A stretch of 64,000 nt of DNA from Astrocystis sublimbata (lineage: Eukaryota > Ascomycota > Sordariomycetes > Xylariales > Xylariaceae): positions 1 through 64,000 of the forward strand of contig JAJNNY010000008.1 of the NCBI GenBank assembly GCA_022453515.1. The letters run 5' to 3'. Below, in pieces: positions 1-64,000 of the stretch. The stretch's first letter is position 1, and the number at the start of each line of letters is the position of its first letter. The notes under the pieces are model-generated. The model searched no databases. It saw nothing but the letters and a program-made list of their open reading frames with translations, and had not been told where the DNA came from. The translations under genes and the position numbers were made by a program.

Positions 1-45
1 CAGACATGCGGATGTGGCACCACACTCACTGTAGAACTGTCATAA
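1..45 (+). CDS. 3' end of a second HET-gene copy (cut by window edge)
   Basis: Codons 1-14 followed by TAA at 43-45 encode QTCGCGTTLTVELS, identical to the C terminus of the HET-domain protein encoded on the minus strand at 20213-22120. The reading frame is open at base 1, so the rest of the copy lies upstream of the window. It is unknown whether that copy is complete. Confidence 0.9.
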   Translation, partial: QTCGCGTTLTVELS

Positions 46-381
46 TTTCCTACTCCAGAACCTCCGTCCTCGCAATCCTAGCTGTATCAAATGCCAACTG
101 AGAAGCCAAGAGTAAGTATTAGTCGAGGCTACGCATAGGGGTTACGAAGGTGTTATACCAACGTTGCGTGTGGCCTTGCCAAACAATGCGCGTGCGAAGT
201 GCAGTGGGGGGTGTAGATTAGTAATAGCGAACGTGCAATCATTCGTGTACGCAGTATCCATAGAACTAATTACACCAATGACTCCCACATTCATTCTTCA
301 TACTTACCTAGGTACCTAATTTCCGCCAGTATCCAATACATCAGCTAATCAAAAGACAGGGCTCACTACTAGGCCCCCCAA
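46..381. other. Intergenic, HET copy to aldo/keto reductase (left arm)
   Basis: No gene is seen. This short stretch separates the end of the HET copy from the ATG of the reductase on the same strand, so it should hold the reductase promoter. A G run near 205-210 has six bases here against seven in the other arm. A second one-base difference lies near 375. Confidence 0.6.
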
Positions 382-1266
382 ATGCCATCGACATCTGATA
401 CAATTGGCATATCCATTGCTGTCGGGACAGACAAGCTCCACGGGAAGGATTGCGTCGATGCTATACTGGCCAGCTTAGCCGCTGGATACCGCAGTATCGA
501 CACAGCGCAAGCTTACGGAAATGAAGAGAACATCGGGGAAGCCTTGCGACAATCTGATATTCCTCGCGGGGAGATAAATGTTAGCACCAAGATCTCAGAT
601 GGCTTTTGCAGCAACCCCAGCGATACGGATCGAGCATACGAATCCGCACTCGCCTCCATTCGGCGGTTGGGTGTATCTTCTGTTGATCTCTTCCTCGTGC
701 ACGCTCCCGGAACCGATGACGAAGCGAGACGTGCGACGTGGCAGGCTCTAGAGCGACTGGTCGACGAAGGATTTGCCAAGAGCATTGGAGTGAGTAATTA
801 CGGGGAAAAACACCTGATAGAGTTGAGGGCATATGCCAGGTTTTGGCCCCCAAAGGTCAATCAGATAGAGGCAAGCACATCCTCGACATCTCCCTTCACG
901 TTGTGGATTTTATCTACTAACAATCAATGCCCACTATAGCTTCACCCCGTGGTGCCAACAGCGCAACGTGGTCCAATTCTGTCGGTCCCAAGGTATCGAA
1001 GTACAGGCTGCTTGCGCACTAGTTCGAAATCGACGCTCATCTGATCCCGGCTTACATGCTCTCGCGACCAAGTATGGCAAGTCAACGGCCCAGATGCTCA
1101 TTCGATACAGCATTCAGAAAGGCTGGACCCCTGTTGTCAAAGCGGGCAACCCTGCTCATCTTCGAGAGAACGCCAACGTTCATGACTTCAGTATCGGGAT
1201 CGAAGATATGTGTCTAATGGATACGTGGGACGAAGGGAATCGCGGGCCATTTGTGAGTCTTTATAA
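382..1266 (+). pseudogene. Aldo/keto reductase, left copy with two frameshift indels
   Basis: NAD(P)H-dependent aldo/keto reductase copy, equivalent to the intact gene at 18990-19874. Exon 1 (382-870) is unchanged and carries the AKR tetrad context: Asp and Tyr in DTAQAYGNE, Lys in VSTKI and His in FLVHAPG. A GC-AG intron follows (871-939). In exon 2 this copy has four C where the other arm has three (about 944-947), which shifts the frame directly after the splice site. Near 1248 it has three G where the other arm has four, which restores the frame only for the last few codons. Both changes sit in short homopolymers, so they may be sequencing or polishing errors rather than real mutations. 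If real, the copy makes a truncated protein without the C-terminal half of the barrel. Confidence 0.75.
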
Positions 1267-2237
1267 TCATTCGGTGCCACTGTTGGTCCGTTACGAGAAT
1301 ATGTACTAAGACGAGCTAAAGTGCGAGTGCTACATCCTATTGAGTAGGCTCAAGCCATTCCTCACGCGATCGCCTATCATAACGTTATTCCTCTCCGCCG
1401 ACGATCAATGAATGCGCTCAAAAACTGGTCGGATTGCCTTCTGGCTGCCAAAGTCAGAACCCCAAAGTTGGTTCCTTCACCTGAAAGTACAGTCTCCCTC
1501 GATTTCCAAGGCCGAGGCCGCTCGGGCTGTGAGGCTCTTCCAGGACCCAAAGTGGCAACCAGCGGGTGTCATGGACGTATCATATGGCGCGGAGAGGTAG
1601 CAAAGTCTTGACTCTCCAAAGTGAGGCTCTGGACGTTCATCGGACACGGCGAAAATTTTGCTTCGGACGCGAACTTGTTATTGAAATATGCCATTACCCC
1701 TCTCCGAACCTTGCTTATCTGAACCAGTCTTGTGTCCACTCCTATCGACTTATTTGAAAACCCTCATGTGAAGCGACTCCGGGGCCCTGGTGGAAAAGCC
1801 TTGGCGTGGGGCGACTACTCGTAAACGAGCTCGACAAGCATTTCCGTACTTTTCAGGTTAACAAATATTGTGGATTTCTTCCGGGATCTGTGTTTCTCCA
1901 TCTTCCTCCACTCTGACCTTGGTGCGGGGTAGAGCTCCTTTATGCCGCTAGGTACTTTTGAATTTGCGGTTTTATGCCTGAGAATCAGGAAATGCGAATG
2001 CTTCAGGTTTATTCCCATACGCGCGTGTCTAGGGAGAAGACGAGGAAGGCAGTCTTATGTAAAGAATAGCTCACCATTAGAGCGTTTCCATCGACATCGT
2101 ATTCAGTTACGGGTGTTGTTCAAGGTTACGAAATCCCTAGAATTCTAGCTTTTATTGGGCGGTATAACAACAAACTGACACACAGAAAGTTGTCGTCCTC
2201 ACTTGTTGAAAGACGCCCGTGTTAGTCGATTTTAGAG
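1267..2237. other. Intergenic, no convincing gene (left arm)
   Basis: Short open frames here (for example 1408-1611 and 1942-2148) have no family resemblance I recognise and overlap one another in different frames. The stretch probably holds the 3' end of the reductase transcript and the promoter of the gene starting at 2238. One extra C near 2200 is a difference from the right arm. Confidence 0.5.
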
Positions 2238-5139
2238 ATGAGCGAAGCTCCGGCTTTATCAGCTTCTTCTACATGGAGCGATATTGGCCCGGGAGTAGCC
2301 ACGCCCTCGTCTAAAACCGATGGAGAACTCGAGGCCGAAAAAGCAGAGCTCGGCATATCATTTTCTGCACTTTTGAGTGCTCTGGATGGTGTCATCAGAG
2401 CGACGAAAGCACCTACGGGCGAATATCAGGACATTGAGCAGGCTTTTCGAGTCTGCCTCGGTCCCCATGTAGACGAAAATAATGAGGGTACTCTGAATCT
2501 TTCGTTCCGCGACTGGCAGGCAAGACTATCATCGAGTGTTCTCGGTGAGAGCCAGCAGAAGCGCGGGTGCCTTGCGATTGTTGTAGCATTCCTATGCGAG
2601 TGCAGCCGCAGGAACGTGAATACGTCTGCCGCAGATATGGACTTGGCATGGTCTGTTATACATCAAGCTTTAACAAGCTCCTCGATACCGTTCTCGGTCT
2701 CGCGCAGCTCTCAAGGTTTTCTTTCCGTCCCCTTGTCGAGTATACCACATGAAAACGACATCGGGGAGCTTTTCCGGCTCCACGTCTGGGAGCCCAATAC
2801 TTTGCGGGGAACCCTTGACTTGGGAATACATGCACACCAACCTTTCCTACAGAGCTGGATACTTGCTGGTAAAGGACGAGACTTGACCTATAAGGTGCAT
2901 CCTGCCGGACCCGACACCGCTACGCACGCCGAGTATGACGTCTTTTGGAGCGGCGGCGAGTCGGAAGAAAGCACGAAGACTTATCAAACGAAACCGAAAA
3001 CCTCCAGCCTTGTCAACACTGGGAGGCTAGTCAAAGTAGTTGAGACTTCGTCGGAAACACACTCAGCTGGTATGACCTACTCCATTCCGTCCTCTGTCTT
3101 TCATCGGTCTGAGGTTACCCCTGGCACTTTCCACGCGACTCTCGTTTTCTTCGACAGTATGCAGGGATTCAATCGAGAAGCAGCAGTCTTAGGTCCACGG
3201 GACGGAAATACATACTCGGCGAAACGGGAGCATGCGGGTTCGACTGCGGGGGATCTCGCCCACGCAGTCAACTCGGTCCGCGGATGGGCGACGCTCTTTG
3301 GACGCGGCATGGAACACACGTTGAAAGCCGAGTGGGAAGAGGCAGTACAGGTGTTTCAGAGAGCTATACATTTCTGCGAAACATGCTCACATTTGCCGAA
3401 TGCTCAGCATTACAAGCATAAAACCATGGCTGAGCTAGGACACATGTACAGGATGTTCGGGCGGAACGAACTCGCGGCCAAGACTTTAGAGGAAGCCCGC
3501 CACGACATGCCGCCAACTCGTCTTCGCGTACAAATTTCCGGTGAATTAGCAGTCGTATACCGACATATGGACCAGCTCGATGATTCGAGGAGAGCTGGCG
3601 AGGACGAGTACAATACTGCACAATCACTTGGATTGGATCGAGATATGTGCCGCGCCATAGGCACATTGGGAATGATAAACTACCAGCTATCGCTTACACT
3701 TGACCCATCACTCATTACAATTGCCATAGAGCAGCTCACGGAACGGGTCGATAGGGCCCGGAAGCTAAAAGCATTCGCCAGAGAGCAAATGCGCGACATC
3801 ACCGCACAGGCAGAGCAGATCGAGTGGGCTGCACAACGGGAAGCCATTGGACTTGGGCGACTCTGTCTCTGTTATCAACAGCTAGGAGACTTCGAACAGG
3901 CGGTAAGTATCGCTTTTGAATCCTTGCAAGTCCAGTCGACAACACGAGACCCATCTAAGATTGGGTTGGCAAGAGGGTTCTATGGGCTAGCTCTACTCGC
4001 CGCCGGTCGCCCAGAGGAGGCGGTTTCACAATTCAATATTCCCGATATGTGCTCACCTATCGTTTCCATGGCAAAAGAGCCTTCAAATGAGCACCGTGAA
4101 TACATCCGCACGATGGTCAAGGCCGGAGCAGATCGGGAAATGAGAGATGCGCATGGCTATTCTGCGTTGGAATGCGCTGTCTATAGTGGTGATGTTGAGA
4201 CGCAGACGATAATAGAGGAAGCATTGCGCGACAAGTATATGCGGCAGGCAATTGAAAAACTCAATCGCCAAAAGTATGAGGCGGTCCTTCGAAGAGGCTA
4301 TCGTGACCTCTTTCAGGACCAGCTTCGGCCGGTGCTCCTAGGCGCCAACACTGCGAATATGATCAAGAAGCTACGCACCACTTACGCCCTTGCTCTGGAT
4401 CGAAACAAAGAGCAATCAGATATGTTTGACCAGCTGAGATACGTCCGTTACACCGATTTCTTGCAAAGTGGCAAGCTGCCAAGGTCGACCGATGGAATCA
4501 CGCAACCGATGAACCTGAAGGAAACGTACAGTAGCAAGCCACTGAGCATGGTATTCATATCTTACAGATGGCTTCTTAAAGATTCAAGGTCAACTATTGT
4601 CCACGATTCCCCAGATGACCACGAAGGCACTCAGTACAAGCGCATGATACGCGCATTGGATCTGTACTTAGGTCTTCATCCTGAAATTTCTCTGCAAGAT
4701 CTGGGGATATGGCTGGTAAGTGATAGTCCTAGCACACGCCCCAAGAGAGCCGCTGCGCCGATGCCGTACTGATATTTGCGAATACTGCCAGGACTTTGCT
4801 TGCATAGATCAGGCAGATCACGAGCAGCAGACCCGAGGTATTGCGGCGTTATTGATGAACCTCGCACAATGCGATGCAATGATCAGCCTCGTTGACGATG
4901 CATATTACGAGCGAGCATGGTGCTGCGTCGAGGTCCTCATGATGCGGACACTAAAACAGGCCTACGGTCGGCACCTTTGGTATCAACACACCATAGACCC
5001 TACTACGAAGACCGAGAATCTGCGCCCCGGGCCAACTTCGTTGGAGACGCCTATCGACCTTAGCATGAAGAAAGTCACGTTAGAAGCTGATAGGCCAAAG
5101 TTGATGTTCCTGGAGCGACAGACCAAACTCATTAGCTAG
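2238..5139 (+). CDS. TPR/ankyrin protein with C-terminal TIR-like domain (left copy)
   Basis: Two exons, 2238-4715 and 4792-5139, separated by a 76-bp GT-AG intron; about 941 aa. The first 320 residues match nothing I recognise. Residues about 355-620 look like tetratricopeptide helices (EWEEAVQVFQRAI is typical), followed by an ankyrin-like stretch around 635-680 (AGADREMRDAHGYSALECA). The C terminus holds FISYRW near residue 770, CIDQ near 830 and AWCCVE near 868. This motif set occurs in eukaryotic TIR-like domains fused to repeats. The intron joins IWL to DFACIDQ, which supports the splice. Such repeat-plus-effector proteins are candidates for self/non-self recognition or cell death, and a HET gene lies nearby. 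That role is inference. Identical to the copy at 15118-18019. Confidence 0.7.
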
Positions 5140-5425
5140 GTACTTGATGCAGCCACTCACTACAAAGGCCTAAATTCACCCTCGGCTTTTTTTATCCGTT
5201 CTAGAACGATTGATTGCAGAAAGCAATAAGACGCAACGGAGTGTGGTAGGCTTCAATCATATTAGACTATTCGTCGGTTATAGACATGACCTTGACGATG
5301 GTAATCGAGAGCCCGGCCGCCCGACTCGGGACTTAGTAGACGGATAGTGCATATAGGCTTAACTTCATGATGCCTCAATTTCCTATTCCATGTCTGAAGA
5401 AACAATTCAAAACCTCCGGCTCCTA

Positions 5426-6415
5426 TCAACTACCCTTGACATCACACACCGCAGACCAGTAGTGTTCGGGTTCAGCAGCGATGCGCCCGTGCTTAGGAGC
5501 GTACTCCTCCTCTCCACCACCAGACTGCCCATGTGCCAGGTTCAATTGCTGCCTATAATCCAGGTAGTTGAAATCATCATCAACGAATTCAGCTATGTTG
5601 GCGCACTCAATATGATCCCACGATTCCACGCGTGAACGCGCCTCGAGCGGGAACTTCATCCTCATGCCCGATTTGAACCAGGTAGGCGCGTAGATGAATC
5701 CCAGCATGATCCGCGGGGTTTCCGAGTAGTTTGGCATGCCGGCATGCCACATTCGGATATCTCTGACTACGATGGAGCCCTTCGGAATCGTCAGCTGGAC
5801 CGGAAGGCAATTCCTGGCTCTTTCCACGAAGACCTCGCGCTTGATCCACCCCATGTCGGCAAACAGATGATCTTTCTTATTGTATCCGTTATGGGTACCC
5901 AACCAAACTTCAGTACTGCCATTATGTAGAGAAGTGTCGTCAAGGAAGATGTTTACTTCCAGAAAGACCGGGAAATCCAGGTGCCTGCAGTAGTAATCGC
6001 TATGTACAGCCTGTCGGGACTGGCCCCCAGGGAGTGCCGTGTTGGCTGTCGCGAAACATAACTGTGGCCGTGGCCCGACGATATACGACATCATGGAGAC
6101 GGCTATGCGGTTTGCCCAGACCTCTTCGTGGAGGTAGTCGGCGAGAAGGGGTGGGGTCTGTGAGATATTTCCCGATCCAACCCCGTGATTGTAATGAACG
6201 GATGGCAATGCTAAAACTTTGAGGATATCCTCTAGCATGCGTTCGCGAACATGATCGAGCGCCAGCAGTGGCACAGCGTCTTCTAGGATAACCATTCCAT
6301 TCTTGTGGAATTCGGTTAGGCTATCCTGTAAGTGAGGACTCAATTGTCCACTTCTTAGCTCATCCTGAGATACGTGGACTCGTCGAACATGGAGCTGTTC
6401 TCGCGCTTGGTACAT
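5426..6415 (-). CDS. PhyH-type Fe(II)/2-oxoglutarate dioxygenase (left copy)
   Basis: Single-exon gene, 329 aa, starting MYQAREQ. The phytanoyl-CoA dioxygenase fold is indicated by the HxD iron motif in VHSDYY (about residues 137-141), the distal His in MWHAGMPNYSETPRI (about 222) and the Arg some ten residues later that would bind 2-oxoglutarate. These enzymes hydroxylate or otherwise oxidise small molecules, and in fungi they often act as tailoring enzymes in metabolite pathways. The substrate is unknown. It converges on the TIR-like gene, with 286 bases between the stops. Identical to the copy at 13842-14831. Confidence 0.85.
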   Translation of the reverse strand: MYQAREQLHVRRVHVSQDELRSGQLSPHLQDSLTEFHKNGMVILEDAVPLLALDHVRERMLEDILKVLALPSVHYNHGVGSGNISQTPPLLADYLHEEVWANRIAVSMMSYIVGPRPQLCFATANTALPGGQSRQAVHSDYYCRHLDFPVFLEVNIFLDDTSLHNGSTEVWLGTHNGYNKKDHLFADMGWIKREVFVERARNCLPVQLTIPKGSIVVRDIRMWHAGMPNYSETPRIMLGFIYAPTWFKSGMRMKFPLEARSRVESWDHIECANIAEFVDDDFNYLDYRQQLNLAHGQSGGGEEEYAPKHGRIAAEPEHYWSAVCDVKGS

Positions 6416-7577
6416 AATTAACTGTTAACAAAGGAGGCAGATCCTTGGATGACCCGCGGTATATGAAGGGATACTAGAAGAAGAGGACAAGAGCGCGGAC
6501 CCATGTGGGTAGCAGATGCAGTAGATAGGTACTTAGTATCTATATAGGCAATTGATGGCCCGCCCTTTTAGAACCACACAGAACTTTAATACTCGAATGT
6601 CTCCGATGCAAGCCCTTCGCTCCTCGATTGGGGGCGGCGACTGTCTTATAGATTAAGCTTGAGGTAATGTCGTACTGGGGCGGGTCTGGCAAGGTACCAA
6701 GAGGTAATCAGCTATTTCAGGCTTACTAAAACTCACCCTTCCGTAACAAGTAAAGCGCCATAATTCAAATCAGGAATCTACTACGGCTTAAACGGTTGTT
6801 ATCAAGTCGTTTTGGTTTATCCATAGTTATATAACTAATTCTATTTTAAAAATTTAAACTTGAGTTTTATAATCGGGTAGTACGAGATAGACTTCAAATA
6901 TTATAGTGCTGAACTTAGGAGAATATCCACTATAACCAGTTTATATCATCAATCATCAAAGTGTGTATATGGCCTCCTCACTGTTCTTACTAAAAAGTCC
7001 GGTTTGGTGATTAATTACATAAAACCCAAGCGCCTCTTGGTAGATTTCCCCTCTGAATATAATAGTGATGCAGCATCGAATTCGTATCTTTGGCCGTTGT
7101 CTCTTTACTCGCGACATTCCATTATATTCAACAATGCTCAGCAGCTTGAAAGAAGCGAATAGTTAGCTTTTTCCAATTTTTACCCCTATACATATACTCA
7201 GATAGTAATGCAACAAAAGGGGCTGTAATTGCGAGGACCCAGGATTGAATTTAGAGTTGCGACAAGCGGCAGATAAAACCCTATTGTCCGATTCGAACAA
7301 AAACGAGTGATTCGCTGAACACGCAGGAAGTACAGGCAGCCTTATATTCAAACTTCAAACATACTTAAGTCGAAATTCTAATTACTTCGCGTTAATTATA
7401 TAAATACGTGGACCCCTGACTTAATTCCTTCCGTTTAACTTACCCCTCTCGAGTCCATACCTACTCATATCTATTCCCTGACAACGAGATTATATTTACC
7501 ACGCTGCCGACTCACAACCACTGACCAATCCTTAAACAAGTACTAAAACATCACACAGCTAATTTACTACATTTATA
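6416..7577. other. AT-rich intergenic region between divergent genes (left arm)
   Basis: No gene is supported. The region separates the divergently transcribed dioxygenase and HNH-like genes and becomes AT-rich from about 6780 to 7160. It should contain both promoters. TATA-like bases lie at 7397-7406, about 170 bp upstream of the ATG at 7578. Confidence 0.5.
7397..7406 (+). promoter_or_regulatory. Possible TATA box of the HNH-like gene
   Basis: The string tatataaata lies about 170 bp before the proposed start at 7578. The region is generally AT-rich, so chance occurrence is possible. The same bases occur mirrored at 12851-12860. Confidence 0.25.
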
Positions 7578-9113
7578 ATGTCTCATCGTCTAATTAGTCT
7601 CGGCATGGACTTAATCTACGCGATGTTTCGTGTCACGAAACAGGTGGAATTGGTCACAAACGACTTCCACGAAAAGTATTGGGAGAAAGTCGTACTTATA
7701 TATGGTAATATTTCTTTATTTCCCCCCTTATCTTCTTCCCTTCCTTTATTTTCTATATTCCTTCGTCCTCTTCGTCTTCTTCTTCGTTTTTACTCTAGTC
7801 ATATCAATATATTATCAGGTAGCAGTACCCTTCCTAACCCTTTATTTTAGAGCTACGCAGCCGAGCCCTGTCGTGCGACCTCGAGCTTGTTAGGCGGGAT
7901 TGTGTCGAAGGAGGTAATACACTCGGGAGCTTTATCAAAGTAGATGACACATGCACCCTAAACATTTTCAACCGTCGCAACCTCACGATCAAGTACCAAC
8001 AGGCTATAGAAGCCCACAAGAGGCTGCAACGGATGTTCCTAGAACAAGGGAACAGGGCGAAACACTTGAGCTGGGACTCGTATGCATCGTGTCCGCACCA
8101 ACATGTTCACCTACAGCCGCGTAGGGCTGCAAATACCTGGGCTTAACAGAGTGGTACAGCACCTCGACCAGCTTGAAATCAAGGAAGATATTTGCCGCGC
8201 GTACGACCTTGCCAACCCGCACGACCGTCGCGAAAATGGCGCAGTCTGGAGCATCGCCCACGGTCGCTGGATCTTGAAATCCGCACTGAGATGGGTGAGC
8301 ATTTTCCCCATGTTGTGGGGCCAGACGATGATGACGGAGATATTCGGGGACGAATATCGGCATGAGCTGGGATCGGTGCGGAACCGACTCCTCCTGCCTT
8401 GGGATATAGAGATAGCCATGGCTCACGGGGCCATTGTCATTGTCCCGGACCTAGACCTCTCATCACAGGGTGCTAGCAGCGCGACGTCCCGCCCACAAGA
8501 GAACTACAAGTTTCGCGTCTTGGACCCCGATCATCCGAACTTGAACAGTTGGTTCGTGGGCTTTTCAGAACCCCACCGCCTCGGAAAAGACCTGGACCAC
8601 TGCCGACTGGTCTTTCCCGGGGACCTCCGGCCACGCGCCTGCTTCCTATGGCTCTGGTTCGCGTGCGCTGTACTGAAGTGTTTCTGGCGAGTATCGTCCC
8701 CTCAAAAGCTATTACAATCCGCCGAGGGCATGTGGGGGATAAGTGGTGCTTACGTGAGAAAGGACTTTGTACTGGGTTTGGTGGAGGAGATGGGACAGGG
8801 GGCGGCATTCCTGCTGCAGGGAGCAATGCCACGTGATACGAACCAGGACGACGTATTGAATATGGCCGTGCCAGTGCTGGTGGCTAGCCATGTGGCGAGA
8901 ATCGCCGGGTATTACCGGCATGGTGAGAATGAAAATGGAACCCAGTACATGGGCGAAGACGTGGAGGACTACTGGGAAGACGACCGCTGGGACGAGGATG
9001 ATAACATGGACGTGGACGTGAAAAATACAGAGGACCCCCCTCAGGAAAAGTTCGACGAGGACTGGGATAAGACCTCGGAGGAAGACTCGGAAGAAAACTC
9101 AGGAGAAGATTAA
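7578..9113 (+). CDS. Uncharacterised fungal protein, tentative HNH-like, acidic tail (left copy)
   Basis: My model has three exons: 7578-7704, 7851-8079 and 8150-9113, total 1320 nt, 439 aa. The first intron (146 bp) has a good branch point (cctaac near 7832) and acceptor tttattttag. The second (70 bp, donor gtatgc) is less certain; the 343-aa frame from 8082 is the fallback. Spacing of features in exon 3 (SIAHGRWI, GSVRNRLLLPWDIEIAM, VIVPDL, then LDHCRLVFPGDLRPR) resembles fungal HNH_2-type proteins, but I do not see a full set of catalytic histidines. The last 50 or so residues are dominated by Asp and Glu, which suggests a flexible or nucleic-acid-mimicking tail. Identical to 11144-12679. 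Confidence 0.5.
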
Positions 9114-11143
9114 TAATATTATTATAAGGAAAGAGTGAGTTAGACTTGCTAATCTAAAGACCTGGGATTGCGAATTACATGCTACTGACTGTTTGGAAAT
9201 ACGTCATGCTCAATCGTGTTTTAAACAGTATTATATAACTATATAGTTGAATATAATTCTCGGCCAACTATAATGTGCTAGACTTCCCAACAGCTGCTCT
9301 GGGGAAAGCTGGCTGAAAACTCGTGTTTTTATAACCCTCAATTCAGGACTTTGGACGCTAGGAGGCACGAACCTTCTTTCACTTTCAAGTTCACGCTCTT
9401 CACAACGTATAGATTCCTCTATGGAGGCTTCTTCCTCCGGTATATAAGGGTTGACACTTTTATATCCCAACGTTCTTGCACTTATGCTGTCACCGAAGGC
9501 GTCACCAGCAGTACCACCTTAGTCTGCCTGAGCCCATGACGCCCCCGCCAGCGGGCCTTTCGCCAACCTTCGACAACAGCGAGCGAAGGTATTCTCAACC
9601 CCATTAGATAGAATGAGAAATGAGACATTCTACCCTATCGTCTACCATAGTATTTACAGCAGCTGACCCTAACACGCCTAAATCCTACCATCTACATGCG
9701 TGTCACATCCATCTCACACGTGTATAGCTTCTTCAAGAATAGCAGTATTGTCCAGCGTGGCCACCTGACACCCACAGAGCTTTGCTTGGACACATGTCAC
9801 GGAAAAACGTCATCCTAGGGATAGATGTATTCTCAAGATTGACGCGACCCCGAGTCGATGTCGGAGGATTTTAATCTGCCCGTGTCCACTCTGAAACTGG
9901 ATAGAATGCCAGCTTACCTTAAGTACCTAAGCAAGGACATAGCAGTGTAGCACCAACAATATAACGCCTTGCGAGTTACCTGGTAGTATCCTCGACGTGT
10001 GGAGTTAGGGCTTGTATAGCTGCAATAGTACTCCGGTACTTCAATAAAAACCGCTTCCTTTGCAATAATAATAGGGTTTTATGAAGGTTAAAAACTTACC
10101 TTATAACTTTTTTTTTACAATATACTCTAAAGTATATTGTAAAAAAAAAGTTATAAGGTAAGTTTTTAACCTTCATAAAACCCTATTATTATTGCAAAGG
10201 AAGCGGTTTTTATTGAAGTACCGGAGTACTATTGCAGCTATACAAGCCCTAACTCCACACGTCGAGGATACTACCAGGTAACTCGCAAGGCGTTATATTG
10301 TTGGTGCTACACTGCTATGTCCTTGCTTAGGTACTTAAGGTAAGCTGGCATTCTATCCAGTTTCAGAGTGGACACGGGCAGATTAAAATCCTCCGACATC
10401 GACTCGGGGTCGCGTCAATCTTGAGAATACATCTATCCCTAGGATGACGTTTTTCCGTGACATGTGTCCAAGCAAAGCTCTGTGGGTGTCAGGTGGCCAC
10501 GCTGGACAATACTGCTATTCTTGAAGAAGCTATACACGTGTGAGATGGATGTGACACGCATGTAGATGGTAGGATTTAGGCGTGTTAGGGTCAGCTGCTG
10601 TAAATACTATGGTAGACGATAGGGTAGAATGTCTCATTTCTCATTCTATCTAATGGGGTTGAGAATACCTTCGCTCGCTGTTGTCGAAGGTTGGCGAAAG
10701 GCCCGCTGGCGGGGGCGTCATGGGCTCAGGCAGACTAAGGTGGTACTGCTGGTGACGCCTTCGGTGACAGCATAAGTGCAAGAACGTTGGGATATAAAAG
10801 TGTCAACCCTTATATACCGGAGGAAGAAGCCTCCATAGAGGAATCTATACGTTGTGAAGAGCGTGAACTTGAAAGTGAAAGAAGGTTCGTGCCTCCTAGC
10901 GTCCAAAGTCCTGAATTGAGGGTTATAAAAACACGAGTTTTCAGCCAGCTTTCCCCAGAGCAGCTGTTGGGAAGTCTAGCACATTATAGTTGGCCGAGAA
11001 TTATATTCAACTATATAGTTATATAATACTGTTTAAAACACGATTGAGCATGACGTATTTCCAAACAGTCAGTAGCATGTAATTCGCAATCCCAGGTCTT
11101 TAGATTAGCAAGTCTAACTCACTCTTTCCTTATAATAATATTA
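9114..11143. other. Central spacer of the palindrome between the two HNH-like genes
   Basis: About 1 kb on each side of the symmetry point at 10128. No recognised gene. A mirrored 79-codon frame (9231-9470 minus, 10787-11026 plus) is rich in Glu/Ser/Arg but has no supporting context. Near 9607-9641 a local imperfect hairpin pairs gatagaatg with cattctaccctatc; it recurs in mirror form near 10616-10650. Confidence 0.5.
10117..10140. repeat. Palindrome centre: short inverted repeat with 4-nt spacer
   Basis: The arms acaatatact (10117-10126) and agtatattgt (10131-10140) are perfect reverse complements around the spacer ctaa. They are flanked outward by nine T (10108-10116) and nine A (10141-10149), and the long arms continue from there without a break. 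A short inverted repeat at the symmetry point fits fold-back priming or intrastrand annealing at a broken end. It also fits a chimeric template-switched read. Confidence 0.95.
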
Positions 11144-12679
11144 TTAATCTTCTCCTGAGTTTTCTTCCGAGTCTTCCTCCGAGGTCTTATCCCAGTCCTC
11201 GTCGAACTTTTCCTGAGGGGGGTCCTCTGTATTTTTCACGTCCACGTCCATGTTATCATCCTCGTCCCAGCGGTCGTCTTCCCAGTAGTCCTCCACGTCT
11301 TCGCCCATGTACTGGGTTCCATTTTCATTCTCACCATGCCGGTAATACCCGGCGATTCTCGCCACATGGCTAGCCACCAGCACTGGCACGGCCATATTCA
11401 ATACGTCGTCCTGGTTCGTATCACGTGGCATTGCTCCCTGCAGCAGGAATGCCGCCCCCTGTCCCATCTCCTCCACCAAACCCAGTACAAAGTCCTTTCT
11501 CACGTAAGCACCACTTATCCCCCACATGCCCTCGGCGGATTGTAATAGCTTTTGAGGGGACGATACTCGCCAGAAACACTTCAGTACAGCGCACGCGAAC
11601 CAGAGCCATAGGAAGCAGGCGCGTGGCCGGAGGTCCCCGGGAAAGACCAGTCGGCAGTGGTCCAGGTCTTTTCCGAGGCGGTGGGGTTCTGAAAAGCCCA
11701 CGAACCAACTGTTCAAGTTCGGATGATCGGGGTCCAAGACGCGAAACTTGTAGTTCTCTTGTGGGCGGGACGTCGCGCTGCTAGCACCCTGTGATGAGAG
11801 GTCTAGGTCCGGGACAATGACAATGGCCCCGTGAGCCATGGCTATCTCTATATCCCAAGGCAGGAGGAGTCGGTTCCGCACCGATCCCAGCTCATGCCGA
11901 TATTCGTCCCCGAATATCTCCGTCATCATCGTCTGGCCCCACAACATGGGGAAAATGCTCACCCATCTCAGTGCGGATTTCAAGATCCAGCGACCGTGGG
12001 CGATGCTCCAGACTGCGCCATTTTCGCGACGGTCGTGCGGGTTGGCAAGGTCGTACGCGCGGCAAATATCTTCCTTGATTTCAAGCTGGTCGAGGTGCTG
12101 TACCACTCTGTTAAGCCCAGGTATTTGCAGCCCTACGCGGCTGTAGGTGAACATGTTGGTGCGGACACGATGCATACGAGTCCCAGCTCAAGTGTTTCGC
12201 CCTGTTCCCTTGTTCTAGGAACATCCGTTGCAGCCTCTTGTGGGCTTCTATAGCCTGTTGGTACTTGATCGTGAGGTTGCGACGGTTGAAAATGTTTAGG
12301 GTGCATGTGTCATCTACTTTGATAAAGCTCCCGAGTGTATTACCTCCTTCGACACAATCCCGCCTAACAAGCTCGAGGTCGCACGACAGGGCTCGGCTGC
12401 GTAGCTCTAAAATAAAGGGTTAGGAAGGGTACTGCTACCTGATAATATATTGATATGACTAGAGTAAAAACGAAGAAGAAGACGAAGAGGACGAAGGAAT
12501 ATAGAAAATAAAGGAAGGGAAGAAGATAAGGGGGGAAATAAAGAAATATTACCATATATAAGTACGACTTTCTCCCAATACTTTTCGTGGAAGTCGTTTG
12601 TGACCAATTCCACCTGTTTCGTGACACGAAACATCGCGTAGATTAAGTCCATGCCGAGACTAATTAGACGATGAGACAT
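11144..12679 (-). CDS. Uncharacterised fungal protein, tentative HNH-like, acidic tail (right copy)
   Basis: Mirror of 7578-9113 with the same translation. Exons on the minus strand are 12553-12679, 12178-12406 and 11144-12107, giving 439 aa. The assignment to the HNH_2 group is tentative and rests on motif spacing in the third exon. The acidic C-terminal tail is certain. The two copies are transcribed towards each other across the palindrome centre, about 2 kb apart. Confidence 0.5.
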
Positions 12680-13841
12680 TATAAATGTAGTAAATTAGCT
12701 GTGTGATGTTTTAGTACTTGTTTAAGGATTGGTCAGTGGTTGTGAGTCGGCAGCGTGGTAAATATAATCTCGTTGTCAGGGAATAGATATGAGTAGGTAT
12801 GGACTCGAGAGGGGTAAGTTAAACGGAAGGAATTAAGTCAGGGGTCCACGTATTTATATAATTAACGCGAAGTAATTAGAATTTCGACTTAAGTATGTTT
12901 GAAGTTTGAATATAAGGCTGCCTGTACTTCCTGCGTGTTCAGCGAATCACTCGTTTTTGTTCGAATCGGACAATAGGGTTTTATCTGCCGCTTGTCGCAA
13001 CTCTAAATTCAATCCTGGGTCCTCGCAATTACAGCCCCTTTTGTTGCATTACTATCTGAGTATATGTATAGGGGTAAAAATTGGAAAAAGCTAACTATTC
13101 GCTTCTTTCAAGCTGCTGAGCATTGTTGAATATAATGGAATGTCGCGAGTAAAGAGACAACGGCCAAAGATACGAATTCGATGCTGCATCACTATTATAT
13201 TCAGAGGGGAAATCTACCAAGAGGCGCTTGGGTTTTATGTAATTAATCACCAAACCGGACTTTTTAGTAAGAACAGTGAGGAGGCCATATACACACTTTG
13301 ATGATTGATGATATAAACTGGTTATAGTGGATATTCTCCTAAGTTCAGCACTATAATATTTGAAGTCTATCTCGTACTACCCGATTATAAAACTCAAGTT
13401 TAAATTTTTAAAATAGAATTAGTTATATAACTATGGATAAACCAAAACGACTTGATAACAACCGTTTAAGCCGTAGTAGATTCCTGATTTGAATTATGGC
13501 GCTTTACTTGTTACGGAAGGGTGAGTTTTAGTAAGCCTGAAATAGCTGATTACCTCTTGGTACCTTGCCAGACCCGCCCCAGTACGACATTACCTCAAGC
13601 TTAATCTATAAGACAGTCGCCGCCCCCAATCGAGGAGCGAAGGGCTTGCATCGGAGACATTCGAGTATTAAAGTTCTGTGTGGTTCTAAAAGGGCGGGCC
13701 ATCAATTGCCTATATAGATACTAAGTACCTATCTACTGCATCTGCTACCCACATGGGTCCGCGCTCTTGTCCTCTTCTTCTAGTATCCCTTCATATACCG
13801 CGGGTCATCCAAGGATCTGCCTCCTTTGTTAACAGTTAATT
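12680..13841. other. AT-rich intergenic region between divergent genes (right arm)
   Basis: Mirror of 6416-7577. No gene is seen. It should carry the promoters of the HNH-like gene (minus) and the dioxygenase (plus). Confidence 0.5.
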
Positions 13842-14831
13842 ATGTACCAAGCGCGAGAACAGCTCCATGTTCGACGAGTCCACGTATCTCAGGATGAGCT
13901 AAGAAGTGGACAATTGAGTCCTCACTTACAGGATAGCCTAACCGAATTCCACAAGAATGGAATGGTTATCCTAGAAGACGCTGTGCCACTGCTGGCGCTC
14001 GATCATGTTCGCGAACGCATGCTAGAGGATATCCTCAAAGTTTTAGCATTGCCATCCGTTCATTACAATCACGGGGTTGGATCGGGAAATATCTCACAGA
14101 CCCCACCCCTTCTCGCCGACTACCTCCACGAAGAGGTCTGGGCAAACCGCATAGCCGTCTCCATGATGTCGTATATCGTCGGGCCACGGCCACAGTTATG
14201 TTTCGCGACAGCCAACACGGCACTCCCTGGGGGCCAGTCCCGACAGGCTGTACATAGCGATTACTACTGCAGGCACCTGGATTTCCCGGTCTTTCTGGAA
14301 GTAAACATCTTCCTTGACGACACTTCTCTACATAATGGCAGTACTGAAGTTTGGTTGGGTACCCATAACGGATACAATAAGAAAGATCATCTGTTTGCCG
14401 ACATGGGGTGGATCAAGCGCGAGGTCTTCGTGGAAAGAGCCAGGAATTGCCTTCCGGTCCAGCTGACGATTCCGAAGGGCTCCATCGTAGTCAGAGATAT
14501 CCGAATGTGGCATGCCGGCATGCCAAACTACTCGGAAACCCCGCGGATCATGCTGGGATTCATCTACGCGCCTACCTGGTTCAAATCGGGCATGAGGATG
14601 AAGTTCCCGCTCGAGGCGCGTTCACGCGTGGAATCGTGGGATCATATTGAGTGCGCCAACATAGCTGAATTCGTTGATGATGATTTCAACTACCTGGATT
14701 ATAGGCAGCAATTGAACCTGGCACATGGGCAGTCTGGTGGTGGAGAGGAGGAGTACGCTCCTAAGCACGGGCGCATCGCTGCTGAACCCGAACACTACTG
14801 GTCTGCGGTGTGTGATGTCAAGGGTAGTTGA
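13842..14831 (+). CDS. PhyH-type Fe(II)/2-oxoglutarate dioxygenase (right copy)
   Basis: 329 aa, identical in translation to the gene at 5426-6415. The HxD motif (VHSDYY), the distal His (MWHAGMPN) and the following Arg are intact, so the enzyme should be active. It converges on the TIR-like gene at 15118-18019 with a 286-base gap. If the palindrome is real, the organism carries two identical doses of this enzyme. Confidence 0.85.
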   Translation: MYQAREQLHVRRVHVSQDELRSGQLSPHLQDSLTEFHKNGMVILEDAVPLLALDHVRERMLEDILKVLALPSVHYNHGVGSGNISQTPPLLADYLHEEVWANRIAVSMMSYIVGPRPQLCFATANTALPGGQSRQAVHSDYYCRHLDFPVFLEVNIFLDDTSLHNGSTEVWLGTHNGYNKKDHLFADMGWIKREVFVERARNCLPVQLTIPKGSIVVRDIRMWHAGMPNYSETPRIMLGFIYAPTWFKSGMRMKFPLEARSRVESWDHIECANIAEFVDDDFNYLDYRQQLNLAHGQSGGGEEEYAPKHGRIAAEPEHYWSAVCDVKGS

Positions 14832-15117
14832 TAGGAGCCGGAGGTTTTGAATTGTTTCTTCAGACATGGAATAGGAAATTGAGGCATCATGAAGTTAAGC
14901 CTATATGCACTATCCGTCTACTAAGTCCCGAGTCGGGCGGCCGGGCTCTCGATTACCATCGTCAAGGTCATGTCTATAACCGACGAATAGTCTAATATGA
15001 TTGAAGCCTACCACACTCCGTTGCGTCTTATTGCTTTCTGCAATCAATCGTTCTAGAACGGATAAAAAAAGCCGAGGGTGAATTTAGGCCTTTGTAGTGA
15101 GTGGCTGCATCAAGTAC

Positions 15118-18019
15118 CTAGCTAATGAGTTTGGTCTGTCGCTCCAGGAACATCAACTTTGGCCTATCAGCTTCTAACGTGACTTTCTTCATGCTAAGGT
15201 CGATAGGCGTCTCCAACGAAGTTGGCCCGGGGCGCAGATTCTCGGTCTTCGTAGTAGGGTCTATGGTGTGTTGATACCAAAGGTGCCGACCGTAGGCCTG
15301 TTTTAGTGTCCGCATCATGAGGACCTCGACGCAGCACCATGCTCGCTCGTAATATGCATCGTCAACGAGGCTGATCATTGCATCGCATTGTGCGAGGTTC
15401 ATCAATAACGCCGCAATACCTCGGGTCTGCTGCTCGTGATCTGCCTGATCTATGCAAGCAAAGTCCTGGCAGTATTCGCAAATATCAGTACGGCATCGGC
15501 GCAGCGGCTCTCTTGGGGCGTGTGCTAGGACTATCACTTACCAGCCATATCCCCAGATCTTGCAGAGAAATTTCAGGATGAAGACCTAAGTACAGATCCA
15601 ATGCGCGTATCATGCGCTTGTACTGAGTGCCTTCGTGGTCATCTGGGGAATCGTGGACAATAGTTGACCTTGAATCTTTAAGAAGCCATCTGTAAGATAT
15701 GAATACCATGCTCAGTGGCTTGCTACTGTACGTTTCCTTCAGGTTCATCGGTTGCGTGATTCCATCGGTCGACCTTGGCAGCTTGCCACTTTGCAAGAAA
15801 TCGGTGTAACGGACGTATCTCAGCTGGTCAAACATATCTGATTGCTCTTTGTTTCGATCCAGAGCAAGGGCGTAAGTGGTGCGTAGCTTCTTGATCATAT
15901 TCGCAGTGTTGGCGCCTAGGAGCACCGGCCGAAGCTGGTCCTGAAAGAGGTCACGATAGCCTCTTCGAAGGACCGCCTCATACTTTTGGCGATTGAGTTT
16001 TTCAATTGCCTGCCGCATATACTTGTCGCGCAATGCTTCCTCTATTATCGTCTGCGTCTCAACATCACCACTATAGACAGCGCATTCCAACGCAGAATAG
16101 CCATGCGCATCTCTCATTTCCCGATCTGCTCCGGCCTTGACCATCGTGCGGATGTATTCACGGTGCTCATTTGAAGGCTCTTTTGCCATGGAAACGATAG
16201 GTGAGCACATATCGGGAATATTGAATTGTGAAACCGCCTCCTCTGGGCGACCGGCGGCGAGTAGAGCTAGCCCATAGAACCCTCTTGCCAACCCAATCTT
16301 AGATGGGTCTCGTGTTGTCGACTGGACTTGCAAGGATTCAAAAGCGATACTTACCGCCTGTTCGAAGTCTCCTAGCTGTTGATAACAGAGACAGAGTCGC
16401 CCAAGTCCAATGGCTTCCCGTTGTGCAGCCCACTCGATCTGCTCTGCCTGTGCGGTGATGTCGCGCATTTGCTCTCTGGCGAATGCTTTTAGCTTCCGGG
16501 CCCTATCGACCCGTTCCGTGAGCTGCTCTATGGCAATTGTAATGAGTGATGGGTCAAGTGTAAGCGATAGCTGGTAGTTTATCATTCCCAATGTGCCTAT
16601 GGCGCGGCACATATCTCGATCCAATCCAAGTGATTGTGCAGTATTGTACTCGTCCTCGCCAGCTCTCCTCGAATCATCGAGCTGGTCCATATGTCGGTAT
16701 ACGACTGCTAATTCACCGGAAATTTGTACGCGAAGACGAGTTGGCGGCATGTCGTGGCGGGCTTCCTCTAAAGTCTTGGCCGCGAGTTCGTTCCGCCCGA
16801 ACATCCTGTACATGTGTCCTAGCTCAGCCATGGTTTTATGCTTGTAATGCTGAGCATTCGGCAAATGTGAGCATGTTTCGCAGAAATGTATAGCTCTCTG
16901 AAACACCTGTACTGCCTCTTCCCACTCGGCTTTCAACGTGTGTTCCATGCCGCGTCCAAAGAGCGTCGCCCATCCGCGGACCGAGTTGACTGCGTGGGCG
17001 AGATCCCCCGCAGTCGAACCCGCATGCTCCCGTTTCGCCGAGTATGTATTTCCGTCCCGTGGACCTAAGACTGCTGCTTCTCGATTGAATCCCTGCATAC
17101 TGTCGAAGAAAACGAGAGTCGCGTGGAAAGTGCCAGGGGTAACCTCAGACCGATGAAAGACAGAGGACGGAATGGAGTAGGTCATACCAGCTGAGTGTGT
17201 TTCCGACGAAGTCTCAACTACTTTGACTAGCCTCCCAGTGTTGACAAGGCTGGAGGTTTTCGGTTTCGTTTGATAAGTCTTCGTGCTTTCTTCCGACTCG
17301 CCGCCGCTCCAAAAGACGTCATACTCGGCGTGCGTAGCGGTGTCGGGTCCGGCAGGATGCACCTTATAGGTCAAGTCTCGTCCTTTACCAGCAAGTATCC
17401 AGCTCTGTAGGAAAGGTTGGTGTGCATGTATTCCCAAGTCAAGGGTTCCCCGCAAAGTATTGGGCTCCCAGACGTGGAGCCGGAAAAGCTCCCCGATGTC
17501 GTTTTCATGTGGTATACTCGACAAGGGGACGGAAAGAAAACCTTGAGAGCTGCGCGAGACCGAGAACGGTATCGAGGAGCTTGTTAAAGCTTGATGTATA
17601 ACAGACCATGCCAAGTCCATATCTGCGGCAGACGTATTCACGTTCCTGCGGCTGCACTCGCATAGGAATGCTACAACAATCGCAAGGCACCCGCGCTTCT
17701 GCTGGCTCTCACCGAGAACACTCGATGATAGTCTTGCCTGCCAGTCGCGGAACGAAAGATTCAGAGTACCCTCATTATTTTCGTCTACATGGGGACCGAG
17801 GCAGACTCGAAAAGCCTGCTCAATGTCCTGATATTCGCCCGTAGGTGCTTTCGTCGCTCTGATGACACCATCCAGAGCACTCAAAAGTGCAGAAAATGAT
17901 ATGCCGAGCTCTGCTTTTTCGGCCTCGAGTTCTCCATCGGTTTTAGACGAGGGCGTGGCTACTCCCGGGCCAATATCGCTCCATGTAGAAGAAGCTGATA
18001 AAGCCGGAGCTTCGCTCAT
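15118..18019 (-). CDS. TPR/ankyrin protein with C-terminal TIR-like domain (right copy)
   Basis: Mirror of 2238-5139. Minus-strand exons are 15542-18019 and 15118-15465, with the intron at 15466-15541; about 941 aa. TPR-like helices occupy the middle, an ankyrin-like unit follows, and the C-terminal segment carries FISYRW, CIDQ and AWCCVE. It lies 2.2 kb from the HET-domain gene at 20213-22120. That neighbourhood is what one expects of fungal incompatibility or innate-immunity loci, although function here is not shown. The domain could also be a divergent HET-like fold rather than a true TIR. Confidence 0.7.
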
Positions 18020-18989
18020 CTCTAAAATCGACTAACACGGGCGTCTTTCAACAAGTGAGACGACAACTTTCTGTGTGTCAGTTTGTTGTTATACCGCCCA
18101 ATAAAAGCTAGAATTCTAGGGATTTCGTAACCTTGAACAACACCCGTAACTGAATACGATGTCGATGGAAACGCTCTAATGGTGAGCTATTCTTTACATA
18201 AGACTGCCTTCCTCGTCTTCTCCCTAGACACGCGCGTATGGGAATAAACCTGAAGCATTCGCATTTCCTGATTCTCAGGCATAAAACCGCAAATTCAAAA
18301 GTACCTAGCGGCATAAAGGAGCTCTACCCCGCACCAAGGTCAGAGTGGAGGAAGATGGAGAAACACAGATCCCGGAAGAAATCCACAATATTTGTTAACC
18401 TGAAAAGTACGGAAATGCTTGTCGAGCTCGTTTACGAGTAGTCGCCCCACGCCAAGGCTTTTCCACCAGGGCCCCGGAGTCGCTTCACATGAGGGTTTTC
18501 AAATAAGTCGATAGGAGTGGACACAAGACTGGTTCAGATAAGCAAGGTTCGGAGAGGGGTAATGGCATATTTCAATAACAAGTTCGCGTCCGAAGCAAAA
18601 TTTTCGCCGTGTCCGATGAACGTCCAGAGCCTCACTTTGGAGAGTCAAGACTTTGCTACCTCTCCGCGCCATATGATACGTCCATGACACCCGCTGGTTG
18701 CCACTTTGGGTCCTGGAAGAGCCTCACAGCCCGAGCGGCCTCGGCCTTGGAAATCGAGGGAGACTGTACTTTCAGGTGAAGGAACCAACTTTGGGGTTCT
18801 GACTTTGGCAGCCAGAAGGCAATCCGACCAGTTTTTGAGCGCATTCATTGATCGTCGGCGGAGAGGAATAACGTTATGATAGGCGATCGCGTGAGGAATG
18901 GCTTGAGCCTACTCAATAGGATGTAGCACTCGCACTTTAGCTCGTCTTAGTACATATTCTCGTAACGGACCAACAGTGGCACCGAATGA
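18020..18989. other. Intergenic, no convincing gene (right arm)
   Basis: Mirror of 1267-2237 with one base fewer (a single C instead of two near 18058). Short frames at 18499-18690 and 18645-18848 overlap in conflicting frames and resemble no known family. Confidence 0.5.
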
Positions 18990-19874
18990 TTATAAAGACT
19001 CACAAATGGCCCCGCGATTCCCTTCGTCCCACGTATCCATTAGACACATATCTTCGATCCCGATACTGAAGTCATGAACGTTGGCGTTCTCTCGAAGATG
19101 AGCAGGGTTGCCCGCTTTGACAACAGGGGTCCAGCCTTTCTGAATGCTGTATCGAATGAGCATCTGGGCCGTTGACTTGCCATACTTGGTCGCGAGAGCA
19201 TGTAAGCCGGGATCAGATGAGCGTCGATTTCGAACTAGTGCGCAAGCAGCCTGTACTTCGATACCTTGGGACCGACAGAATTGGACCACGTTGCGCTGTT
19301 GGCACCACGGGTGAAGCTATAGTGGGCATTGATTGTTAGTAGATAAAATCCACAACGTGAAGGGAGATGTCGAGGATGTGCTTGCCTCTATCTGATTGAC
19401 CTTTGGGGGCCAAAACCTGGCATATGCCCTCAACTCTATCAGGTGTTTTTCCCCGTAATTACTCACTCCAATGCTCTTGGCAAATCCTTCGTCGACCAGT
19501 CGCTCTAGAGCCTGCCACGTCGCACGTCTCGCTTCGTCATCGGTTCCGGGAGCGTGCACGAGGAAGAGATCAACAGAAGATACACCCAACCGCCGAATGG
19601 AGGCGAGTGCGGATTCGTATGCTCGATCCGTATCGCTGGGGTTGCTGCAAAAGCCATCTGAGATCTTGGTGCTAACATTTATCTCCCCGCGAGGAATATC
19701 AGATTGTCGCAAGGCTTCCCCGATGTTCTCTTCATTTCCGTAAGCTTGCGCTGTGTCGATACTGCGGTATCCAGCGGCTAAGCTGGCCAGTATAGCATCG
19801 ACGCAATCCTTCCCGTGGAGCTTGTCTGTCCCGACAGCAATGGATATGCCAATTGTATCAGATGTCGATGGCAT
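18990..19874 (-). CDS. Aldo/keto reductase (right, intact copy)
   Basis: Exons 19386-19874 and 18990-19316 are joined across a 69-bp intron with a GC donor (gcaagc), a tactaac-type branch point and an AG acceptor. The product is 271 aa. The AKR tetrad is visible as Asp and Tyr in DTAQAYGNE, Lys in VSTKI and His in FLVHAPG. The splice yields NQIE-LHPWCQQRN, the normal AKR strand/loop sequence, and the end GNRGAICESL aligns with the usual AKR C-terminal region. It would reduce a carbonyl using NAD(P)H. The length is slightly below the 280-330 aa usual for the family, so a few C-terminal residues may be missing. Confidence 0.85.
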
Positions 19875-20212
19875 TTGGGGCGGCCTAGTAGTGAGCCCTG
19901 TCTTTTGATTAGCTGATGTATTGGATACTGGCGGAAATTAGGTACCTAGGTAAGTATGAAGAATGAATGTGGGAGTCATTGGTGTAATTAGTTCTATGGA
20001 TACTGCGTACACGAATGATTGCACGTTCGCTATTACTAATCTACACCCCCCCACTGCACTTCGCACGCGCATTGTTTGGCAAGGCCACACGCAACGTTGG
20101 TATAACACCTTCGTAACCCCTATGCGTAGCCTCGACTAATACTTACTCTTGGCTTCTCAGTTGGCATTTGATACAGCTAGGATTGCGAGGACGGAGGTTC
20201 TGGAGTAGGAAA
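19875..20212. other. Intergenic, reductase to HET gene
   Basis: Mirror of 46-381, with seven rather than six bases in the C/G run near 20045. No gene is seen. It lies between the reductase start and the HET-gene stop on the same strand. Confidence 0.6.
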
Positions 20213-22120
20213 TTATGACAGTTCTACAGTGAGTGTGGTGCCACATCCGCATGTCTGTGGTCCAAAGCGCACACGGCCGATGATCATCCCGTGATCCATG
20301 ATGAGTGCCATCCCATCATATACCGACATACTGTATGCTAACCCCGGAATTTGCAACACTTGGGTCTGACTTGTTGGTTTCCCCCACAACGCCGCTCGTA
20401 TTAAGCTATCCTTTCCGCAAGTGAGACAACGAACGACAAGCAGATTATACTCGTCTGAGTTGCAAATCAAGCCGTAGAATTCGAGCCGAGGAAGCATTGT
20501 AAAGGGGCCCCTGGCTTCGATTGGTGGCTCATCCAAACCAAGGACTGAAATGAAGTGCCGACTTAATAGCCCGTCTGGCGCGACTCGGTCTTCTTCGGAT
20601 TCAGCGTCGCCATAGAGCTGCAGAACTTGCTGTAATTGCGCCTCACGGTGCTCGCTCAGGTGAACCTGGTAACGTAGCCCAGGAAAGTCGTACGTCCCAT
20701 CATTTCTCTGAGCCCAAAACACCTTTGAGGGGTAAATTGATTCGATTGCTCTGAGAAATGTAGTCGTGGACCCCGCAGCAAACCCGATCAAATGGGGAAG
20801 AGCTTCGGCGAACCCATAATAGGAAGTATCATTTGTTGCACCCATCCTCCATGTCGCGTGTTTGATGACGCTGCCTAATTGTTTTAAAGGGAGGTCTAGT
20901 TTATCTCCTCGGAGACGTGGGGGACTTTGCGCAGCTCGGGTTTGCGTGCCCAAACCCCACATCTTAGAAGACATGACAGTGTGACCCCTTAGCCAGCGAG
21001 CTACCTCATATGATCCCTCGAGGGAAGGAGATAGTAAAAGCGGGCTGTAATCGTTCCCAGCGAGACATCTCCTCGATATCCAGGCGCATGCTTCTTGTGG
21101 GTCTTGTGGCATTTCTGAGATCATCAAGAGGTGGTCGTTTACATTAAGGAGAGCGCATGTAGCGACAAATCGATCCCGATGAGAGCGGCACTCTTGACTG
21201 CTAATCATGTCGTATATATAACCCAAACATTTGACTTTCACCTTCTCTTTGAGAAACATTGGTATCGTCTCAAGAAGCTGCGAAATTGATTCTGCGGTCT
21301 GAGGCGTTACCGTGGTACCCCCCCAGCGGCAATCGGCCTGGCAGTTTTGAAGCCGTTTAGTCAAGGTAGAGAGCGAGCTTGACATGAGTTCATAGTTGCT
21401 GTTCATGACATGTGCATCTCGGCAGACGTCGTACTCGATGACGATCCACATCCGACGAAACCATCGCGCGCCGAAAAGGCGCCGCAGCTCTAGCGACTGA
21501 AGCGCGAAATCGTCGGAGTTGTATCGTTCCTGTACCTGGAAAGCCGGACGTTCATCCAGATGTATGACTGACGAGATCCCGGCTTGAAATATTTGGAAGA
21601 TCTGTGGGAGAATTTTGGCACCACGGAACTCGTCCTGCCACTGAGGTATACTGACATAGTCATGCCAAATGTACGAGTCCGGGCCAAAGCGCCGAGCAAC
21701 TCCCATCAATATACGAATGGGCATCTCATAGACCATGCTAGCTGCCGCGGGATTGGAGTTCCGAGACTCGTAGGCTTCCGCAACAGGGTGGTGCCATGCA
21801 TGAGAAATTGGAAAATACTTGATCTTGCCCAACTCAAGACAGTTCAGATGGGCGTTGACGATGATCACTGGGAGCAAGCCGTTCTTTGAGGGATAATGAA
21901 TTACGTCAGGGCTGCCGTGAAGACGAAGGAGTCGAACTGGAGGGGCCTTAGCAATGTCAAAGTCCATAGTGCAGATGGAGCAAGGTGAGTCAAAAGCACC
22001 GCCCCAGCAGGCTTCTAAGAACTGGTGCGGCATGATCTCGAGTCGGCGTCCGGCAAGGTAGAGAGTATACATGATTTTGGGATTGTCATGATAGTCACAC
22101 GGAGCTCGAACAGTGCCCAT
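20213..22120 (-). CDS. HET-domain (heterokaryon incompatibility) protein
   Basis: Single-exon gene, 635 aa, starting MGTVRAPCDY. The HET core lies at about residues 95-260: YFPISHAW, then SYIWHDYVSIPQW, an ILPQIFQIFQAG helix and ARWFRRMWIVIEY. This is the classic order of HET blocks 1 to 3, with IEY where QE or QEI is more usual. The C-terminal half is typical of large HET proteins and carries no domain I can name. Cysteine pairs at the very end (RCLTCG, QTCGCG) could bind metal. HET proteins act in allorecognition and programmed cell death on contact with unlike strains. The last 14 codons are duplicated at base 1 of the window, so the gene straddles the visible limit of the palindrome. Confidence 0.88.
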   Translation of the reverse strand: MGTVRAPCDYHDNPKIMYTLYLAGRRLEIMPHQFLEACWGGAFDSPCSICTMDFDIAKAPPVRLLRLHGSPDVIHYPSKNGLLPVIIVNAHLNCLELGKIKYFPISHAWHHPVAEAYESRNSNPAAASMVYEMPIRILMGVARRFGPDSYIWHDYVSIPQWQDEFRGAKILPQIFQIFQAGISSVIHLDERPAFQVQERYNSDDFALQSLELRRLFGARWFRRMWIVIEYDVCRDAHVMNSNYELMSSSLSTLTKRLQNCQADCRWGGTTVTPQTAESISQLLETIPMFLKEKVKVKCLGYIYDMISSQECRSHRDRFVATCALLNVNDHLLMISEMPQDPQEACAWISRRCLAGNDYSPLLLSPSLEGSYEVARWLRGHTVMSSKMWGLGTQTRAAQSPPRLRGDKLDLPLKQLGSVIKHATWRMGATNDTSYYGFAEALPHLIGFAAGSTTTFLRAIESIYPSKVFWAQRNDGTYDFPGLRYQVHLSEHREAQLQQVLQLYGDAESEEDRVAPDGLLSRHFISVLGLDEPPIEARGPFTMLPRLEFYGLICNSDEYNLLVVRCLTCGKDSLIRAALWGKPTSQTQVLQIPGLAYSMSVYDGMALIMDHGMIIGRVRFGPQTCGCGTTLTVELS

Positions 22121-23306
22121 TGCGTAGGCACAGATCTCTCACATCTAGGCCATTGTAGTGTAGAATAAGTAAGCTTGCATCGTCCACCCAGCCCACTTTG
22201 CAGGACTGGATGCGACCGTGAAAAGTGTCAATCACACGAAAAACGATGCAAAGAAATCAATATTGCCTATACAGAAAAACGTCAGCATTGTATGAGATTT
22301 GTGATTACTACGTGAAACATACCTATCCCATATCTTCATTGTCTATCCGTCTGCCTTGGGTTGCTCAAATTCTATAAGTTTGGATCAAAATCTTGATCTC
22401 TGTGTGTTGGAAGATTCATGGAAAGTGCACACCAACAGTTGCAGTTGCAACATGGATGTTCTATCTAAGCCCTATCAGGTCAAGCTTCATTCTGAATAAC
22501 TAGCGAGACTGCCGACTCCGTGTCGCGGATCCAAGTGGGTTGGGAGATCAAGATGGCATGGATGGGTACAGGGATAATACGGGGTGACGGGTTAGGCACG
22601 GGGTATTACGGCTGTCATACTTGGCCCTCACTTGGCTGGTCAGCGCCTTATGTAGCGCCGCCTTGCCTGTTCACATACTAGGTAGGTATGACTGGAGATG
22701 ACCAGGTCTCATGAGAGGGAAAAATGCACGCTTTCGAGCACATTCGAAATCATGCGTCGTGGGTAGCATTGTTAGCCTCGAGGAATTGCAACCATCCATC
22801 CGTCCTTCTCCTTCCCAAACTGGATAAAGCTAAATAACAGTGGCCTCGACCGACAGGGGCCGCTGAGGGAGAATGTTGATTGGTCGCGAAACGCAATTGA
22901 GGGAACCAGCGGTTGGCTGTGGTGTGCAGAACGAGCGACTGGAAGTTTGCCATCCCGAACGAGGCTTAGAGCCGACGTACCATCACCAACATTGACATGC
23001 AAATCCCCACCTTGCATACTTCGTGCAACAATTTAGCATGGCAAATGGCAGATACGCGCGGAAGGTGATGGCTGAGGGAGGCCAGGGAGGCCAAGGAGGC
23101 CCCAGAGCCGCTCGCCGGATGACGACGACAGCGATCGCGGTGCAAGGTTGGAGGGAATAGGATTTTAGATAGTTATTTAAGATGAGAGCAATCCCCTGAC
23201 TGGAGGAGGAAAAGCTTGTTTGTTCTTCATCCCGTTCATCAAGTTAAAGTCGTGCGCGAATATCAATCATCGCCGCTTACACTCATCCGGCACCAACATT
23301 ATCACG
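22121..23306. other. Intergenic between divergent HET and lipase genes
   Basis: About 1.2 kb without a supported gene. It should hold the promoters of the HET gene (minus) and the secreted lipase (plus). Small frames near 22750-23017 look like chance. Confidence 0.6.
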
Positions 23307-24212
23307 ATGGCTCTCGGCAACAAAATCACTGCTTTCCTAGCCGCCTGCTCGGCAGGCGTCTCAGCGCTGCCGAGCCAGGACACCAACACTCGCTCCCTCA
23401 GCTTCGACATCCCAAGCCCCCTGCGCACCAGCCATCTTTACGGCGCGCCAGCCAACGACTTCGGGTGCAAGTCGTCACACAGCCCCGTCGTGATGCTCCA
23501 CGGGCTCTCGGCGAGCCGCGAAGTCGATCTAAACCTGCTGCAGCGCGAGCTCAACAGCCGGGGCTACTGCACCTTCTCACAGACATACGGCGCGCACACC
23601 TTGCCGAGCTGGATTGGCGGGCTTACAGACATGACGAAGTCGGCGGCAGACATCGCCGCTTTCATCCGCGAGGTGCAGAGCAAGACAGGTGCAGCGAAAG
23701 TCGACATCGTGGGCCACTCCGAGGGCGGCGTGCAGTCTATCTACGTCCCTCTGACGCAAGACGGAATCTCCGACATCGTGGAGCACGTCGTGGCTCTGGG
23801 CCCCGCGATCCACGGCGCTACGTATTTCGGTTTTACGGACCTGTGGTATATCGGGGGCGAGGTCACGCGGAAGCTCGTGGGCAAGATCGTCGATTTAGTG
23901 GGATGTCCGGCCTGCGAGCAGCTGGCGCCTGATGGGAAGGTCACGAATGACTTTGCGGCGGCGAGCAAGATCGTGCAGGACGGCAATAAGGTCACCATCA
24001 TCATGTCCAAGTCGGATCACCTCGTGCCGCCCGAGGTCAGCATCATCGACGAGCCTGGCGTCAATAACGTCTTTGTGCAGACGACGTGCCCCGATGACCC
24101 TGTGGGCCATGGTGGCTTGGCGTGGGACCAGAGTGTCTGGCGCCTCATTGTCAACGCGCTGGAGGAGACGGACGAGGAGGTGTACGCTTGTGAGAAAGGT
24201 CTTCAGTTCTAG
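23307..24212 (+). CDS. Secreted class-2 (EstA-type) lipase/esterase
   Basis: 301 aa from the ATG at 23307, chosen over an upstream in-frame start because it gives a clear signal peptide (MALGNKITAFLAACSAGVSA). The alpha/beta-hydrolase features are an oxyanion HG in VMLHGLSAS, the nucleophile Ser in GHSEGG (about residue 140), an acid Asp in SKSDHLV and the catalytic His in GHGGLAWD. The enzyme should hydrolyse lipid or other esters outside the cell. No intron. It lies next to the HET gene and is not obviously part of a cluster. Confidence 0.88.
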   Translation: MALGNKITAFLAACSAGVSALPSQDTNTRSLSFDIPSPLRTSHLYGAPANDFGCKSSHSPVVMLHGLSASREVDLNLLQRELNSRGYCTFSQTYGAHTLPSWIGGLTDMTKSAADIAAFIREVQSKTGAAKVDIVGHSEGGVQSIYVPLTQDGISDIVEHVVALGPAIHGATYFGFTDLWYIGGEVTRKLVGKIVDLVGCPACEQLAPDGKVTNDFAAASKIVQDGNKVTIIMSKSDHLVPPEVSIIDEPGVNNVFVQTTCPDDPVGHGGLAWDQSVWRLIVNALEETDEEVYACEKGLQF

Positions 24213-25374
24213 ACCGAACGCCCGGCAGCTTCTTTTCTCTAATTACACGTCTCAGTGCCATTTTTGCTTTTGCTGGGCGCGGAGCTTTTGGGACGACTCT
24301 GCCCAAGAGTAGACGTCTAAGCACCTATGCTAATGATACCCTTTTTTTTGGCGTTCACTATTTCAGTATTTAATGAAGTCTTTCAAATCATGTCTCATGT
24401 CCATACATCGTAGATCAGTCAATCTTCGTCTACAACTGCCGATGTTGATAGCCCAGACATCCAGGATAATGGTCGCCATAGTCGTCAGCCCGTCTCATGC
24501 ATTGCTGTTGGTTGAATGTTGCCTCACTCGCCTACGAGTATGCATATGCAAAGAATGCAGCCCTCACTGGAAGCCTACAGTGCCTACTACGTACCTAGTA
24601 CCTACGTGTAACTATTATCGGCGTTAATGCAAAATTGATGGCAGGGATGCTCCCAGCTCTATGCCGCCCTTGCATTAGACAACCCCGACACCGAGCGGCG
24701 TAGTGAGCGGCGTGGTAGCGCTAAACCACTTGCGAAGCAGCTAGCCAAGAATCTAGATCTATTGCGGAAGATTGAGAATGATCGCCATCAGCCTGGCTGC
24801 AAATTTCGATTTGCTAGGTGGTGAGACAATGCAGACGGCTTCACTTGCCAAAAACCTAACTTGATGTATGTTCAGAAGACAGCATTCTTTTTCTTCAACT
24901 AGACATGGAGCACATAAACTTGGCGGCCATATGAAACGGACTGAGTCTTGTTTTATGTTGACAACGTATGATACCTGCGGTGTCGTGTGTTGATGGATAA
25001 CATGGTATCGAGTCAGTGCTGATGGCCCATCGCCCCCACAGTCTTGGCGAGATAGAAACATCAAGGGCCGAATCAGGCCCTCAGGGATGATCAATGTGCC
25101 CAAAGGGTCCAGCCCGGCGAGCCAGGAACGGCGCCGGCAGACTGGCGAGCTGATACGATACGACTTAGACTTAACTCAACCTTACTTAACCTGAGGTGAG
25201 ATCCACCAAAAGCAACTCATATAATGGGGGCAAGAAGACGCGACTCCTTTCCCTTTGTTCCTCTCAGAAATAGATAAACACACAAAGGTGGTGCCAGCCT
25301 CGCTCGCCAGCAGCGTCTCATTGAAGTCAGTCCAGCGGCAGGTGAATATTTTCACTGCCCAGGACGTGGCAGCC
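24213..25374. other. Intergenic, lipase to Anp1-like gene
   Basis: No supported gene. A 114-codon frame at 24759-25103 (minus) has no recognisable similarity. The last part is the 5' region of the glycosyltransferase; an in-frame upstream ATG exists at 25255. Confidence 0.6.
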
Positions 25375-26604
25375 ATGTCGCACATGAAAGCATTCAGCAA
25401 TTGGAGCAACTTCAGCAGCCGATCGAACAAGTTCAACCGGTTCAGCGGGGTTCGGTTCGGGCCCATCCTCGCCGCCATCCTCGTCACCTTGGTCCTCTTC
25501 TACACCACCGAGTTCCGCCGCCGATCGTGGTCATGCGCGACCTGGGCCACGTGCCTGCGAGGCCGGCCACACACCTACAACCACTGGGACGACGTCGACC
25601 CGGACTATAAGATCGACAGCTTCGAGAAGAATCTGCACGACGGCACGCTACTGTTCCACCGGCAGACGGTCGAATACAGCAGCCCTGAGATCCTGATACT
25701 GGTGCTGGCGCAGGATGCCGACTCGTGGAGCAAGGACTACGTCTCGACGCGGCGGAACATCTACGACTTCCTGGACCTGCTCGTCTCGACCAACCTCGAC
25801 TTTACGAAAGTTACCCTCGGCCTCATGACCTCGTCGCGCGAGGAGTACGACAAGGCCGTCAAGGCCACCGAACGATACCCCTTTGCGCGCGTGCAGCTAT
25901 ATTACCGCGAGGACCAGGGGCCCAAGATCGCATTTGCGACGCGCCACAAGCCGCAGGTGCAGCGGCAGCTTCGGGGCCGGATAGCAAGTATGCGCAACTA
26001 CCTGATGTTGCGCACGCTGCGCGACGAGCAGCACCTCGTCTGGGTGGACCCTGACATCGTCGAGATTTCTCCGGATATGGTGCAGACGATGATGGGTCAC
26101 GCGGACAGGCATAGCAGCGTGGGTATCATGACGGCGCTGTGCACCAAGACGCGCGCGCATAACTACGACAAGAGCGCGTGGGCACTCAGGCGCCAGGTGC
26201 TTGATGAGCTGACTCTTGAAGGAGAGGACGAGAAGAAGAAGAAGAGCAAGACGGCAGCCATAGACTTCATGGGGCCCATAGCGGATGACCAGATGACGGC
26301 TGCTGTTGAACAGTTGAGCGAACGCCGGGTTTATGTGGGCGAGCTCATCGAGAACACCCACGACAACGACCTCTTACACGTCGACAGCGTGGGCGCGACC
26401 ATTCTCTACATCCGTGCAAATCTAGTGCGTCAAGGCATTACGTTCCCGACGTCGAATGTTGTCGGCACTACTTGGTCCCACGAGGGATGGACTGGCATCG
26501 AGTCGGAGGGCATCTGTTTCCTGGCGTCGCAGCTCGCCAACGGCGGCGGGTGCTTCGTCCTGGGCGGCAACCACCATGTCAGACATGCCGATATCAGTGT
26601 CTGA
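25375..26604 (+). CDS. Anp1/Mnn9-family mannosyltransferase subunit (GT62)
   Basis: 409 aa from the ATG at 25375 (MSHMKAFSN). The ATG at 25255 adds 40 residues that do not look conserved. A short cytosolic N terminus is followed by one hydrophobic segment (about residues 25-45), giving type II Golgi topology. The luminal domain has the family signatures EILILVLAQDADSWSKDY and the metal-binding DPD in VWVDPDIVEISPDMV. The C-terminal part (STSNVVGTTWSHEGW-like, then GNHHVRHADISV) also fits. Members of this family extend the alpha-1,6-mannan backbone of N-glycans and help maintain the cell wall. It is a housekeeping gene without an intron and is not expected to belong to the metabolite locus. 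Confidence 0.9.
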   Translation: MSHMKAFSNWSNFSSRSNKFNRFSGVRFGPILAAILVTLVLFYTTEFRRRSWSCATWATCLRGRPHTYNHWDDVDPDYKIDSFEKNLHDGTLLFHRQTVEYSSPEILILVLAQDADSWSKDYVSTRRNIYDFLDLLVSTNLDFTKVTLGLMTSSREEYDKAVKATERYPFARVQLYYREDQGPKIAFATRHKPQVQRQLRGRIASMRNYLMLRTLRDEQHLVWVDPDIVEISPDMVQTMMGHADRHSSVGIMTALCTKTRAHNYDKSAWALRRQVLDELTLEGEDEKKKKSKTAAIDFMGPIADDQMTAAVEQLSERRVYVGELIENTHDNDLLHVDSVGATILYIRANLVRQGITFPTSNVVGTTWSHEGWTGIESEGICFLASQLANGGGCFVLGGNHHVRHADISV

Positions 26605-27510
26605 TTGCGTGGTGGGACTGAGAAGATAATGATGGAGGACTTAATCTGCATATTCGTTTGTATATACCTACCTGTAATAGCGGTCCACGACACGACAATT
26701 TCACGTTTTATTGACGCCATGAACCTACCTATACTATACTATACTATGAGCTTCCCACTACTGCTTTTTCAAAGTCATTAGACATTGTGAGCATCCCCGT
26801 TCGTACGTACAAGTCTCGGCATTGCTTCCCAAATCGCCATTCCCTGATCGATCAAGGTACTTGGTTGCACTATCATGCGAAACCTAGCCTCGGTATTGCA
26901 AGCGACATTTCCTCTGAAAGCCTGCCTCACCTGCCACCCAAAACACGATTGCGGCGGGGTGCATCGATAGTGTCCTTGTCGAACCATCAAACATCGTTAC
27001 GCGAGGAATACCACCTAGTTCTGCGCGATGATTGGTCAGATGCACCCTCGCCGAGCAGCTGAAAGCCACCGCATACGGCATACAACGCCGGTCTGCAGCA
27101 ATCAGGGGGCTGGTGTACAGTACTCCTCGATTGACAACTGCGGATGAACATCAGCAGTCCTAGTGGTTTTGCTTACACTCACGTAGGTGTTGGACACATC
27201 GAACGAGATTGCGATGAATATGTTTTTACAGATTTTGAGATATAGCCGCTAGGCTTATGGTCTAGCTCATCACGGGCACAAGATATCGCCAAACAGATCG
27301 GCCTTCCCATCGGCCTAATGGTTCTGAAAACCAGTACTCGATGTAACACAGCCTTATCGACGGGAGCTTGCATCTCCCGTCGCATCCCCAGCCCCCTCTG
27401 GGGATCTACCCCTCATCACAGACACACATTAGGTACACATACATGCACACACTCATCCCAAAACAGCCATAGTCAGCAAAGCGAGCTGAGAATATCATGC
27501 AGAAGAAACA
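26605..27510. other. Intergenic, no gene seen
   Basis: About 900 bases between two convergent genes. Short frames at 26787-27081 and 27179-27590 lack any recognisable similarity or splice context. Confidence 0.6.
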
Positions 27511-28243
27511 TCATTCCGGCAGCGCAAAGCTTCGGAGACCGGCGATCTCGCCAATGCCGCAGGGTCCGTCATGCACAAGGTCGTGCTTAGGGACCTGGCC
27601 ATCTGCAACAGGGATCTGGATGGCGATGGTCTCGGTTATGCCTGGATACTGCGTGCGGTGACCTCCTTTGCTGACATCACTGGTGTCGGCCGCGAAGATG
27701 AGCCCGTACTCGCCCCCGATCACCGTGGCGGATGCGGTCGAGTTGCTGTAGGGCAGGGTGATGTAGGCAATACCGGAGAGGAAGATGACCCATCTGTTTT
27801 TTTGCGAACAGGTTAATCAAGTCGATTGATCAAACAAATCAATCATTCCAATCCATCAATACAGCTGCGTGTAGATGAGAAACAAAAGTGGAAAAATGAA
27901 AATGCCTGTCGGCCATGTGCTTATTCTTCTTTTCTTTCCGGGATTGAATCTAGAAGGGGTTGGAAAAATAAGCTTACTGGTTCTCTGGCGCATTGTGCTG
28001 GCCGCCATCGAAGTTGGAGGGCAGGATCGTGTATGATATGGTCGAGACATTCCCCAGCGCCGCGAAGGCGCTCCCCGACGTCCCCGGCGTCGATGACGTG
28101 TCGAATGGCGTGTCCAGCTGCCAGCATTCGAGCGTCGACACGCCGTCTCGCGCCCCGACCGCCGTCACATTCAGCTTGAGCGAGGCGGCATGCTGGAACA
28201 ATTGCGGCAGGACGAACCACCGGGTCAGCTGCATTAGATTCAT
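27511..28243 (-). CDS. Small secreted fungal protein of unknown function
   Basis: Exons 27978-28243 and 27511-27793 are joined across a 184-bp intron, giving 182 aa. The splice joins NAPENQ to WVIFLSGIAYITLPYSN, a continuous hydrophobic strand, and both borders are GT-AG. The start at 28243 (MNLMQLTRW) gives a hydrophobic leader that looks like a signal peptide; an in-frame ATG at 28276 and one at 28234 are alternatives. The beta-rich sequence (TISYTILPSN, GGEYGLIFAADTSDVS, HRTQYPGITETIAIQIP, HDGPC) looks like a conserved fungal small secreted protein with a cupin-like character. I know no proven function for it. Confidence 0.7.
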
Positions 28244-29246
28244 GATTTCGGGAATGGGATGTGCCCGTCGATGCAATTGTTATTATTAGAAATAATTAAA
28301 CTCCCAGGTCGCATATGTCCAAAGGGCTCATATGTAAGGCGTCGCGTTTCCGATCACTCTATTCGCTGCTGGCTTTCCAAGACTAGGACTGAGGGGGAGA
28401 GGGGCACAGGACTTCACCTTCTTTTTGTAAGTTCACCGCAACGTTGGCATGCTTGTTTGTAGCAAACGAGATGAGTAAGCATCTTGGTATTGGCTCGCTT
28501 GGGATCGCCCTTTGAAGTCTGTCACTCTTGCGATGACGACGGAGACCGAAAGTTGTCCTTTGATTGCAAGTAACAGAGTAGCAGTATTGCGACCTAAGCC
28601 CTGTACTAGGGCGTAGGGCATCGATTCAATCAGATACACCACGGCTATCCGTTCCCTTTCTGCATGTTGGCGGCGGGTGCATGCGTATGGGATGCAGGTT
28701 CATGCATAACGGGTAATCCTATTGGCTGGGGGCCGTTTGTCGAAAGGGGAAGAAATTGCCGTAAGAGGCGAGAGAGGTACATGGTTGTTGGAGACTAGGC
28801 TCCAAGACAAAGAAATAATGTCTGGAGGAACGTGGTACCGATCGACGATTGATTCAATTTATGTTTTGCATTACGGCTTTCGCGGCCCGTGGTGCGAAAA
28901 TTAAATGCGACACCCGTACTTACGACACATCTTGTCTTAGCTTTAGCGATCTCTACAGTTTTGATACTTACCTCAGAATAGAGAAGTTTGCTTTATACTA
29001 CCGGGCGTGCTTGACCAATTGAGTAACAGTACAGCTGCTTTCTTTATTTTTCCCACCGCTTCCCAAGCTCTCGCTACAGCAGTCACACGAGCGAAGCTGT
29101 GGTACTGCAATAAAACCTCAGATCTCCCCCGCATTCAAGATCAGAGTGGGTGGGTAGGTAAACAGTCGATGATTATTAGTCTGGGTCTATGAGGACCGCA
29201 GGGACAGAGACCCTCCTCACCATCTCGCCCATGTCGGCACCACTCT
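28244..29246. other. Intergenic between divergent genes
   Basis: About 1 kb, no supported gene. It holds the promoters of the small secreted protein (minus) and the 7-TM protein (plus). The frame at 28722-28904 has no recognisable similarity. Confidence 0.6.
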
Positions 29247-30568
29247 ATGGCGGCGGCAGATGTGATCGACGCCTCAGCCCGGGCTGAAGCTCCTATAAGC
29301 TCGGACGAGTTTATAGGAGTCACGACACTTTTCATCACGATATGCACGATTTTCACGGTCTCCAGAGTCTATGTCCGGTACTTTATACACCAGCAAATAT
29401 GGTGGGACGACTGTGAGTACTTCTACACAATTGCTTCTCTAATTACTTGTCCCACTGCTCGGCTGACTCTAAGCGTGACCAGGGGCCATGTTTGTCGCGT
29501 GGCTAGGCACTATTGCCCTCTGCGCGCTGCAACTCATCATGCTCCAGCACGGCGCCGGTCTAAATATTTGGGAGTTGCCGAAGAGGGAACTTATGCAGTT
29601 TTTGAAGGTACATATATGCACGCCTATGATCTCCAAACAGGAAGATGTGATGTCGAAAATTAAAAAGCGCTCTCTCTAGCTGTGGGTGGCCGTTCAGATG
29701 GTGGCGCGCATCGCCATCTTCTTTGCGCGACTGTCCATCCTACTGTTCTACATCCGCATCTTCTTCCCGATAGGAGCAGCCAAGTCCGTCTTGTGGTGGA
29801 TCATTCAGGCCGTTGTCTGGCTCAACGCCCTTTATAGCATCGCGCTTATACTCGTCTGTATGTCTCTGCGTCTTGTGTACTTGGCCGGGCACTTTTCCTT
29901 TCGCGTGTGATTGGCAATTTCTCATGGAATTTGAGAGGCGAGAAGTTCCACTGACTTACGTCACCGGACGCAAGTGAACCTTCAATGCGTCCCATACCAC
30001 CTGCCATGGGGCAGTAGCTGCGTCAACCAGTATCTGGTCCTGGTGCTGGCGTCCGTGATCAACATTATCACCGATATCGCGGTCCTCGTAATCCCAATTG
30101 CCTCGATCATCAAGCTGCGGACGACGAAGCGAAGAAAGTGGGCGATCTGGGCGCTATTCGCGTTCGGAACTTTGGCACCGCTGGCTAGCATTGCTAGGCT
30201 GGGATATCAGATTCCCCTCGCGAACGGCGAGAATAAGACGGTCATTTATCCGATCGTGTTGTTTCTCGCGACTGCGGAACAGGTTAGTTTGATACCCTTC
30301 TGTATTCCGTGCGCCGATTCAAATATGACTAACTCGAATGGAACATGAGACCGTTGCAATGATCGTCGGCTCCGCGCCTATAGCTAGTGGCGTGGTCATT
30401 GGTCTATGGCGGCAGAAACGTCCGCGTACACCCCGCCTGGAGAAGGAGAAGAAGACATTGACGGAACGTGTGTGGCCTGACAGGGAAGTGAGGAGCGAAT
30501 TCTCTCCCGGGGATGCTCCCGATCCTTTCAGCGTAGCTAATGGCACGCACATCGGATATGCTGAATAA
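29247..30568 (+). CDS. Rhodopsin-like seven-transmembrane fungal protein
   Basis: Five exons: 29247-29412, 29483-29607, 29680-29857, 29975-30282 and 30350-30568. The coding total is 996 nt, 331 aa, with all phases consistent. It belongs to the fungal integral membrane family with a rhodopsin-like domain. Typical features are a TM1 region followed by VSRVYVR, then WWDDW before the next helix, ARLSILLFYIRIF in mid-protein, a conserved Cys in NLQCVPYH, and CVNQYLVLVLASVINIITD. The C-terminal tail after about residue 285 is polar. Related genes are abundant in plant-associated fungi; ligands are unknown for most. The exon 3-4 junction is the least certain splice. Confidence 0.8.
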
Positions 30569-30823
30569 TACATGAAATATACAAAGAATTATGATCTACG
30601 TTTCTGCTAGTTATTGTGATACTGGATGAATAGCGTGAAGAGCAAATTCTTATTCACTCTTGGTAACAACAGTATATAATCCATGACGTTGGGCACGGGA
30701 ACGTAAGACATGGTTAGCGGGAAACGCTAAATGCCAAAAATCTAGCTTGCCAGAGACAGTCACAACAATCCATGGATGTCTGCATAAAATTCGGCAAAAT
30801 GGCAAAAACTACAACAGCCCCTT

Positions 30824-33800
30824 CTAAGAGTCCGATGTAATGGACTCCAGACTGAAAGAGAGGCCCCGAGGGGTGTGATTCGGATCAGCACAGACAAAGT
30901 GTATAGCTTCACCGAACGCGGCAGCGACAATTTCGCCTTCACGTCTAGAGGTGCGATCCTCCCAGAATGTCAACGCGATGTCGATACCGGTGCCGTAGTC
31001 CTGCACTCTTACGTAAATATCATACTGGAAGCCTTGTCAGTTGTCGCTCCTTCACTTCGAGCGCAAGTTTTCTCGGAAGACAGACTTACCTCGACAGGGT
31101 CTTCGCCGCCTTGAAAGCGGAGAAGTTGATACGACTCAGCATCGGGGGTGGAAAGAGAGCTGCTTTGAATAGAGAGGGCAGTGTTGAACAGGGCATCACC
31201 GTTTAATTGCAGCGCATCGGAAATATCCATCATTGGACATGACTGGTGAGGAAGGCAGTCGAGGTAATCGCCCTGGATTTCTCGCAGAGTCTGCATGATG
31301 GACTTTCCATCATCCAACGCGACTTGGCAAATGACGAGTCCCATCAAAGCGCCTACGATATCTTGGATTCCCGGAAGCGGCGCGTCTCTTCCAGAGGTGA
31401 TGATCCCAAAGCATGGTGTGCTGCAGCTGATGAGTTTGTGGAGGACCAATGCCCATGCGAGCTGAAGGACTGTCGCAGGTGCCAACTCGTGCCTCCTGCA
31501 AAACTTGTGTACAGTGTCACCAAGTTCTACGCGAGTAACATCAACCGAGAAGGTACCGCTACCGGAGCCAGAAAGACTAGATCTAGGATAGAGACATGGC
31601 TGAGTCTTAGACAGACGCTCCGCCCAGAATGCAAGGTCGGCCTCATAACGGCGTTTCGTGACGTATTTCGCATATTCGCCATGTGACAGGCAGGTTCCGT
31701 CGAGATTACCGCAGAATGCAACTTGCAGATCCCGCATCAAGATCTGACTTGATCGTCCATCGAGGATGGCATGGCTGATTTCGAGGCGGAGCTGTGCTTG
31801 CATGTCTGTAGTTTGACATATGGTCAGACAATATTGCAAACCGTCTCGCCGATAGTAATTAATGGCATCGCTTGTTTGAGGGGGTATCGAATTGTTCTGT
31901 GATACTCTAATATTCGGTTGCGGATCTTGGAGAATGACGTGCACCGGCCGATGAGGACCACGAACACCGCCGACGATAATACCACGCAGAAGTGGATGCC
32001 GCCTCGTGACGGCCTTCCAGGCTCGTTCAATCTGCACAGAAAGACTTCCATATTGAGCATGTTCGGTACTCAACACGAAATTGAGGACTACGCGATAGTT
32101 TCTGTCATCTTGCTCTTGCACAGCGAGTATGCTCCGTTCCATGGGTGTACATGGGTAAATATCTTCCACCTCCTCTAGGTTTGTAATACCATAAGCCTGC
32201 AGCAGAATATCTTGGAATTGGTCGAGATCATCGTACGAATCGAAAGCACTCGAAAGGGTTTCAAGTGTCAGTCGTCGCCCCAAGGTGGGCAGTTCTCCAG
32301 CCAAATTTATTAGCGTGCTGCGATATTCTTCCATCCATGACGCGAGTCTGCCCTGATGCTGAGGCAATCCGGGGTAGGTAAGCGACACGGTCAGCTGGGA
32401 ATCCCTCACTGTGATTGCAACGTCAAATATTGCAAATCGTCGAATGTCATGCGAGGAAGACGGCGCACACCCGGGCACTGGTAACATTCGGAACGAGGCA
32501 TCATCGCGTTCGAGCTGGCCGAAGGGACCAATGTAGTTGAATGCGATCTCGACAGGAAATTGGGACGAGTAAGCTACCGCATTGGGTGCATTCGAGAATC
32601 GAGATGTAAACCATTGCCAGCCATTGCCAGGAAGAGCACGCATGAAGTCTTTCGTCTGTCGGATCGTGTCGATGACGCTGGCGTCGGATGAGTTTCTGCC
32701 CATGTGGACGGGAAAAAGAGTCGTGAACCACCCGACTGTACGGGTAATATCTATCCTGTCGTCCCAGGTCTCTCTGCCATGACCTTCACTAATGACCGAC
32801 GGGCTAGCTCGACCAGGGAACGCGGTAGTAAAAGCGTGGACCAGGGCAGAAATGAACAGCTCAACTGGTCGAGTTTCAAAACTCGCATTGCAGGGACCGA
32901 GTAATGCCGAAGATACCGTCTCGTCTAGACGAAATTGAATGGTTTTCGTTACCCCTATGACATTATCTGCGCTACTGAGACCCCAATAGTCCACAGGGGC
33001 TGGTTCAAGTTCAAGGCCATCTGGTAATTGAGGAACTAGTTTATCTGAGGCATACTGAGCTTGCAAAGAACACCAAGTCTGGAAGCTGATTGACGGGGCT
33101 TGCAACTGATTTTGCTTCAGCAAACATTCTAGATCCTCGAGTAGTATGCGCCATGACACAAGATCAATGATCATGTGGTGTGCTGACAGGAAAAGCGTCG
33201 AAGGGACACTGGTTTCAAAAAGAACGGCCGAGAGAACAGGACCATGTTCCATATTTAGGGACTCGCGGCACTGACGCATAGCATCCGCTTGCCAAAGCGA
33301 TATGTTTTCTCTTTTCTCTGCCGCCCAGACACGAAATGAGCCAGCAACATCGGGGACAACACGTTGCTCCCATGTGTTTGGGGCAACCTCAGTCAACCGT
33401 GCGCGTAGCATTGGCTGCCGATGGACCAGCTCTGTAAGGGCATTGGACAGCGATTCCAAGGAGACGGGAGTGTGTAGCTCAAGATGAAAGCACTGGTCAA
33501 ATACGTGTTGGCGTGGGTTGGGGTTAAGGGACAAGTGGAACTGTTGGATCGGGCTGAGGGAGAAACTATCACCAACAACGTCGGGGGCGAGTAAGTCTAG
33601 GGGAGGTTGGTTGCGTATCATCTCATCCAGACTAGCCGCAAGACGGAAAATCGTCTGCTTTCGCAGTATGTCAGCCGTTGGTATATGACCTAATGATTCT
33701 CTCGTCGCCGACGAAATTTGCATGGCCGTGATAGAGTCTCCGCCGAGATGGAAAAAGCTATCGTTGATGCCAATGTTGGCTGGCCTGATGTTCAGGACAC

Positions 33801-36800
33801 GAGCCCAAACATCTCGTAATACTGTCTGTGTCTTTGTTAGCGGAGGCGGCTCCTTGGCCGAGGTATAGCTATGCAATTTTGTTGATACCACGGAGGAAAG
33901 ACTTGTCTCCAAGATGGCACTGGAGGTCCTCTCGTCGTTGTTAGTGGCAGGTTTGACCAGTCTTGCAAGGCTCTCGAGTCCGACAGGTATGATGATATGT
34001 GTAGACCTCGAGAGCAGCGCAGCATTTTGATCCGATGTCAATATTACTTGGGTTGATGTCTGCACAGGATTTCTCTCGTGGAAGCTGAGGGCTTTGAGTG
34101 GTGAATCAAGCGGAATCGCCACTCCGCCTACCCTCAACACCGCAAGCAAGGCGACCACCATCCATCGGGACTCTCCAAAGAAGAGTGGCACCTGGACACC
34201 AGCACTGACACCTTGCTCCGTCAAGTAGTCGACTAGCCGGTTAGTGTAATCGATGAACTCCACGTACGTCAAGGCGCCGTCTTGAGATTGAACAGCCATG
34301 CCATGCGGGTTTGTTATCGCTTGATGTTCTATAGAGGCGTAAGGAGGTCCGTTGGCAACTTGTGGCATTCCAACGCCCCCGAGCTTTGGTTCACTGTACT
34401 CCACAGGCGGCAACACCTCTACGTTTGCGACCAGATCTTGCACGCCGCTGGCAGCGAGCTGTCCAATGACGTGCCCAAAGCGCTGCATGGACGCTTCAGC
34501 ATTGCGCCGGCTGATGAAGCCCTCGTCGAAGACAAACTCGATGTCTATCGCCTCGTCTTCCAATTGGCAGGTAACGGTGAGTGGGTAGCTTGCGAAGGCC
34601 GAGAGCTCGGCTTTGTCGCTCCAGCTACCGAATCTCCTGAACACGTCCGCGACTGCATTGTTCGCGTCATCATTGCGCGGCTGGATGGCCAAGAGCGTGC
34701 GGAATTGACATGCTTGGTACGCGTCTGAGCTTATAGTCTGAATGCGTTGCAACCCTACGTGCTCATAAGGCATCATATCAATTGCCTGCGACTGAACCTG
34801 GCTCAAGTATGCGAACACTGACAGCGTCTCAGGAACTTTGACTCGAATGGGAATAGTAGCAATTGTAGGCCCTGCGATCAGCTCAATCCCGTCCACGTTT
34901 GCGCTTCGCCCTGACACGGTGGTACCAAAAATAACATCGTGTCCATCTTCCGATACATCTGAGTTGAGAGCGACAGAGACCGTCAAAGCCCAGGCAGCTC
35001 TTACCAGGCTAGACACTGTTATATCAGGTGCTGTGATCGACGGCAGGGGGCACCTGAGTTTCGCGGATGAAGAGGGCGAGACTCCATACCTGGCTGCCCT
35101 CTCAAGCCGCGGAAATGGCTCGGAATGGAATCCTTCAAGCGACGAGCGCCAGTACTGTGTCGCAGAGTCTGTATGAGTCAGTGCCAAGTATCTGGCAAAG
35201 AACTTGAAGGATTTGAAGCTATCGTCAGAGGAGACGCCATCATAAATATGACCAATGAGGTCTAGTATGCGGCCGAAGAAGTGTCCGTCGTAGAGGGCGT
35301 GATGCAACGTCCAGACAAAAGAAGCGCGTTGTCGGTCTGCAGGCTCTATCAGGGGGTCATCGTGGAAGATGATGGCGTAGCGAGCGAGTGGCCGCCCAAG
35401 CACCATCGGGTTAGCGGCATCTCGCCGGACATAGTGGTCTAGGTCATCCCCATAGCTCCAGCTAATATCTTCATCTACCACTACCTGAACCAGCCCGCCG
35501 CCAAACTCGCTGTTTTGCACAATGCGAGTCCGCAGGATGGCTAGCCGTCGCACAGCTTGTTCCCAAGCGCGTTGAAAACGACCCAAATCCACGTCTGCAG
35601 ACAAGCCAAGGACTCCGCGGAATGTATATGCGCCCGTGGATTTGGATGTCAAGGCTAGAAGACCTTCCTGGAGAGGCGTGCACGGATACGCGTCTTGTAT
35701 GTTGTTCGTGTCAAGACCACAGGCATCCGCAAGCTGTTTACGTCCGCCCAGGGACTGTACACGACTGTCGAGCAGAGAAAATGGTAGCACGTCGTCCTCG
35801 GGCGTATCTGCTCGTAGAGAGGCGATGCGCGACATGGCCTTTAATCGTGGGTTTCTCATAACGTCGCCGACGGAGAGGGCGAGTCCCTCCCGTTTCGCGT
35901 AAGCGACGAGTTTCATTGCCGTGATGGAGTCGCCGCCCAGGGCAAAGAAGCTATCGTCAATGCCAACAGAGTCGAATTCAATCTTGAGGACTTGCGACCA
36001 TAGCCGCCGAAGGCAAATCTCCATGGCTGTCGAAGGGGCTACTTTTCTATCCCCGTACCTGGCTGAGGAATGCGCATCGTACAACCTCGAGCCAATGCGC
36101 TGCAGGTGTCGACGATCAATCTTGCCAGAGCTGGTGAAAGGAAGTTTACTGTCACGCAGCTTGATATATACGGCTGGGATCATGTATGCTGGCAGCCGTT
36201 GTTGCAGCGCACTCCGAGCTACCGAGTCCTCGTCAATGATCTGAGCCTCGAGATCATTCGCTACCAGCTGTCTCTCTGCTTCCCGTAAAACTAGAAAAGC
36301 TACGAGAATAGCTTTGGGATCATTGTCAACAGAATGATTTATCACATCCACCACCACGTCTTTGGCCATGGACTCGAAGCATTGTCGTACGTGATGCTCA
36401 ACTTCTGACAGCTCAATGCGGTTCCCACGAATCTTGACCTGATGGTCTTTTCTGCCCAGAATGACTATGTCAACTTTGTTATCATCGTCACATTCGTATC
36501 GAACGAGGTCACCAGTTTTATATAGACGACCTTTCCGACCAGAGCATCCGTTGCCACCCCTTAATAACCAAGGCGGATTCTCGATGAAAGCTTCACGTGT
36601 CTTTTCAGGATCCTCAAGATAGCCTGCAGCAAGGATGGGTCCCTCGACAACCAGCTCACCGACCACTCCAATATCTTGCAATTGGTTATGGTCGTCGGGC
36701 TTTACAACCCAGCACGTCGAGCCGACCGGCTTTCCGATGGAGGCACTGACTGCACCCGTGGGTTCCACCTCATAGATGGTGGTGCACACGGTACATTCAG

Positions 36801-39800
36801 TGGGTCCGTATGCTTGGAATATCCTCCTACCCGGTTGCCTCCATCGTATCAGATCGTTTCGGGTAACAGGCTCGGCGCCCAGGATTACAGTCTGCAACGA
36901 CTGCAACTTGGGCGGCTCCAGTAGTCGTGCCACGGTAGGTGTCAGGAGGATAGTGTTGATCTTGAGCCTGATAATCGCCGAATCAAGACTATCGAGCCTT
37001 TCTTGATCAGATGGCACACAGACGCAGCCTCCATGAATGAGGGTGGTTATGATTTCAAGGACACACGCGTCAAATGCATACGAGGCGAATTGAAGCATTC
37101 GAGAGCCGGAGTTGATACCAAGTCTTTCACCATGGGCAACGCATCCAGTTGTAGCCGCTCGGTGGTTGATCACGACACCCTTGGGCTGCCCCGTGCTTCC
37201 AGACGTGAAGATAACGTACGCAGGATTGTCGACGATCTTGCACGGGTGGAAGCTCGAATCAACACTACCGAGACTTCGGACATCGTTTGAGCTTGCAACG
37301 AGGATTGTTTGACGTATGTTGATAAGTTGGGCAGCGACTGAAGAAGAAACCACTACAACTTGAGCGACGGTTTCTGCAATAATATGATCACGTCGACTGG
37401 CTGGCATAGAAGGGTCGATTGGGACGAATGCACCCCCAGCTTTCATGATCGCCAAGATGCTCACAATGGCCCAGCACGACTTCTCGAACATGATCGGCAC
37501 CAAGGTGCCGGGTTTAACACCCATGTCAATTAATTGCTGTGCAAGGCAGTCCGACAGCTGGCTCAGCTCGGCATAGCACATTTGACCATCCCAAGCATCA
37601 ATTGCCATGGCATCGGGTCCAAAGCGCGTTCGTTCTTCAATCAATTGGTGTATGCAATCTTCCCTCGGCTCTGGCCCCTGGCCGTTCCATAGCCACAGCT
37701 TATCATGGTCTGCAGACACACTAGTAAGTCGCGGTAGTGAAGCAATTGTGGTCTCAGGCGCTTCTAACACTATGCCCAGCGTGTGTAGGAAATCTGATGT
37801 GAACGACTTGATATTTTTGGAGTCGAAGAGGTCTTGCAAATAGACTATCTCCCCTTTAAAAACATCACCTCTTTGGTAGATGCAAAATTCCGTATCAAAT
37901 CTCGAGACCGGTTTGCTTGGCATCATCTCTACCTCCACAGCCTCCAATGTTAAAGAGCTGACGTCTGTCTCCGAATAGAGGACAAAAGCAGTCTGGATCA
38001 GCGGGTTTCGCGACACATCTCGCTCCTTTTGGAGCCTTGAGACTACCTTCTCAAATGGAACATCTTGATGCGCCAAGCCTTCCACCACAGTCAACTGGAC
38101 CTGGTGGAGGAGACTTGTAAATGAATCGTCATCGTCGATCTTGACACGAATGCCGAGCAAGTTAACAAATAAGCCGATGAGACTCTCAAGTTCAGCGCGA
38201 CTTCTGTTGGTCACTGGTGTGCCTATTACCGTGTCCCCCATTCCAGTCATACGATAGTGAGTTGCGCAAAAAGCGGTGAGGAGTGCGGCAAATGTAGTTG
38301 CTTTGTGTCGATGACAGAAAGATGCCAGCTTTTCAGACAATTCATCTCCGATCTCAAACTCTTCTTTAGCAGCGAGAGGAAGCACGTCCTCAGGTCGAGG
38401 GAGTTCCGAGGGTAACTCCAAAGGGGTGCTTCTATTGAGCTGACTAGTCCAATATTCGAGCTGGAGCTGGTATAGACCGTCTCGGCTTTCGTGTCTTTGC
38501 CAGCGTGCAAAATCACCGTATTGTACAGGCAAGGGTTGAACTTGGGAAAGGGGGTCAGAGCCACGAATCGCTGCCGCGTAGAAGATTGCCAATTCCCTTT
38601 GAATGTTGGCAAAAGACCAGGCATCAGTGATGATGTGATGCAGCACAATTGAGAGCACATGCGTTTCATCGCCAATCTGATATATAGTCACCCTCCAAGC
38701 AGGCTCCTTGTGGAGATCAAAGGTCCTTTGCTGTTGCTTTTCTAATTCCAGGAGAAGCTCCGTTTCTCCCCCAACGTGGGGCAGACGAGTAACGTGGAAA
38801 TCTCGAGGATGGAATTCCTGGACGAGTTGCATACCCTCACCATCCTGTTCTGAATATGTTGTTCGAAGTACATTGTGTCGTTCCTCCAAAGCGTTCAGCG
38901 CACGCTGGAGCGCATCAACGCGCAGCGGGCCACGAAGTCTGGCGAAGTATGGAACCAAGTACTGAGTTGAATCAGGATTCAATTGATGCAGAAACCAAAG
39001 GCGATTTTGTGCGAATGATTGCGGGGCTAACCCTTCATTATCCGAATGACGAAGCTCACTGTATTCTTTCGGCATAATAGACGACGCGACAGCGGCAAGA
39101 TCAATGACGGTTGGGCGTTCGAAAACGTCCTTGACAGTAATGCCGCCTGCGAGGCGTTTATTGATGCCAGAAACAGCGCGCATGGCCTTCAATGAATGCC
39201 CCCCAAAATCGAAAAAGCTGTCCGTGACGCCGACTGGAACACCGAGAACCTCTGTGAAGATGTCACAGATAACTCGCTCGGTATGATTGGAAGGGGCGTG
39301 GCGAACAGGTGCTGGCTGACTTTGAATCAACGCTCGGGCTTTTTCTTCGAGCGCCTTTCGGTCAGTCTTGCCACTCATGTTCATGGGCATTGCATTTACG
39401 ACTCGCACAATCTTGGGAATCATATAAGTTGGCAACTTGAGCTCCAACTTCTCAAATATGACTTGGTTTTCGATCTGCTTCTTGTGTGGTTGCTGCAGTG
39501 GCTGACTGCCAAGCGTGTTGAGGTCTTGGCCACGATAGTCGTTGGGAAACGAGAACAACGCCTTGTTTCGGCCATTCTTCGGAGTCAAGTGATGGAATAT
39601 AGCATCCAGCCCTCCTCTTTGAGACCTTTGTCTCGCCCAGCTAATCTCGACTCGAAAGCCTGTGAGCTCAGCTAACTCATGCATGTCCGTTACCGACAGT
39701 GAGGAATGCAGTTGCGCCTGTTGTCGAACACCCGAAACCCTTTGCGCATTGTGTCCAAAAGCATGTTCATGGCTTTCCAAATGATCGCAGACGCACCGCT

Positions 39801-42800
39801 CGAACACGGTTTTGCTGTGCTGAATATTGCTTACAGCTATGATCGGAGAACTCTCACGTCGTTCTTGCAGCAGGCTCATTAGAAATTGGCGGCTCAAATT
39901 CTGTTCTGTGAAGTCGATCCAGTCTTCGTCTTGAACATGATGAATTTCAGGGGTGGGCTCTGCTGGTTGTTGTATGTGCACTACTGCTGCGTATCGATAG
40001 CAGCTCAATTCATTCACTGCCTTCATAGCCTTAGGCAAGATCTCAATGTGAGCTACCAAGTCGGGAAATAAGGTTGGTAACGCTGAGAAGAAAGCTGGGT
40101 CGATAAGTAATTCCTCCTCGTCTCGCTCGTACTCGTCAACCATCATCCGTATGTTATTTACTGATGCGTCATCGCCCAGGGTGCGCAGAGACTTTGTCAC
40201 TCGAAATTCGCGTGCCAGGGGAAGAGATCGTACATCGCCAAAGAATATACGCTTGACGCTCTTGAGTCTGATCATACTTTCCACGACTTTTGACAGGTAG
40301 TCGATCGACGGGAAATACTGTGCGACCGAGTTGACAATTACCAAATTGACATTCTCTAGTCCATCGAGCTCGTCCACAACATCGGCGGTTCCTTGCTTTA
40401 GTTTTACGATCTGATCCAAGGTAGGGAATTGCTTCGTTGCCTTTTTGACAAATTCAATTGCTCGCTCGGATGGCTCGATACCAGAGTAGCTCTTCAAGCC
40501 TGGCAATATGTTGAACAGAATCATACCCGTTCCTGTGCCGACTTCGAGCACATGTCCTGGGGGCTGACCATCAAGGCATGTGCTCACCGTATCTTTGAGC
40601 CACTCAGTCATTTCTTCCTTGTCGATTGCTTTGCCGTCGTACATCGAGGTCCAACCAACAAAATCCTGTCCCAAGACCCCGCTTCCTACATCTTCAAGGG
40701 TCTTATAAGTCTTCAAATTGAACAGTGACTGCCAGTCTTGTACCTGGCCCTCCTGAAGCTCATCTTCCGTTTGCCCATGGCTCGATTGGAGCTTCAGGTG
40801 CGAGGAATCCACGTTGCGGAGTGTGATGAAGCCAATGAGATCAGTACTAGTAGTCTCGCCCACGGAACCGTGCTGGCCAGTAGCGACAACCACAGCATCG
40901 TCGACGAATTCGAAGCCTCGTATCAAACTCTCTATTTCTCCCAGCTCAACACGCTGCCCACGTATCTTCATCTGCGTGTCTTTGCGCCCGACGAAAACCA
41001 GACTCCCGTCCTCGTTGTAGCGCACCAAATCGCCTGTCAGGTAGACTCGGCGGCCAGACGCACAAGCGCCGCGTTGCGAAAGCCACAAGGGGTCTTTGAT
41101 AAAAGCCTGGTCCGTTTTCTCTGGCTCGTGCAAATATCCGTTACCTACTATAGGCCCTTCCAAGGCCAGCTCGCCGACGGCACCTATTGGAGCTAATTTA
41201 GTGTGATCACTGATATCCACGACCCAGGTAACCGACCCTGCCCCGTAGCCAATACTACACAAGGGGCTTGTAGCTCGACTTTCGACTGTGCTGACCGGTG
41301 TACACTCGGCAGGGCCGTACGTGACAACTACACGTGTGTCATCAGGCCATCCAATGAGGTCGGATGGCCGGACTTCCTCGCCGCCGAGAACGATGGTCTT
41401 CAAGTCTCCTAGATTGTCCCTATCCAACATACGTGCCACCGACGGTGTCAAAGTCACATGTGAAGCATGCATGCTTTTCATCACTCTCGTGAGGTCGTTT
41501 TTGCGCTGGGACTCTGATGGCACGCAGACACACCCGCCTGTCACTAGCGTGAAAAACACGGTTTCCAGTGACATGTCAAATGCATAAGACGCAAAGTCGA
41601 ACGATCGTGTCGAGGTGCTATAACCGAGCAGTTTTGACTGATACGCAATCGCCGAAGACATGGCCAGATGTGTGATAACAACGCCTTTCGGTTCCCCAGT
41701 ACTTCCAGACGTGAACACTACGAACATAGTCCGATGCGCATCACTCGTCTTGGCGAAGTCCGAATCAAGTCTTGTAGATATATTTGACTCTTCAGAGTCC
41801 ATCTCGTGAATGCTGGCGGGGTCCAGAACCACCAAATTCTCATACATCTGTCGGCATCGGACTTCTTGGGATTGCGAGACGATCATCAAGCTTGATCTGG
41901 TCTGCCGAACAATGGACTGGATACGAGCATTTGGATGACTTGGGTCAAGAAGGGTGAAGGCCGCTCCTGTTTTCAACACTGATAGCATCGCAATGGTAGT
42001 CATACACGACTTCTCGAAGCACAATGGTACCACCGTCCCAAACCTCACTCCTGAATCGCGAAGGCGGCTCGCAACGCAAGTAGCGAGCGAATCCATCTCT
42101 GAGTAGGTGAAGTTCCCATCCCAAGCATGGATCGCGGGGGCATTTGGTGTCATATGTGCTTGTTTCCTGATGGATTCGTCGATGTTTAGCTCGATGGGAG
42201 CTGGGACTGCTTCGTTCCATTTCCAGATACAGTCAAGTTCCGCAGGCGACACGAAATCTAAGTCTCGCAGCCGCCTGTTACCCGAGCTAGTAGCTAGTTG
42301 TTTGAATATGCGATCAAAACGGCTGAGAAGCATCGTTACGTTCCAATTGCTGAATACCGAGGTGTCGTGGAGGGAATCAATCTCGATAGAGTCGCTGGCC
42401 ATCGAAAATGTGATTTTGAGAGGACCATTTTCAACTTCACGCTGATCGGCCGGAGCACCGGTGTCATTCTTGCTGCGCGCTTGCACATCATCCTCCTTAT
42501 TGCAAAACATCAAAATTGTGTGCAGCTGTGAGACTCCTTCAGCAACCCTATTGGCATTCCAGGTTTCGTTAAGCTCAGAGGTCTTCTTGAAGGGTTCCAT
42601 ATTCTGGCAATCCTTTTGGACGAGGCTGAGAATGTCAGATACAGTATGTGTACGATCAACGAGAACATGACGAGGTGCTACTAAATTCTGAGACTCAGTT
42701 CCATGTAAAGATTGCACGCGGGAGTTCAAGCTCCCGATGCCAAAAGTAATATCGCTGGTCCCGCTGGAACATGACGCGGTAAGGGCCCAAGCAGCAATTA

Positions 42801-43002
42801 TGAGGGCTTGTGAAGCCAAAGCACCTTGATCTGAAAATGACCAGGTGAGCTCATGTCTGAGTGTCGCTGAGGTTGAGTCATGTCCCCGAGGATGTAGCTG
42901 AGAGGGCGTCAGGCTATAACTGCCTGCCAAAATCTTTTGCCACAAAGGCGTCGCATTTTGAGTAGTCATGGCTAATTGTTTTCGCCTTCCTCTATGTCTC
43001 AA
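30824..43002 (-). CDS. Non-ribosomal peptide synthetase C*-A-MT-T-C-A-T-C-A*-T-E-CT
   Basis: About 4037 aa: exon 31090-43002, a 65-bp intron (31025-31089) and last exon 30824-31024 ending TSDS. A second in-frame ATG lies 11 codons in. Domains by approximate residue: partial N-terminal C without HHxxxDG (1-260); A1 (270-700, FTSGSTGEPKGVV); methyltransferase inserted in A1 (VLEVGTGTGMI, 820); T1 (FGGHSL, 1265); C2 (HHIITDA, 1460); A2 (FTSGSTGQPKGVV, 1938); T2 (LGGDSI, 2352); C3 (HHALYDG, 2570); an A3 fragment (2890-3055); T3 (LGGDSI, 3085); E (HHMIIDL, EGHGRE, 3277); terminal CT (SHAILDGRS, 3745), which matches the fungal cyclising motif SHxxxDxxS. It should build a cyclic peptide with an N-methylated residue and one epimerised residue. 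A3 lacks its catalytic motifs. My reading of the A-domain pockets (A1 D-M-E-T-V-G-T-P-V, A2 D-A-L-L-I-G-A-V-C) does not let me name substrates. Confidence 0.93.
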
Positions 43003-44449
43003 GATTGTGATTATATCTCATGTATTAATTTGGGAAAAGATCAGAAAAGCAGCGGACGTGAGAGCCAGTTTTAAAGCGCTCTAGCATTCCCTAATAATTA
43101 ACACTCTCATGATCAATGTGTCGTTCTCTTTAGTTGTGATAATAGTCCTATCACCATCCTAGGTCTCATGTCAGAATTAAGTTTACTTAGGTCCAGCGAC
43201 TCAGAACTCATAATAGTACGCACATTATCGTGGCGTTTTTTTGGTGTGGCCATCGTTCGAAATCGATTGGGCAGCTTGTCCGAAGAAATACGGCGTACTC
43301 GGTGTAGATAGAATCTAGTTTAGACTATTCCAGTCAGCAAATGATGCTCACCGATGGCCGTTGAGGTAGTGGCATCTTTATGAACGTCATCGGAATACGA
43401 GATCTGCCAAGTCCGCTAGACAAACATGTAACCGAGGAAAATAGGATATTGACTGCAGCTGCTTTCATTAACACTCAGCTAAAGATATGACAAAAGCTCG
43501 CTGGGTGTCAGACGACAAGGTCGCAGGAGCCTCACGGTGAAGTAGGGGTTGCCCTGTCAGGGATCTGCTGTACGATAGAATCGTCTACATAAGGATTCGG
43601 CGACTCCCAAGGGCATGGGGAGCCCGGGATTCAATAGAATTAACACTTTAACTCTACTATTCTACTTGGCTACATGACTACTGCTAGATTTATACACTCT
43701 GGTGTGAAAGCACATGCAACTGGGCTATGTATAACGTTTAACTGCCTTCTGGGTTGAATGCTAATCGACAATTGATTCGAATCGCGTTGCAATTGTAATA
43801 TGGATTACTTGAATATTTTAACAGGTGTGCAATTATACGTTATTCAAAGTGTAGGTAAATAGAGAGAAAGCTAGCTTGACGCTACGCCACACCTATAGCC
43901 GTACGTACTATCTATAACATAGAATTACGCCGTGCTCTCATTAGTTGACGTCCAACTTGATAGAATAATACTGATGGAGAGTTAAATACATTGTAGGGTG
44001 ATCGCGATTGCGTCGCATGAATTTTTGTCCCAACGAACAGATGGAACGTCGACTTCCCAATATACGCAAAAGGGGTGGACTGACCTAGGATGAAGATGAT
44101 GGACATCATGCCGATAGTCGTTTAAATCGCCATGAATGAGATCATAATCCACTTGGTCCATCGTTTAATACCGAAAAGCGCATGAAAAGAACGGCAATCG
44201 ACCGGAGTATGAGACGTTTTCCCCAGGGTCTGGGAGTTTAGGGGTTGAGGAATATAGTAATCGATTAATCGATATCTACCAATTGAGGAACCCATAGAGA
44301 GGTTAGTGTAAGGCTGGGGGGGATTATAGATGCGACGTATCCCCCCAATCATCGTGCCTGAAAATCTAACAGGTGAGGCCATGCCAAATATGTATTATGA
44401 TTCTATAGATAAACTTCTAAGTGGTCTTATCCGGTTCAGCCCATCAAAG
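43003..44449. other. Promoter region upstream of the NRPS
   Basis: About 1.45 kb between the NRPS start and the stop of the bANK regulator, both on the minus strand. No supported gene. The string atctcatgta at 43015-43024 differs by one base from the TOXE-type box ATCTCNCGNA, which is weak evidence only. Confidence 0.5.
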
Positions 44450-45664
44450 TCAATACCTCTTGCTTGCATTTGAGGCTGCAGCGGACAGCAGCAGATCAAC
44501 AATGTGGCTGAGATCATGGCTCACGGCAACGTAAAGTGGTGACTTATCTTCGAGGTCACCCGCATCCGCATCCGCGCCATTCGCTAAGAGGCATGTCACC
44601 ACGGCGGCATTCCCAGTCGCCACGGCTTTGTGCAGCGCAGTTTTCCCAGCCGAGTCACGTTCGTTCACGTCCATGCGACGGTGTTTGAGAAGGCTCTGTA
44701 TGATGGCGCAGTTGCCATTGCGCACAGCAAGGTGCAAGAGCGATTCTTGATGTAACGACGACTTCTTCCCATATTGTCCGTCCTGACTGATCGATGGCGC
44801 CAATGAAGATTCGCGCAGCGGGCTCAAGCCAAGACTGGCGCCCCAGCCACTAGTACGTTCGTGAAGCAGGCCGCCCACAAACTCTGCAGCGCCAATGCTC
44901 CAATCGGATCCTCCTGCAGGTGATCCTTGCATAGCGCCTCCCGCTTTCGAGGCTTCATCTCGCAGAGGCATTGTCAGGTCGTATGATGCGGGTGAGGATG
45001 CACAGGGCAGCCAACTGTGCATGTCTGTCGCTGGTATGGCGTTGTCCATGCTGCTCAGATGCACCCCGATATCGATCTTCTCCTCCCCGATAGATTCGGG
45101 CAGGCTTGCCTGCACAACCGTTGTTGCAACGTCGCAGCAAGGATGCGAGCGAAGACCAGCCGACGACAGATGCCCTGCAGGGTAAAGACAAGAACTTGGA
45201 TGCGCTTCCGTGCCAAACCCGTCGATGGAAAACTCTACTTCATGCTGTTTAAGCTTCTTTACTGCGTGTGTATTTCGAATTTAGCGCCAGACGCAGTAGT
45301 TGAGAGACGATGGGCTCTGGGTTTGTATCTTACTCCGGTGCCTTCGCTGGGCTTTTCGCGTCTGTTCTTTTCGTCTTTCTAACCGGCTAGTTAGACGAAT
45401 AGATAAAGACTCCGAACATGAGCTATCGATTTCCGCCGACATTTTAGGTTTCATTGGCCGTGACGTCTGGGAAATCTTTGCATAGGGGCAGTCATGGGTG
45501 ATCTGAGAATCATCAGCTAATTCGACAAGGCTCGAGGAATGAGGAATGTAATGAGTATTTATTTCATCGCCAGCATGTGAGAACAAGTTCGAATTAACAT
45601 TCTGAGGCAGGATGCGCCGAGGCTTATGTTCGCCTGGTGCCATCCGTCGCACATGCAGTACCAA
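44450..45664 (-). CDS. bANK-type regulator (bZIP basic region plus ankyrin repeats, TOXE/Apf2 class)
   Basis: Exons 45334-45664 and 44450-45261 are joined across a 72-bp GT-AG intron; about 380 aa. Splicing restores a bZIP-like basic region, RRKEQTRKAQRRHR followed by IKKLKQHEVEF, at about residues 97-120, with no leucine zipper after it. The C-terminal part has three ankyrin-like repeats (ESLLHLAVRNGNCAIIQSLL, AGKTALHKAVATGNAAVVTCLL, KSPLYVAVSHDLSHIVDLLL). This combination is the hallmark of the bANK family, whose known members TOXE (HC-toxin) and Apf2 (apicidin) switch on a neighbouring NRPS cluster. It lies directly upstream of the NRPS on the same strand, so it is the likely pathway regulator. 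The start at 45664 is the first in-frame ATG; 45643 is an alternative. Confidence 0.85.
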
Positions 45665-48429
45665 GATTTTGAATGCGCTACGAGCGCTTGTGACTGGTAT
45701 TAGTTGATCCTTTATTACGTGAATTTGTGATTTTGAGATTCAGAGTGCGGTATGACGTCGCTGTCCAAAAGCATTCATTCCCGCTTGCTTCCTGTTGATA
45801 CAATAGCACTCGTGATGATACCGACTGAAACCAACATGACCACCGCCAACTGTCAATAGCTTCATCGCCCTTTAGTATATATATCAAACACTGTTTTTCA
45901 TCTTGCCCTTGAGTCTGCATTCTCAAGCAAACGCCCTAGCCTTCACCGAAGGCTTCTCTAGGCGACAGTCCGACGCTCGAGTACCAAATCTCTGGCAACT
46001 TGTCAGGCTGTAAGATCGAGGTTACCTAGGTGCTCAACACTACAGGGGGATGAATTGAAGTCCTAGGAAAGTAAGAATAAGCCTTGGTGATTGCCAAGTT
46101 TGAAGTTTTGTTCGAGGGATATCTATAAGCCACGGCTCTAACTACATATAGCAATGATCATGGCTACGCAGAAGGATGGAAGGGGCATGAAATCCTTCAC
46201 CTACGTGGCAATGTCTAGTCCAACGCGGCACGAGCGCGGATGCACGGGTCTTGCCTATGTAAATTAGGTCTTCGGCCCGTGGGTTAGCAAATCTGGGTAG
46301 GTATGCAGTGTTTTCAACAACATAATGTTTGCATACCTAGGTGGTAATGAGTATCGATTCTCTGCGAGTTAACATGATCTGGGAACTTTCCTACCCCGCG
46401 GGGAAAGAGTTGAATCCTTTGACCCCACCTTAGCCCGCACCGTACCCCACATGCGCAAGTAGGTACGTACCTAATAGATGAATGAGATGGTGAGGTCGTC
46501 ACAATCTTCTACATACAACGCTGTTGGTGGCCAAAGTACTTGAGACCGTTAATGTACCTTACACCTCGGTTTCCCCATTTAGGAATTGTTTGGACGAGAT
46601 CCACCACGAGTTCAACGTCACTTTGCTCTGTCTTACAGAGTTCTGAATCATGGTTGCGAAATATTAGGTAGTTGGAATACCTACATACAGCTCTATTATG
46701 GCCAGGTGCACGCCGATACAATTTCGTAACTCACGACTTCAGAAAACCACGTAATACGTACGAGGGTGCAAGCCTGTTGGACAGGTTGGATTCCCAAGCC
46801 AACGTCAGGCACATATTCTTGCAACCAGGGAAGAGTGTCAGGCGGTTTTGCACCAGAGTGAAGGAGTCTAGCAGTAGTCACGTAGCTAAGTAGAAGAGTA
46901 GTGATAAGGTGTCAATTCTATTGGTTTCTGGGCTTCCCTGAGACCTCGGGGTCGCCCAGTCCTTGTATAACATAGTACACGATTCTGACACCCAAACACC
47001 CCCTTGCCAAGCAGCTCTTGGGTCCCAGCGAGGCTCATGCTCTCACCGTAGCACCTGACAAAGATTGACTCAGGAACAGTGCGATTATGGCAGGTATCCA
47101 AGCTGGCCGAAACATTCGGCGGCATAACCCTTTTCCCGATTTTCAGAGCGTTGACTCGTGGTAGTCTTTGGATGGCTGCTATTCAAGTCAACACAACCAA
47201 AGCACGGTCAATTGTAGACCCAGCTTCTTGTCTTAGCCTCAAAGAGGTAAGTTACGCTGCCGGGAAACCTGATGCTAGGCGACATGACCATGATTAATCG
47301 TGGTGAAGGAGACTGGCTGGTAGCTTGTTCATTTGTCGCGGCCGTCGCATACTCCGTATACATCACAGACTCCTGTAGCTCTAAATTTATCAAATGAGCT
47401 GCTCTGGCGTGGGCTGATGTGCGCAGACGGCCGGGATATTCATGCAACTCGATATATATCGTGTACCCTTGCGCATGTCGCAACTGGTTACATCCCATTG
47501 CTTACATGCATTCCTACGATACTTTCATACCTGCTGCTATTTGCGTGGAAATAATGGAGTCCTTCATATTCGCTTGTCCGCGAACCGCAGCTCATAGTTT
47601 TTGGCTTCGGCTGCCTCCCGCGATCGGCGTGGATACGATGGCGTCCCGTTCCGCCCGCTCGGCACCGCCAATATCTCTGCGCTTTACGACTCAACATAGC
47701 ACGTACTAGATTTCTGCAGTATAAGCAAAAGAATCTCAATAGAAAAAGAAAGTCCAAGTCTAGTCTAGCGCAATAGGGCACTCTGTTTGTATATTTTATT
47801 GTAGAAAACCTCCCTCGCCTCCACTAAAGGCGAAAACCAATGGCACGCCTGGGTCAAAGACATAGTATTAAATAAGCTCGTTTTTTCTCTGCCATGCGAA
47901 ACCAATAACATATGTTTACTTTTGGCCCCCATCCATAACTACAGCAGCTGAATGATTGACCATTATCGCCAAGATGCCAAGAGTAAAAGTACTTGCCCCC
48001 AAAGACGTATGGTGTAGAATGATCAGTGGTAAAATCCCAGCCGTACCAGAGCCTGGAAGCTGGGCAACACACTACTATGTATAGCCACTGCACTAGAGGT
48101 GCTGGCTCAGCCTGGCTCGCATGATAGCTTGCAGGTAGGTGTTCTCGGGTGTTGTCTGTCCTATGGCAATTGCCGCTAGGTCAGATTCGCTCACATCGGG
48201 CTTTGCGGCTGATGGGGGCTGAGAATAAGTGCACTTCAGTCCATTTGGGTCACCTGCAAATGGCTGGATTCTTGGTAGGCGAATATCAAGTGCTTTTATT
48301 ATCTAATGGCCCCATCTCGTTTTTTCCTCGCATTATGAGCGCAATATTGACGGGTGATGTCTATACCATTCAGATCTTTTCAAAGATAAGCGCTCTTCAT
48401 ACCGCCTGGGCTCTCCAGTACCTTCAACT
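45665..48429. other. Long intergenic region, no supported gene
   Basis: About 2.8 kb between the divergent bANK and DUF3433 genes. I see only short frames in conflicting phases (for example 47419-47709 against 47488-47781 on the other strand), none with a recognisable family. I also see no tRNA or transposon ends. It may be decayed DNA or carry genes too divergent to spot by eye. Confidence 0.5.
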
Positions 48430-51264
48430 ATGGGTCGTGTTCGAACAAGATACAGCGAAGTTCAGATCCAAAGCTCAGAGAATCCCGAGGCACGATATGA
48501 AGGAGAAGACTTCGGCTATCATTCTCAATATCATTATGCGCCCAATCCCCAGGACGTGCAGAACGACCGCGACAACAGAAAAGCCTCCACCAGCTCTGCA
48601 CAGCAATACAAGCCAACGGCTTTGAGATGGCCGTTCTTAATCATTTTGCTGTTGGCTTTGCTGACTACACTGGCCTTTCTCAGCTACGCCATAACGACTC
48701 TCCCTGTCGTCGGAATGAACGATAAAGCCAAAAACATTGAGACTAGAGGCTTATCCGCCGTGGAGGTCAAAGATCATACCCAGTCGGTAATCATAGACCT
48801 GGTTCTGGCGACGGAGCTTCCGGTGCAAACCAAAGCCTCCGGCGACCGTGTTAATATTGAAAAGCAAACGGTTGAAGTCGAACGTTCTACTCTATACAAA
48901 CGCTCCGCTGACCTCGGCGACATTGAGACCACTGGAACAGTCACGGTATCCGAGTCGACCTCGGAAACGCCGATAATACACTCGAGTAAACCACCCGGCG
49001 ACTTTGGCAACATTGGCACAGTCACGGTATCTGAATCGACCTCGGAAACGCCGATAATACACTCCAGTAAGCCACCCGGCGACTTTGGCAGTATTGGGAC
49101 AGTCACAGTATCTGAGTCGAGCTCTGAAACACCGATTATACACTCGAGTAAACCACCAGGCGACTTTGGCGACATTGGGACAGTCACGGTATCTGAGTCG
49201 AGCTCTGAAACGCCGGTTGGAACTAAACCACCAGGCGACTTTGGCAGCATCGGCACAGTCACGGTATCCGAAGAACCTGGCAGTGCCCCCGAAACGCCCA
49301 TCCCAACACAAGATCAAGGTGATTTCGGTGAAATTGGACAAAAAACAGTGACGGAGGTTGGAGCAGTTCCTACGCCAACAAACGTTGCCCATACCCCCGG
49401 TGCGCCTGGTTCTGATGACACTGGTGACATCAGGAGCAAAACCACCCGCATCGGGACCACAAACTACGTAACCCACGTAACACTAGGCGTGACGACTTTC
49501 ACTGACGAGATGGGGTCGGTGATTACATCGACGGATACACCACCCCCGATTACCTCACTACAAACCAGCACTCTAACAAACTCCAAAGGCGACGTGACCG
49601 GTACTCAAGTAGCGACGGTGCTGGTAAAGCCCTCGGTGACCGTGGAGACCGACAGCGCAGGAAACCCGACAGCCACAGTCGCCACATACCCTGTCCCTCC
49701 AACCGTGCGCACGGCGGTATATAGCATCGACGCAGCGCACTACTTCATGGGTACATTTTTGACGACGCTCATAGCCAGTATCTTAGCAATCGCCGTGCGG
49801 ATTCTCGACACCAATGTCAAGTCTTTCCAGCCGTGGCACGCTCTAACCCACGAGCAAGGAACTTCCGGGCGCGACTCGCTTTGTCTCGACACCGGCGGCT
49901 GGCGTTCTCTTCTCATGGGCTTGCGCTCGCTTGCGGGCGGGCACGCGGTCGTCTTCCTCGCGAGTGTGCTGTCGCTGTCGTCGGCACTGCTTGTTCCTGT
50001 CTCAGCTGGTGCTATCCTCTTAGACTTGCGAGGAGATGGCTGCAAGCTAGGAGGCAGCTCCGCTAGTAACTGCGCCTATGTCCTCAGTGTCTCTCCGACG
50101 GTATCGAGGGCTACGATCGGAATTCTAGCCGTCATGATTCTTGCCACTATCCTCCTGGTTATCATCGTCGGAAGGTGGCAGTTGGGAGTTTATACGAACC
50201 CCTGGAGTATGTCTACGCTTGCTTCGTTGTCTGTTAACCCAAACACTCGCCGGATGATTCTGGATGCCGCTACGGGTCCGGACACGAAGCGCGCTAGCAG
50301 CGAACTTAGGCATCAGGATTTCAAGCTCGACAACTTCCGTGGGGCGAAAGGACAGATGGAGTATGGGATCGTGGCTCTCGATCGCTTCGGGGGCACGGGG
50401 CTATCACCCCACCAGAACGAAAGCTCGGCATTGACTAGCAGGGTTGAGGATGAGAAGTTTCTCGGAAGGAAACACAGCTCCCCGTTCTTCATGTTGGGCA
50501 TCGTTGGTCGTGTGTGTCTATTTCTGTTCGTCAGTGGTGTGCTCATCTTGGTCTTGTACTACGCGCGGACCGGCGGCGACACGCCGTTTGAGCGGTTCAT
50601 GGACAGCGACACGTTCGCAGTACAGTTTCTCTTCACGGGTCTGGGTATTGTCATCACTCTACTCTGGTCTGGATTTTTTGGAGGTAAAGTCCCCCAAGAC
50701 TCAATCATGGAAGCTATCCACTAACCTCTGACAGCTGTCTCAGTTATGAACACCTACCAATATCTATCGGAAAGCCCAAGAGAAGCCGCCCAGTCGGTTT
50801 TACTAGCTCCGCCCACCAATGCCTTCTCCGGCTTATGGCATTCAATTCGGACTCGGCGGATTTTCCTTGGGCTGGTGTCGCTAACGTCAATCTTTTCTGA
50901 ATCTCTCGGCCTATTCCTTGGCAATGTTCGCTTCCAGGTCACTCAGACATACTTTGTCAATCAGCTGTGTACCTGGGCAGCTGTTGGGATCATGTCGTTA
51001 ATGCTTCTGCTTCTGCTTGTCTCATGGTTCCTCAAGTGGCCACATATGCCGGTTGACCCCAGCAGCATCGCTGGCGCAATGTACTACGTATGCGACGATT
51101 CAGTGGCTGATAGATTCGAAGGGTTAAGTACTGTCAATAAGAAGGATAGAGATCGCACAGTCACGGGCATGGGACTACTATACGAATTTAGTGAAAGTGT
51201 GGGTGCGAAGGGTGAGACCAGAGTAGGTCTTAACGTCTTGGAAACCCAAGTTTTCATGTCCTAG
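48430..51264 (+). CDS. DUF3433-type membrane protein with Ser/Thr-rich repeats
   Basis: Exons 48430-50683 and 50735-51264 are joined across a 51-bp intron; 927 aa. A transmembrane helix at about residues 68-90 (WPFLIILLLALLTTLAF) is followed by an extracellular Ser/Thr-rich stretch. That stretch has five repeats of about 27 residues with the core GTVTVSES and PPGDFG (about 169-302). Further hydrophobic segments follow (around 440, 510, 560, 695, 740 and in the second exon around 790 and 850). Paired regions such as WRSLLMGLRSLAGG and FVNQLCTWAAVGIM fit the duplicated DUF3433 architecture of fungal plasma-membrane or wall proteins. Function is unknown. It lies inside the proposed metabolite locus without an obvious biosynthetic role. 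Confidence 0.8.
48934..49335 (+). repeat. In-frame tandem repeat, five units of 75-84 bp
   Basis: Units start at 48934, 49015, 49096, 49177 and 49252. The first three are exactly 81 bp (27 codons) and nearly identical; the fourth is 75 bp and the fifth 84 bp and more divergent. The core is GTVTVSES, then SETPIIHSSK, then PPGDFG. High similarity of the first three units suggests recent expansion or homogenisation, so copy number may vary between strains. Confidence 0.9.
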
Positions 51265-52181
51265 GGAATGCTCATATACTTGCCGAACTTATGAAACATA
51301 TAGTTTTTATCTACATTAAAAAACGTTTGACTATACTCGATACACTAGCAGTATTAATTGTATTTGCACTACATGTGAGGTTAAAGAAATTTGCCAGCCC
51401 AAAAGTCACAAGACCAGCCTAAGCAACCCGAGAAGCCATGTGCTAAATATTGAAATCCCACGGGGCAGCTGATTGAGATAGCGCCCGTCATTTCTGGATC
51501 TCACACAAGTCTTCGATGAGATAAACGTGTTGTAGTTTCGGCGCCCTGCGGTTTCATTGAGTTAATTATTGTCGAGAAGCACATCGCTTTCCACGATGAT
51601 AACCCGACCCCTGCGCGAATGAAAGTATGTAAATCCATGCTGGTGAAATTTGAGAATAATCATACTTAACGTTGCCTGTCAAATTCAGGCCGCTGATATC
51701 GGTCTTATCGACTTTGCGACAGCCATTGCCGGTGTACTCATAAACCCTCCCGTCGTCCCCTTGATGAGATCGATATCAATGAGGTCAATGACGCAGAGCA
51801 TATTAACGCTCTTGGTCGACTAGCATTGTTCCAAGCTTCCAAGCCACTTCTGCAGCGATCTAAAGGTATCGGTAGCATCTGCGGTGGCTTCATTGGGTGG
51901 GATGGAGGTCTTGGTGCCCACTCAGTATGAATCTTGGATCTCAAGTCTTACCCAAATTGGGATAGAGGTATCCAGCTGTTCGTAGATCAGTGATCGATTC
52001 ACATGCTTCGTATGCGATACCCCAGTAAATATGCAAAGCTTACATGAACATACCAATGAATTCGGGACCGTGATGGGACCACCATCTGATTGGCTTGAAA
52101 ACAACGCATGTACATGCAAAGCTTACTATAGCGATTTTAATCGGCGATTTTTTAACTTGAATGATACCGACTCAAAATCAA
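51265..52181. other. Intergenic with a short-chain dehydrogenase relic
   Basis: About 0.9 kb between the DUF3433 gene and the alpha/beta hydrolase, which converge. The only content I recognise is the dehydrogenase fragment at 51689-51930. The rest shows no supported gene. Confidence 0.5.
51689..51930 (+). pseudogene. Short-chain dehydrogenase/reductase fragment
   Basis: After an intron-like acceptor (aaattcag, ending 51688) the frame reads ADIGLIDFATAIAGV, reminiscent of the SDR motif around the conserved NAG. After a frameshift it continues HINALGRLALFQASKPLLQRSK and GSICGGFIGWDGGLGAHSV before a stop at 51928-51930. These match the alpha-helix after NAG and the active-site region of SDRs, but the Asn is replaced and the catalytic Tyr-Lys segment is missing. 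It is a decayed remnant, possibly of a former tailoring gene of the locus. Confidence 0.5.
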
Positions 52182-53165
52182 CTAATCTTGCCTGGCATCT
52201 TGATCTGCAATACCCAGATGTTGGCGTATGAATCTGACCTGAGCCTGCATTGTAGGTTCAAAGCTCTGCCCGTCCAAGACGTCCATGTGCCCTTTATCTG
52301 CAAGATAAACCATCTCCTTTGGACCTTCAATCATGTCATAAATCAGCTCTTTCTGCTTCTCTGGGGGAGACACTACATCCAAATGTGGAATGATCATCAA
52401 GACGGGTGTTGGAGATATGAACGGTAAGACTTTGAATGGAGCCCAGGCCATGATGTTGTAATAAGTTTGGAGCGTTGTATGGGGACGAAACAATGGGACC
52501 ATCGCTTGAGCTTCCATCATGAGACTGAGGCCCTCTTTCCCCGCACTTGATCCCGGACCCCAGCCAGCTGGGTTCTTCCCATTTTCCGTGAGCATCGGAA
52601 TCGACAGTGGAGAGTTCCCACGTAATCGGGATTCTCGATCCTGCATGGCTTTGGCCGTGACTCCTCGCCATTGCGGACCAAGCTCCCAGCCGGTGAGTGG
52701 GCATACCGCCACTATGGCTTTTGCACGTTTGTCCATAGCGGCTGCCGCAAGCGCGACTGTTCCGCTGAGCGAGAGGCCCCAGTAAACGATCTTATCCGAG
52801 TCGATCCGCGCATCCGACTTGAGCATCGTGAGTGCATCGTGATAGTCCTCGACCTGTCGAGCGGGGTCTATGTTGTTCCTGGGCGTGCCGTCACTTGAGC
52901 CGACACTGCGCGGGTCGTATACTAGAGCTGTAATTCCTTCGACCTGGAAATGCTCAGCGATTTTGGGAAGAAGCATGTCTCGAGTGGTGTTGAACTGTAA
53001 TTATCCCAATCGTGAGTTGATGCCTTCCTAGATTAAATTTCAGAGAGCACTGACCCCTGGCGTCATGATCACGGCCGGTTTCTTGTGGCCCGCGACGTAG
53101 AGCGTCCCCCTCAATGTCAACCCATCGAGAGTTTTGAACTCGATTTCCTCTTTTTGAAGTGGCAT
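52182..53165 (-). CDS. Alpha/beta hydrolase, polyketide transferase (af380) type
   Basis: Exons 53055-53165 and 52182-52994 with a 60-bp intron; 307 aa starting MPLQKEEIEF. The splice joins VIMTPG to FNTTRDMLLPKIAE, the normal sequence of the family. Key features are YDPRSVGSSDGTPRNNIDP, the nucleophile Ser in YWGLSLSGTVAL (about residue 135) and the catalytic His in ADKGHMDVLDG near the C terminus. Relatives such as Af380 of the fumagillin pathway move a polyketide from its PKS onto another molecule, and similar hydrolases accompany HR-PKS genes in NRPS-PKS clusters. It is divergent from the PKS with a 471-bp shared promoter, so a role in releasing or transferring the PKS product is likely. 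An upstream in-frame ATG at 53237 is less likely. Confidence 0.85.
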
Positions 53166-53636
53166 AGTCGTCGTAGACACGAATGTTGATAACGGAAGAT
53201 CAGGAATGGGAGCCACTGCTTCGTAGACAGATCTCACTTAGGAGAGAACTAGGTTCTCCATGAAAGGTTATCAATCTTTCAATATTTGATTGATCATGGA
53301 GAGCCATTATCGGCCCATTGGCCCCATCGACGACGATCCCCTCCCCCGGAAGGGGGAAGGTGGTACGTTCATGCAATGTTGACAATACAGCAAACCCCAC
53401 CGACTGCCAAGTGAGACTAGACTAAATGTTAACGATTGTCGAAACATTTTATGATGAGCTCAAGGTCAGGGCACACTCGTTGTGTCGTCAGTCCATTTGT
53501 GTTCTCACCAGGTGGCGGACGGACATTACAAACTTGCGTTACGGTGCACCGAGTACTCGCCCAAACTATCACTACTGCTGTCGCCGTTTAGATTTCCTTT
53601 CTACAGACAGATTAATATTACCCCAGTCTTCTCAGC
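53166..53636. promoter_or_regulatory. Shared promoter region of hydrolase and HR-PKS
   Basis: A 471-bp divergent intergenic region between the hydrolase (minus) and the PKS (plus), which implies co-regulation. The string atctcactta near 53234 is one mismatch from the TOXE-type box ATCTCNCGNA. That alone is not significant. Confidence 0.55.
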
Positions 53637-56600
53637 ATGATGAAAGGAGAGGATTTCGACCAAATGGCAGAGGATGGAGCTGGCAGCTCCAGTCCGAGCC
53701 ACGCCGCGAATCTAGATGAGCACAAAGTCAACCTGGATGGGAACGACAAGCTCAGCTCTCAAATTCCGATTGCTGTAGTTGGTATGGCATGTCGCCTACC
53801 CGGCCACTGCAATTCGATCAAGGACTTTTGGGATTTCATGATTGAGGGCAAAGTAGCCGATACCGAACCACCTAAGAGCCGCTTCGCCCTTGGAGGTCAT
53901 TATGACTCGTCCCAAAAGCCGTTTACCATGAAAACTCCTGGTGCAATGTTTATGGAAGATATAGACCCCTCAGACTTTGATGCGCGCTTCTTTAACGTCA
54001 AACATGCCGACGCTGTTTCAATGGATCCCCAACAGAGAAACTTGATGGAAGTCATGTACGAATGCTTGGAAAACGCTGGAATACCAATCGAGCATCTGAG
54101 TGGCCAACGCGTCGGGTGCTTCGTTGGGTCTAACACAGCGGGTAAGTAAAATCACTGTCGCAGGTAGTCCAGTACGAAAGTTCGTATGCTAAATTTACGT
54201 TAGACTACTACGATATGATTTGCAGAGATCCCGAAGATCGAACACCATCTCCTACCATGGGATCTAGCCGAGCTCTTTTGAGTAATCGGATCAACCATTT
54301 TCTAAACGTTCATGGACCTAGGTAGGTAGACTGCAACCTATCTGGGATACTATTATCTTCAAAAACTAACATATGGTCTAGTATCTCTATTGACACTGCA
54401 TGCTCAAGCACCCTAGTGGCATTGGATATGGCTTGTCTTTACCTGCAGACCCATCAAATCGATGCCGCCCTTGTTGGGGGCGCAAACATGTATATGAGTC
54501 CAGAGAGGAATCAAGACATGGGCGCCATGCGGCACACTGCGTCATCTACAGGAAAATGCCACGTTTTTGATAGCAAGGCGGATGGGTATGTGGCAGCGGA
54601 GGCTACCAACATGGTCTTCGTCAAGAGACTAGACGATGCGATAAAGGACGGCGATCCCATTCGAGGTATCATCCTGGGCACCTCTACGAATAGTGCAGGG
54701 AAGACACCGGGAATTGCTATGCCAAACCCCGTTGCTCAAGCTTCAGCTATCAGAGCTGCCTACTCCAAAGCCAGGATCCCCGACTCCGAACTCTTGGATA
54801 CCGGATTTCTTGAATGCCATGGAACTGGGACCCTTGTTGGAGATCCCATCGAAATCAAGGCCATAGCCTCAGTATTCGCCCAGAACCGACCTGCAAGCCA
54901 GCCGTTGATTGTCAGTTCTGTGAAAAGTAACATAGGTCATTCGGAAGCAGCTGCCGGTGTCTCTGGCTTGATTAAAGCTGTGCTTTCTGTCGAGAATGAA
55001 TGCATTCCAGGTACTCCAACTTTCGAAACCCCAAATCCTCGGATTGACTTCACGAGGTCTAGAGTCAAGGCTATGCGCAATTGGATTAAATGGCCGACAT
55101 ACGCAAAATGTCGCGCAAGCGTTAATTCTTTTGGCTTCGGCGGATCCAATGCGCATGCTATTGTCGAGGCACCCAAGTACATGCTGGGTGACCTCAAACC
55201 AGCACATAAATCCTCCTATCTCAATACCGAACATCTAGATGTGGACTTTTTCAGTGAGCCCGACAATAACTCTCATGAGTCCGCTTTTGGAAGACAACAT
55301 TCAACCCCAATGCTTCTAGTGATGTCTGCGAATGATGAAGGGTCTTTGAAGGCATCAATCCAAGCGCTGTCATCTCACCTTGTGAATCCAGCAGTCTCTG
55401 TCGGTCTTTCAGATTTGGCATATACCCTCTCTAATCGCAGAAGCAGACTCTACCACAGGGCTTACAGTGTCCAGACCAGTGATCAGATCGACCTAGATTC
55501 CTTCGATCTTGGCGCGCGTCACGGCGAAGCAGCAGTCGTGTCGTTTGTTTTCACTGGCCAGGGAGCACAGTGGCCAATGATGGGTAAAGCGTTGATTGAA
55601 ACGAATGCTCTTGCGAGAAGGACAATTGAGCAACTTGATGCCGTTCTGGCAGAGCTTCCAGAGCCGCCCCCATGGACGTTGATGTCCATGTTAACAGTCG
55701 AAACTGACCCGGATCGCCTTCGCGAGCCTGAGTTCTCACAACCTCTTGTGACTGCACTACAGTTAGCCTACCTTGAAGTTCTGAAAGACTGGGGGATCAA
55801 GCCTGCGGCAGTCATAGGCCACTCATCGGGGGAGATTGCAGCGACGGTTGCGGCCGGATATCTGACACCTGATGAGGCGATCAAGGTTGCATATTTCCGT
55901 GGTCAGGCTGTCAAGAGCGTGCGAACCCTCGGGGGGCATGGTATGCTCGCTGCTGGTATAGGCCGTGATACTCTGGTCCCGTACCTCGACCCTGCGGATG
56001 ACCCTGTACATGTTGCTTGCTTCAATAGTCCCAGCAGCATCACGCTTTCCGGGACGGTCAGTGCTTTGAAACGACTCGAAGGGCGTTTGAATGAACACGG
56101 CCATGTCACGCGCATGCTCAAGGTCAATTGCGCATACCATTCCGAGTATATGATGCAAATGGCGGAGCAATATCGCAACATGATGCAGGGTCACTGTCGT
56201 GCAGACATAGAGAAGAGCAATGGCACCTCCGTCTCTTGGTTCTCTTCAGTGACGGGGCAGGAGTGGACAAGGCCAATAGATGCGAATTATTGGTATCAAA
56301 ACATGGTATTGCAAGTCAAATTCCACGAAGCAATGAGCGCCCTGATCGAGACGAGACCCGATATCAATTTTTTCATCGAGATCGGTCCATCAAACACCTT
56401 GACCAGCCCGATCAGACAAATTTTTGATCAACTACCACAACATAAAAACTCTTATGTTTACAGCTCGGTTGCAACACGAGGTGCACTCACTTTGGAGTCC
56501 CTGTACAATACTGCTGGCAAGGTGTTCGCTGCCGGAGGATGTGTGGACCTGTCCCGTGTGAATGGGTACGACAGTCTGCAGGAACGGCCGTCCATTCTGA

Positions 56601-59600
56601 CTGATCTCCCAAACTATAGATGGAATCATTCACAAAAGTTCTGGTATGAGAGCTTAGCAAGCAAAGACTGGCGATACCGACCGTTTATTCGGCATGATCT
56701 GCTTGGGACTAAGGTCCTGGGCACGTCATGGTACTCGCCGGTGTGGAAAAACAAGCTCAGGCTTGGCGACATTCCATGGCTCAAAGACCACAAGATCGGC
56801 GACCAAATCGTGTTCGCCGGTGCCGGTTACGCTTCCATGGCCATAGAGGCTATCTATCAGTCGACCTTCATGACATTATGGCAAGGCAATGTTCCGGCGG
56901 ATCACAGTTATCGGTTGCGAAACATTAGATTCTTGCGCGCTCTTGTTCTCGAGGAATCGGAGGACACCACAATAACGCTTTCTTTAAATGCAGCTGGGGA
57001 ATCTAGCAGCACTTGGCGAAAATTTGACGTTTCAACGTTCAAAGATGATGTTTGGAACTTGCATGCATCAGGTGAGATTTGTATCGAGGCGGGAGCTTCT
57101 GATACAAAGGCATCTGTCGAAGATCTTGCGCCTTTCAAGTTTCCTGTATCTGCAAAGAGTTGGTACAGGTCTATGCAAAGCGAGGGGTTCCATTTTGGTA
57201 CTTCTTTTCAAAAACACATCGAAATGGAATACACGGCGGGCCAACGTGCTGGTCGATCTATCGTATCCCTGGAGCCACCTTCTACGGCTTGGCCCCAGTC
57301 CTTTTACCCTGTCCATCCTGCCTGCATTGACGGGTGCATGCAGACCGTAGCGGCTTCGGTTTGGAATGGCATTCTCGGCAATATCAATACTGTTTTGATT
57401 GCATCCCAGATTGACAGTCTCATTATACCATTCAGAAGAGAGCAGCCAGCCCAGGCAATATCTAAAACCTGGTCTCATTTCGGCGGCGCGGGAAGAAAAG
57501 ATCTGCCAAGGAACTATGTTTCTTTTTGCAGCGTATTCCATCCTGATACTGGCGCATCTCTACTCGAGATGAAAGGTCTGCATTACGCCGAACTGAAGTA
57601 CGCCGAAGATAAAACCCTGAGCCGCCCATACACGCAGGTAGTCTGGAACGTGGATGTTGGATTACTCACGGAGACAACTGTTGGGAGCGTGTTACCTGAT
57701 GCGGAGAGCCCAGATCTCGAGGACGATCGGGGAGCCGCGCACACATTCGTCGACATGATCGCGCACAAAAACCCCAGTCTCTCTATAATCGAAGTCAATC
57801 TGGATCCAGAAGACCACTCGAGTCTCTGGCTAGAGGAGAACGAAGGAAGAGGTCCGACTAGAAGAGCCTTTTCCTGGTACTCATATACCTCCTTGAACGC
57901 AAACTCCGTTGTGGTCGCACAGGATCGCTATTCTGGCGCGCCCCGTACAGACTTCAATGTGATTGATCTTGTGAACATGAATCTTGGGTTAGGGAGGAAA
58001 TTCGACTTCGCAATTGTCAAAGCCCCAACACATTTGCCGATAAATTGCATCACTGCGATGGAAAATATTAAGCAATTGTTGAGCGAAGAGGCCATTATCT
58101 TACTCATCGAGCCCGGCCAGGCTCCCACATCTAATGACACAGGCATCCTACAAGCCGGTTATACCAAGATTCTGAGGTGGAAGTCACTGACGCTTGCTCA
58201 TATGTCTGCGCCCGTGGAATCGTCTTATGCACAATCTGTCTACCACTTCAAGTTTCGCAACGAAGACTCGAAGGTGCTTGAGGAAGCGTTGGGTAAGAAG
58301 GGTTGGGATGTACATTGTGCGACACATGCCGATAAGATAGCTGATGGTAGTAGAGTTCTCATCACAGATGAGTTGGAAGGGCACATCATGTCTACCATCG
58401 ACAAAACTCAATGGGATCTGGTACAGCAATTGATAAGACAGAAATGCCACATCCTATGGGTCACACGTGGTGCCCAGATGGACGTGACTGACCCAACCCG
58501 ATCCCTGGTCAATGGTTTCTTCAGATCTATTCGAAATGAGGAGCATTCTCTCCGTCTCATCAACCTCGATGTAGAGCACAGTTCAGGCAGTGCCATGGTG
58601 TGGGCTATACACAACTGCCTTCAGAAGCTGAACACACCTGTCGGTACTATGGAGAAAGATTATGAGTTCGTTGAACGAAATGGTATCATTCACATTCCCC
58701 GGATTATCCCCGATACTTTGCTCAATAAGGCGAGAGATGAGGAAATCACAGGAATGACAGCAGTAACTAAAGACCTTCGAACCTCTGATTCCACAATACA
58801 GCTGAGAGCAGAGAGGGTCGGAAACCTCGACTCACTTCACTACAATGAGATAAAAACTGGGCAGGATCTTGCAGAGAACACTGTTGAGATTGAGATAATG
58901 GCGGCCGGAGTAAATTTCAAAGATGTGGCCGTTACGATCGGGATTGTCCCCGAAGACGAATATCTGCTAGGGGGTGAAGGAAGTGGTATAATCACTCGCA
59001 TTGGACCCAACGTTACGAGATTTCAACTAGGCCAGAGAGTGGCATTTTTCGAAAAGGGCGCATACGGCAATCGCATCCGTACCAAAGTGCAGGCAGTGCA
59101 GGCCATCCCGGATTCAATGAGCTTTGAGGAAGCTGCCACGATCCCCTGTGTCTTCATGACATCAAAATACTCGCTGATGGACATCGCGCAAATCAAGCGA
59201 GGCGACCGAGTTCTAATCCACTCTGCGACGGGTGGTGTAGGTATTGCTGCGATCCAGATTTGCCGCTACGTTGGCGCAATTGTAAGTTTTTGGTTTGCAT
59301 TGCGTCCTCGTCGCATCATGATAACCTGATCTTGTCTAGGTGTATGCAACAGTCGGCACAAACGAGAAGAGGGAATTTCTGCATTCGCAGTTTGAGATCC
59401 CTCAGGATCACATTTTCTCGTCACGGACAATTGATTTTGCTAAGAAGATTCTAGATTCTACAAATGGCAGAGGTGTTGATGTAATTCTGAACTCACTAAC
59501 AGGAAAATTGCTAGACGAGTCGTGGCGCATCATCGCCGATGGGGGCACCATGGTGGAAATTGGGAAAAAGGATATTCTAGATCGGGCTGCCTTATCCATG

Positions 59601-61126
59601 GAACCGTTTGCCCGCAATGCGTCGTTCCGAGCTTTGGATCTATCGCACAAAAATATCACAGATGAAACCATCGAGAGGTAACAAGTTTTCATATTAAGTT
59701 GTTTTAGATTTCACAAAGCTAACAATCGGTAGGCTGCTCTCAGAGATATTCGAACTGATCCAAAAGGGTTCACTAGAACCTATTCGCCCTATTCGCACAT
59801 TTCCCTTCTCTGAGGCTGCCACGGCGCTAAGAACCCTTCGCAGTGGAACTCATATCGGAAAGCTCGTGTTGAGCCACAATCAGCAAGCTGATACAACGGT
59901 CCTTGTGCGCCCCGTCCCTCGTTCTTATGAGTTCCGCCGCGATGCGTGCTATGTCCTCGTTGGAGGACTGAAGGGCATTTGTGGCACTCTGGCCGTCTAT
60001 TTGGCCGAAAAGGGTGCTGGGCATATGATCATTGTCTCTCGAAGCGGATCCAAAGACGGAAAGTCCCAGAAAATAGCGAACGATGTTCGAAACTTGGGCT
60101 GCTGTCTACATTTGTTTCAAGGGGATATCACGAAATTGGAAGATGTAGAATCTATTTTCCAGACAACGACAGCCCCTATTGCAGGAATCGTGCAAGGTGC
60201 CATGGTACTTCGAGTAAGTCTCTCGGCGACGAGTACATTATTTGCTTACGAGCCGCGGTGCGATGATTTGCATGACTAACCAATTATACTAATAGGACAA
60301 AACATTCGGCCTTATGACTGTCGAACAGTACCACGAAACAGTGATTGCCAAGTTGCAAGGTACCTGGAATCTTCATCAGGTTTCTGTTCAGTCAGGACAT
60401 GATTTGGACTTTTTCTCAATGCTATCCAGCATATCTGGGATCTGCGGCACTAAGGGGCAAGCCAACTATGCTGCAGCGAACGTGTTCCTCGACGCATTCG
60501 CTTCTTACCGGCATGGCATGGGCCTTCGTGCGTGCTCTATTGCTCTAGGTGCCATTGAGGGAGTGGGTTACATAGAGGATCACTCGGATCTGAAGAAAAG
60601 ATTCGACTCTCCAACGTTAGCGAGCATTGACGAGCGCATTCTACGACAGATATTTGCCTTCTCTACTCAGCAGCAAAGCACGGAACCAATCAATGCTCGA
60701 AGCACCACTCAGATGATTACTGGCATTCAGATACCACAGCCACAGGATTCGCCATTCCTGAACGATGCCAGATTTCTAGGGTTGCTGCTTAACGGCGGTG
60801 CCCCAGGAAGCCATGAGCGCAGGCAAGATGGATCTGCAGACACCCAGGCACTTCTTGTCATGGTCCGGTCTAAGGTCAAGGCTAGCGAAATTATCAGTTT
60901 GACTTTGCAGATATTGGACAAATATTTTATGCAGAGTCTGAGGTTGACTGAGCCTCTCGACGCCTCTCGACCATTATCGACGTATGGAATCGACTCACTT
61001 GCAGCAGTGGAGTTCCAGAACTTTGTCCGGACCGAGTTGAGTGTCGAGGTCTCTACACTCGAAGTCATCGGCGCCACTTCCCTAGAAAGCCTGGCTGAAA
61101 AACTCATTCAAAAGATTTCCAGCTAG
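53637..61126 (+). CDS. Highly reducing polyketide synthase KS-AT-DH-(psi-MT)-ER-KR-ACP
   Basis: Six exons: 53637-54141, 54204-54321, 54382-59281, 59340-59677, 59733-60213 and 60296-61126. The coding total is 7173 nt, 2390 aa, all phases consistent. Domains by approximate residue: KS with Cys in IDTACSS (215), His in ECHGTGT and NIGHSEAAAG; AT with GHSSGE (687); DH with His in WLKDHKIGDQ (1011) and Asp in HPACIDGC (1190); a degenerate methyltransferase-like region without the glycine-rich SAM loop (1290-1500); ER with LGGEGSG (1739) and a nucleotide loop in SATGGVGIAAIQ; KR with GGLKGICG (2029) and a Ser/Tyr active site in MLSSISG and GQANYAAAN (2156); ACP Ser in YGIDSLAA (2346). There is no thioesterase, so the chain must be released in trans, probably by the neighbouring hydrolase or an NRPS C domain. 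The DH motif deviates from HxxxGxxxxP. Confidence 0.95.
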
Positions 61127-61347
61127 ATGAGGTCATAGAACTCTGCCAGGTAGCTACTCAGGTGCCTTCTGCATCTTCCTTGACTACGAAATACACGATT
61201 AATCTCACCTCGTTCTGATTGCGATCATATTATCATATAAATGTTGTGACCCAGGTTTTGTTGACATTAATAAGTCTTTTGCATTACGTATTGCTATGTC
61301 CCGTCTGTTCCCTGTACAATTATCACTTTTTTTTTTGCGGAAATTCC

Positions 61348-62278
61348 TTACTTGTACGCATCCAGCCCCGCCTGAATGGACTCCAAGTCCAAGCCCTTAC
61401 CCACAACCTGAGGATCTGGCTTTGCTACGAAAGTTCCATTGGCCAACGCCTCGGGCAAGTACTCGTTGAAGATCATTGGACCAACCTCGTTGTTTATGAG
61501 ATCGGAGCCCCGATGAACTTGGTCGCAACACCTTTGAGTCTAGCTTTGATGGTCACCGATAAGTTCCACCAGATGAAACTGATCACCGTTGCGATTAAAC
61601 TCAAGGTGCCAGTAGGCGGATCGAGAGGGATTGTTGCTTGAGAAACAAATCGGCGCCGGAAACGGATGCGACGATGGTGATACAAGCCTCTAATGAGCCC
61701 TTTCCAATGGCCAGAGCGCCTGCGCACGTCTTCTTCTTGAGAGCTTCTATGATGAGTCCTACCGCTTCTGAGTTTTGGTAGTCCCACATATGGGAAGCAC
61801 CGAGCGCTTTGACGTACTCAAATTTCTTGGGAGGCGCCGTGGTGAAGATCTCATAACCCACGGCTTTCGCAAGCTGTATAGCGTCGTTCCCTACACTGGT
61901 TGAGCCTCCCCATATGACGACTGCTTGGCGTGTATCGCCATCATTATGTTCGCGTACCGCGGAATGCTGGAGATGCCGACCGCAAGGCCGACAATACGAT
62001 CGCCGGGTTTCACATGTAAGGGAGTAGTAGCGCCGTCGACTTCACCAACCTCCACCACTGTACCCGACACGTCATTCCCGAGAACAAATGGATACTTGAT
62101 CCAGGGCAGCATGGCGTCCACGGCAGCTTGCTTTCCCACGTACACGGGATTGATGGCCACGGCATGGTTCCGGATGACAACCTCGCCAGGGCGTGGTGGG
62201 ATTGTATGGTGCTTCGCTGACCTGGAGTAGCTTTGCATGCTTGTCGATGAAGTACGCCGCGTGGTTTTTCGGTGGCAT
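61348..62278 (-). pseudogene. Decayed zinc-type (MDR) alcohol dehydrogenase / enoyl reductase-like gene
   Basis: Fragments of one medium-chain reductase occur in order but in different frames. They are an N terminus (MPPKNHAAYFIDKHAKL, 62278 down), then after a frameshift near 62190 RPGEVVIRNHAVAINPV and KYPFVLGNDVSGTVVEVGEV. After loss of roughly 65 residues come WGGSTSVGNDAIQLAKAVGYEI and KKTCAGALAIGKGSLEA, and finally, after another shift, FIWWNLSV, KSRLKGVATKF-like sequence and FNEYLPEALANGTFVAKPDP with a stop at 61348-61350. Such enzymes occur beside PKSs as trans enoyl reductases or dehydrogenases. With its frameshifts and internal deletion it cannot make a working enzyme. The PKS keeps its own ER. 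Confidence 0.8.
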
Positions 62279-63193
62279 TCCGAATGATGTACCTTGTTGA
62301 CTCGGCTAATTGTTCTAGTTAAGTCTAAGGACCCCGAAGACAAGTTATGAGGAGAATCTTATTGATATGTGCCGATTGATCGATGGGGTAGAAAAAGACA
62401 TATTTCTCTCTACTTTGAGCTACATTATTACAGTATGTTGTATGCACCTCGAGAATCCATGCGGTCTGAGTATAGCTCTGTACGTATTACATCGTACGAC
62501 GGGTCACCATGTAAGTAAGCAGATGGTTCACCTGTCAGCTATGTATCTTACATGCATGGAGCTAACAATGTGGCGCCTCCATGATTACGGGGCTGTTGTT
62601 CAACGAACCCTGAACCACATTGATTATACGAAGCAGTGAAGCTGACCATATCACGGAGAAGTGGATCTATACTACATCCCTTAGGTAATACGATCAGGCA
62701 ACCAGTATTTCACCTGCTCATTTTTATAAATAGCTACTTTTTATTCCTTTTGTATACTTAGAAACTTACCTGAGAGATCATCTGAATCTACGTTTATGAG
62801 CTCCCTACTAGAGACTGCACTGGCTATTCTTCCTATGAGTGATCGCATACTCCCATACGTGATAGACCAACCAGTACCTCGAGTTCCCATCCTTTGAAGT
62901 TTTGAGAAGGGAAAGAGCTTAGATTTCTATGCTGGCACGCCAAATTATTATCAACGTCAATCATTGATAATATTCTGCAGCGAGAGCGTGTTTCAAAAAG
63001 AGAAGCAGACCCTTTTGTCGCGATGGCTTGTACGTCATGTTTCCTTCATCCAATCTGTTTATGAGATGCTTATTGGTTTGAAGCACAACACCATACACCA
63101 TCAACGTCTACCGAGGCATTTGATCATATAGAGACACGCGAAGGCCATCCTCAGCCGCCTTCTAATCATGCTCCAAAGCAACCATCAAGCTGG
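62279..63193. other. Intergenic between two relic genes
   Basis: About 0.9 kb with no supported gene. The 90-codon frame at 62367-62639 shows no recognisable similarity. The part from about 63000 may contain the lost 5' end of the lipase relic that follows. Confidence 0.5.
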
Positions 63194-64000
63194 TTGTTTG
63201 GGCTCAACATGGCCTCGGACTCCAGACCACAGCCCCTGCCTCCAAGTAAAGACCCTTGGTACAATGCCCCAGAGGGGTTCGAAAGCACACCGCCTGGTAC
63301 CATCCTCCGGATCCGCCCTACCCCTGGCGACCTTCCTGCACTGATCGGCAACATGTCGGCTGGTTATAACATTCTGTTCCGAACAACCGACTCACTCTCC
63401 CATGCATCTTGGGCCGTGACTACAGTGCTTATACCAACGACCTTTTTTGTGTCGCCACTGGGCAAGACCGCTTTGCTATCGTACCAATTCGCCTACAATA
63501 CATGTAACTTGGATTCAAGCCCTTCTTACGGGTTGCACAATCGACAGTCTGTCCCTAACACCGATCTTGGTATCGAAGCTGATACTTCGTTCCTGACGAA
63601 GCTGTTGGCTTAAGGATGGGTTGTCAATACTCCTGATTTTGAAGGCCCAAAAGCTGCGTTCGGAGCGACCTTACAAGCCGGTCGCGCGACACTTGATTCT
63701 ATCCGCGCAGTTCACAATCTGGCTCGCCTCACCGGCGCCTCCGACATGACAACTGCAATGTGGGGTTACAGTGGTGGCAGCTGCAATATGCTCCCGAGCT
63801 TGAAATCTCTGGCACTGCATTGGGCGGTCTTTTCGATGACCTGGTCGGAAACATGGATCGAGTGAATTGTAGCCCCATTGCCGCCTTAGTCGTAAGTGGC
63901 TTGATCGGCATGACAACACAATATCCGGAGGCGGCGGCGCATCTTCGCAGCCGACTACGTCCAGACATGGTAGATGAGTTCCTCAGAGCCAAGGATACTA
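63194..64000 (+). pseudogene. Secretory (LIP-family) lipase relic, runs off the window
   Basis: The frame shows DPWYNAPEGFESTPPGTILR, SAGYNILFRTTDS and ASWAVTTVLIPTTFF, the start of a mature LIP-type secreted lipase, but no signal peptide precedes it. A TAA at 63611-63613 interrupts the usual LLAQGW block (CAA to TAA). The same frame then continues with GWVVNTPDFEGP, a Ser-containing GYSGGS, and after a frameshift or small deletion near 63785 QYAPELEISGTALGGLFDDL and later sequence to the window end. It is broken by at least one nonsense and one frame lesion. It is unrelated to the NRPS/PKS function and probably marks the decayed edge of the locus. Confidence 0.8.

Follow-up and report, generated by a model that had tools for sequence, protein, structure and literature searches.

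Is a 20-kb palindrome at the start of a contig a feature of the genome, or was it made when the genome was sequenced and assembled? The question arises for the window analyzed here, a stretch of 64,000 bases that forms bases 1 to 64000 of contig C168 (1,032,563 bases) in an assembly of 42.6 Mb and 189 contigs. The initial annotation had described a near-perfect palindrome of more than 20 kb at the start of the window and had offered two accounts of it: a real structure, either very recent or kept identical by gene conversion, and a fold-back artifact at a contig end.

The palindrome and its place in the contig

When the window was aligned to itself by BLASTN, positions 1 to 20257 matched positions 20257 to 1 at 99.94% identity, which bears out the palindrome and its size. 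A full alignment of the arms gave a left, or tip, arm of 10,126 bases (1-10126, minus strand), which starts at contig base 1 and retraces in inverted orientation a right, or inner, arm of 10,127 bases (10131-20257, plus strand); the earlier estimate of about 10.1 kb per arm was accurate. Between them lies the fold-back point, a 4-base spacer (CTAA, 10127-10130) in AT-rich surroundings, to which the two mismatched columns that close the arm alignment belong. The innermost 100 bases of the arm are 28% GC. The only differences over the entire length of the arms are five single-base indels, at left-arm positions 205, 375, 945, 1243, and 2197; there are no substitutions, and the same count had previously been made on parts of the arms. 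Chance cannot be the source of this symmetry. The second half of the structure lies on the opposite strand and 4 bases from the first, within the 200 bases that define a fold-back.

The left arm stops exactly at base 1 of C168, and the palindrome has no outer boundary on that side. On the other side, the boundary at 20257 is no natural edge: it falls within a HET-like open reading frame (ORF) of 635 amino acids (20213-22120, minus strand; HET, 20.1 bits against a cut-off of 22.5), of which only the last 45 bases recur, at the contig tip. The inner arm runs unbroken into the rest of the contig and is probably the true sequence.

Might this be a real inverted duplication of recent date, in which a break was repaired by priming from a folded-back hairpin in AT-rich DNA, to give a true palindrome of at least 20 kb? 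The letters alone are compatible with such an event, and the center, a short-loop hairpin in AT-rich DNA, would be a plausible site for it. Moreover, if each arm of a real palindrome exceeded half a read in length, the contig would likewise halt one read beyond the center. The exact end at the tip is therefore not decisive by itself, and the contig end may have cut a longer real palindrome. However, no second flank was found: assembly searches with 2238-10000, with the center (9000-11300), and with the next 3.2 kb beyond the inner arm (20258-23500) matched C168 alone. The assembly matches of a 60-base marker from the left tip of C168 were confined to the two C168 arms.

Genes and differences in the arms

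All five indels are confined to the outer 2.2 kb of the structure, on the tip side. Were indels spread evenly, such clustering would have a chance of about 5e-4, for a limit picked after the indels had been seen. Two of them sit in an aldo/keto reductase gene that is split in each arm and was absent from the gene names of the initial annotation. In the inner arm (18990-19874, minus strand) the gene has two putative exons, joined at an acceptor and by continuity of the domain, with a predicted donor; the spliced reading is open and matches PF00248 at 1e-38. The inner arm keeps its frame across both indels (LHPWCQQ...GAICESL). Only the tip arm has a broken frame: in its copy (382-1309), the frame is lost at the start of exon 2, which leaves that exon out of frame, and is shifted again near the end. 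The correct arm could be judged at these two indels, and the other three give no verdict. Where it can be judged, then, the tip arm is the poorer copy, as thin read support predicts, although thin support would mark contig ends of any kind and not fold-backs alone. The tip arm probably does not represent a second copy in the genome.

The remaining genes of the arms were compared with Pfam. The ORF that had been labeled dioxygenase (329 amino acids; 13842-14831, plus strand; tip-arm copy at 5426-6415) is indeed phytanoyl-CoA dioxygenase-like, with a PhyH match (PF05721) at 2e-12. The HNH-like label survives as a weak hint: the 343-amino-acid ORF in question (11144-12175, minus strand; tip-arm copy at 8082-9113) resembles HNH_2 at an E value of 0.053 and scores 13.8 bits, under the cut-off of 21. 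A TIR-like gene could not be confirmed. Its place is taken by two overlapping ORFs of 844 and 139 amino acids (15118-18019, minus strand; tip-arm copy at 2238-5139), for which, read unspliced, Pfam gives TPR repeats alone, in the first of the two; introns may hide a TIR domain from such a search. Gene content (HET-like, PhyH, and an aldo/keto reductase with a putative intron), together with the TTAGGG contig ends and the mutation-like composition described below, suggests that the DNA comes from a filamentous fungus. Neither Rfam at gathering scores nor ARAGORN with the bacterial code found RNA or tRNA features in the window. Outside the palindrome, at 48915-49268, an 81-base unit is repeated in tandem (4.4 copies, with 85% matches).

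Fold-backs at other contig ends

Palindromes of different sequence occur at other contig ends. Bases 1 to 7062 of C2 form one with 99.83% identity that ends exactly at the contig tip. A 37-kb palindrome with 98.87% identity occupies bases 259224 to 296260 of C132 (296,260 bases), where its outer end is the last base of the contig; it was found by chance during the telomere-repeat search described below. Hence, the structure stops where the contig stops at base 1 of C168, at base 1 of C2, and at the last base of C132, and at the remaining folded ends this coincidence rests on 60-base markers near the tip. The arm differences of the C132 palindrome lie in two blocks, at about 266.2-268.2 kb (mostly indels) and 275.2-277.2 kb (mostly substitutions), and its substitutions overall are mainly transitions; uneven polishing is perhaps the source of these blocks.

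We sampled 54 contig ends, made up of 18 starts (C1 to C18) and 36 tips of 24 contigs sized 296 kb to 1.56 Mb. Self-alignment of the 18 starts over 10 kb was positive for C2 alone. The other 53 ends were searched as 60-base markers against the assembly, in four sets of 11, 14, 11, and 17, and three already known folds that served as positive controls were all found. An inverted copy of the tip in the same contig was present at 9 of the 54 ends, 11 of the 54 having been judged on 40 of 110 candidates scored. The nine are the left end of C2 (by self-alignment) and, by marker, the right ends of C1 and C13 and the left ends of C135, C35, C179, C126, C57, and C9. The count omits the left end of C168 and the right end of C132, which were not blindly sampled, as well as the tips of C68, C79, C90, and C101. 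With the right end of C132, folding thus recurs within the same data set at ends that do not share the sequence of the window. Interior markers served as a control: 24 of 24 found themselves, and one had an inverted copy in its contig, the twice-folded C9. This control comprised 24 of 33 prepared markers plus 20 bases of a 25th, and since 16 of the 24 came from C168, it was not matched for contigs.

At the other 45 sampled ends, including the right end of C168, no inverted copy in the same contig was found. These unfolded ends count against a fold-back artifact. In one set, made up of 10 AT-rich tips and the right end of C35, a high-identity inverted copy in the same contig was found at 0 of 11 ends, a weak zero given that 40 of 110 candidates were scored. 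Recurrence weighs against a real inverted duplication as well: separate recent events would be needed at 9 of 54 sampled ends, each of them reaching the contig tip.

One contig folds more than once. In C9 (67,950 bases), one stretch is read forward, back, and forward again, with folds near 20,690 and 41,614 as calculated from the marker places. C60 and C62 hold single forward copies of C9 markers, C141 and C138 hold inverted copies of the tip markers of other contigs, and markers are shared exactly between C5 and C153, between the left end of C13 and C88, and between the left end of C130 and C131. Such exact sharing indicates that some contig pieces in the assembly are redundant or repeated.

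Base composition of the fold centers

We read 1 kb around 14 fold centers (C168, C2, C132, C13, C135, C1, C35, C179, C126, C57, C87, C141, C138, and C48), four of which (C48, C87, C141, and C138) had entered the set through shared sequence. A scan gave spacers of 1 to 66 bases in 10 of the 14. About 200 bases separate the arms in C135 and C48; in C1 and C35 the scan gave no exact center, although aligning the kilobase to its reverse complement gave 95.5% (C1) and 87.6% (C35) identity. The 100 bases at or beside the center are 5 to 35% GC in all 14 cases; for C135, C1, C35, C126, C57, C87, C141, C138, and C48 they were taken from the predicted middle and may be partly spacer. A GC content of 35% or less occurs at 14 of 14 centers and at 10 of the 45 unfolded tips (Fisher p = 1.5e-7), and the difference persists when C48 and C87 are set aside (12 of 12; Fisher p = 9e-7). 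Background windows of 100 bases fall at or below this value in 2.2% of 833 cases in the interior of C168 and in 5.0% of 1,782 cases at the starts of C1 to C18. Because all 14 centers are AT-rich compared with 10 of 45 unfolded tips, we conclude that AT-rich DNA marks the fold itself more than it marks contig ends generally. For the fold-back artifact this is a demand as much as a support: for it to explain why centers are AT-richer than unfolded tips, such DNA must either favor folding or be poorly covered by ordinary reads.

A missed PacBio adapter at the centers was considered and rejected for want of direct support. A 31-base sequence, which we take to be the core of the PacBio adapter, had no match anywhere in the assembly with up to 3 mismatches; adapters that had been trimmed would escape this search.

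The AT-rich DNA of the genome has a composition like that left by repeat-induced point mutation (RIP), which raises TpA/ApT and lowers (CpA+TpG)/(ApC+GpT). In 29 AT-rich windows of 500 bases (16 loci) these ratios are 1.39 and 0.55; in 463 normal windows they are 0.77 and 1.18. In a genome of this kind, a 10-kb duplication that has passed through a sexual cycle should carry many C-to-T changes, and the arms at 1-20257 carry none. This absence of substitutions argues against a real inverted duplication, though it is no argument against one newer than the last cross. With the missing second flank and the number of independent events required, a true duplication seems to us very unlikely. A related possibility is that AT-rich tracts with RIP mutations fold back and are copied in vivo, and that the culture thereby harbors large, fresh inverted duplications at many loci, 1-20257 among them; we consider this most improbable.

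The turning points of C2 and C48

C48 opens with the tip marker of C2, yet it turns after a longer spacer. The left tip of C106 shares an identical 173-base stretch with C48, almost the whole of which lies in that spacer. C2 and C48 are apparently two fold-back junctions of one sequence, with C106 as a candidate for the sequence that truly adjoins C2. A heritable palindrome is expected to have a single junction. With the first 10 kb of C2 as the query and 2 of 4 candidates scored, C2 itself not being among the listed matches, we also found a relative in C129 at 85 to 87% identity. Because of this relative, C2 and C48 might represent separate copies of a repeated sequence rather than one locus.

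Telomere repeats

A hairpin-closed or sister-fused chromosome end, around whose closed terminus reads would pass, should also be considered. A nearly spacer-free center is, we would expect, how a covalently closed end looks in long reads. Such an end would go with chromosomes that lack ordinary telomere repeats, but C15 (58,027 bases) ends in an ordinary TTAGGG array that runs to 58,025. The two junctions that C2 and C48 show for apparently one sequence also disagree with a closed terminus, and we find this explanation hardly credible. Four copies of TTAGGG were matched at 145 places in the assembly, and among the 100 matches listed, the contigs were C15, C132, C143, and C156. A telomere at the center of C168 was discounted, the center letters containing no TTAGGG array. 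The TTAGGG runs at 275136-275658 of C132 and at 57306-58025 of C15 have starts 493 (C132) and 492 (C15) bases apart; in C15 the later run extends to the end of the contig, and in C132 it is internal, about 2 kb before the fold.

Discussion

What, then, produced the palindrome at 1-20257? The case for an artifact is made by the recurrence at other contig ends, the apparent double junction seen in C2 and C48, the threefold reading of one stretch in C9, and the errors at the tip. Together with the exact end at base 1 and the AT-rich centers, these observations lead us to infer that fold-back reads were the cause: the palindrome is very probably a product of sequencing and assembly in which such reads were built into the contig end, a judgment drawn from sequence. 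A long read or molecule would have run outward along the contig as far as an AT-rich tract near 10,128; there the DNA would have folded back and been copied or joined to its own complement, and the read would then have returned on the opposite strand. If the assembler built the final extension of the contig from one read of this kind, or from a few, the contig would run back over its terminal 10.1 kb and stop where the read stopped, at what is now contig base 1. Molecules that ended or broke in AT-rich tracts may have snapped back there, and where ordinary reads were scarce in these tracts the assembler may have closed contigs with fold-back reads.

The assembler may instead have acted alone, with no chimeric molecule at all: on meeting an AT-rich repeat mutated by RIP, it would have switched to the opposite strand of the same reads and walked back. 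Fold-back points in AT-rich DNA fit this purely computational origin, as do markers of one contig that recur exactly in another and suggest redundant or tangled contigs. However, a single fold-back molecule most simply explains the short spacers, 4 bases here and 1 to 66 bases in 10 of 14 centers by the scan, and the triple pass through one stretch of C9 also counts against the assembler as sole agent. We regard this origin as unlikely. That the palindrome is an artifact of one kind or the other, from chimeric reads or from the assembler alone, we hold with high confidence; a real genomic feature it almost certainly is not. The fold-back at a contig end that the initial annotation had raised is thus well supported, by an arm that ends at base 1, by recurrence with other sequence, and by differences that cluster at the tip. 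Its very recent or gene-converted palindrome is not.

Palindromic reads in a study of tardigrade mitogenomes reportedly came from amplification. Two reports document fold-back reads that have a short spacer or none (PMC12870357, PMC6218980). The first puts them at about 0.55 to 0.6% of reads in nanopore genomic DNA, finds almost none in three PacBio samples (HiFi, Mas-Seq, and Iso-Seq), and states that they often lack a searchable spacer, sometimes repeat at the same place, and are thought to originate in library preparation (PMC12870357). Set against one in six sampled ends here, these rates mean that fold-back reads would have to be enriched at contig ends, a point against our preferred explanation. 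The fold-back reads found with Breakinator resemble 1-20257 in being near-perfect and symmetric and in returning on the opposite strand of the same place after a spacer of a few bases (PMC12870357). In contrast, ours lie in assembled contigs and have AT-rich centers, a term absent from the main text of that paper.

Chimeras from whole-genome amplification have the same shape and can iterate, according to the Pacasus report (PMC6218980); these artificial inverted repeats, sometimes iterated, are like C9. They arose in amplified DNA, however, and here there is no sign of amplification. The same report mentions the primate Y palindromes, whose inverted arms are long and highly similar, as here (PMC6218980). 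For those, about double depth is expected, whereas the present structure has a contig end on one side and is known from its assembled letters.

If fold-back reads did close these contigs, the case would be a clear one, for those who build assembly methods, of fold-backs in AT-rich DNA that became fixed at contig ends. A simple screen suggests itself: each contig tip is compared with its own contig on the opposite strand. Trimming of the same kind would apply to about a dozen contigs (C1, C2, C9, C13, C35, C48, C57, C87, C126, C132, C135, and C179). Were the palindromes real, which is unlikely, this genome would offer an outstanding system in which to study duplication driven by hairpins. If they are artifacts, no gene in 1-10126 should enter a count of duplicates.
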